DNA of 30,333 bases, taken from a virus. Shown piece by piece: positions 1 through 30,333 of this stretch (its first letter is position 1; every line of letters starts with the position of its first letter). Location of the stretch: the IMG/VR virus record IMGVR_UViG_3300049218_000141, positions 1 through 30,333 of that record; one strand, written 5' to 3'. The notes below the pieces were generated by a model. That model was given only the letters and a program-made list of their open reading frames with translations, did no database searches and was not told the DNA's origin. The position numbers were made by a program, and so were the translations under genes.

Positions 1-77
1 CCATCGGCAATGTCGCCCCGGCCGAGGCGGAAGCACGCTACTACGCCCAGCTTGAGGCCATACCCATAGCCGCGTAA
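1..77 (+). CDS. C-terminal end of a possible plus-strand gene, convergent with the tail-fibre gene
   Basis: Reading from base 3, the plus strand is open for 24 codons and ends in TAA at 75-77. The readable end is IGNVAPAEAEARYYAQLEAI followed by PIAA, a plausible Ala/Glu-rich helical C-terminus. It would converge on the minus-strand fibre gene, whose stop lies one base further on. I do not recognise the product. It could be the end of an oppositely oriented fibre or fibre-assembly gene, a host gene next to the prophage, or a chance open frame. Only 77 bases are visible, so confidence is low. Confidence 0.3.
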   Translation, partial: IGNVAPAEAEARYYAQLEAIPIAA

Positions 78-78
78 C

Positions 79-585
79 TTAAACCAAATAGCCTCCGGAA
101 AACCCGGGCCGGTTCAGTTGCCCATTTGCGGTGATATATCCCGAGCTGACGCCGCCCGGCTGCACGAGGTCAGACCCGGCAGTCGCGTAAGAGACCGTGT
201 TCGCCGTCGCGTCCGTGCGGATGACGTTGAAGTAGAGCGGGATTCCGCTGGCACTCGCAGCAGCTGGCAGGGTCAGAACGATGTTGCCGGACGATGCGTT
301 GACCAGCACCAATCCGGCCTCATCAGGCGTCAACGTGGTGCTTGACGTGACCGTCGTGACATTGCCACCAGCAACGCGCTTGATGCCTTGAAGCACCTGT
401 GTGGGCGTGCTTACCGCCGGCGCGATGCCCGTGCTCTGTGCGACGTTGAGCAGCTCACCTTGGACATCCGCCAGCCATGCGGGGGTGATCTGAGTGCCCT
501 GCGGAATACCGCCAGACGGATTAGCCGGCTGGAAGGTCGGGATGCCGTTGACCGTTATCGGATAGAGGCCGTTGACCCAGTACAT
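79..585 (-). CDS. tail-fibre / tail-tip type protein, short
   Basis: Predicted 168-residue protein at the promoter-distal end of the tail block, where Mu has its fibre gene S. It starts at the ATG 18 bases after the gp48 stop; an upstream extension would run into gp48. The N-terminus (MYWVNGLYPITVNGIPTFQP) is hydrophobic. The second half, about residues 72-145, has the Thr/Ser/Ala-rich beta pattern of phage fibre and virion surface domains: TLTPDEAGLVLVNASSGNIV, then LPAA and a NVIRTDATANTV motif. It probably forms or attaches part of the fibre at the baseplate rim. It is much shorter than Mu S, so further fibre genes may lie to the left of the window. Family placement rests on composition, motif style and gene order. 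Confidence 0.65.
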   Translation of the reverse strand: MYWVNGLYPITVNGIPTFQPANPSGGIPQGTQITPAWLADVQGELLNVAQSTGIAPAVSTPTQVLQGIKRVAGGNVTTVTSSTTLTPDEAGLVLVNASSGNIVLTLPAAASASGIPLYFNVIRTDATANTVSYATAGSDLVQPGGVSSGYITANGQLNRPGFSGGYLV

Positions 586-602
586 CGACTTGCGCGCGGC
601 CC

Positions 603-1193
603 CTACGAGTAATTGAACACGACGTCGGTATGGGCAGGCTGGCGACCCTTGAAGAACGCTTCGAGAGTCGCGTTGGCCTCGTACTCGCTGACAAAGTCGC
701 CGGCCGAGGAACCGCCCGCGGTCGCGAATGTCTCTTCGGCGGTGGGCATGTTGACGACCCAGGTGAACTGCGTCGGAGCCGCCGTCAGGAAGCATCCAGC
801 GAAGTCGCCCGCTTGGGTCACCGTGTATTCGGTGATCGTGATCGTGACTCCGAGGGCGGCCGCCATCGCGATGAAATCGGCCGGCCGGACGCCGTATTTC
901 ATGGTCCATCGAGAGCCGGCCAGCTGCTGCTGCTGCGCGATCGTCAGGGGCTGCTGATCGCGTCCATAGGGATCGGGACCGAGCACCCTCACGTAGTCGG
1001 CCAGCAGGATCGTCGCTTCGCCCGGATAGAGTTCGCCCAGCAGCTCCTCGATCGCGCCTTCCCAGGTCGAGATCGCATCCGACTGGGGCATGAGCCACTC
1101 GGCCCAGATGGAGCCCGCATCATGCGGCAGCGCCTCTCCGGGCGGCGTGAGCGCCAGCAACTCCTCAAGAACCTGCTCGGGGCTGCGGCTCAT
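603..1193 (-). CDS. Mu gp48-like baseplate/tail protein (DUF2313, YmfQ family)
   Basis: Predicted 196-residue protein whose ATG overlaps the gp47 stop (ATGA), so the two are likely translationally coupled. The N-terminus MSRSPEQVLEELLALTPPGE and the following WAEWLMPQSD segment, then the Asp/Pro-rich stretch RVLGPDPYG, resemble the DUF2313 family (Mu gp48). In Mu and P2-like phages this protein helps close the baseplate next to the J-like wedge protein (gp47) and connects to the fibre. Length and position between gp47 and the fibre gene fit. The assignment is from family pattern and conserved gene order; no catalytic motif is expected. Confidence 0.85.
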   Translation of the reverse strand: MSRSPEQVLEELLALTPPGEALPHDAGSIWAEWLMPQSDAISTWEGAIEELLGELYPGEATILLADYVRVLGPDPYGRDQQPLTIAQQQQLAGSRWTMKYGVRPADFIAMAAALGVTITITEYTVTQAGDFAGCFLTAAPTQFTWVVNMPTAEETFATAGGSSAGDFVSEYEANATLEAFFKGRQPAHTDVVFNYS

Positions 1194-2251
1194 GAGTATG
1201 TCACCGTGCCGAGCACATTCAGGGCGCCGAGATTGGGCGCCGGAACGTCAGTCGTGGGCGAGAGCATCTCGTGATAGGTCTCGCCATCCGAGGTCGAGAC
1301 GGCCGAGTTGAGTGGCGCGAAATAGGTGGTGCCGCCGATCTGCGGGTTCTGCGCGAAGAACAGGGCGAGTGCAGCGCTCGCGGCCGCCTGACTATTGGTC
1401 GTGTTCGGGCGCAGCTGCAGGCTGATGTTCACGGGATTGAGTGTGGCGGCATAGACCGTGACCGTGGCCGTGACCGGCCGCATCTCGGCCTCGATATAGG
1501 CCTGCACCTCCGCGACCTCTTCATCCGTCGCCACGATCGGGCCAGTCGCGGTCTGGATCGCGATGAAGACCGCGACAGCACCTTGCCCGCACGCAGCCGG
1601 CGGGCAGGCGGCGATGACATTCGGCAGCGCATCCTCAGCGGCCTGCACGTAATCGTCGTAGTCGCCGCCGGAAGGCTCCTCGCGGATCTTGGCGAGGATG
1701 CGAGACCGCCAGGATGCGGTGCTCTCCAGATCCAGGCCGCCCGTGATACCGCTGGTGTCCACGGTGGCCGTCTGCGGCGAGACGCCTTCGACGGGGCTGG
1801 TGATCGTGAGCACCGTGCCCGCCGGCAGGTTGCCGGCGCTGCCCGTGGTCGTCGCTTGCACCTGGATATCGATCTGGCCGGAACTCGCGATCGTCCCCGC
1901 GGCCGTCGTGAGGTAGCCCTGCCCTTGATAGGTCAGCGGAACGCCGGCCGGGATCACCTTGGTCGGCGTTCCCACGAATATCGCGGGTCCAGCCGCGGCC
2001 GCAGGCTGATCCTGCGGGACGCCCCAGATGGCCGCATGCCGGTAGAGCAAATCGACGGCCGTATCGGGCATCAGTTCGCTGGCGATGTAGGCGCCCAGAA
2101 AATAGAGATCGAGCATCGCCATCTCGACGATGCGCGTATTCGTCGTCGCAACGGTGTTCGGATTGCGCGCGTCGATCCCGGGCAGCTGCTCCTCATAGAT
2201 CGAGGCGGCGCGTGACGCGATCTGCCCCGGCGCTGGTGTCGGCCAGGGCAT
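1190..2251 (-). CDS. Mu gp47-like baseplate wedge protein (Baseplate J family)
   Basis: Predicted 353-residue protein of the baseplate J family, the wedge component that sheathes the hub and links to the fibres. The open frame extends further upstream, but the ATG at 2251 (MPWPTPAPGQIASRAAS) forms a TGATG overlap with the gp46 stop and restores the usual family length. Family-like segments include the N-terminal IYEEQLPGIDARNPNTVATT, the central IPAGVPLTYQGQGYLTTAAG beta region, and SWRSRILAKIREEPSGGDYD followed by DYVQAAEDALPNV. That last Y/W plus alternating-helix block is typical of gpJ-like proteins. It lies between gp46 and gp48, as in Mu. Confidence 0.93.
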   Translation of the reverse strand: MPWPTPAPGQIASRAASIYEEQLPGIDARNPNTVATTNTRIVEMAMLDLYFLGAYIASELMPDTAVDLLYRHAAIWGVPQDQPAAAAGPAIFVGTPTKVIPAGVPLTYQGQGYLTTAAGTIASSGQIDIQVQATTTGSAGNLPAGTVLTITSPVEGVSPQTATVDTSGITGGLDLESTASWRSRILAKIREEPSGGDYDDYVQAAEDALPNVIAACPPAACGQGAVAVFIAIQTATGPIVATDEEVAEVQAYIEAEMRPVTATVTVYAATLNPVNISLQLRPNTTNSQAAASAALALFFAQNPQIGGTTYFAPLNSAVSTSDGETYHEMLSPTTDVPAPNLGALNVLGTVTYS

Positions 2252-2715
2252 CAGGCGCCAGGCCCGTTGATCTGCACCGTCGTGCGCCCGGCCGACAGCT
2301 GATAGCCGAGCACGCCCCGCCGGATCCACCGCACGATGAGCTGCAGCGCCAGGCCGCGCTGGGTCGTGAGCCACTGCGTAGCTTCGGCGATGGCGCTCTG
2401 GACCCCGAGGCGCGTGGCGACGGTCTCCTTGGCGCGGATATAGAGCCAAACGCGGGAGCCCGTGAGCTGCCCGTTCGGATCGAGGGCATCACCGGGCCAG
2501 CCGCGCCGCGCGGTCAGGCTCGATGGGTTGCTCCAATCCGGCACTGGCGTCGGCAGCACGTCATCCGGTCGGGCGCGCCGATCGGCGAGGATGCTGAAGA
2601 GCATGGCGCTCGCCGGCGTCCGATCGATCGCGAAATCCTGCCCGTTGAAGACGACATCGCACCGGTGGTTCACCGGGTCATAGGCGAGCGCGACATCGAA
2701 GGTATTGGTCCCCAT
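2251..2715 (-). CDS. Mu gp46-like baseplate protein (GP46 family)
   Basis: Predicted 154-residue protein matching the phage GP46 family (W/gp25-like baseplate lysozyme-fold wedge proteins). Near residue 45 the sequence LFSILADRRARPDDVLP resembles the family segment in which the protein lists odd-sized repeats of a test domain. It is followed by RRGWPGDALDPNG and an SRVWLYIRAKET segment. The start is the ATG at 2715. No convincing Shine-Dalgarno sequence precedes it; instead a palindromic late-promoter candidate ends 34 bases upstream. That makes this the first gene of a separate late transcription block comprising gp46, gp47, gp48 and the fibre gene. The stop overlaps the gp47 start. Confidence 0.9.
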   Translation of the reverse strand: MGTNTFDVALAYDPVNHRCDVVFNGQDFAIDRTPASAMLFSILADRRARPDDVLPTPVPDWSNPSSLTARRGWPGDALDPNGQLTGSRVWLYIRAKETVATRLGVQSAIAEATQWLTTQRGLALQLIVRWIRRGVLGYQLSAGRTTVQINGPGA

Positions 2716-2721
2716 GCGGGC

Positions 2722-2765
2722 ATTCTGGCGCGCTCGCCCGGCCGCGCACGCTGTTGCGCAACAGC
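2722..2765 (-). promoter_or_regulatory. candidate late promoter upstream of gp46 (palindromic activator site plus -10-like hexamer)
   Basis: The perfect 16-bp palindrome GCTGTTGCGCAACAGC occupies 2750-2765. Reading towards gp46, a CAGAAT hexamer (2727-2722) follows after 22 bp, and the gp46 ATG comes 6 bases later. The same palindrome recurs before the lysozyme and protease genes with nearly the same geometry. I infer an activator-dependent late promoter equivalent to Mu PP, with the palindrome replacing a -35 box. The gap between gp45 and gp46 is only 76 bases. The palindrome is certain; the promoter role and hexamer are inferred. Confidence 0.65.
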
Positions 2766-2791
2766 CCTCTCAGAGGCCTCTGGGAATGTGT

Positions 2792-3361
2792 TTAGGAGAC
2801 GGGCGGCCCGGTGTCGTCGCCGCCGCTCTGCACGCCGGTATGCTCATGCGTGCTGCCGACATCGACACCATTGTTCGTTAGCGTCCCGACCGTAGCGACG
2901 TTTCCATTGATCGTCACGGCAGCATTGATCGTCAACTGCGGCACGGTGATCGTGGCGGAGGTCGTGGCCGTCATCGTCAACGTCTTGGTCTTGGCGGTGA
3001 TCGAATTGCCGCCGAACAGCTCCAGCTGGCCGGCCTGGCGCGCGGAGACGCGGGTGCCGTCCGCCGCATAGAGCGTCGATTCGCCGGCGAGCTGCGCGCC
3101 GTATCGGGATGATGGATTGGCGATCGGGAGAGCCCGCAGATTGGCCGGGTCGGCGCCGATCGCGAAGACCAGGCAGAGCGCGCCGTCCAACGGAGGCACC
3201 GAGGACAGGCCAAATGGCAGCACCACCTCGACATCCGCCCGGATAGCGCCGTCATGGGTCTGCACCGTGACGGTCTGCGCCTGGCCTGTATCGTCGACGG
3301 ATTGCACGATCCCCATGCTGATCATGCCGCGGGTGTCGCGCACGAAGTCGAGCAGATCCAT
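2792..3361 (-). CDS. baseplate assembly / tail spike protein, Mu gp45 (gpV family)
   Basis: Predicted 189-residue protein of the gpV/gp45 family, the trimeric central spike that pierces the outer membrane. The N-terminal OB-fold region reads MDLLDFVRDTRGMISMGIVQ and continues to the conserved VVLPFGLSSVPPLDGALCLV. The C-terminal half is a repetitive Thr/Val/Ile beta-helix-like stretch (TLTMTATTSATITVPQLTIN). It ends in the tip motif STHEHTGVQSGGDDTGPP, which has the HxH pair that coordinates iron in known spike tips. The ATG overlaps the gpP stop (TGATG). This is the last gene before the gp46 promoter candidate. Confidence 0.93.
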   Translation of the reverse strand: MDLLDFVRDTRGMISMGIVQSVDDTGQAQTVTVQTHDGAIRADVEVVLPFGLSSVPPLDGALCLVFAIGADPANLRALPIANPSSRYGAQLAGESTLYAADGTRVSARQAGQLELFGGNSITAKTKTLTMTATTSATITVPQLTINAAVTINGNVATVGTLTNNGVDVGSTHEHTGVQSGGDDTGPPVS

Positions 3362-4629
3362 CAGCCTTGCCTCGTCGGGCCGAAGCTGCGCGGCGTGCGC
3401 CTGGTGATGTAGCGGCTGTCGCCGGCCGGTTCGTCGATGCGATCGAAAGCCGTCGGCCCGGCGAGTTCCAGATCGGTCGCCTCACCTTGCGCATTGTAGA
3501 CGTAGGACACACCCGAGATGAGCATGTCCTTATCGAGGTCGCTGTAGCCATCCGTGACACGGCTCAGCGCGTTGGGCAGCCACAGCGCGTTCGCGGTGCC
3601 GGCGCGCCAGTCCAGCACGCGGTAAGTGAGCGTCTGGCTCATGCCCTTCTGCACGCGGAGCGTCCAATCGGCCTGCTGCTGCACCGTCGCCGCGCCGGAC
3701 TGGGTGCGCACCTGGCGCACGCTCGGCCGGTATCGCGTGATCTCCGGATCGACGACATGGCCGGTCATGACCGTGCTCGTGCTCTCGGTGATCGTCGGGC
3801 CAGACGTGGGGTCGGCCGCGATCGGGCCGGAGGATGTCGCCGGCGGCGCCGTGCCGGGCGCGGCTTCGCCCGAGGGATCGAGATGCGCGTTCATGGGCGC
3901 GGTGCGTCCCTTCCGCTGCACGGTCTGGTTCGTCTGGCCCTTGACGTAGTAATCGCTGAAGCGCTGCGTCCAGTCGTACCGGTACCCACCGGACAGGATG
4001 TTGCCCGGCCGCTGCAGCGGCGCCGGCGCGCGTGTCGATCCGCCGCGCGTCAGAAGCAGGCCACCGACACCATCCGAGACCACCAGCAGCGCGTCCTGAC
4101 GCGCGGCGCGCTCGATCGCCGAGAGCGCCGTTTCGTCGACCTGGATCCCGAAGACGGGAAAGGTGCCGGTGATCGGCACATCGGCGCGCACCGATATTCC
4201 GAAGGGCTTGCAGATCGCCTGAGCAATCTGCAGCGTGTTGAGGTTGCGGTATTCGACCGGCCCATTCGGCGCGGCGGCGCAATCGACCAGGTCGCCGGTG
4301 ACATCGTAGCCCGATATATGCGCATACGCCCGCTGGCCGTCGACATTGCCCTCCGCCACGACGATCCACCCGGTCATCACCGTCGTCCCGTCGATCGCGA
4401 TCGTGCATTTCTGGCCGGCCTTGACCACCGGAAAATAGGGCGCCGGATCGAGATCGGGGAAGAAGACCTGCGCCTCCCGGCCGGAGTCTCGGTACTCGAG
4501 GTCGAACTTGCCCGAGATGTCCCTGAGGTTGCGCGAGATCGTGGCGCTGGTCCATCGCCACAGCGTCTGCCCCTCGATCGTCGCCGTGATCCGGCGCGTC
4601 GGCGCGGCAGGGATGCCGGTGCCGCTCAT
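3361..4629 (-). CDS. P: baseplate hub protein, Mu gpP (gp44) / gpD-like
   Basis: Predicted 422-residue hub protein of the Mu P / P2 D family, which forms the baseplate centre on which the spike sits. The open frame runs on upstream through the gpN gene, but the real start is the ATG at 4629 (MSGTGIPAAPTRRITATIEG), which overlaps the gpN stop as ATGA. Recognisable segments are the N-terminal ISRNLRDISGKFDLEYRD beta-barrel strand pair, GTTVMTGWIVVAEGNVDGQ, the central PVEYRNLNTLQIAQAICKPF segment, and a C-terminal ALSRVTDGYSDLDKDMLISG region. A Pro/Thr-rich linker lies around residues 240-290. Gene order N-P-gp45 is as in Mu. Confidence 0.92.
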   Translation of the reverse strand: MSGTGIPAAPTRRITATIEGQTLWRWTSATISRNLRDISGKFDLEYRDSGREAQVFFPDLDPAPYFPVVKAGQKCTIAIDGTTVMTGWIVVAEGNVDGQRAYAHISGYDVTGDLVDCAAAPNGPVEYRNLNTLQIAQAICKPFGISVRADVPITGTFPVFGIQVDETALSAIERAARQDALLVVSDGVGGLLLTRGGSTRAPAPLQRPGNILSGGYRYDWTQRFSDYYVKGQTNQTVQRKGRTAPMNAHLDPSGEAAPGTAPPATSSGPIAADPTSGPTITESTSTVMTGHVVDPEITRYRPSVRQVRTQSGAATVQQQADWTLRVQKGMSQTLTYRVLDWRAGTANALWLPNALSRVTDGYSDLDKDMLISGVSYVYNAQGEATDLELAGPTAFDRIDEPAGDSRYITRRTPRSFGPTRQG

Positions 4630-5987
4630 TGGTCCAGCACCTCGATCGCGCCCGGCGGCACCAGCGCGGGGTGACGGATCGTGTTGCGGGCGACCAGGTC
4701 GGTGTAGGTCGCGACGACATCGCCCGGATCGTCGCCGCTGACATACTGCGCGAGGATCCAGGCCGGCACCGTCCAGCGCGTGTTGATCGTCACCACCGCC
4801 GGCAGTCGCCCGATCACGCTGTTCATGTCGGCCGCCAGAGACGCCTTCAGGTCGGCCAGGCTGCGCCAAAGCGTGGCGGCAAGGGTCGGCGAGGATGAGA
4901 CGGCGCTGGCGGCCGCCGCGGCCGCGGCGTCGATCGCCGTCATGAGGATGGCTTCCTGGGCCTGCGCATCCTGCTGGCTGGCATAGGCGATGCTGCTGGC
5001 GGCCTGGACCGCATAGGCAACCGTGGCTGCCTGGAGAGATGCCGCGAGCGCCGGGCCTGGCGAGGCCGCGGAGGCGCCCGCGGCGATGGCGGGAATGGCG
5101 GCCAGCAGCGTGCTGACGGCGTCCGCGGGCGACGCCGCTGCCGCTGTCGCTGTCACCGCCGCTGTCGATCCGCCGGCCGCCACTCCTGAGGGCACAAGGG
5201 GCGTGGCCGCGGCGGTTGCCGTGACGGACCCGCCGGGCGCCACGGCGGAGGGCACAAGAGGCGTGGCCGAGGCGGCGATCGCCGCCGGCACGGCCAGCAC
5301 CGCGGCCGCCGTCGTCGTCGCCCAGCCGGCCGTGGGCGCGACGGTCGGGCTCGCGAGAGCGGCAAGGGCCGGCGCCGCCGCCGGCCCGATCTCGCCGGCG
5401 CTCGCGCTGGCCGGGATCACCCCCGCGAAGATCCCGGCGATGCTCGTCACCCAGCTCTGCGCATAGCTGAACGCGCCCAGGATCCCGACCAGGGGCGCTA
5501 TCGCGGATGCGATGAAGGTCTCGGCCGAGGCCGTCACTTCGTCGATCGAAACCGCGAGCTGGGACAGGGTATCGAGCAGCGTCGGTGCGGTGCCGGTGCT
5601 GGGCCAGAGGAAGAAGGTGCCCTCGAACCGGGCGAATCGCAGCTCCCGCTCCGAGAAGGAAATGCGTGGCGGCTGCAGATAGATGACCTGCAATGTCCCG
5701 AGCCACGGATGCACGAGCGTATAGGGGCCAGCCTCTTCAAGGGCGGCCGTGAGCGCCGCGGCCTGGGCGAGGTAGTCATCGCCGACGAGCACGCCGCGCA
5801 GCTCGATGCCGCGCGCCCCCTTCCCCAGATCCTGGTAGATCGCGTCGCCGACGCCCGGAAAGAACCATTGCTGAACGCGCCGGCCCGGCACGGTCGATGT
5901 ATCCGCCACATGGAACGGCACGCCGCTGAAGGTGGCTGTCGAGAGCTTGTCATAGAGCCCGACGATCGCGGTTGCGAAGCCGCTCAT
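4626..5987 (-). CDS. N: DNA circularisation N-terminal domain protein, Mu gpN (gp43)
   Basis: Predicted 453-residue tail/baseplate protein. Residues 1-130 (MSGFATAIVGLYDKLSTATF and onward, with FPGVGDAIYQDLGKGARGIE and YTLVHPWLGTLQVIYLQPPR) match the DNA-circulation N-terminal domain of Mu N. In Mu this structural protein joins the tail tip and enters with the DNA. About residues 135-360 are extremely Ala/Ser/Thr/Pro-rich low-complexity helix with repeated TPLVPSAVAPGGS-like units. The C-terminus (about 390-453) returns to ordinary sequence with TRWTVPAWILAQYVSGDD. Its stop overlaps the gpP start. The low-complexity middle may act as a flexible spacer; that is inference. Confidence 0.9.
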   Translation of the reverse strand: MSGFATAIVGLYDKLSTATFSGVPFHVADTSTVPGRRVQQWFFPGVGDAIYQDLGKGARGIELRGVLVGDDYLAQAAALTAALEEAGPYTLVHPWLGTLQVIYLQPPRISFSERELRFARFEGTFFLWPSTGTAPTLLDTLSQLAVSIDEVTASAETFIASAIAPLVGILGAFSYAQSWVTSIAGIFAGVIPASASAGEIGPAAAPALAALASPTVAPTAGWATTTAAAVLAVPAAIAASATPLVPSAVAPGGSVTATAAATPLVPSGVAAGGSTAAVTATAAAASPADAVSTLLAAIPAIAAGASAASPGPALAASLQAATVAYAVQAASSIAYASQQDAQAQEAILMTAIDAAAAAAASAVSSSPTLAATLWRSLADLKASLAADMNSVIGRLPAVVTINTRWTVPAWILAQYVSGDDPGDVVATYTDLVARNTIRHPALVPPGAIEVLDQ

Positions 5988-5988
5988 C

Positions 5989-8463
5989 TCACGGGCGACC
6001 CAGGACCTGGCCCGGCGCCGGCGCGTTCAGCTTGAACGGCAGCTTCGACGGTTGCGGCGGCGTGAACGTCCCCACACCGCCCGGGCCGATGGTCTGGATT
6101 GTGCCGTTCGGATTGACCACCACCGTCGTGGTCTTCGATTCGGAGTTCTTGTTGAGGGCCTCGGTATTCGCCTGCATGGCGGCCATCTGCCCTTGGTGGA
6201 TCGCTAGAACCTCAGCGGTCACACCCTCAACGGCAAGTCCAAGGCCTGTAACTCTCGCCGCCGCTAAGATGCGGGCGCCTATTGTAGCGGCTTCCGTGGC
6301 CGCACCAATCCCAGCTCCGGCGCCGGCCGCGGCGGCTCCTCCCGCCTCGGCTGCCTCCGCGCCCGCACCGCCGGCTGCGGCGGCAGCGCCACCGCCGGCG
6401 AGCCGGCTAAAAACGCCAGACAGCGCGCCGGCGCCCCTCAGCAGCGTCCGGAACGCCACATAGCTTGCGACCACGGCGATGTTCAGATCGCCGAGCCCCG
6501 TGCCCATGATCGAGGCGTTATGGTTCACGAGGTCGATCGCCGCGATGAAGGGCTTCGCGATGTCGTTGACACCCTTCAGCAGCGGCAGCAGTCCCTGGCC
6601 GAGATCGCGTTCGAGCTGATCCATCTCCTCGTGGAACAGGCGCACCTGCACGATCGCGCCGCCCATCGCCGTCGAGAAGTCCGTGGCGACGACATCGGGA
6701 TTGACCTTGCTCAGCTCCTGCTTGTCCTTCTGGTAGTCGTCGTAATACTGGACGAGCGACAGCATCGCCTGCTGCGCCGCCTGGTTGTGCATGAGGCCGC
6801 CCACGACGAAGGCCCGGTCCGTCGGCGACGTGATCGGCGTGAGGATTTTGTGGAAATAGTCGATCATCGCGTCGAGCGGATCGACACCGTGCTCACGCTC
6901 CTTGTTGAGATAGGCGGGAATATCGAGCGGCGCGATGTGGTATTTGTCGAAGATCTTCCGCACGCCCGAACTCATCAGATCACGGGACTTCTTGGTCTGA
7001 TCGAACATGCGCGTGCCCATGGGCGAGGTGAGATACATCACCAGGTCCTGTAGCTCCGTCGCCGCTTCGCCGGACTGGCCGGTATTGCGCCTCAGGATCT
7101 CCAGCGCGGAGGCAGCCACATCTTCGCTGCCCTCGCCGCGCATGCCGAGCTTGTTCAGCTGGCCGCCGATCTCCGGCAGCCCTTCGCCGAAGTCCGCCAG
7201 CGTGAAGTGGCCGAGCTTGGCGGCATAGGCGAGCATCGCGAGCGCCGGCCCCATATCCGCCGCCGAGATGCCGAGGTTCTCGTTCAGCGTGAAGGCCGCC
7301 TGCGTCATCTGCGGCACAGGCACATTGTAAGCCGTGGATGTCGTCGCGAGCGCCGGCATCATCTGGTTGATGAGGCCCTTGTCCATGCCCGTGGTGACGA
7401 GGAAGTAATAGGCCTCCGCCAGGTCTTCGCTCGGCGTCGCCGTCTTCAGCGCGAGCGGCTGCAGCATCCCCATGATGCGCTGCGCCTCGGCCTCGGCCTG
7501 CTGACCGGACATCTTCTCCGTGATGGCGGCATGCAGCCCGACATTCTGGAAGTCCGCATAGGCGGTGATCGCGTCGAGGCCGAGAAAGGCCGCCAATGCA
7601 CCCCCCAACATGTCCATGGCATGACCGGGAGCCTCGGGCAGCACAGTTGCTTCGGCGCCCCCATCACCACCGGATGTCCGGCCGCGGCCGCCAGCGCGCG
7701 GACCCGCGGACGATTGGCCGCGAGAGCTTCCGTCATAGTCAAAACCCTGTTCTCCGTAGAACGTGCTGATGTCCGGCCCGACGCGGGAATAGGGAACGAG
7801 CGGCGTGTCGGGAGGCGCCGCCGGCAGATCGACCTGCGGCGCGCGCAGCGCCTTGATCTCGGTGGCCAGGGATTCGACCTTGTGAATGCTGGTGTCGGCC
7901 GCTGTGCCGATGCCGGCGACCGCCGTCGCCACGCCGCTCGCGGCGGTCGCGGCGTCGCCGAGGTCACCCGCCAGGCCGCCCATAAGGCCTGGCGCCGGCG
8001 CATGGAGTGCCTTGATGTCGTCGGCCAGCGCACCGACCTTCCGTACGCTGGTGTCCGCGGCGGTGCCGATGCCGGCGACCGCCGTCGCCACACCGCCCGC
8101 GGCACTCCCCGCGCCGGCGAGGTCACCAGCCATGCCGCCCATAAGGCCTGGCGCCGGCGCGTGGAGCGCCTTGATGTCGTCGGCCAGCGCATCGATCTTC
8201 CGCACGCTGATGTCCGCCGCGGTGCCGATGCCGGCGATACCGCCGGCGGCCTCGGTCGCGGCACTGCGCGCCGCCGTCAGACCTTCCGTGAGCGCCACCG
8301 GCGCCTGCAGCGAGGCGATCGTGTCGTTCAGGCCGCTCATGACGTCCCGGAGCCCGCTCACGGAATCATCGAGGCTCGACAGGGCATCTTGCAGAGGCTG
8401 CAGCCCGGCAGTGATGTCGTCGCGCAGCTGGAGGGTGAGTTGCGCGACGAGATCATCAGCCAC
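5989..8463 (-). CDS. tail tape measure protein (Mu gp42 type)
   Basis: Predicted 824-residue tape measure protein; its length sets the tail length. It starts at a GTG (8463) right after the chaperone-extension stop, with a GGGGGG purine run upstream. Residues 1-75 are helical/coiled-coil (LRDDITAGLQPLQDALSSLD). Residues 77 to about 209 hold two full and one partial 53-residue repeat. The core (about 285-560) has the phage-minor-tail domain with LGHFTLADFGEGLPEIGGQL. Around 650-720 there are hydrophobic and Gly/Ala-rich segments (LNIAVVASYVAFRTLLRGAG), as in the membrane-inserting part of tape measures. The C-terminus is Pro/Gly-rich. It lies between the chaperone pair and gpN, as expected. 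Confidence 0.95.
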   Translation of the reverse strand: MADDLVAQLTLQLRDDITAGLQPLQDALSSLDDSVSGLRDVMSGLNDTIASLQAPVALTEGLTAARSAATEAAGGIAGIGTAADISVRKIDALADDIKALHAPAPGLMGGMAGDLAGAGSAAGGVATAVAGIGTAADTSVRKVGALADDIKALHAPAPGLMGGLAGDLGDAATAASGVATAVAGIGTAADTSIHKVESLATEIKALRAPQVDLPAAPPDTPLVPYSRVGPDISTFYGEQGFDYDGSSRGQSSAGPRAGGRGRTSGGDGGAEATVLPEAPGHAMDMLGGALAAFLGLDAITAYADFQNVGLHAAITEKMSGQQAEAEAQRIMGMLQPLALKTATPSEDLAEAYYFLVTTGMDKGLINQMMPALATTSTAYNVPVPQMTQAAFTLNENLGISAADMGPALAMLAYAAKLGHFTLADFGEGLPEIGGQLNKLGMRGEGSEDVAASALEILRRNTGQSGEAATELQDLVMYLTSPMGTRMFDQTKKSRDLMSSGVRKIFDKYHIAPLDIPAYLNKEREHGVDPLDAMIDYFHKILTPITSPTDRAFVVGGLMHNQAAQQAMLSLVQYYDDYQKDKQELSKVNPDVVATDFSTAMGGAIVQVRLFHEEMDQLERDLGQGLLPLLKGVNDIAKPFIAAIDLVNHNASIMGTGLGDLNIAVVASYVAFRTLLRGAGALSGVFSRLAGGGAAAAAGGAGAEAAEAGGAAAAGAGAGIGAATEAATIGARILAAARVTGLGLAVEGVTAEVLAIHQGQMAAMQANTEALNKNSESKTTTVVVNPNGTIQTIGPGGVGTFTPPQPSKLPFKLNAPAPGQVLGRP
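7837..8235 (-). repeat. 159-bp in-frame tandem repeat inside the tape measure gene (2.5 copies)
   Basis: Residues 77-129, 130-182 and 183 to about 209 of the tape measure protein repeat a 53-residue unit beginning AGIGTAAD and containing ADDIKALHAPAPGLMGG. In DNA the period is 159 bp: CATAAGGCCTGGCGCCGGCG recurs at 7981 and 8140. The high nucleotide identity between copies one and two suggests a recent in-frame duplication. The third copy is degenerate and stops halfway. Extra units should lengthen the tape. Confidence 0.9.
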
Positions 8464-8622
8464 TTATTCGTCCCCCCGCGCCCTGGCTCGCAGCGCCTCG
8501 TCCGCGCCGAACCAGAACGCTACGTCCATGTCGTCGAGCGCCTCGATTTCTGCCGGAGACCAGTGAAACGCCCGCGCGAAGGCGGCGAGCGCTATCGGCC
8601 AGTCCGGACCCCAGACCCGGAC
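8464..8622 (-). CDS. -1 frameshift extension of the tail assembly chaperone (GpE/T-like)
   Basis: This frame overlaps the end of the gp41-like gene in the -1 register. Entered at the slippery heptamer, it adds 52 residues (VRVWGPDWPIALAAF, then FHWSPAEIEALDDMDVAFW) after residue 136, giving a 188-residue fusion. The FHW-PxEIEAL motif is typical of the short T/E'-like proteins of tail assembly chaperones. An independent start (ATG at 8721) also lies in this frame, but no good ribosome site was noticed there. The longer fusion would bind tape measure and tube subunits at low stoichiometry. The stop directly precedes the tape measure GTG. Confidence 0.85.
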   Translation of the reverse strand, partial: VRVWGPDWPIALAAFARAFHWSPAEIEALDDMDVAFWFGADEALRARARGDE

Positions 8623-9029
8623 AAAAAACGGATGACGGCACCCACCGCGCCCTGATCGGATGCGTCCATCTCGTCCAGCAGCAGGCTGCACCGCGGCTGC
8701 GACAGGCCGGTCGAGTGCCACATGGCGCGCGGCAGGAAGTCATCCATGCCGCACTTGATGAGGTCCTTCATGTGCTTCCCCTTCAGCCGCCCGAAGAGGA
8801 TGTCCTCGTAGGGCGTCGTCTGGGACCCGACCGCGACATGCAGGGGATACCGCAGCGTCAGCGCGACCGTGCCGTCGGCATTCAGGATCGCTCCTGACGG
8901 CAGCCCCGCCTTCTGCGCCTCGGCCGCGCCATCCCAGCGCTCCTCCTCGACCTCCGCCGTGAGCGACACCGCCGATCCGGGCGCGGCGACGGGCGCTTCG
9001 TCCTCCGCCTGGATGACCCGCACGTCCAT
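8592..9029 (-). CDS. tail assembly chaperone, zero-frame product (Mu gp41-like)
   Basis: Predicted 145-residue protein of the phage tail assembly chaperone family (Mu gp41 / P2 E-like). The ATG at 9029 forms TGATG with the tail-tube stop; a longer upstream frame exists but lies inside the tube gene. Family-like segments are ALTLRYPLHVAVGSQTTPYE and DILFGRLKGKHMKDL, the beta-strand then RLKG helix seen in gpE-like chaperones, followed by RCSLLLDEMDASDQGAVGAV. It should coat the tape measure protein during tail assembly. A slippery site near codon 135 diverts some ribosomes into the downstream frame. Confidence 0.88.
   Translation of the reverse strand: MDVRVIQAEDEAPVAAPGSAVSLTAEVEEERWDGAAEAQKAGLPSGAILNADGTVALTLRYPLHVAVGSQTTPYEDILFGRLKGKHMKDLIKCGMDDFLPRAMWHSTGLSQPRCSLLLDEMDASDQGAVGAVIRFLSGSGVRTGR
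8622..8628 (-). other. programmed -1 ribosomal frameshift site (T TTT TTG)
   Basis: On the minus strand the gp41-like codons read CGT TTT TTG, giving an in-frame X XXY YYZ heptamer T TTT TTG. Slipping back one base gives TTT TTT GTC CGG and opens the 52-codon GpE-like extension that ends at 8464. The zero frame stops 30 bases after the heptamer. Conserved frameshifting in this gene pair is well established for long-tailed phages; use of this site is inferred from position and reading frames. Confidence 0.85.
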
Positions 9030-9409
9030 CAGCTGCTGACCTTCACTTCCTGCGCCGGCGGTCCCTGCCACATGATCTGAACCTTCCCCGGGCTACCGCT
9101 GGTCGCCTTCGGCTTGTTCGTCACGATCGCGCCGTCGATCGTGTAGGTGAGGCCGATGTCCGTCTGAAACTGCAGCTCAGACGGGCCGGCAGCGATGATC
9201 GCTTGCAGGCTCATCCCTTCCTTGAAGGGAATGGTGGCGTTGACCTCGGCCTGGGCATATTCGTTCGAGTAGATGAACGTCGGGCCGTTCATCGCGCCCG
9301 TGGCCATGAGGCCGCCTGGCTGGCAGGTCGCGCCCTTGTCCGGATAGTAGGTGACGCCGCCCCAGAGGATGGAGACGACGCCAAGCGATTGCGTGGTCGA
9401 GCCTGACAT
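9029..9409 (-). CDS. M: tail tube protein, Mu gpM (gp40)
   Basis: Predicted 126-residue tail tube subunit; many copies stack to make the inner tube of the contractile tail. A very strong ribosome site, GGAGGCGTCA, directly precedes the ATG at 9409, fitting high expression. Segments resembling the Mu M family are LWGGVTYYPDKGATCQPGG, then NEYAQAEVNATIPFKEGMS and LQFQTDIGLTYTIDGAIVTN. It sits between sheath L and the chaperone gene. The small size and beta-rich pattern fit tube proteins. Confidence 0.93.
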   Translation of the reverse strand: MSGSTTQSLGVVSILWGGVTYYPDKGATCQPGGLMATGAMNGPTFIYSNEYAQAEVNATIPFKEGMSLQAIIAAGPSELQFQTDIGLTYTIDGAIVTNKPKATSGSPGKVQIMWQGPPAQEVKVSS

Positions 9410-9419
9410 TGACGCCTCC

Positions 9420-10931
9420 TTACACCGATACCTGCAGCTGGCCCGCGAGCACGATCAGGCTGCCGATGACCTCGATCGGCATGCGCGCGTCGACACGGTT
9501 CGGATCATTCTGGTCGCGAACAAACACCGCCGCGGCAGCCGTCGTCGCCGAATCCTCGATCCAGCCGTTCTTCTCCCAGACGGCCGAGCGCGTCGCGAAG
9601 CTCGCCTTCAGCTCATCGGGCGTCACGACATTCGCATTGTAGATCGCGGCGAGCGTGCCGTTATCAGCGAGCTTGGCACGCGGATACTGCTGCTCGATAT
9701 AGCCGTCCCAGTCATAGCGGACGCGGGTCGCGACCTTGGGAACGGCCAGGTCGTGCCAGTTCATGTCCGTCACGCCGTTGGTGTCCGTCGTATAAGTCAT
9801 GACGACACGCTCCAGCAGCACCGTGCCATCCAGGTCGACGGTATAGGTCGAACTGCCATCGAGCAGCAGGTTGTCGCGCTCGACGGGCAGGAACTGATCC
9901 GCGACGGCCGGCGCCATCACACCGACCAGCGGGACGGTCTTCATCTGGAGAGCCGGATCGTTGAACGTCGAATAGGCGCACGCGCCCCCGAAAGCCGCCG
10001 CCGCCTCCCAGGAGGGCGTGAGCGGGTTCTGAAACGGCAGGATGGTGATGAATTTGCTGTTGACGGTCTGCGACAGTAGGGTGCCATAGGTGCCGGAGGG
10101 CGACGCATAGGCCGTGCAGTCCTGCTTGGCCAAAGCCCCATATCGGCTGGTCAGCCACGCCGTCAGATACGCCATGTTCGCGGTGTCGGTGTAGGCGGTG
10201 ACGCAATCCGTCCACCAGGTCCCCGAAATCGCGGTCAGAGAGGGCGAGATGGTCGGATCGGTCGCGCCGCCCGCCATCGGGGTGACGGTGACGAGGAGCC
10301 CGGCGGGCGCTACGTCGCCCCGCTCCGCATTGACCCGAAGAGAGATCTGGTTGCCGAGCGTGCCGCCATGCAGTGCCGTGATGGTCAGCGTATTGGTGCC
10401 ACTCGTCCACACGGGGGTGGCGATATACGGCACGCCGTTTCCCACGCCGTTCGAATCGACCTGCGCGGCGGCGGCAATGGCGCTCGCGGCAATCACCGCT
10501 CCGGTATCGCCGACATTTACGGGGACCGGCACGCGGTAGCCCCCGATATAGAGCGCGAGCGTGCCGGCGGAGGTCGCAGTTCCGATGATGCCGAAGCCGC
10601 CCGCCGCTTTTGCGGCGCCCGTCGCGTCCGACACACCGACCGCCGAGAAGGGCGTGTAGGGGTTGTTCGCGAGAAACAGCGCGCACATTCCGGCGAGCAC
10701 CGAACCGACACCGAACAGCTTGACGGCCTGGGGCACGCTGAAGATCGGATAGGCGTTGGCGGGCGCAGCCGTGCCGCCGGCCAGCATCTGTCCAATGATC
10801 ACCGTGTTCGACGGGAAGTTGAGCAGAGCATTCTGGCTCGGCGCCTCCACAACTTCCGTATAGGCGCCGGGAACCTGCCAGTTATACGGGATCTCGGTGA
10901 AGGTGATCGTCGGCTGGATGGTGGCGGACAT
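9420..10931 (-). CDS. L: tail sheath protein, Mu gpL (gp39)
   Basis: Predicted 503-residue contractile sheath protein; its subunits surround the tube and contract on infection. The N-terminal segment FTEIPYNWQVPGAYTEVVEA is the usual start of Mu-type sheaths, where the extended arm links neighbouring subunits. Later segments include WTSGTNTLTITALHGGTLGN, the variable surface domain, then GDVAPAGLLVTVTPMAGGAT. The conserved C-terminal region has DPNRVDARMPIEVIGSLIVL before the end. It starts at the ATG at 10931, three bases after the DUF2635 gene. Length matches Mu L (about 495 residues). Confidence 0.96.
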   Translation of the reverse strand: MSATIQPTITFTEIPYNWQVPGAYTEVVEAPSQNALLNFPSNTVIIGQMLAGGTAAPANAYPIFSVPQAVKLFGVGSVLAGMCALFLANNPYTPFSAVGVSDATGAAKAAGGFGIIGTATSAGTLALYIGGYRVPVPVNVGDTGAVIAASAIAAAAQVDSNGVGNGVPYIATPVWTSGTNTLTITALHGGTLGNQISLRVNAERGDVAPAGLLVTVTPMAGGATDPTISPSLTAISGTWWTDCVTAYTDTANMAYLTAWLTSRYGALAKQDCTAYASPSGTYGTLLSQTVNSKFITILPFQNPLTPSWEAAAAFGGACAYSTFNDPALQMKTVPLVGVMAPAVADQFLPVERDNLLLDGSSTYTVDLDGTVLLERVVMTYTTDTNGVTDMNWHDLAVPKVATRVRYDWDGYIEQQYPRAKLADNGTLAAIYNANVVTPDELKASFATRSAVWEKNGWIEDSATTAAAAVFVRDQNDPNRVDARMPIEVIGSLIVLAGQLQVSV

Positions 10932-10934
10932 GGA

Positions 10935-11177
10935 TCAACCCTTCGGGCTTGGGGCGATCGCCGCGGGCGCGGCGGTCTCTTTGGCGGAGCCGGCGGTGAC
11001 ATCGGGCGGGGCAGCCTTCGGTGCCTCGACAACCACGAGGTCGCCGGACGCGATCAGCCTCTCGATGAAGAAGTTCCGCGGCGCCAGAATGCCGTCGGCC
11101 GGCACGATCCCGCCGCCGGCGAGCCGCACCTTGCAGCCAGGCGCGGGCTTCACCATCACCTCAGGGAACTGGAACAT
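10935..11177 (-). CDS. DUF2635 protein, Mu gp38-like
   Basis: Predicted 80-residue small protein that fits DUF2635 (Mu gp38), found just before the sheath gene in Mu-like phages. The family signature is visible: KPAPGCKVR, then PADGILAPRNFFIERLIASG and DLVVVE. The Ala/Pro-rich tail (residues 52-80) is probably disordered. The ATG at 11177 lies inside the end of the gp37-like gene (17-base overlap). Its role is unknown; from position it may assist sheath or tail assembly. Confidence 0.88.
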   Translation of the reverse strand: MFQFPEVMVKPAPGCKVRLAGGGIVPADGILAPRNFFIERLIASGDLVVVEAPKAAPPDVTAGSAKETAAPAAIAPSPKG

Positions 11178-11787
11178 TTGGCCTCACCCAATCCGATTGA
11201 TATTCCGGCGTCGGGCCGGTCTCTGCCGGAAAGACCCAGCATTCCGCGATCTCATTGAGCATCCCGAGATCCTCAGGCCGCGTCACGGCGGCGCAGACCG
11301 GCACCGTCACGCCCACCGTCAGATCGAGCATCGCGATTGCCACGTCATCGCCCCAATCGTCCGCATAGGCGTTCGACACCTTCGTGACGCGAATGGTGCC
11401 GACGCGATCGATCTTCAGGCCGTGCAGGCAGGCGATCATCGCCGGCACGAAATTCAGAAGCCCGGGCCCCACGCCATCCCCGAGATAGCGCACCTGGCCC
11501 GACGCGCCGGAGGTCTTGACCGCGATCATCACCGTCCAGGTCGAGATGCCGACGAACTCCCGGCCATCCGACATGTCGGCGAGGCCGTTCCAGCCGACAC
11601 CGATCAGCGGCGCATTGCCCTTGTAAAGCTCGGCGAAGACGCGGGCCGAGAGCTTCGCGGGCATGAACCGCAGCTGGAACTTCGCCGGCGGAAAGGCGAA
11701 CTGGATGCGGCGCTCGATGGCCGCGGCGGTCTCCGCCAGGACGCCCGGCAGCAGCGCGGAAACCGGCGGCACAGTGGACTGGCTCAC
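11161..11787 (-). CDS. Mu gp37-like protein (DUF1834)
   Basis: Predicted 208-residue protein of the gp37/DUF1834 family, thought to act at head completion or the head-tail connection. The frame is open further upstream, but the GTG at 11787 (VSQSTVPPVSALLPGVLAET) overlaps the gp36 stop as GTGA and gives the family length. Typical features are the N-terminal AAAIERRIQFAFPPAKFQLR, a central ISTWTVMIAVKTSGASGQ, and the hydrophobic IGVGWNGLADMSDGREFVG. It lies between the gp36-like and DUF2635 genes, in Mu order. Function is by family and position only. Confidence 0.85.
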   Translation of the reverse strand: MSQSTVPPVSALLPGVLAETAAAIERRIQFAFPPAKFQLRFMPAKLSARVFAELYKGNAPLIGVGWNGLADMSDGREFVGISTWTVMIAVKTSGASGQVRYLGDGVGPGLLNFVPAMIACLHGLKIDRVGTIRVTKVSNAYADDWGDDVAIAMLDLTVGVTVPVCAAVTRPEDLGMLNEIAECWVFPAETGPTPEYQSDWVRPNVPVP

Positions 11788-12272
11788 AAGCCGTCTCCGC
11801 CCCAGAAGCCGGCGGCCGTGGGCCATCCGCCAGGACCGCAATCGGGCATTCCGTTGTCGTCGGCGGAGCCCAGCATCGGGCGCCGTGTGTGCATCGTGGC
11901 GTAGCTCTCCATGCCCGGCGCGACCTCGGCGAGATCGAGCACGACGCGGCCGGCGGCGATGTCGCGGAGCCAGGCGATCGTGTCCTGGCGATCGAGCTTG
12001 GTCTGCTCGCCCGGCATGCGCTCGCCGCCCGTCGAGAGGTCGTAGCGCGCCAGGAGGCAGGCGGCGCGGCCGATCTCGCTCGGCGCCACTTCGAGCGGCA
12101 CCTGATACCGCTTGCGCAGATAGGTATCGATCATCGACGAGGCGCGCTCCAGCGCGTCCTCGATCGGACCCGGGACGACGGTCGAGGCGGCGACGCCGTC
12201 GGGCGTCGAGAGGCGGATCATCTCCGCCGCACCGAACCACCGGACCATGTCGTCGACGCGGGCATAGGCCAT
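11784..12272 (-). CDS. Mu gp36-like protein (DUF1320)
   Basis: Predicted 162-residue DUF1320 protein. The N-terminus AYARVDDMVRWFGAAEMIRL and the segment IEDALERASSMIDTYLRKRY, followed by QVPLEVAPSEIGRAACLLAR and YDL, are the usual family core. These are helical gp6-like head-tail connector proteins. It likely sits at the portal or neck between capsid and tail. The start at 12272 is two bases from the preceding stop. The last 45 residues are Gly/Pro-rich and less conserved. Confidence 0.92.
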   Translation of the reverse strand: MAYARVDDMVRWFGAAEMIRLSTPDGVAASTVVPGPIEDALERASSMIDTYLRKRYQVPLEVAPSEIGRAACLLARYDLSTGGERMPGEQTKLDRQDTIAWLRDIAAGRVVLDLAEVAPGMESYATMHTRRPMLGSADDNGMPDCGPGGWPTAAGFWGGDGL

Positions 12273-12274
12273 GC

Positions 12275-12526
12275 TCAGGCCTTCGCGCCCTTGGCCGGCT
12301 TCGCGGCGGCGGCCGCTTCGGCGGCAGCGGCCTGCGCCGAGGCCAAGGTTGCGCCGATCGTATCGTCCGTAACGATGGTGCCGTAGACCAGGGTCAGCAC
12401 CGGATCGGCCAAAATCTGCTTCAGCTCCGCTTCGGTGACGCGCGCGGGGTCGATCTTCGTGGCTCCCGTGAACTGGAAGCCGCCCCGGCGCCGGCCGGGG
12501 ACCATGGAAGTCACGATCAGATCCAT
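12275..12526 (-). CDS. small Mu gp35-like protein (HI1506-type)
   Basis: Predicted 83-residue protein between capsid gene T and the gp36-like gene, where Mu has gp35. The N-terminal half has a short beta segment (DLIVTSMVPGRRRGGFQFTG) and then a small helical motif, ARVTEAELKQILADPVLTLV, of the kind found in HI1506-like small head proteins. The C-terminal 25 residues are Ala/Lys low-complexity. A GAGGATGAG purine run precedes the ATG at 12526. Precise function is unknown; a head-completion role is inferred from position. Confidence 0.75.
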   Translation of the reverse strand: MDLIVTSMVPGRRRGGFQFTGATKIDPARVTEAELKQILADPVLTLVYGTIVTDDTIGATLASAQAAAAEAAAAAKPAKGAKA

Positions 12527-12581
12527 CTCATCCTCGTTTCATGCGGGTGGAACCCGCTGCTTCAGCTCAGGCGCGGATGGC

Positions 12582-13517
12582 TCAGTTCAGCCACATGTTC
12601 TCGACGGCGGTCGCGAGCCCGCGGAAGGTGTTCGCCACGGTACCGCCGGTCGCGAGCGGATCGCCAGCCGGCAGGAATTCGTTCTCGCAGTACGTCTTGG
12701 CGGCCGGCAGCAACGCGGTCGGAACGACCAGCAGCGACGGGCTGATGCCCATCGGCGTGCCATCCGGGCGGCGCCAGCTCGCCATCAGCGTGCGCGCCGC
12801 GATGAGGTTGGCAACGGTGAGCGCCGCGTCACTCCGGAACGCCAGCATCGGCAGGCCGTAACCGGCATTGCACCGGCCATCGACACCCCAGATGAATTCG
12901 TTGTCGAAGAAGACGGACGGATCGGTGAGGCTGAACTTCGGCACGATTTTGAAGGGACGCCGCGTCTGGTAGATGAACGGCTTGAGGATCTTGCTGCCGT
13001 CGATCAGATACCAGCTCGGCCCGGTGTTGCCGCCGGCGGCCTGATAATTGGCGACGGTCGATGTCGGCGACGGCGCGCCGCCCTGCGGATAGTTCGGATG
13101 CGCGGTATCGAAGAAGTTCTGGCCGTCGTAGATCGTGGTCGAGTGGCCGTTGAGGAACAGCGACGCAACCAGCTTGTCGGGCAGCTGCCCGGCATCGAGG
13201 CCCAGCTGCGAGGCGACGGGTGTTAGCAGCCCGTATTTGTCGTCCTCGATCTGCTCACGCCGGATGCCGATCGTCTCCTCGAAGAGCTTGTTCGAGATCG
13301 CGAAGGTTTCCTGCGTCAGCGAATGGACGTTGCGCTCACCGATCCATTCGCGCAGGCCGGGCAGCATATCGAGACGCGGATAGACCTCCGCATCGCCCGT
13401 GCTCGGGTTCTCGAAGGTGAACCGCTTGTAGAGGCTGGGCGCGGCGTAAAGCTGGCTGTTGAAGGCCATGCTGACGCCGTTGTTGATCGACTGCAGCCCG
13501 GGAAAAGTGATGTCCAT
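12582..13517 (-). CDS. T: major capsid protein, Mu gpT (gp34)
   Basis: Predicted 311-residue major head subunit of the Mu T family (HK97-like fold expected). The N-terminus has FPGLQSINNGVSMAFNSQLY and APSLYKRFTFENPSTGDAEV, then YPRLDMLPGLREWIGERNVH, all characteristic of Mu T. Further on are FNGHSTTIYDGQNFF-like and SLTDPSVFFDNEFIWGVDGR segments. The length matches Mu T (about 305). It follows the protease/scaffold and a small head protein. No prosequence is obvious, consistent with Mu, where a separate scaffold is used. Confidence 0.96.
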   Translation of the reverse strand: MDITFPGLQSINNGVSMAFNSQLYAAPSLYKRFTFENPSTGDAEVYPRLDMLPGLREWIGERNVHSLTQETFAISNKLFEETIGIRREQIEDDKYGLLTPVASQLGLDAGQLPDKLVASLFLNGHSTTIYDGQNFFDTAHPNYPQGGAPSPTSTVANYQAAGGNTGPSWYLIDGSKILKPFIYQTRRPFKIVPKFSLTDPSVFFDNEFIWGVDGRCNAGYGLPMLAFRSDAALTVANLIAARTLMASWRRPDGTPMGISPSLLVVPTALLPAAKTYCENEFLPAGDPLATGGTVANTFRGLATAVENMWLN

Positions 13518-13523
13518 GGCCGA

Positions 13524-13937
13524 TCAGTATCCTTTCACATCGACATAGGTTTGCCCGTTGTCGATGCCGACCAGGTGGCCCACGATCCCCTCGAAACCCG
13601 AGCCGGGCACCGAGAGCGTGAGCGTGGCATCGTCCGTCGCATAAACGGGCGCGGTGATGTTGGCGGCGGTCGCGCCCGTCACCGTCAGACAATAGGTGTC
13701 GAAGGCGGCGACGATCGTGGGACCCGCGGACGCCGACGCGCTGTTGTCGAAGCCGGATTGCGCAATGCCGACGAACTTGGAAGCGCCCGCTGTCTGCAGG
13801 CGTACCAGCTGGCCGGAGGCATTCACGCAGACCAGTCCGCCGGCATAGATCTTCTCGCCGGGCGCCACGGGATAGCCGAAGGCGTCGCCGCGGCGCGGAC
13901 CGCGCCGGACGGGATTGGCGTTGGAAGTCAGCGCCAT
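13524..13937 (-). CDS. small head protein between scaffold and capsid (gp33 position; decoration-like)
   Basis: Predicted 137-residue protein with a TGATG start coupled to the protease/scaffold stop. The sequence is beta-rich with a PVAPGEKIYAGGLVCVNASG segment and SKFVGIAQSGFDNSASASAG, resembling capsid cement/decoration-type proteins (DUF2190-like style) or the gp33-like head proteins of Mu relatives. Its place immediately before the major capsid gene supports a capsid-surface role. The exact family is uncertain. Confidence 0.75.
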   Translation of the reverse strand: MALTSNANPVRRGPRRGDAFGYPVAPGEKIYAGGLVCVNASGQLVRLQTAGASKFVGIAQSGFDNSASASAGPTIVAAFDTYCLTVTGATAANITAPVYATDDATLTLSVPGSGFEGIVGHLVGIDNGQTYVDVKGY

Positions 13938-14455
13938 CAGGCAGCCCTCCCGTCAACCGCACCCATTTCGCGGCGGCGGTTCTCCAGGAACTTCTTGGGG
14001 TCGAGGCCCATCTTCGCGCAGACCGCGCGATCCTCGGCCGACATCGCCTCGATATCCCCGTCCCCGACCGGGTCCATGTCCTGCTTCGCCTTGCGGCCGC
14101 CCATGCCCGAGGCATGGATCGACGGCAGGGAATTCACCAGCTTCTCGGCCTCGGCCGGGTTGGCGACATGCTGCGCGATCAACTGGTCGCGGGCCGCGAG
14201 CACGGGCTTGCCGGCGAGGATCGCCGCGTCGATGAAAGCCACGGCCCGCGTGCGGGCGCTCTCGGACACGAGCGTGTCCAGACGGGTCTGCAACGCGATG
14301 ACCTGGTCGGACGGCACATGCGTCTGCTTGACGCGCTCCAGCTCGGCGTTGAGGCGCGTGACCTCCGCCTGGCGCGCGGTGAGCGCCGTCATGATCGCCG
14401 CCTGGTCGGATGTCTCGGCAATGCCGAGCACGGTGCAAAGCGCCTTGGTATCCAT
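13937..14455 (-). CDS. Z: nested scaffold protein (Mu Z-like), in frame inside protease gene
   Basis: An in-frame ATG at 14455 lies inside the protease gene and is preceded at five bases by the strong ribosome site GGAGAGG. It would give a separate 172-residue protein from the C-terminal half of I. That part looks like a scaffold: helical, with a heptad-rich ALTARQAEVTRLNAELERVK coiled coil, an Ala-rich helix, and a charged tail (NRRREMGAVDGRAA). In Mu, Z is likewise made by internal initiation within I and serves as internal scaffold, removed by protease. Internal initiation is inferred from the ribosome site and the family precedent. Confidence 0.75.
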   Translation of the reverse strand: MDTKALCTVLGIAETSDQAAIMTALTARQAEVTRLNAELERVKQTHVPSDQVIALQTRLDTLVSESARTRAVAFIDAAILAGKPVLAARDQLIAQHVANPAEAEKLVNSLPSIHASGMGGRKAKQDMDPVGDGDIEAMSAEDRAVCAKMGLDPKKFLENRRREMGAVDGRAA

Positions 14456-14914
14456 TGACCTCTCCGTACGCGTGTGCATGGCCTGCAGCTGGCCGAGCAG
14501 ATTGGGATTGTTCGTGAGCGCCACGCTCTTCAGGCAGGTGATCGTGCCGTCGGCTTCGTGCAGGAACACGGGCGAGACGTGGCGATAGGCCTTGTCCGTC
14601 ATCAGCGCGGCGCCGGCCTGCGTCCATTCGACATGCGCCCAGATACCGTCCGGCCGGCTATCGAGCCGATCGATCCAGCCGCGCGCCGGCGCTGAGCCAC
14701 CGATGATCGCGGCGGACTCGGTCGCGTGGTTCTCGTCGAACGGCAGCTTGCCGCCCGCGGCCGTCATGGATGCTTCGATCACGCCGGCCGGATCGGTGAG
14801 CTTGTAGGGGCCGCGCCCATCGACGCCCCGAAAAACGCCCGCCGGCACGACATGTACCCATTCGGGTGGCGCGTCGCCGGCGGGCAAGGTCAATGAGTAT
14901 GACGAAACATCCAT
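13937..14914 (-). CDS. I: prohead protease / scaffold fusion, Mu gpI (gp32)
   Basis: Predicted 325-residue protein of the Mu I family, a serine-type prohead protease with C-terminal scaffold. A longer frame reaches 14977, but those codons run through the late-promoter palindrome. I therefore choose the ATG at 14914 (MDVSSYSLTLPAGDAPPEWV), 38 bases downstream of it. Protease segments are GRGPYKLTDPAGVIEAS, LPFDENHATESAAIIGGSAP with a conserved His, ARGWIDRLDSRPDGIWAHVE, and SPVFLHEADGTITCLKSVAL with the SPVF motif near the active-site Ser. No clear ribosome site precedes the ATG. The stop is coupled to the next gene. Confidence 0.93.
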   Translation of the reverse strand: MDVSSYSLTLPAGDAPPEWVHVVPAGVFRGVDGRGPYKLTDPAGVIEASMTAAGGKLPFDENHATESAAIIGGSAPARGWIDRLDSRPDGIWAHVEWTQAGAALMTDKAYRHVSPVFLHEADGTITCLKSVALTNNPNLLGQLQAMHTRTERSMDTKALCTVLGIAETSDQAAIMTALTARQAEVTRLNAELERVKQTHVPSDQVIALQTRLDTLVSESARTRAVAFIDAAILAGKPVLAARDQLIAQHVANPAEAEKLVNSLPSIHASGMGGRKAKQDMDPVGDGDIEAMSAEDRAVCAKMGLDPKKFLENRRREMGAVDGRAA

Positions 14915-14923
14915 CGTCCGGGG

Positions 14924-14968
14924 ACAGTGGCGTGGCGAATGTGCTGTCGCATGCTGTTGCGCAACAGC
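14924..14968 (-). promoter_or_regulatory. candidate late promoter upstream of protease I (palindromic activator site plus -10-like hexamer)
   Basis: The palindrome GCTGTTGCGCAACAGC lies at 14953-14968. The ten bases after it, ATGCGACAGC, are identical to those after the lysozyme copy. A CACTGT hexamer follows 23 bp after the palindrome (14929-14924), and the protease ATG is nine bases further on. This sits where Mu has PI, in the non-coding stretch between G and I. The palindrome and its repetition are seen directly; the promoter function is inferred. Confidence 0.7.
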
Positions 14969-15026
14969 GTCGGACATTTCGCCGCCGGTGATCGCGATCT
15001 TAAGGGGAAAACCGGCTGACGCACTA

Positions 15027-15044
15027 ACCCCGATTTTCAGGGGT
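15027..15044 (-). terminator. possible hairpin between gpG and the protease promoter
   Basis: On the minus strand ACCCC and GGGGT flank the eight-base spacer TGAAAATC, giving a 5-bp GC-rich stem. It lies in the 200-base non-coding gap after gpG and before the protease promoter candidate, where a terminator for the first late block would fit. There is no strong U-run after the stem, so this may only be a weak pause or a chance hairpin. Confidence 0.3.
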
Positions 15045-15181
15045 CAGGAAGGCCCGTCCTCGCCTGCGCGGGGTCAGTGCGGAAATTGCCTGAAAAGGCG
15101 ATGGCACCCTTCTTAAGCGCTCTTATCGGTCTCTTAAAAACGAAGGGGTGACTGACGGGTGCGAAAGCGCGGCGCCAGGTG

Positions 15182-15703
15182 TCACGGCGCGGCCAAGACA
15201 CGCCCCAGGAAGCCGTTCGCGACCTTCACGATGTCGATGCGATCCTGCTCCGAGATGCCAAGATAGGGTCGCGCCGGGATGACCACGCTCCGCACGGCGA
15301 CACGCTTCAAGCCGCCGACGCCGTCGCCGAGATTGAACCGTAGCGCGCGGGCTTTCTTCGGCACGATCTTGCCGCCGAACTGATGGATGGCCGCGTAGAT
15401 CATCGGGCTGCCGATAACCAGTTCGCGCGGCCCGGTGCGGAACGTCATCGAATCCCGCAGCGCGGCGCCTTGGACCAGGATCGGCCCCGTGCGCCGGATT
15501 TCGGCATAGGCCGGGTTGAGAGCGGCCCATGGCTTGCCGTCCGGCCCCTCATTGGTCGTGAAACGCGCCACGGTGCTCTCCACCAGCTTGGCGCCGAGCA
15601 TGTCGAGCAGCGGCTCAGGGTCCTGCGCGGCCGCCGCCAGGCGCCGGAACGCGAGCTGTAGCTGGAGGTCGTCGAACTCGACCGTGAAGGACGCGCCGGC
15701 CAT
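15182..15703 (-). CDS. G: virion morphogenesis protein, Mu gpG (gp31)
   Basis: Predicted 173-residue member of the phage virion morphogenesis family (Mu G, P2 S-like tail completion type). The N-terminus ASFTVEFDDLQLQLAFRRLA fits. Then come FTTNEGPDGKPWAALNPAYA, the hallmark N..P-G-WaaL segment, IRRTGPILVQGAALRDSMTF and the YAAIHQFGGKIVPKKARA motif with its conserved H-Q-GG. The C-terminus VIPARPYLGISEQDRIDI has the PARPYLG-S signature. It acts in head-tail joining. The start is the ATG at 15703; the 124 bases upstream hold an inverted-repeat element rather than a coupled stop. Confidence 0.94.
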   Translation of the reverse strand: MAGASFTVEFDDLQLQLAFRRLAAAAQDPEPLLDMLGAKLVESTVARFTTNEGPDGKPWAALNPAYAEIRRTGPILVQGAALRDSMTFRTGPRELVIGSPMIYAAIHQFGGKIVPKKARALRFNLGDGVGGLKRVAVRSVVIPARPYLGISEQDRIDIVKVANGFLGRVLAAP

Positions 15704-15743
15704 CAGCCTGGATCTCCAAACCGCGGAAGCCTATGGTGCCGTT

Positions 15744-15838
15744 GGGTGCGCTGCGACACGGTGATACTCTGCCTGCCGTAGCACGGCCGCAAGGCCGGAG
15801 CGCATTGTGGGGTTCCGGCAGGCCCCATCAGCGCACCC
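15744..15838 (-). other. nested inverted-repeat element (putative structured RNA) between F and G
   Basis: A 10-bp perfect inverted repeat, GGGTGCGCTG/CAGCGCACCC, brackets 95 bases (15829-15838 with 15744-15753). Inside are an 8-bp perfect pair GCCTGCCG/CGGCAGGC (15816-15823 with 15771-15778) and a CGGCC-TTGC-GGCCG hairpin (15784-15797). A GGGG/CCCC hairpin (15826-15823 with 15812-15809) would expose CCTGCCG in its loop, so a pseudoknot with the downstream CGGCAGG is possible. The outer arm overlaps the last codons of the F-like gene. On the plus strand the outer repeat is followed by TTTTTT. No tRNA or known ribozyme fits. Function unknown. Confidence 0.55.
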
Positions 15839-17033
15839 GTTTTTTCCTCAATAGCGCGAGAAGATGGCCAGGCTTGCCGCAGATCGTCACCGCCGCGCGC
15901 AGCATGCGCTCCAGTCCCTTCTCTCCCACGCGGTGAACGCTGACGACATAGACCTCCTGACCATCGGCCGTGCTCTTCAGTACGGCGCGGACCACTTCGT
16001 CGGCGGCGACAGCGAATAGCCAGATCTGGCGATCACGGCTGTCGTCGAGCACGAGCTCCGGCTTGGTGATGATGCTCTCGATCGCCGCATAGACCTTGCG
16101 TTCGATCTCCGGATGCCGCGCGGCCTGTTTCTTCATCGTGGCGGCGGACAGGAGCACGCGATCGGTTCCGGCCCGCAGAGCATGCGCCAGGTGCGCGTCG
16201 ATCGCCCCGATCTGGACGGCGTCGATCGGCGAATCCAGGAAGCGGGAGAGAACGGCCGGCTCGACGGAGGTCTTCCCGGCCGGCGCCAGCACCGGCAGCG
16301 GCGCGCCCATGGGCTTGACGCGCTCGGCACGCACCGGTTGCTGGGCGCCCTCCTTCCAGGCCTTGCCTGGATTATAGGCCCAGCCCGGGTCGCACCCCGT
16401 CGGCACGCGCACGACGACTCCCGTCGTCTTGTTGATGTAGTCGCGCCATTCGAGCTTCGGCGAGGGATCGGGCCCGCTCTTTCCCATCCGGGTCAGATCG
16501 CTTTGCGAAGTTGGCGAAACGCGACACCGGCAACCCCAGCCGTTGGGCGGATAGTTCGTGTTCCAGAACGGGTCGTCGGCCCGGAGCACCAGTCCGTCCC
16601 AGGCCAGGTGCTGGAGGCGCGGATGCTGGCACGGCGTGTGGTCATATCGCCAATATGGGAACGCCTGCAGCACGGCGGGATTGGTGAGTTGGGCATAGCG
16701 TCCCGCCGCGAAGGCGGTCGATAGGTTCGTGTCGTAGATGATCCGCGCCCGCCATTGCGGGTGGCCGGTGTGCTGCCAGCCGTGCTTCGCGACGATGCGG
16801 TCGAACTCTTTCTTGAACGCGCCGAAGCCGGTGCCCTCGGCGATCGCCGTGTCGACCGCCTTACGGAAGTCGGCCACCAGCGCGTCCGAGGTCGCGCCGG
16901 CGACCGCGAAGCCCCGCGCATGCGCCTCGTCCATGAGCGCCGTCCAATGCGCGGACGGGACATTGACCTTCTGCCGGAAATAATCGATCGCCTGGTCAAA
17001 TTTCAGACCGATGGCGCTTGCTGTGCTCGGCAT
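15828..17033 (-). CDS. F: head morphogenesis protein, Mu gp30 (F) with possible C-terminal nuclease-like domain
   Basis: Predicted 401-residue protein. Residues 15-175 are the SPP1 gp7/Mu F minor head protein: NLSTAFAAGRYAQL near 103, PYWRYDHTPCQHPRLQHLAW (126-145), and the diagnostic NTNYPPNGWGCRCRVSP (158-174) with its CRC cysteines. It sits with the portal and may enter with the DNA. Residues about 180-260 are linker. Residues about 275-401 form a second domain (ALRAGTDRVLLSAATMKKQA, RHPEIERKVYAAIESI, KPELVLD, then DGQEVYVVSVHR). Its strand-helix order resembles the phage Barnase/EndoU/ColicinE5-RelE-like (PBECR) domains often fused to F-like proteins. The first assignment is strong, the second tentative. 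Confidence 0.92.
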   Translation of the reverse strand: MPSTASAIGLKFDQAIDYFRQKVNVPSAHWTALMDEAHARGFAVAGATSDALVADFRKAVDTAIAEGTGFGAFKKEFDRIVAKHGWQHTGHPQWRARIIYDTNLSTAFAAGRYAQLTNPAVLQAFPYWRYDHTPCQHPRLQHLAWDGLVLRADDPFWNTNYPPNGWGCRCRVSPTSQSDLTRMGKSGPDPSPKLEWRDYINKTTGVVVRVPTGCDPGWAYNPGKAWKEGAQQPVRAERVKPMGAPLPVLAPAGKTSVEPAVLSRFLDSPIDAVQIGAIDAHLAHALRAGTDRVLLSAATMKKQAARHPEIERKVYAAIESIITKPELVLDDSRDRQIWLFAVAADEVVRAVLKSTADGQEVYVVSVHRVGEKGLERMLRAAVTICGKPGHLLALLRKKRVR

Positions 17034-17046
17034 CGGCGCGCGCGCC

Positions 17047-18708
17047 TCAGGCCGAAGGCCGGCCTGCCGCGATCTCGTCGAGCAGCTCGGCCTGCCCGGT
17101 CAGGTGCGCGAGCGCCATGCCGGCGGCCATCGCCTGAGCGAAGGCCGCATCATCGAGCTTCAGCCCCTGCAGACGCTGCGCGAGATCGGCGAGGTCGTCG
17201 GCCTCGTCGAAGCACCGGCGCACCTGGCCTGTCAGGCCGCCGAGCGCGCCGGCCGCTTCCTGGGCGACCTTGTCGCCCAGCTCGTCGAGCAGCTGCCGCT
17301 GTTGCGCCGTATGCGCCACCAGGCGGCGGAAGACGCGGCGCTGCGCCGTCAGCATCGCCCGCGTGTCGGAGTTCGGGTTGATCTCCGGGTGCGGATTCGC
17401 CTTGATCTTGAGGTCGGCGGCCGCCAGCGGATCGCCCCCGGGACCAGCGGCACCCGGTACCGGATCAGGCGCGCCGATCACCTCGTCGCCGGCGGCGGGC
17501 TTCGTCATCTGCAGCCGCTCGCGGATCTCCTGGGCCTTCAGCTTGAGGCCGAGCGGCCCGAGATCGGCCGCCGCCGCGATCACGTCGGAAATCGGCACTT
17601 GCTCCTGGGTGCCGATGGTGACGACTGGATAGGCGACCTGCGGCCCGAAGTTGAATGCGATCATGGCCGGAATGATCTGCCGGTTGACCGATCCCGCCAA
17701 GAGGCGCGCGTCGAATTTCTCCACATCCTGCTCGGCCGCCCTGTGCTCCTGGCCGACGGCATGGCTGCCGCCGATCGCCTCGGTCCCGGCCGTGCCGCCC
17801 AGCACGAGCTTGCTGACCTCGCGATTGAGCCAGTCCATCCGGCCCTCATAGAGCTTCGAGCCTTCTGACGTGCCCTTGGCTTCGACGAACTCCATCTCCA
17901 TGCTGCGCGGTATGATGGCGGCGAGATCGCCGGAGATCTGCCGCACGGCCCGCCACAGCACGCGCTTGTCCTGATCGCTCGCCTCGGGCCCGTAGCGGCC
18001 GAGCCGCACCGGCAGCCCATACCCCTGCACGAACAGCGCCCAGTCCTTCATCGTGAAGGTCGCATACATCCACAGCCACGCCACCAGGCGCGTGATGCCG
18101 GATCGGGCCGGGCCGCCGCTCTTGGTCATATGCGCATGGACCAGGAACTTGTGCGGCGCCAGGTCGACGAAGCCCGCGTTGACGCGCAGCCAGAGCGTCT
18201 GGCCGTCTTCCCAGGACAGCTCGAAGTCGCGCTGGTTGCGCCAGAGGATGGCACTCGGCCAGATGTGGTCCGGCTCGGTTTCCCACATCAGCTCGGACGC
18301 CGAATAGCCCTTGCCGATCGCGTCGAGCACGTTGAACAGGGCGTGCTCCAGCACGCCGGTGCCCAGCCAGCGCCGCACGAAGTCGATGTGCTTGGGATCG
18401 ATCTCGACGCCCTCCGGCGCATCCACCGTGATCGGCAGCAGGCTCACCTGCCGCCGGCGCTTCGCGAGCACCGCCGTGTAGTGCGGATACAGCTCCTCGA
18501 TCTCCTCGCAGAGGATGAACCAATCCCGCGTCTGCCCATTGTCGGCCGCCATCATCAGCATGCCGAGGCGCGCGGGGTTGATGCCGAAGGCCAGGTGCCC
18601 GGCATAGGGCGGCCGGGAGCCAAACGCGGTCGGCTCCGCGATCTCCTGCTTAAGAGCGGCGATATAGGCCGGTGAGATCGGCTTTCCGAATTGATCGACC
18701 AGAGCCAT
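17047..18708 (-). CDS. portal protein, Mu gp29 (DUF935)
   Basis: Predicted 553-residue DUF935 portal protein, the dodecameric channel through which DNA enters and leaves the head. Family segments include MALVDQFGKPISPAYIAALK, the N-terminal ARLGMLMMAADNGQTRDWFI, LCEEIEELYPHYTAVLAKRR, and YSASELMWETEPDHIWPSAI with its conserved W. VRLGRYGPEASDQDKRVLWR and QVAYPVVTIGTQEQVPIS follow later. The last 130 residues are helical and may contact the terminase or F. The start is the ATG at 18708; upstream lies a short zinc-ribbon ORF nine bases away. Confidence 0.95.
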   Translation of the reverse strand: MALVDQFGKPISPAYIAALKQEIAEPTAFGSRPPYAGHLAFGINPARLGMLMMAADNGQTRDWFILCEEIEELYPHYTAVLAKRRRQVSLLPITVDAPEGVEIDPKHIDFVRRWLGTGVLEHALFNVLDAIGKGYSASELMWETEPDHIWPSAILWRNQRDFELSWEDGQTLWLRVNAGFVDLAPHKFLVHAHMTKSGGPARSGITRLVAWLWMYATFTMKDWALFVQGYGLPVRLGRYGPEASDQDKRVLWRAVRQISGDLAAIIPRSMEMEFVEAKGTSEGSKLYEGRMDWLNREVSKLVLGGTAGTEAIGGSHAVGQEHRAAEQDVEKFDARLLAGSVNRQIIPAMIAFNFGPQVAYPVVTIGTQEQVPISDVIAAAADLGPLGLKLKAQEIRERLQMTKPAAGDEVIGAPDPVPGAAGPGGDPLAAADLKIKANPHPEINPNSDTRAMLTAQRRVFRRLVAHTAQQRQLLDELGDKVAQEAAGALGGLTGQVRRCFDEADDLADLAQRLQGLKLDDAAFAQAMAAGMALAHLTGQAELLDEIAAGRPSA

Positions 18709-18717
18709 GATCGATCC

Positions 18718-18861
18718 TCAGTCGAGCGTGATGGTTTCGAGGTCGGCACTTCCGCAATGCGGGCACTCGTCCGGCTTGTCCGGCGGCGAGCCGATCCAGT
18801 CGCATTCGGTGCAGACCCACTCGACGGCCTTCGGGCGTCGATCGAGTTCACGGTCGGGCAT
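18718..18861 (-). CDS. 47-residue zinc-ribbon miniprotein
   Basis: A short ORF between the 148-residue Cys protein gene and the portal gene. It begins MPDRELDRRPKAVEWVCTEC and ends CPHCGSADLETITLD. Four cysteines in two CxxC knuckles (CTEC at 17-20, CPHC at 33-36) with W and G between them give a rubredoxin-like zinc-ribbon pattern. The start ATG at 18861 lies nine bases after the upstream stop, and the portal gene follows at nine bases. The role is unknown; it may bind DNA or protein during packaging. The motif and tight packing support a real gene. Confidence 0.7.
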   Translation of the reverse strand: MPDRELDRRPKAVEWVCTECDWIGSPPDKPDECPHCGSADLETITLD

Positions 18862-18870
18862 GGTGTTTCC

Positions 18871-19317
18871 TTATGTTCCGAACTCGGCAAGCGCCTCGCG
18901 CGCGCGTTTGCCGCCGTCGTCATGGACAGCTGAACGCGGCTCCCGCATCTGCGTCACGACATATGAGATCGCGTCCGCATACCATTCCAGCGCGCGCTTC
19001 AGGGGCGCGGCTTCAGCGCGGGCGTCGGCAACACCCCTCGCGTAGCCGCCTTCTTCCTCGCGCCGGAGGGCGCACGCGTGATCTGCCTGCATCGCCGCCA
19101 TGGCGTTCAGGATCGGCATCGTCTCGGCGCGCCACCTGGCCAGCTCCTCCTCGGCCGCGCGGAGCGCCGACAGAAGGCTGTGCTCGCCCGGGCCACGCAT
19201 CAGGCAGACAGGGGTCGCGCTTTCGTCGGCGCCGAAGTGCTGCGCGGCCAGCGCCCGTTGCCTGGCCGTGAAAGCCTCACCGCAATGGAAACAGCGCCAC
19301 AGGATGCGGTTCTTCAT
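18871..19317 (-). CDS. unknown protein with N-terminal CxxC-H-C zinc-finger-like motif and helical body
   Basis: Predicted 148-residue protein starting at the ATG at 19317, which overlaps the preceding stop as ATGA; the longer open frame upstream is rejected. Residues 9-38 contain Cys9, Cys12, His27 and Cys38 (CFHCGEAF near the start, then CLMRGPG), a plausible C2HC zinc site. Residues 45-148 are strongly helical and charged (LRAAEEELARWRAETMPILN, LRREEEGGYARGVADARAEA) and probably coiled-coil. I do not recognise the family. It sits between the terminase and portal genes, so a packaging or portal-assembly link is possible but unproven. Confidence 0.65.
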   Translation of the reverse strand: MKNRILWRCFHCGEAFTARQRALAAQHFGADESATPVCLMRGPGEHSLLSALRAAEEELARWRAETMPILNAMAAMQADHACALRREEEGGYARGVADARAEAAPLKRALEWYADAISYVVTQMREPRSAVHDDGGKRAREALAEFGT

Positions 19318-19628
19318 GGCGCGGCATCCCGCTGGTCCATCTCCGCCACGATGGGATCGGCCGGGTTGAGCGTGGGCGCGACCGTGCGCGGCAGGCGGCG
19401 GCGATAGGTCCAGGCGAGAGCCTTGATCGTCTTGACCATCGCAGGATCGGCCGGGCGCTTCAGCACGTTCATGTGCAGGTCGCACATCTCGATCGTGCGC
19501 CGATCGGGGCTCGCCTTCGGCAGCTCGACCGTCATCAGCTTCGCAACGATGAGACCAAGCAACCGCGTTTCGGTGATCCGCATGCGCTCGGCATCATCGT
19601 CCGGCTGCTCCGCGGGCTCGTAGGTCAC
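19314..19628 (-). CDS. hypothetical protein in the packaging region
   Basis: Predicted 104-residue protein read from the GTG at 19628, which overlaps the terminase stop as GTGA; its own stop overlaps the next gene as ATGA. The N-terminus is acidic (TYEPAEQPDDDAERM). The body is helical with ITETRLLGLIVAKLMTVELP, DLHMNVLKRPADPAMVKTIK and a basic RRRLPRTVAPTLNP tail. No family is recognised. The double overlaps and phage-like codon use indicate a real gene in the terminase-portal operon. Confidence 0.6.
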   Translation of the reverse strand: MTYEPAEQPDDDAERMRITETRLLGLIVAKLMTVELPKASPDRRTIEMCDLHMNVLKRPADPAMVKTIKALAWTYRRRLPRTVAPTLNPADPIVAEMDQRDAAP

Positions 19629-21205
19629 GGGTAGACCCGCCGGCCCATCGCCGGGAACACCGCGCCGCCGCCGGTATCCCGGTCATCCTCATTTTCGTCG
19701 GGCCGGTCGCGCCAGGCATTCGCCTCGAAAGGCTTGCTGTCCGCGGCCGGCACGCTCTCGTAGTCATAGACCTCCGGCTCGGCCGCGCTGGCGGCGATCG
19801 CCAGCGCCGACGCGATCGCCGAGTCGCCATGCCGGCGCTTGCCGGCCTCGCCGGTGCGCTCATCCGGCACGCGCCCGACGCCGCGGATCAGCTTCACCAG
19901 GCGGTGATCATCGAGCACCTCCCGATCGCGCGGCAGGACGATCTGGCCGTCCTCGAAGGCCGCCTTCCAGCGCGGCATGTGCTCGCGATACCAGGGCTCG
20001 TTCAGCATCACGGCCTCGATCCGGGCGCCATAGCGCTGCTGCGCGACCTCGGCGAGGTATCCGCCGTTGCCGCCGGCATCGAGCTTGCCAGACCGAAACA
20101 AGGGCAGCCGATCGACGATGTAGAAGAGCATCTGCTTCTGCGCCTCGTAGGGCGTGTTCCGCAGCTCCAGCATGAAGGGCGCGCGCTTCACCAGGTCGCG
20201 CCCGATCGCGAGCGGGCAGAACACGGAGAGGTCGCGCTTCCGGCCGAAGTCCTGGCCGAAGCAATGCGGCGCCTTCGGGTCCAGCGCCGCCAGCACCGGC
20301 GCCAGATTGGCCTCGCACCAATCCCTGATCTCGGCCTGGCGCAGATGCTCCGGCCACATCAGGAAGCCGTCGCGCGGCTCGTAGCGAAGCACGGGGATAT
20401 CGTCCCGCATGCGCGCCTCGATCACCGCCGCCGAGAGATAGGAGCCCGATCCGTTCGACGGGATGCAGAACAGCTCCTCGTCGGCCGCTGTGCCGTACTG
20501 GGCGATGATCTCCTGCCGCCATGCGGCCTCGGCCTCCGCCGACCACACCTTTCCGGTCCTCAGGCAGATGCGTCGGTAGAGTCCCTCTTCGAGCGCCTCG
20601 TCGAAGGTCGTGCGCAGCAGGTGATAGGGCCGGCGCCCCGCGCGGATGTCTTGCACCAGGACGTTGAACTGGTTGGCGTCGCCGTCATGGGTCGAGATGA
20701 TGAGCACCCGGCCGCCCCACATGAGCAGCGCCAGCGCCGCCTTCAGCACCTCGTCGAGATGCGCGTGGAAGGCCGCCTCGTCGATGATCGCGAGGCCCTG
20801 CTTGCCGCGGAAGGCGCGCGGCACGGAGGGGAGCGCCATGATCTCGAAGCCCGAGGCGAAGCCGATGCGGAAGGTCAGAATGCGCTCATCGGGCCGGGCA
20901 GGATCGACGAAGAAGCTCTCCCGCACCTCGCCGGCGGCCGGCTCCATCGTCTTGGCCCAATCGGCGCAGTAGCCGATGAACTCGCGGGCCATCTCCTGGT
21001 CGTAGCCCATATACATCACGTCCATGCCGCCCGCGGCGGCGCCGCTGGCCGCCGTCAGGACGGCGACGGCGGCGGCAGCCCAGGAATAGCCGGTGCGCCG
21101 GCTCTTCTCGGCGACGGTGACGGCGTGCTGGGACACGCTCGCCATGAGCCGCTGCTGATACGGCAGGAAGGCGTCCAGCTGCTCGAATTGCTCTTCGTCA
21201 AGCAC
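19625..21205 (-). CDS. large terminase subunit, Mu gp28
   Basis: Predicted 526-residue packaging ATPase/nuclease of the Mu gp28 family. Residues 33-42 (EKSRRTGYSW) fit the adenine-binding/Walker-A region, which is degenerate in this family. Residues 139-146 (AIIDEAAF) are the Walker B motif, and VLIISTHDGDANQF (168-181) is the coupling motif. The nuclease half includes CFGQDFGRKRDLSVFCPLAI (about 315-334), with catalytic Asp319 and Asp325 candidates, and later IVLPRDREVLDDHRLVKLI. It starts at a GTG (21205) eight bases before the DUF3486 stop, so the genes overlap. It cuts and pumps DNA through the gp29 portal. Confidence 0.95.
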   Translation of the reverse strand: MLDEEQFEQLDAFLPYQQRLMASVSQHAVTVAEKSRRTGYSWAAAAVAVLTAASGAAAGGMDVMYMGYDQEMAREFIGYCADWAKTMEPAAGEVRESFFVDPARPDERILTFRIGFASGFEIMALPSVPRAFRGKQGLAIIDEAAFHAHLDEVLKAALALLMWGGRVLIISTHDGDANQFNVLVQDIRAGRRPYHLLRTTFDEALEEGLYRRICLRTGKVWSAEAEAAWRQEIIAQYGTAADEELFCIPSNGSGSYLSAAVIEARMRDDIPVLRYEPRDGFLMWPEHLRQAEIRDWCEANLAPVLAALDPKAPHCFGQDFGRKRDLSVFCPLAIGRDLVKRAPFMLELRNTPYEAQKQMLFYIVDRLPLFRSGKLDAGGNGGYLAEVAQQRYGARIEAVMLNEPWYREHMPRWKAAFEDGQIVLPRDREVLDDHRLVKLIRGVGRVPDERTGEAGKRRHGDSAIASALAIAASAAEPEVYDYESVPAADSKPFEANAWRDRPDENEDDRDTGGGAVFPAMGRRVYP

Positions 21206-21803
21206 GGGGATTCCCCAGGCTGGCGACGCCGAAGATCTTCGCCTTGATCGCCGACACGGTCTCGCCGGTGAGGCCCTGCTCGCGTCCGACCGTCTCGACC
21301 GCGACCGCAGCGGCGGCCTTGGCCTTCGCCAGCGCCTGGCGCTCGGCTTCCGCCACGAACTCGACGTTGCTCTTGCTCGCCCGGGAAATGCTTTCGAGCG
21401 CCTTGGCCAGCATCATCATGCCCTCAGGATTGCCTGAGAGCGCCGCCAGGCCCCGCCCATCGACACCGTTGGGCGTCTCGCCGTCCTCGGCCTCGGCGGC
21501 CTTCAGGAACAGGTCCAGGATCGCCGAGTGCATCATTTCGATGTTGAGCCGGGCGGCCCGGCTCTCAGGTGCTTCGCCCAACTCGCGCACCAACGCCTCC
21601 GCCACGGCCCGCGAGCGCTTCAGCTTCTCGCCGAGGGCATCCAGCTTCTGCACATGGCGGCCGAGCGCCGAGCGGCTGACCTGGCTCTGCATATCGGCGA
21701 GGTGGGCGATGATCTCGTCGATCGTGTGCCCCTTGGCGCGCAGGGACCCGATCGCCTCACGGATCTGGGGTGGCAGCCGGTCGATCGACGACGGGCGCGG
21801 CAT
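21198..21803 (-). CDS. small terminase-like protein, Mu gp27 (DUF3486)
   Basis: Predicted 201-residue DUF3486 protein, the small-terminase position in Mu-like phages. The N-terminus is family-typical: MPRPSSIDRLPPQIREAIGS, then the helix-turn-helix-like THDEIIAHL-type segment (TIDEIIAHLADMQSQVSRSA, LGRHVQKL). The middle is helical (AEALVRELGEAPESRAARLN). The C-terminal third is Ala/Lys-rich (ALAKAKAAAAVAVETVGREQ). It probably recognises DNA and recruits the large terminase. It forms a TGATG junction with the gp26-like gene upstream and overlaps the terminase gene downstream. Confidence 0.9.
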   Translation of the reverse strand: MPRPSSIDRLPPQIREAIGSLRAKGHTIDEIIAHLADMQSQVSRSALGRHVQKLDALGEKLKRSRAVAEALVRELGEAPESRAARLNIEMMHSAILDLFLKAAEAEDGETPNGVDGRGLAALSGNPEGMMMLAKALESISRASKSNVEFVAEAERQALAKAKAAAAVAVETVGREQGLTGETVSAIKAKIFGVASLGNPRA

Positions 21804-22108
21804 CAGTCACCCGGCCCGCGGCGTGCCACGCCTTCCCAGGGGCGCCCGCGGGCGACTTCGCCCCCCAGCGTCGTCAGGGTCGCGATCCAGAGCTTGCCGC
21901 TCTCGGCGTCGATGCGCTCGACCTTGATCAGGCCGTGCTGCTCCAGGAAGCCAAGATCGCCGCGCAGGATGTCCTTCCCGGCGGCGTTACCGTAATGGCG
22001 GCAGACGGTGCCGAGGGAATGTTCGTTCAGCGTGTAGTCGATCGCCTCCTGCAGGCCGCGCAGCACGATCAGCCGCCGGTTCTCGGCCAGGATCTGCAGC
22101 ATGCTCAT
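21803..22108 (-). CDS. Mu gp26-like small protein (winged-helix-like)
   Basis: Predicted 101-residue protein in the Mu gp26 position (VpaChn25_0724-like phage proteins). The sequence LAENRRLIVLRGLQEAID and the segment AGKDILRGDLGFLEQHGLIK, followed by VERIDAESGKLWIATLT, look like a compact winged helix. The recognition helix is followed by a beta hairpin, resembling ArsR/MarR-type regulators. The ATGA junction with DUF2730 and TGATG with DUF3486 place it in the late operon. Mu gp26 has no settled function; DNA binding here is an inference from the fold pattern. Confidence 0.8.
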   Translation of the reverse strand: MSMLQILAENRRLIVLRGLQEAIDYTLNEHSLGTVCRHYGNAAGKDILRGDLGFLEQHGLIKVERIDAESGKLWIATLTTLGGEVARGRPWEGVARRGPGD

Positions 22109-22452
22109 AGCGCGCGCTTCCCGGTCAGTTCGTTTTCCAGCAGCATGTTCAGGAGATTGTTGCAGCGCTCGACGGAGTCGCGGTTGCCCTCCAGCTGGGC
22201 GTTCAGCCGGGACGCGATGGCCTCCATCGACCCGATGCGATTGGACAGCAGCTGCACATCGTCACGCGTGACCAGGCTCGCCAGGCGCGTGTCGATGCTC
22301 ACGACCTGCTCGCGCAGCGCCCGAAACTCCACATGCCCGACGAACATGTAGCGCAGCCGATACAGCCACAGGGACAGGACGCCGTTGCCGACGAGTGCCG
22401 CGACGCTGACCCACTCGGCAGCCGCCTGGAATACCGCCGAAAGCTCAAGCAT
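22105..22452 (-). CDS. DUF2730 membrane/coiled-coil protein, Mu gp25
   Basis: Predicted 115-residue DUF2730 protein. Residues 12-36 are a single membrane helix (WVSVAALVGNGVLSLWLYRL). The rest is amphipathic coiled coil (REQVVSIDTRLASLVTRDDV, SNRIGSMEAIASRLNAQLEG). This topology resembles a spanin inner-membrane subunit, but the family is simply called gp25 in Mu. The ATG follows the stop of the upstream holin-like gene directly (TGAATG). It lies in the lysis-to-packaging stretch; a lysis role is possible but unproven. Confidence 0.87.
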   Translation of the reverse strand: MLELSAVFQAAAEWVSVAALVGNGVLSLWLYRLRYMFVGHVEFRALREQVVSIDTRLASLVTRDDVQLLSNRIGSMEAIASRLNAQLEGNRDSVERCNNLLNMLLENELTGKRAL

Positions 22453-22740
22453 TCATTTCTCCACATCGGGAGACGGCGCGCCCGATTCCACCGGCGTCGC
22501 TCCGGCGGACGCCGCCGATCGACCCTGCGCGAACCGTGACCGCACGGTCAGCATGCCGAGCGATCCGGTCAAAAACGCCGTGCAGGCCGAGGCGAAGCCG
22601 AGCGCGTCGAACATCTCGTGCCTCACCAGCACCACCCACCCCTCGAAAAAGACCAGCGCGCAGCCGAGCAGGATCGACAGCACGGCCTGCTCATCGAGCC
22701 TGCCGTCATCGCCTTCGAAAAGCTCGGCTGCGCGCTTCAT
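22453..22740 (-). CDS. holin-like small membrane protein
   Basis: Predicted 95-residue protein with two hydrophobic segments, VLSILLGCALVFFEGWVVLV (about 19-38) and ALGFASACTAFLTGSLGMLT (about 46-65). They are joined by a short charged loop and followed by a soluble Ala/Ser-rich tail. Small size, two membrane helices and position between lysozyme and DUF2730 suggest a holin that lets lysozyme reach the wall. No named holin family was recognised. The start is the ATG at 22740, ten bases after the upstream stop. Confidence 0.6.
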   Translation of the reverse strand: MKRAAELFEGDDGRLDEQAVLSILLGCALVFFEGWVVLVRHEMFDALGFASACTAFLTGSLGMLTVRSRFAQGRSAASAGATPVESGAPSPDVEK

Positions 22741-22750
22741 GGATGCAGGA

Positions 22751-23029
22751 TCAGAACAGCGCTTCGAAGGCCTTGAAGGCGGCCTCGATCGCGGCGAGCA
22801 CGGAATTCGCCTTGGTCTGATCCTCGGGCGGCAGCGCGTTGATCAGCGGCGCGGCGCTGGTCACTGCGGTGGCCGTGGCATCCGCGGCGGTCTGCAGCGC
22901 CGACTTGTGGGCGCTCACGTCGTCTTCGACGGTGGTGGCCACGGCGGCGATCGTCGGCACGGCCTGCACCGCATCCGTGAGCACCTGCGTCATGGACGTG
23001 GAAGTCTGAGAAGTGGAAGTCTCGCTCAT
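22751..23029 (-). CDS. small Ala/Thr-rich helical protein in the lysis cassette
   Basis: Predicted 92-residue protein, starting at the ATG at 23029 with a GAGGACA ribosome site; the frame is open further upstream inside the lysozyme region, but that start is not credible. The N-terminus is Ser/Thr-rich (MSETSTSQTSTSMTQVLTDA). The rest is amphipathic Ala-rich helix (LQTAADATATAVTSAAPLIN, TKANSVLAAIEAAFKAFEAL). No family is recognised. It lies between lysozyme and the holin-like gene, so an accessory lysis role is possible, but nothing in the sequence proves it. Confidence 0.6.
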   Translation of the reverse strand: MSETSTSQTSTSMTQVLTDAVQAVPTIAAVATTVEDDVSAHKSALQTAADATATAVTSAAPLINALPPEDQTKANSVLAAIEAAFKAFEALF

Positions 23030-23069
23030 AGGATGTCCTCGTGGTTGCGCGGAGACCGCCGCGCGCGGA

Positions 23070-23570
23070 TCAGCCTGGCGGCGTGATGGGGACAGCTGGC
23101 GGGGTCGCATCCGGCTTGAGAAACTCGGCCTTCTCGGCGGCGCGGCGGCGGCACAATCCGGCCAGCACACGGCCGCCGGCGAGATCCCACAACTGGAACT
23201 GGTCGGCCGCGCCCTCGTAGTCGCCCGCGTTCAGCTTGCGCAGCAGCGTCGAGGCGTCGAAGGCTCCGGCGCCGACGTTGTAGATGAAATCGATCAGCGC
23301 AGCCTCTTCATCATCCGACAGAGGGACGCGCACGGCGGCCTGCACAGCCTGCAATGCGCTGCGCAAATCCCGCTCCAAGAGCTGCATCGCCTCCACTGAG
23401 GTGATGCGCTGCGTCTGCGCGGTGACGGGGCGCCCGTTCATGTCGCGCGTGCTGCCGACCCCGATCGTCCAGACCCCGGCAGGATCCCGATAGGGATGCA
23501 GAACGTAGCCCTCGGCCGGCTCGGTGAGCTGGCTCGCGGCGATGTTCAGGGCGTTGTCCGGGTCTGCCAT
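23070..23570 (-). CDS. endolysin, GH24 lysozyme (T4-lysozyme/RrrD type)
   Basis: Predicted 166-residue muramidase that cuts peptidoglycan to release progeny. The catalytic pattern is intact: Glu20 (TEPAEGYVLHPYRD), Asp29 (YRDPAG) and Thr35 (VWTIGVG). The 9- and 6-residue spacings are the same as the E11-D20-T26 triad of T4 lysozyme. Later FIYNVGAGAF and RRRAAEKAEF fit the GH24 fold. No classic signal peptide is seen, so release through a holin is expected. It is the first gene after the Mor-type activator and is preceded by a palindromic late-promoter candidate 35 bases upstream. No Shine-Dalgarno sequence is obvious. Confidence 0.95.
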   Translation of the reverse strand: MADPDNALNIAASQLTEPAEGYVLHPYRDPAGVWTIGVGSTRDMNGRPVTAQTQRITSVEAMQLLERDLRSALQAVQAAVRVPLSDDEEAALIDFIYNVGAGAFDASTLLRKLNAGDYEGAADQFQLWDLAGGRVLAGLCRRRAAEKAEFLKPDATPPAVPITPPG

Positions 23571-23576
23571 GGCCCG

Positions 23577-23621
23577 ACCATGCCGGGCGCGGAACGCTGT
23601 CGCATGCTGTTGCGCAACAGC
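23577..23621 (-). promoter_or_regulatory. candidate late promoter upstream of lysozyme (palindromic activator site plus -10-like hexamer)
   Basis: The palindrome GCTGTTGCGCAACAGC lies at 23606-23621. A CATGGT hexamer (23582-23577) follows after 23 bp, and the lysozyme ATG six bases further on. This is the Mu Plys position, directly after the Mor/C-type activator gene. The palindrome plus ten following bases are identical to those before the protease gene. An activator-dependent promoter recognised by that protein is inferred; the repeat itself is certain. Confidence 0.7.
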
Positions 23622-23632
23622 GCGGCGGCCCG

Positions 23633-23974
23633 TCAGAAGTTCAGGGTGAGCTGGCCGGGCTCGCGCCGATCGCCGCGCAGCTTGGCATAGACACGGTTCT
23701 CGGTCAGGCCCAGCCTACGGGCCATCTCCCGCCGTGTCATCCCGCGGCGTTGGTAGAGCCGGAGGCGCCACTCCCGCGCCTGCGGCACCACGATCTCGGT
23801 GCCCCCGAAATACTGGAACAGAAGCGCGAACCGTGCCTCGCCCAGCAGATCGCGCAACGGATGCTGGGCAGGCACGGCTTTCGGCACGTTGACACGGGTT
23901 CCCCCGTGCGCCTCGATCAGAGCAAGGGTCGCATCCTCGCCCAGCAGCTCGATCATGGAATCGAGTTCACGCAC
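23633..23974 (-). CDS. mor: Mor/C-family transcription activator
   Basis: Predicted 113-residue activator of the Mor/C family, which switches on middle or late phage promoters by binding a dyad site. The N-terminal dimerisation part includes LGEARFALLFQYFGGTEIVV with the family GGxxIxxP strand (58-64). The C-terminal helix-turn-helix is REWRLRLYQRRGMTRREMAR, then RLGLTENRVYAKL. I choose the GTG at 23974, eight bases into the GemA end; the ATG at 23956 is an alternative. The lysozyme late promoter starts 11 bases after the stop. It is the only Mor/C-type gene seen in the window. Confidence 0.93.
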   Translation of the reverse strand: MRELDSMIELLGEDATLALIEAHGGTRVNVPKAVPAQHPLRDLLGEARFALLFQYFGGTEIVVPQAREWRLRLYQRRGMTRREMARRLGLTENRVYAKLRGDRREPGQLTLNF

Positions 23975-24410
23975 TCGTTGCGGTCTCGACCTTTTTCGCG
24001 CGGCGCTCGCGGGTCAGCCAGGCCTTCAGACCCTCGATCACCAGGTTGCCGTCTTCCGGCCCCAGGAACTCCGGGGCCGCGACGCCGGACGGCCGGGCGG
24101 CCGTCTTCGTCTGCCGGCGGATGAAGGCGCGCAGCGCGCCGTCCGACGGATCGCGGAGGAACGGCTTCAGATCGCCCCAGATGCCGTATATTTTGCGGAC
24201 ATAAGCCTTCTGCGATGACGCCTTGCGCGCATCATGGAAGCCGAGCCGCTTGAACTCTTGCAGCACGAGGTCGAGCTGGCCGTCCGTGCAGTCGGTCGAG
24301 CTGCGATGCCCGGTGATCCGCTCCAGCATCGCGCGATAGCTGTCTTCCTCCATCGCGAGCTTCTGCCGCGCGATGTGGATCTTGGCGACGCGCGCGCGGC
24401 GGCCGTTCAT
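23967..24410 (-). CDS. gemA: GemA / Mu gp16 family protein
   Basis: Predicted 147-residue gp16/GemA family protein, an early Mu gene that modulates host gene expression. The family start MNGRRARVAKIHIARQKLAM and then EEDSYRAMLERITGHRSSTD, with SQKAYVRKIYGIWGDLKPFL further on, are clear. I choose the ATG at 24410, which overlaps the GcrA-like stop as TGATG; an in-frame ATG at 24419 would add three residues. The position just before Mor is the same as in Mu. The mechanism is not visible in the sequence. Confidence 0.93.
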   Translation of the reverse strand: MNGRRARVAKIHIARQKLAMEEDSYRAMLERITGHRSSTDCTDGQLDLVLQEFKRLGFHDARKASSQKAYVRKIYGIWGDLKPFLRDPSDGALRAFIRRQTKTAARPSGVAAPEFLGPEDGNLVIEGLKAWLTRERRAKKVETATSA

Positions 24411-25132
24411 CACACCCATCGCTCGGACCCCGTGCGGGCCATGCCGTTCCGAACATCGCGATCGATGCGCCGCAGGTGGTCCCGGCGCTGCGGGGCCGGG
24501 ACGAAGGCAACGGCGCAGTGGTCGGCGCAGTAGGGCTTCCCGGCGGACGCCGTGCCGCCGCAGAAATGGAAGCTCGCCGAACCGGGCTCGCCGATGGGCC
24601 AGCAGCACGGCTGCGGTGCGGGCGGGACCACGCGGATCGGCGCCGGCGGCGCGACTGGCTTCTCCGGCACAGCCGGTCGCGGGGCGACGGCGGCCGTGGA
24701 CTTTACCGGGCTGGGCGTCACCACCGGTTCCGGCGCGCGCATCACAGGCGCCGGCGGAGGGGATGCAATGGGGATCGACGGCAGCGTGCTGCCCTCAAGA
24801 GCGCGCCGTCCGCCGGGCCCGCGCGGCGGAAGCTTGAGGCGACGACGTTTGGTGGCGACCCATTCCTCCGAGATCCGGAATTCCTCAGCCATCTGGGCGA
24901 TGGACGTCCCGCCGTTCCAGCGCTCGCTGAAGCGAGCGTTCTGCTCATCGGTCCAGGCGGGCAGGATTGGCGACCGCCGCTCCTCCAGTCCCAGCCGATG
25001 CGCCTTTCCGATAACGGCGTTTTTCGAGATGCCGAGTTCCTCGGCCATCGCGGCGGTCTTCATTCCGCTGGCCCAAAGCTCGGTCAGGCGGTCCACGGCC
25101 GCCTGGTCCCACTCGATCTGCTGCGTGCTCAT
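24410..25132 (-). CDS. GcrA-like regulator with two helix-turn-helix units
   Basis: Predicted 240-residue GcrA-family protein, related to the alphaproteobacterial sigma70 cofactor that acts at GANTC-methylated promoters. Residues 7-50 form the GcrA N-terminal helix-turn-helix with LGISKNAVIGKAHRLGL. Residues 58-100 are a second HTH-like copy (WTDEQNARFSERWNGG, QMAEEFRISEEWVATKRRRL), more diverged. A Pro/Ala linker spans 110-172. The C-terminal sigma-binding domain (176-222) has CCWPIGEPGSASFHFCGG and PYCADHCAVAF. The start at 25132 overlaps the upstream stop. It may redirect host transcription or act on the phage promoters. Confidence 0.88.
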   Translation of the reverse strand: MSTQQIEWDQAAVDRLTELWASGMKTAAMAEELGISKNAVIGKAHRLGLEERRSPILPAWTDEQNARFSERWNGGTSIAQMAEEFRISEEWVATKRRRLKLPPRGPGGRRALEGSTLPSIPIASPPPAPVMRAPEPVVTPSPVKSTAAVAPRPAVPEKPVAPPAPIRVVPPAPQPCCWPIGEPGSASFHFCGGTASAGKPYCADHCAVAFVPAPQRRDHLRRIDRDVRNGMARTGSERWV

Positions 25133-25479
25133 CGGCAGTCCTCCGGCAGCAGCGGATCGCCGGGCTTGGCCACGTCCGCCGCCACGGCCGCGAGCACGTC
25201 GAGGTCCTCGACAGTCGTGAACTCGGGGCAGCAGTCGCAAGCGAACCAGGGATCGCGCTGATCCTCGGTCGCGGCAATGCAGCGCAGCCAGCTCGCCGAG
25301 CCCACGGTCTTATCGTCCATCACGAACAGCGCGTATTCCAGGGTGCGGTCCTCACCACGGAACCGGAAAGGCATCGCGTAGACGGGAAAGGGCGGCCGCG
25401 TGCCGATCCATTTCGCGATGGGCTGCTCAATGCCCGACGAAAAGGGCAGCTTCTTCAGGTCCTCGGGAGATATCGTCAT
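25129..25479 (-). CDS. unknown early protein with CDCC motif
   Basis: Predicted 116-residue protein from the ATG at 25479, which overlaps the membrane-peptide stop (ATGA); its own stop overlaps the GcrA-like start. The sequence MTISPEDLKKLPFSSGIEQP and FRFRGEDRTLEYALFVMDDK, then DPWFACDCCPEFTTVEDLDV, is acidic and contains a CxCC cluster near residue 82. No family is recognised. Double coupling marks it as a real member of the early operon; it may be a host-takeover protein. Confidence 0.6.
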   Translation of the reverse strand: MTISPEDLKKLPFSSGIEQPIAKWIGTRPPFPVYAMPFRFRGEDRTLEYALFVMDDKTVGSASWLRCIAATEDQRDPWFACDCCPEFTTVEDLDVLAAVAADVAKPGDPLLPEDCR

Positions 25480-25661
25480 GGCGAGCACTCCCGTAGATGT
25501 CCGCTGAGGGGCGGCTCCAGGATGACGAAGGCTGCACAATTCGACTCGACTCTTCGAGACAAAGATTGCCCGATCGCAATCTTAAAGCAAATGACTGCGA
25601 AAAGACTTAATGTCGCGACGCCGAATATAAGTGCCGCCGAATAGCCTACGGCTTTGCGCAT
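25476..25661 (-). CDS. 61-residue single-pass membrane peptide
   Basis: Predicted 61-residue peptide with a basic N-terminus (MRKAVG) and one membrane helix (GYSAALIFGVATLSLFAVIC). A short polar part ends GHLRECSP. The ATG at 25661 lies inside the end of the preceding ORF with a GGGGCGAG run upstream, and the stop overlaps the next gene as ATGA. The DNA here is visibly more AT-rich than its neighbours and contains a perfect inverted repeat. The function is unknown; a small inner-membrane early protein is likely. Confidence 0.55.
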   Translation of the reverse strand: MRKAVGYSAALIFGVATLSLFAVICFKIAIGQSLSRRVESNCAAFVILEPPLSGHLRECSP

Positions 25662-25858
25662 GGCTGCTCGCCCCTTGCGCTGGACTGATCGATCGCATGC
25701 GTGATCTGGGCGAGCGACAGGGCTTGCAGGCGGACCATCTTGCTCACATCCCGCACATCGCGGCCTTCCAACAGCCCAGTCCCCAGGTCGATGATGGCCT
25801 GGTCAAATCCCCGCCGGGCGGCGAAGACCTGGCGTGCGAGGTCCTCTTGCTCGTCCAT
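25646..25858 (-). CDS. unknown 70-residue early protein
   Basis: Predicted 70-residue protein starting at the ATG at 25858, coupled to the DUF3164 stop by TGATG. It is mostly helical (MDEQEDLARQVFAARRGFDQ; VSKMVRLQALSLAQITHAID) with a basic C-terminus. No family is recognised. The tight overlap on both sides shows it belongs to the early operon. Confidence 0.6.
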   Translation of the reverse strand: MDEQEDLARQVFAARRGFDQAIIDLGTGLLEGRDVRDVSKMVRLQALSLAQITHAIDQSSARGEQPCAKP

Positions 25859-26469
25859 CACACCCTCGCCAGATCGAGGGGCACCTGCACGAAATCCGCG
25901 TCCGGCGCGGGCCGGGCGTAGAAGCGGATGTATTCCTTGCTGGTGACGACGCGCACCGCATCGCCGATCGCGGCCATGGCGCGCTTCCAGCGCTCATCAT
26001 CGATGTCGAGGCGTCGCAGCCCCAGGATGCGGTCAACGTCGAGCTTGCCGGCCTTGCCGACCTGAAAGACATCCTCGATCAGCGCCCGCAGCTCCGAACG
26101 CGCACCGTCGGTCCAGGACCGCAGGCATTCGTCGATCAGGCTCTTCGCGACCTGGAGTTCGGGCCCGAAGGAGAGGGTGTCGCCGATCGCGACCTGCACC
26201 CGCATCATGCCGTCATAGCTGGTCAGCATGACGTTGCCGCGCACGCCGCCGCGCTTCGCGCCGTGCTCTTGCGCCAGCACCTCCAGGTAGCTCCGCACGC
26301 TCTCCTGCGCGGTGCCACGGAACATCTTGAGGAGTCCCGACAGGGATCGGGCCTCGGCCATCAGCTGGCGGACGATCTCGTCCTCCAGCAGGTGCTCCGG
26401 CTTGACGCTGTCTTTCGGCACCAGGCGCCCTTGGGCGTCCTGCATATAGCCATCAGGGATGGTGGACAT
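25858..26469 (-). CDS. DUF3164 early protein
   Basis: Predicted 203-residue DUF3164 protein, common in the early region of Mu-like phages, function unknown. Family segments are MSTIPDGYMQDAQGRLVPKD with the DGYMxDAxGRLVP start, KRGGVRGNVMLTSYDGMMRV, and LRSWTDGARSELRALIEDVF. A GAGGATCAC ribosome site precedes the ATG at 26469. It lies where related phages keep genes acting on DNA or host nucleases, but no catalytic motif is seen. Confidence 0.92.
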   Translation of the reverse strand: MSTIPDGYMQDAQGRLVPKDSVKPEHLLEDEIVRQLMAEARSLSGLLKMFRGTAQESVRSYLEVLAQEHGAKRGGVRGNVMLTSYDGMMRVQVAIGDTLSFGPELQVAKSLIDECLRSWTDGARSELRALIEDVFQVGKAGKLDVDRILGLRRLDIDDERWKRAMAAIGDAVRVVTSKEYIRFYARPAPDADFVQVPLDLARV

Positions 26470-26692
26470 GTGATCCTCGGGATGATGGCGCCCGGGCTTG
26501 CGCCGGGAGCACGGGGTGAATGTCGGGATGGACAGGCATGGTCATCGCCGTCTGGCCGCGCCGATGCGCGCGCCATTCGCGCTCCGCCCGGTCCAGGCAG
26601 GCTTTGCAGGCATCCAGGTTCCACGGCCTGCGGCCGGTGCTGACCTGGCCCTTGCCTCGGCAGGCATCGCAGTTGAGCCGGCCAGCTTTCAT
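26453..26692 (-). CDS. small Cys-rich early protein (two CxxC)
   Basis: Predicted 79-residue protein from the ATG at 26692, which overlaps the preceding stop as ATGA. The N-terminal half has two CxxC pairs (CDACRGKGQ near 8-16 and CKAC at 29-32), a DnaJ-like or zinc-ribbon pattern. A basic stretch (RAEREWRAHRRGQ) and a Pro/His-rich tail follow. Its 3' end overlaps the DUF3164 start by 17 bases. A zinc-binding role is likely; the partner is unknown. Confidence 0.6.
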   Translation of the reverse strand: MKAGRLNCDACRGKGQVSTGRRPWNLDACKACLDRAEREWRAHRRGQTAMTMPVHPDIHPVLPAQARAPSSRGSHVHHP

Positions 26693-26964
26693 GACGGCGA
26701 TTGCGCGGCGGCTTGGCGCTTCAGTTCGTCGATCGCCTCCGCGGCGCCCAGGTCGACGCAGGCGCGCACGGCATCGAGCGCGTCCGTCCTCTGATCGGGT
26801 TTGCTGGAGAGCACCGCGAGCCGGCCCGCGGCCATGGCGAGGCCCCCCACCACATCGGCGCCGTTCGACACTGCGCCAGCGACATCGCTGCGCTCCCGAC
26901 AAAGCTCGATGAAGTAATCGCGATGCTCGCGCGCGAATGAGAGGAATTCTGCTTCGGTGATCAT
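26689..26964 (-). CDS. unknown 91-residue early protein
   Basis: Predicted 91-residue protein starting at the ATG at 26964, coupled to the methyltransferase stop by TGATG. It is helical (MITEAEFLSFAREHRDYFIE, GGLAMAAGRLAVLSSKPDQR) with an Asp/Ala-rich second half (TDALDAVRACVDLGAAEAID). No family is recognised. Couplings at both ends support a real gene. Confidence 0.6.
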   Translation of the reverse strand: MITEAEFLSFAREHRDYFIELCRERSDVAGAVSNGADVVGGLAMAAGRLAVLSSKPDQRTDALDAVRACVDLGAAEAIDELKRQAAAQSPS

Positions 26965-27554
26965 CACCGCGACCCTTCGTTGAATTTGGCGATTTCGTTG
27001 CCCCAGCTCGCCCATCCGGGCGCCGCTTCGCGGGCGAAGAGTTCGATGTAGGGACCGGGAAACAGGCGCTCGATGTCCGCGCGCATCTGCTCCGGCTTGC
27101 GGCTGTGTTCCCGGACGGGCGCTACGATCAGATTGCGGACGCTACGTGATCGGGCGCGAGGCTTCCCGAGGCTGCCCAGCAGCCAGAACTCGGCCGCCGA
27201 GCGGTAGCAATAGCCCGTGCCGAACGCCCATTTCTGGCCAGTGGAGGACTGCTTCGCCCAGGCGCCGGCCGTTTTGAACTTGAAGCCCCAGCAGGCCATC
27301 GTTTCGAAGGCCTTATCGAGCATGGGGGCGGTCGCCCACATGATCAGCGCGCAGCCGGAGGGATTCGCGAGTTCGGCCACCGGCAGGCACTGGATGTCAT
27401 CCAGGCTCATGCACGCATAATGCGCGACCGGGTTCTTCTCCTCGCCCTTCTCGCTGTAGTTCGCGAAATACCAGGGCGGATCAGCTAGGATGACCCGCGC
27501 CTGGTACTGCGGCAACGCCTCGAAGGGAGACGGCTGAAGGGCGAAAAGGTCCAT
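26964..27554 (-). CDS. MT-A70 family DNA adenine N6-methyltransferase
   Basis: Predicted 196-residue SAM-dependent methyltransferase of the MT-A70 group. The catalytic motif DPPW is at residues 25-28 (RVILADPPWYF). Other family segments are HYACMSLDDIQCLPVAELAN, the LIMWATAPMLDKAFETMACW substrate-binding block, WGFKFKTAGAWAKQ, and KPEQMRADIERLFPGPYIEL, where SAM-binding residues lie. It would add a methyl to adenine N6, probably in phage DNA to evade restriction or to alter promoter recognition. The start is two bases after the B gene, and the stop is coupled to the next ORF. Its target sequence cannot be read from the protein. Confidence 0.92.
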   Translation of the reverse strand: MDLFALQPSPFEALPQYQARVILADPPWYFANYSEKGEEKNPVAHYACMSLDDIQCLPVAELANPSGCALIMWATAPMLDKAFETMACWGFKFKTAGAWAKQSSTGQKWAFGTGYCYRSAAEFWLLGSLGKPRARSRSVRNLIVAPVREHSRKPEQMRADIERLFPGPYIELFAREAAPGWASWGNEIAKFNEGSR

Positions 27555-27556
27555 GA

Positions 27557-28519
27557 TCAGCTGGCGCTTCCCGAAACGATCCCCGACAGCCGTTCCCAGG
27601 TCACATCGACATGACGCGCGGTGAGCTCCTCGCCGGTGCCCGTTGCAAGCAGGCGGGCCATGCGCAGCGTCTTGTTCATGGACCGTAGCGCGCCGCCCTT
27701 GCCGGCGATCGTCGCCAGGCGCCCGCGCACGGCGGAGTCCTCAACCTGAGCGGCGTCCAGCACCGCCTCGATATCGCGCTTGAACGGGCGCGCGACCGAT
27801 ACGCGGATGCCGACGCGCGAATACAGCTGCGCGAACTCGGCCTTGCGGCCGCCGCCATCGATCCGGCTCCAAAGCCGTTGCGTGCCCGCGAAGGCGAGGC
27901 CGACGCCGGCGGCGTCCTGAATGGCGCGCAGCTGCTCGATCGCGGCGGTCGCGAGATGATTGGCCTCGTCGATGATGATGAGGCCTTTGGTGTCCGTCAG
28001 CCGCTTGATGATGGCGCGGGAGCGGCGCCGCGCGACCGTCTCCGGCGCCCCAACCTCTTCGCTCAGGCAGTCCAGCATCGCCGCTGGCGAGGCGAGAGAC
28101 GGGTCCGCCGTGATCAGCCAAACATTCGGACGCGTGGCCTTGTAGCGGCGGCAGGCAGTGCTCTTGCCGACACCGGCGCCCCCGATCAGCACGGCGATAT
28201 CGGGCACCATCTGCGCCTGCTCAAGCGCCGCGATGAACAGGTCCTGGGTATGCGTGATCGTCTCGGGCACATCGGGCGGCAGGGACAGCCGCGCCTTCGC
28301 CATCGACTCGCGCGCGTCCAGCCAGGTGGATACCTTGATCGCGACACTTTCATTGTCGCCCGCATATTTGCCGGCCAGCCAAGCCGCGAAGGTGCTGTCG
28401 CCGACGCCGATTTCCTTCGCCAGCGACACGACGGTCCGTTTTTCGGTTTTGACGATCAACCGGACCCGGGCGCGCGTGGCGTCCACGAGATCCGGCGGAA
28501 CTTCTTCGATATCAGCCAT
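27557..28519 (-). CDS. B: transposition target-capture ATPase, MuB-like
   Basis: Predicted 320-residue AAA+ ATPase like MuB, which binds target DNA, stimulates the transposase and gives target immunity. Residues 10-60 hold an N-terminal helix-turn-helix (VSLAKEIGVGDSTFAAWLAG). Walker A is GGAGVGKST (113-121) and Walker B is GLIIIDEANHL (179-189). The sensor region follows with GVGLAFAGTQRLWSRID. The start at 28519 has a clear AAAGGAA ribosome site; an upstream ATG at 28549 would overlap the A stop and is less likely. Confidence 0.93.
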   Translation of the reverse strand: MADIEEVPPDLVDATRARVRLIVKTEKRTVVSLAKEIGVGDSTFAAWLAGKYAGDNESVAIKVSTWLDARESMAKARLSLPPDVPETITHTQDLFIAALEQAQMVPDIAVLIGGAGVGKSTACRRYKATRPNVWLITADPSLASPAAMLDCLSEEVGAPETVARRRSRAIIKRLTDTKGLIIIDEANHLATAAIEQLRAIQDAAGVGLAFAGTQRLWSRIDGGGRKAEFAQLYSRVGIRVSVARPFKRDIEAVLDAAQVEDSAVRGRLATIAGKGGALRSMNKTLRMARLLATGTGEELTARHVDVTWERLSGIVSGSAS

Positions 28520-28545
28520 GGGATTCCTTTTATTGTTGCGCGATC

Positions 28546-30333
28546 TCAACTTCCGTCCGTCGGAACGGCGCGGAGTCTGCCCATCGCTCTCAGGTATTTT
28601 TCGTCGAAATCGCTCACCTCGGCCGACAGGCCGGGCTCGACTGCCGGCTTGGGCCTGAGCGCCAGGTTGCCGAAGACCGGCCGCAGCACTTTGGGCTCGG
28701 GCATCTGGTCGCCCTCGGCCTTCTCGGCGCGCGCCGTCAGGGCCGTGACCTCGGCGAGACCCATCTTCCGCTCGGCGGAAAGCGCCGCCTTGGTCGCCTT
28801 CAGGAATGCACCGCGATTCTGGGCATGCGCGCGGGCGGCGTCGGTGTCGTTGAAGCCGACGGCCTCGATCAACTTGGCGTCGCAGAGATAGGTCCCGTCC
28901 TGCAGGAAGATAGCCAGATCCTGCTTCAGGTTCTGCGGGTCGAACCGCATGGTCACCTTTTCACCACGGTGCGCCATCAGCGCCTCGTGCCAGAACCGGT
29001 TCCCGAACAGATGGAGGGTGCCGTCCTGCCGGCGCACCTGCACCGATTCCGCGGCCAGCAGACAAAGGCGCTGCTGCTCCAAGCTCGGACGCCGGATCAG
29101 CGCCTGCTCATAGCTCTCGCGGAACGTCTCCAGGAAGCTGCGACCGGCGGCGGTCTTCGACTTGCGGCCTGAGCGGCAGTTCCATTTGGCGATCTCATCG
29201 CCGACGATCCGGTCGAATTCATCGAAGGGCACGGCCTTGGTGCCGTAATCCTCCGGCTTGGCCATCGGCGAATTCCCGCAATAGGCGCCCTGAAAGGCCG
29301 GGTGCTTCGCAATGTCCCGCGCGAAATCGCCGAAGCTGCGCTCGATCGGCTTGCTCTGCCCGGCGTAGGGCGTCGTCCAGTGGATGTTGACGCCGAGCAG
29401 GGTGATGATGCCAAGGGGCTCATCATCCCGGATCTTGAACCGATAGCGGTTCTTCGTTCTTCCGGTCAGCCACTTACTGGCAAAGGCGCGGCCGTTGTCG
29501 AGATAGCAATGATCGGGGATGCCAAACTTGGTGATCATGTCGCCGAAGGCGAGGCGGATCGTGTCCTTGTTCTCGCTCCGGTCGTGGCGCCAGCACAGGA
29601 TCATCCCCGAATAGAGATCCTGGAAGGCGATCGTCAGCGGGCGTCCCACGGTGCCATCCGGCCAGCGCACGAAGACATCCCACTTGTGACCGTCTGTGTT
29701 CACCGCCTCCATGGCTTCGAAGATCGAGCGGTCCCGCTCCTGCGCCGGGAACATCTTCTTCGCGGCGTCCTGGCCTTGCCGCGCCATCACGTTCACCTGC
29801 AACGGAATGGCGGCCAGCCGGCGCTTCAGCGTGCTGCGGGAGGGCAGCGTCCAGCCCTTTTCCTTGGCGGCCTCGACCAGGCGCCGATAGCAGCTCTCGA
29901 AGCTCGGCTGAGCGAGGCGCAGATAGTCCGCGCGCAGCATGTTCCATGCCTCGTCCGAGACCGCTGCGACCGGCTTCGCACCGCCGCGCGCCAGCGGAGT
30001 GACAGCCGGCAGGCGGTCAGAACGCGCCACGCCGCCCGTCAGGGACTTCCAGGCCCATATCGTGGATGGGCTGACGTTGAACTCCCGTGCGGCCATAGCA
30101 ACGGCCCCAGAGGCGCCTAATTCCGGCGTGAGCGCCTCGACCTTGGCGATGGCCTCCAGCCGGATGGCGGCGCGCTTTTTCCGTGTCTCCGGCTGCTGAT
30201 CGTACCAAGACCATCGGTCCGCCGCCTGGGTGGGCTGTAGCGCGACAATCTGGGTGGTTATTGCGCGACAATCAGGATGGTGGTTCGGCTGCGCTTGGAT
30301 GGGATGATTGTCGCGCCAGATTGTCGCTGGCAA
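28546..30333 (-). CDS. A: DDE transposase, MuA-like (N-terminus beyond the window)
   Basis: The frame is open to the window edge; 595 codons are visible, and the true start may lie to the right. Numbering from the edge, a helix-turn-helix (about 76-98, REFNVSPSTIWAWK) follows a WSWYDQQPE stretch. The DDE core has Asp214 (AVNTDGHKWDVFVRW), Asp279 (CYLDNGRAFASKWLTGR) and Glu331 (GQSKPIERSFGD), matching MuA spacing and context. A beta-barrel/C-terminal part follows (VTMRFDPQNLKQDLAIFL). It catalyses strand transfer for integration and replication. MuB follows after 26 bases. The N-terminal coding region contains the GACAATC repeats. Confidence 0.95.
   Translation of the reverse strand: MPATIWRDNHPIQAQPNHHPDCRAITTQIVALQPTQAADRWSWYDQQPETRKKRAAIRLEAIAKVEALTPELGASGAVAMAAREFNVSPSTIWAWKSLTGGVARSDRLPAVTPLARGGAKPVAAVSDEAWNMLRADYLRLAQPSFESCYRRLVEAAKEKGWTLPSRSTLKRRLAAIPLQVNVMARQGQDAAKKMFPAQERDRSIFEAMEAVNTDGHKWDVFVRWPDGTVGRPLTIAFQDLYSGMILCWRHDRSENKDTIRLAFGDMITKFGIPDHCYLDNGRAFASKWLTGRTKNRYRFKIRDDEPLGIITLLGVNIHWTTPYAGQSKPIERSFGDFARDIAKHPAFQGAYCGNSPMAKPEDYGTKAVPFDEFDRIVGDEIAKWNCRSGRKSKTAAGRSFLETFRESYEQALIRRPSLEQQRLCLLAAESVQVRRQDGTLHLFGNRFWHEALMAHRGEKVTMRFDPQNLKQDLAIFLQDGTYLCDAKLIEAVGFNDTDAARAHAQNRGAFLKATKAALSAERKMGLAEVTALTARAEKAEGDQMPEPKVLRPVFGNLALRPKPAVEPGLSAEVSDFDEKYLRAMGRLRAVPTDGS
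30240..30327. repeat. four GCGACAATC repeats at the transposase N-terminus
   Basis: GCGCGACAATC occurs at 30240-30250 and 30263-30273 in the same direction, and its inverse at 30306-30316; a shorter GATTGTCGC lies at 30319-30327. The first two form 23-bp near-tandem units sharing 19 of 23 positions. Such clusters are typical of protein-binding sites: transposase end sites, internal enhancer, or repressor operators. The 23-base period is not a multiple of three, so it is not a protein repeat. Confidence 0.6.

Follow-up and report, generated by a model that had tools for sequence, protein, structure and literature searches.

A repeated palindrome at the heads of three late gene blocks

The stretch of DNA analysed here (the window) is a complete IMG/VR virus record, 30,333 bases long, and represents a fragment of a Mu-like phage, with all of its phage genes on the minus strand. 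The gene order starts with a transposase (28546-30333), a MuB-like protein (27557-28549), an MT-A70 methyltransferase, a DUF3164 protein, a GcrA-like protein and GemA, continues with a Mor-family activator, lysozyme (directly after mor), packaging and portal genes and protease I, and ends with capsid and tail genes, gp45, gp46 and later baseplate genes. The GcrA-like protein (24410-25240, minus strand; PF07750, E = 8.5e-33) resembles a cell-cycle regulator and is encoded not far from the methyltransferase (26964-27554), and GANTC, the site linked to GcrA and CcrM, is depleted in the window, with 32 occurrences observed against 148 expected under a first-order model.

The 16-bp palindrome GCTGTTGCGCAACAGC is present in exactly three perfect copies (Table 1), as reported in a preliminary description of this DNA and as seen again when the count was repeated on the whole record. 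The next best match carries 3 mismatches and lacks the positional context, while shuffled sequence yields a mean of 0.27 matches at up to 3 mismatches. GCTGTTGCGCAACAGC is the sole perfect 16-bp palindrome that is repeated in the window, the two others being found in a single copy each. Its copies lie on the minus strand 34 nt (gp46), 38 nt (protease I) and 35 nt (lysozyme) before the start codon, the distances given previously, and the ten bases that follow, ATGCGACAGC, are identical at lysozyme and at I, again as first described. A mechanical ORF list opens I at 14977, which would place the palindrome within the ORF, but the start at 14914 adopted in the earlier work is the right one, because the I proteins of relatives begin at the corresponding MDVSS. 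Exact GCTGTTGCGCAACAGC was also found in 15 other IMG/VR contigs, as single matches; none of these lies in a mor, lys, I or gp46 context such as that of a Mu-like late region, and they look like chance occurrences.

Table 1. Coordinates of the late-block genes, the predicted operators and the candidate promoter elements in the window
Feature	Position	Strand	Remarks
Mor-family late activator gene, 113 aa	23633..23974	-	phrog_836 late transcriptional activator, E = 1.9e-23, residues 4-111
Operator, lysozyme block, GCTGTTGCGCAACAGC	23606..23621	-	predicted -51 to -36
ATGCGACAGC 10-bp extension, lysozyme	23596..23605	-	contains -35; half-site-like GCgACAGC recurs 10 bp on
Degenerate -35 ATGCGA, lysozyme	23600..23605	-	adjoins operator; TTGACA peak at offset 0
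Candidate -10 CATGGT, lysozyme	23577..23582	-	17-bp spacer; predicted +1 = A of ATG 23570
Lysozyme, heads late block 1	23070..23570	-	PF00959, E = 2.7e-42; no Shine-Dalgarno
Operator, head block (protease I), GCTGTTGCGCAACAGC	14953..14968	-	palindrome copy, spacing
ATGCGACAGC 10-bp extension, I	14943..14952	-	same as lysozyme copy
Degenerate -35 ATGCGA, I	14947..14952	-	TTGACA peak
Candidate -10 CACTGT, I	14924..14929	-	ATG 14914 at about +4
Protease/scaffold I, heads late block 2	13937..14914	-	PF10123, E = 5.4e-48; start by homology (MDVSS); no Shine-Dalgarno
Operator, baseplate block (gp46), GCTGTTGCGCAACAGC	2750..2765	-	palindrome copy, spacing
Degenerate -35 GTGCGC, gp46	2744..2749	-	TTGACA peak
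Candidate -10 CAGAAT, gp46	2722..2727	-	one base off register (nearer); predicted +1 = A of ATG 2715
gp46 baseplate wedge, heads late block 3	2251..2715	-	PF07409, E = 4.9e-20; no Shine-Dalgarno

The same sites in related phages

Relatives of the window were found in two ways: a search with the Mor protein led to the IMG/VR record G001, and a capsid query brought up additional phages as well as prophages from Acetobacteraceae MAGs. An initial contig scan with a two-sequence Mor alignment had given no matches where the capsid query succeeded. More than a dozen related phages and prophages, most of them from Acetobacteraceae but with Curvibacter TJ1 and Burkholderia KS10 among them, carry a 16-bp dyad of 6-4-6 architecture at the same block heads. 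The word spelt by this dyad is common to the sites within one phage and different between phages. In G001, whose Mor protein is 54% identical to that of the window, a different dyad, GCTCAAAGGTTTGAGC, lies directly after mor, and 35 nt separate it from the gene that follows, an ORF in the lysozyme position. Two variants of this dyad are found upstream of I and gp46, with no further match of equal quality; the word of this phage is also given as GCTCAAnnnnTTGAGC. Other words are CCTAACnnnnGTTAGG in G008, GCTGACGAGCGTCAGC and variants in G009, GCTAAACTAGTTTAGC in G010, ACCGACnnGCGTCGGT and ACCGACGCGCGTCGGT in G022, GCCCGCnnnnGCGGGC in G004, G016 and G017, sequences resembling GCAACCnnnnGGTTGC in G020 and G025, and CCCTGCnnnnGCAGGG in G002, G005 and G007. 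Perfect sites number only three in G001 and only four in TJ1, and every one of them is at a block head. In most relatives the 4-bp centre of the dyad varies among copies.

TJ1 and KS10 resemble the window in having a Mor-family activator and dyads that head lysis, I and gp46, but their word is GGTGAAnnnnTTCACC with variants, and their lysis genes have been relocated to the opposite strand, where a site accompanies them ahead of a longer leader. An ATG is found 35-36 nt past the dyad at I and gp46 of TJ1 and at I of KS10. The fourth perfect operator of TJ1 (L117, 25570-25585) lies 36 nt before the ATG of a 195 aa tail-chaperone-like ORF. The annotated starts of this tail-chaperone gene (L117, 25586) and of the KS10 protease (gp28; L118, 18120) coincide with the operator, and it is likely that the true starts are instead the ATGs 36 nt past the dyad, so that both late-gene annotations probably call for correction. 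The KS10 paper does not describe operators, and a literature search found no operators of Mor/C activators outside Mu.

Searching upstream of lys, I and gp46 in related Mu-like prophages, as had been suggested for the palindrome, thus shows that the sites recur there, although as different words. It also alters one earlier claim, that the third promoter appears to have moved from P to gp46 relative to Mu. The site at gp46 stands, but it is not peculiar to this phage: the third site is found upstream of gp46 throughout the clade, with TJ1 and KS10 following the same pattern.

To quantify the agreement within phages, we scored the best 6-4-6 dyad shared by the three block-head positions and used as a control triples of regions each drawn from a different phage. 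The score of the window, 54, is the maximum, and 12 of 15 phages score 44-54, compared with a mean of 36.5 (sd 2.2, maximum 43, n = 348) for the cross-phage triples. The other three (G005, G021 and KS10) do not rise above the cross-phage maximum under the strict 6-4-6 model, in the case of KS10 partly because the annotated I start sits at the site. The rule was then fixed in writing and run, with slightly widened search regions, on 12 fresh prophages taken from a set of 397 genomes that belong to the same host family. Eight of the 12 score above 42, the 95% level of the controls, and six score above 45, the highest control value, while four do not pass the 95% level; at most sites the ATG lies 36-38 nt past the dyad. 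Only this set of 12 prophages is out of sample, the words and the 44 sites used below for the spacing and Shine-Dalgarno statistics having been chosen by inspection before those statistics were computed.

Promoter anatomy and the first genes of the late blocks

Across the 44 sites the distance from dyad to start codon averages 36.0 nt and falls within 33-39 nt at 42. When 41 sites are aligned on the dyad, the match to TTGACA peaks at offset 0 past it (z = 6.6); the match to TATAAT is best at offsets of 21-23, with a z of about 6. An offset of 23 for TATAAT gives a spacer of 17 bp and, counting from the -10 aligned in this way, the dyad occupies -51 to -36, a position that fits the site centred at about -43.5 expected for the Mor/C family. 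Both hexamers are weak, and a sigma-70 consensus promoter scan of the minus strand from 14000 to 24500, which spans the lysozyme and I sites, returned nothing, as expected of activator-dependent promoters.

Two readings in which the dyads play no part in initiation can be weighed at this point. In the first they would be transcription terminators or RNA hairpins that end the preceding blocks, and the lysozyme copy does lie just past the mor stop codon. However, no T run is present, a terminator scan of 14000-24500 returned neither of the copies in that interval, there is no Rfam match, and the position of the dyad is locked to the downstream start codon rather than to the upstream stop. On the strength of the terminator scan and the Rfam search we reject both the terminator and the structured-RNA readings, and hairpins of any such kind now seem extremely improbable. 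In the second the dyads would be non-regulatory boundary sequences that modular recombination has maintained or that serve in packaging, which would suit identical copies at module boundaries in this phage. This too is very improbable, since the distance to the start codons is constant with -35 and -10 features in between, and since a 4-bp centre that varies in most relatives is what is expected of the half-sites of a dimer and not of recombination homology.

The spacing bears directly on where transcription may begin. With the start codon 33-39 nt past the dyad, the predicted +1 falls at or beside the ATG: on its A for lysozyme and gp46, and three bases upstream of it for I. Aligning the sites on the ATG reveals that positions -12 to -7 form an A+T island and that -1 is a C in 37 of 44. 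The first genes also have little Shine-Dalgarno pairing (median -1.5 kcal/mol). In 162 inner late genes from these phages pairing is normal, with a median of -5.65 kcal/mol (p = 9e-14 for the difference). Since the predicted +1 is at the ATG and no Shine-Dalgarno sequence is present, most late blocks should open with a leaderless mRNA. That most first genes of late blocks appear leaderless is a prediction, with strong indirect support from the spacing, the -10 and the missing Shine-Dalgarno sequences; together with the finding that operator words are private to single phages or to small groups of them, it is what the present analysis adds to the preliminary description. The leaderless state is not universal among late blocks. 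Longer leaders are seen at the lysozyme sites of G002, G005, G007, G016, G017, G022, T151a and T369, several of them with a Shine-Dalgarno sequence, which is strong in G005, G016 and G017.

The dyads might instead be Mor operators at which transcription begins elsewhere, with ordinary leaders on the first genes and an ATG spacing that reflects something else. The weak -10s would allow this, as would the few lysozyme genes with longer leaders, but it is difficult to reconcile with an A+T island locked at -12 to -7, with the C at -1 or with the lack of Shine-Dalgarno sequences. The spacing is also constant from Acetobacteraceae to Burkholderia phages and, if the activator sits near -43, the gap between operator and ATG is too small for a conventional leader. 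We therefore regard ordinary leaders as unlikely.

As in other leaderless bacterial mRNAs, the start codon lies at the predicted +1 and a Shine-Dalgarno sequence is absent. What differs is that the leaderless messages predicted here would belong to a class of activator-dependent phage promoters that combines operator, promoter and start codon into a single fixed cassette. If the prediction is true, the first cistron of most late blocks relies on leaderless initiation, late expression is tied to the state of the ribosome, and these promoters could serve as compact expression tools in Acetobacteraceae. In two of the relatives, G020 (L105) and G025 (L112), the ORF that opens at the expected distance just past mor has only ten codons (M[LF]TLSASGFL) and its stop overlaps the ATG of the next gene (TTATGACC); this may be a leaderless leader peptide coupled to the lysis gene.

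The activator and the relationship to Mu

By its match to phrog_836 the protein encoded directly before lysozyme is a member of the Mor/C activators. Against Pfam Mor it scores 20.9 bits (E = 3.6e-4), under the cut-off of 24.9, and the same family is matched in 7 of 15 relatives, at best with E = 5.9e-6. Its profile match is closer to Mu Mor (P = 9e-6) than to Mu C (P = 0.002). An AlphaFold model (pLDDT 84) places, with good confidence, a helix-turn-helix in residues 67-103 that aligns with many HTH chains. A fold search gave generic HTH matches alone; neither Mu Mor nor the solved Mor structure was among the matches listed, an absence that is uninformative. The matches from a sequence search of the PDB were all generic or spurious. 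Sequence and model together suggest two helix-helix-strand units ending in GGT-x-x-x-VP, followed by the C-terminal helix-turn-helix. Mu Mor and C show one GG..VP unit where the window protein appears to carry two.

Each relative virus record with any Mor-family match has a single one, and no regulator but the Mor-family protein accompanies the sites throughout; the two records with sites and no Mor match, G011 and G012, are short fragments. Among 12 phages, operators that are further apart tend to go with more distant Mor proteins (r = 0.35, p = 0.012), while capsid distance shows no such relationship (r = 0.00, p = 0.48), and the correlation with Mor persists when capsid distance is held constant (partial r = 0.43, p = 0.003). 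Operator distance also correlates with recognition-helix distance (r = 0.42), but we claim no recognition-helix code, since the N-terminal part of Mor correlates equally well. The some 20 natural activator/operator pairs now available could allow such a code to be derived.

That the sites are operators of a Mor/C-type activator at late promoters, as originally proposed, is supported by their recurrence in relatives, their agreement within each phage, their promoter position and their co-variation with the activator, and the proposal also held in the out-of-sample prophages. Could a different regulator bind them? The phage encodes a GcrA-like protein, the promoters are weak, and the dyads would suit many HTH dimers, so GcrA, GemA, a lysogeny repressor or a host factor might be considered. 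GcrA, however, was not found in the site-bearing records G001, G002, G004, G005, G008, G009, G016 and G017, and because of these relatives we reject the GcrA-like protein as the binder. A host factor would not need a separate word for each phage inside one host family, and the words follow Mor and not the capsid protein. A regulator other than Mor is thus quite unlikely, and the palindromes are very probably docking sites of the phage's own activator for its lysis, head and tail genes.

A close point of comparison is Mu, whose Mor protein occupies a dyad that spans -51 to -36 at Pm (centre -43.5) and makes contact with the C-terminal domains of the alpha and sigma subunits (PMC4287176). The window resembles this system in its Mor-family activator, in a 16-bp dyad predicted to lie at -51 to -36 and in poor promoter elements that need an activator (PMC4287176). 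It differs in that the Mu promoter leads to C and only then to the late genes, whereas the site after mor in the window would drive lysis directly, and in that the dyad here is a strong palindrome repeated at three heads. When the same method was applied to the Mu late promoters and to D3112, no strong shared 6-4-6 dyad at fixed spacing was detected. With the C-dependent promoters Plys, PI, PP and Pmom the window shares the principle of one activator for all late blocks and promoters at lys and I. Mu lys and I likewise share a 10-bp stretch (PMC4461284, Fig 1), which we located in the Mu sequence as TCCCGCACCT. Neither a P promoter nor a mom block is seen in the window, the third site being at gp46 both there and in relatives, and the two-step cascade from Mor to C is not seen, with one activator in place of two. 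The regulon would then work like the Mu late regulon, as a variant with one activator, gp46 as the third head and a strong private dyad.

We propose that each palindrome binds a dimer of the single Mor-family activator, which at -51 to -36, against the degenerate -35, would enable host RNA polymerase to use promoters whose -35 and -10 are each too weak by themselves. The three sites would head three late blocks (lysis and packaging; head and tail; baseplate and fibre), and transcription would start at or a few bases from the first ATG, leaving the first cistron leaderless or nearly so, with ordinary Shine-Dalgarno sites for the inner genes. The operator word would change fast between phages together with the activator, giving each phage a private late-gene switch. 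Judged from sequence comparisons, this scheme of one activator dimer, three operators, weak promoters, leaderless or near-leaderless first cistrons and private words has in our estimation a probability of roughly 0.8. We lean only slightly towards the broader view that the late promoters of single-activator Mu-like phages are a movable cassette, made up of a 6-4-6 operator, a weak -35, a 17-bp spacer, a weak -10 and a start codon at or beside +1, and that fast diversification of activator and word has given rise to orthogonal late switches within one host family. Were this true, the cassettes would amount to a library, assembled by nature, of activator/operator pairs that drive leaderless mRNAs, and each phage would be insulated from the activators of its relatives.

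For practical purposes, a simple rule suffices to find Mor/C-type operators in new genomes. By eye, Rhodobacter RC1 has no obvious shared dyad. In Pelagibaca P1 (L116), a stretch of 20-odd bp, CCCCCGAAACTGC(A/T)TCCCCGGGCA, precedes both the amidase and the I genes (upstream of 26676 and 18757, minus strand) and, though it has no clean dyad, is probably a late operator of this phage's own.
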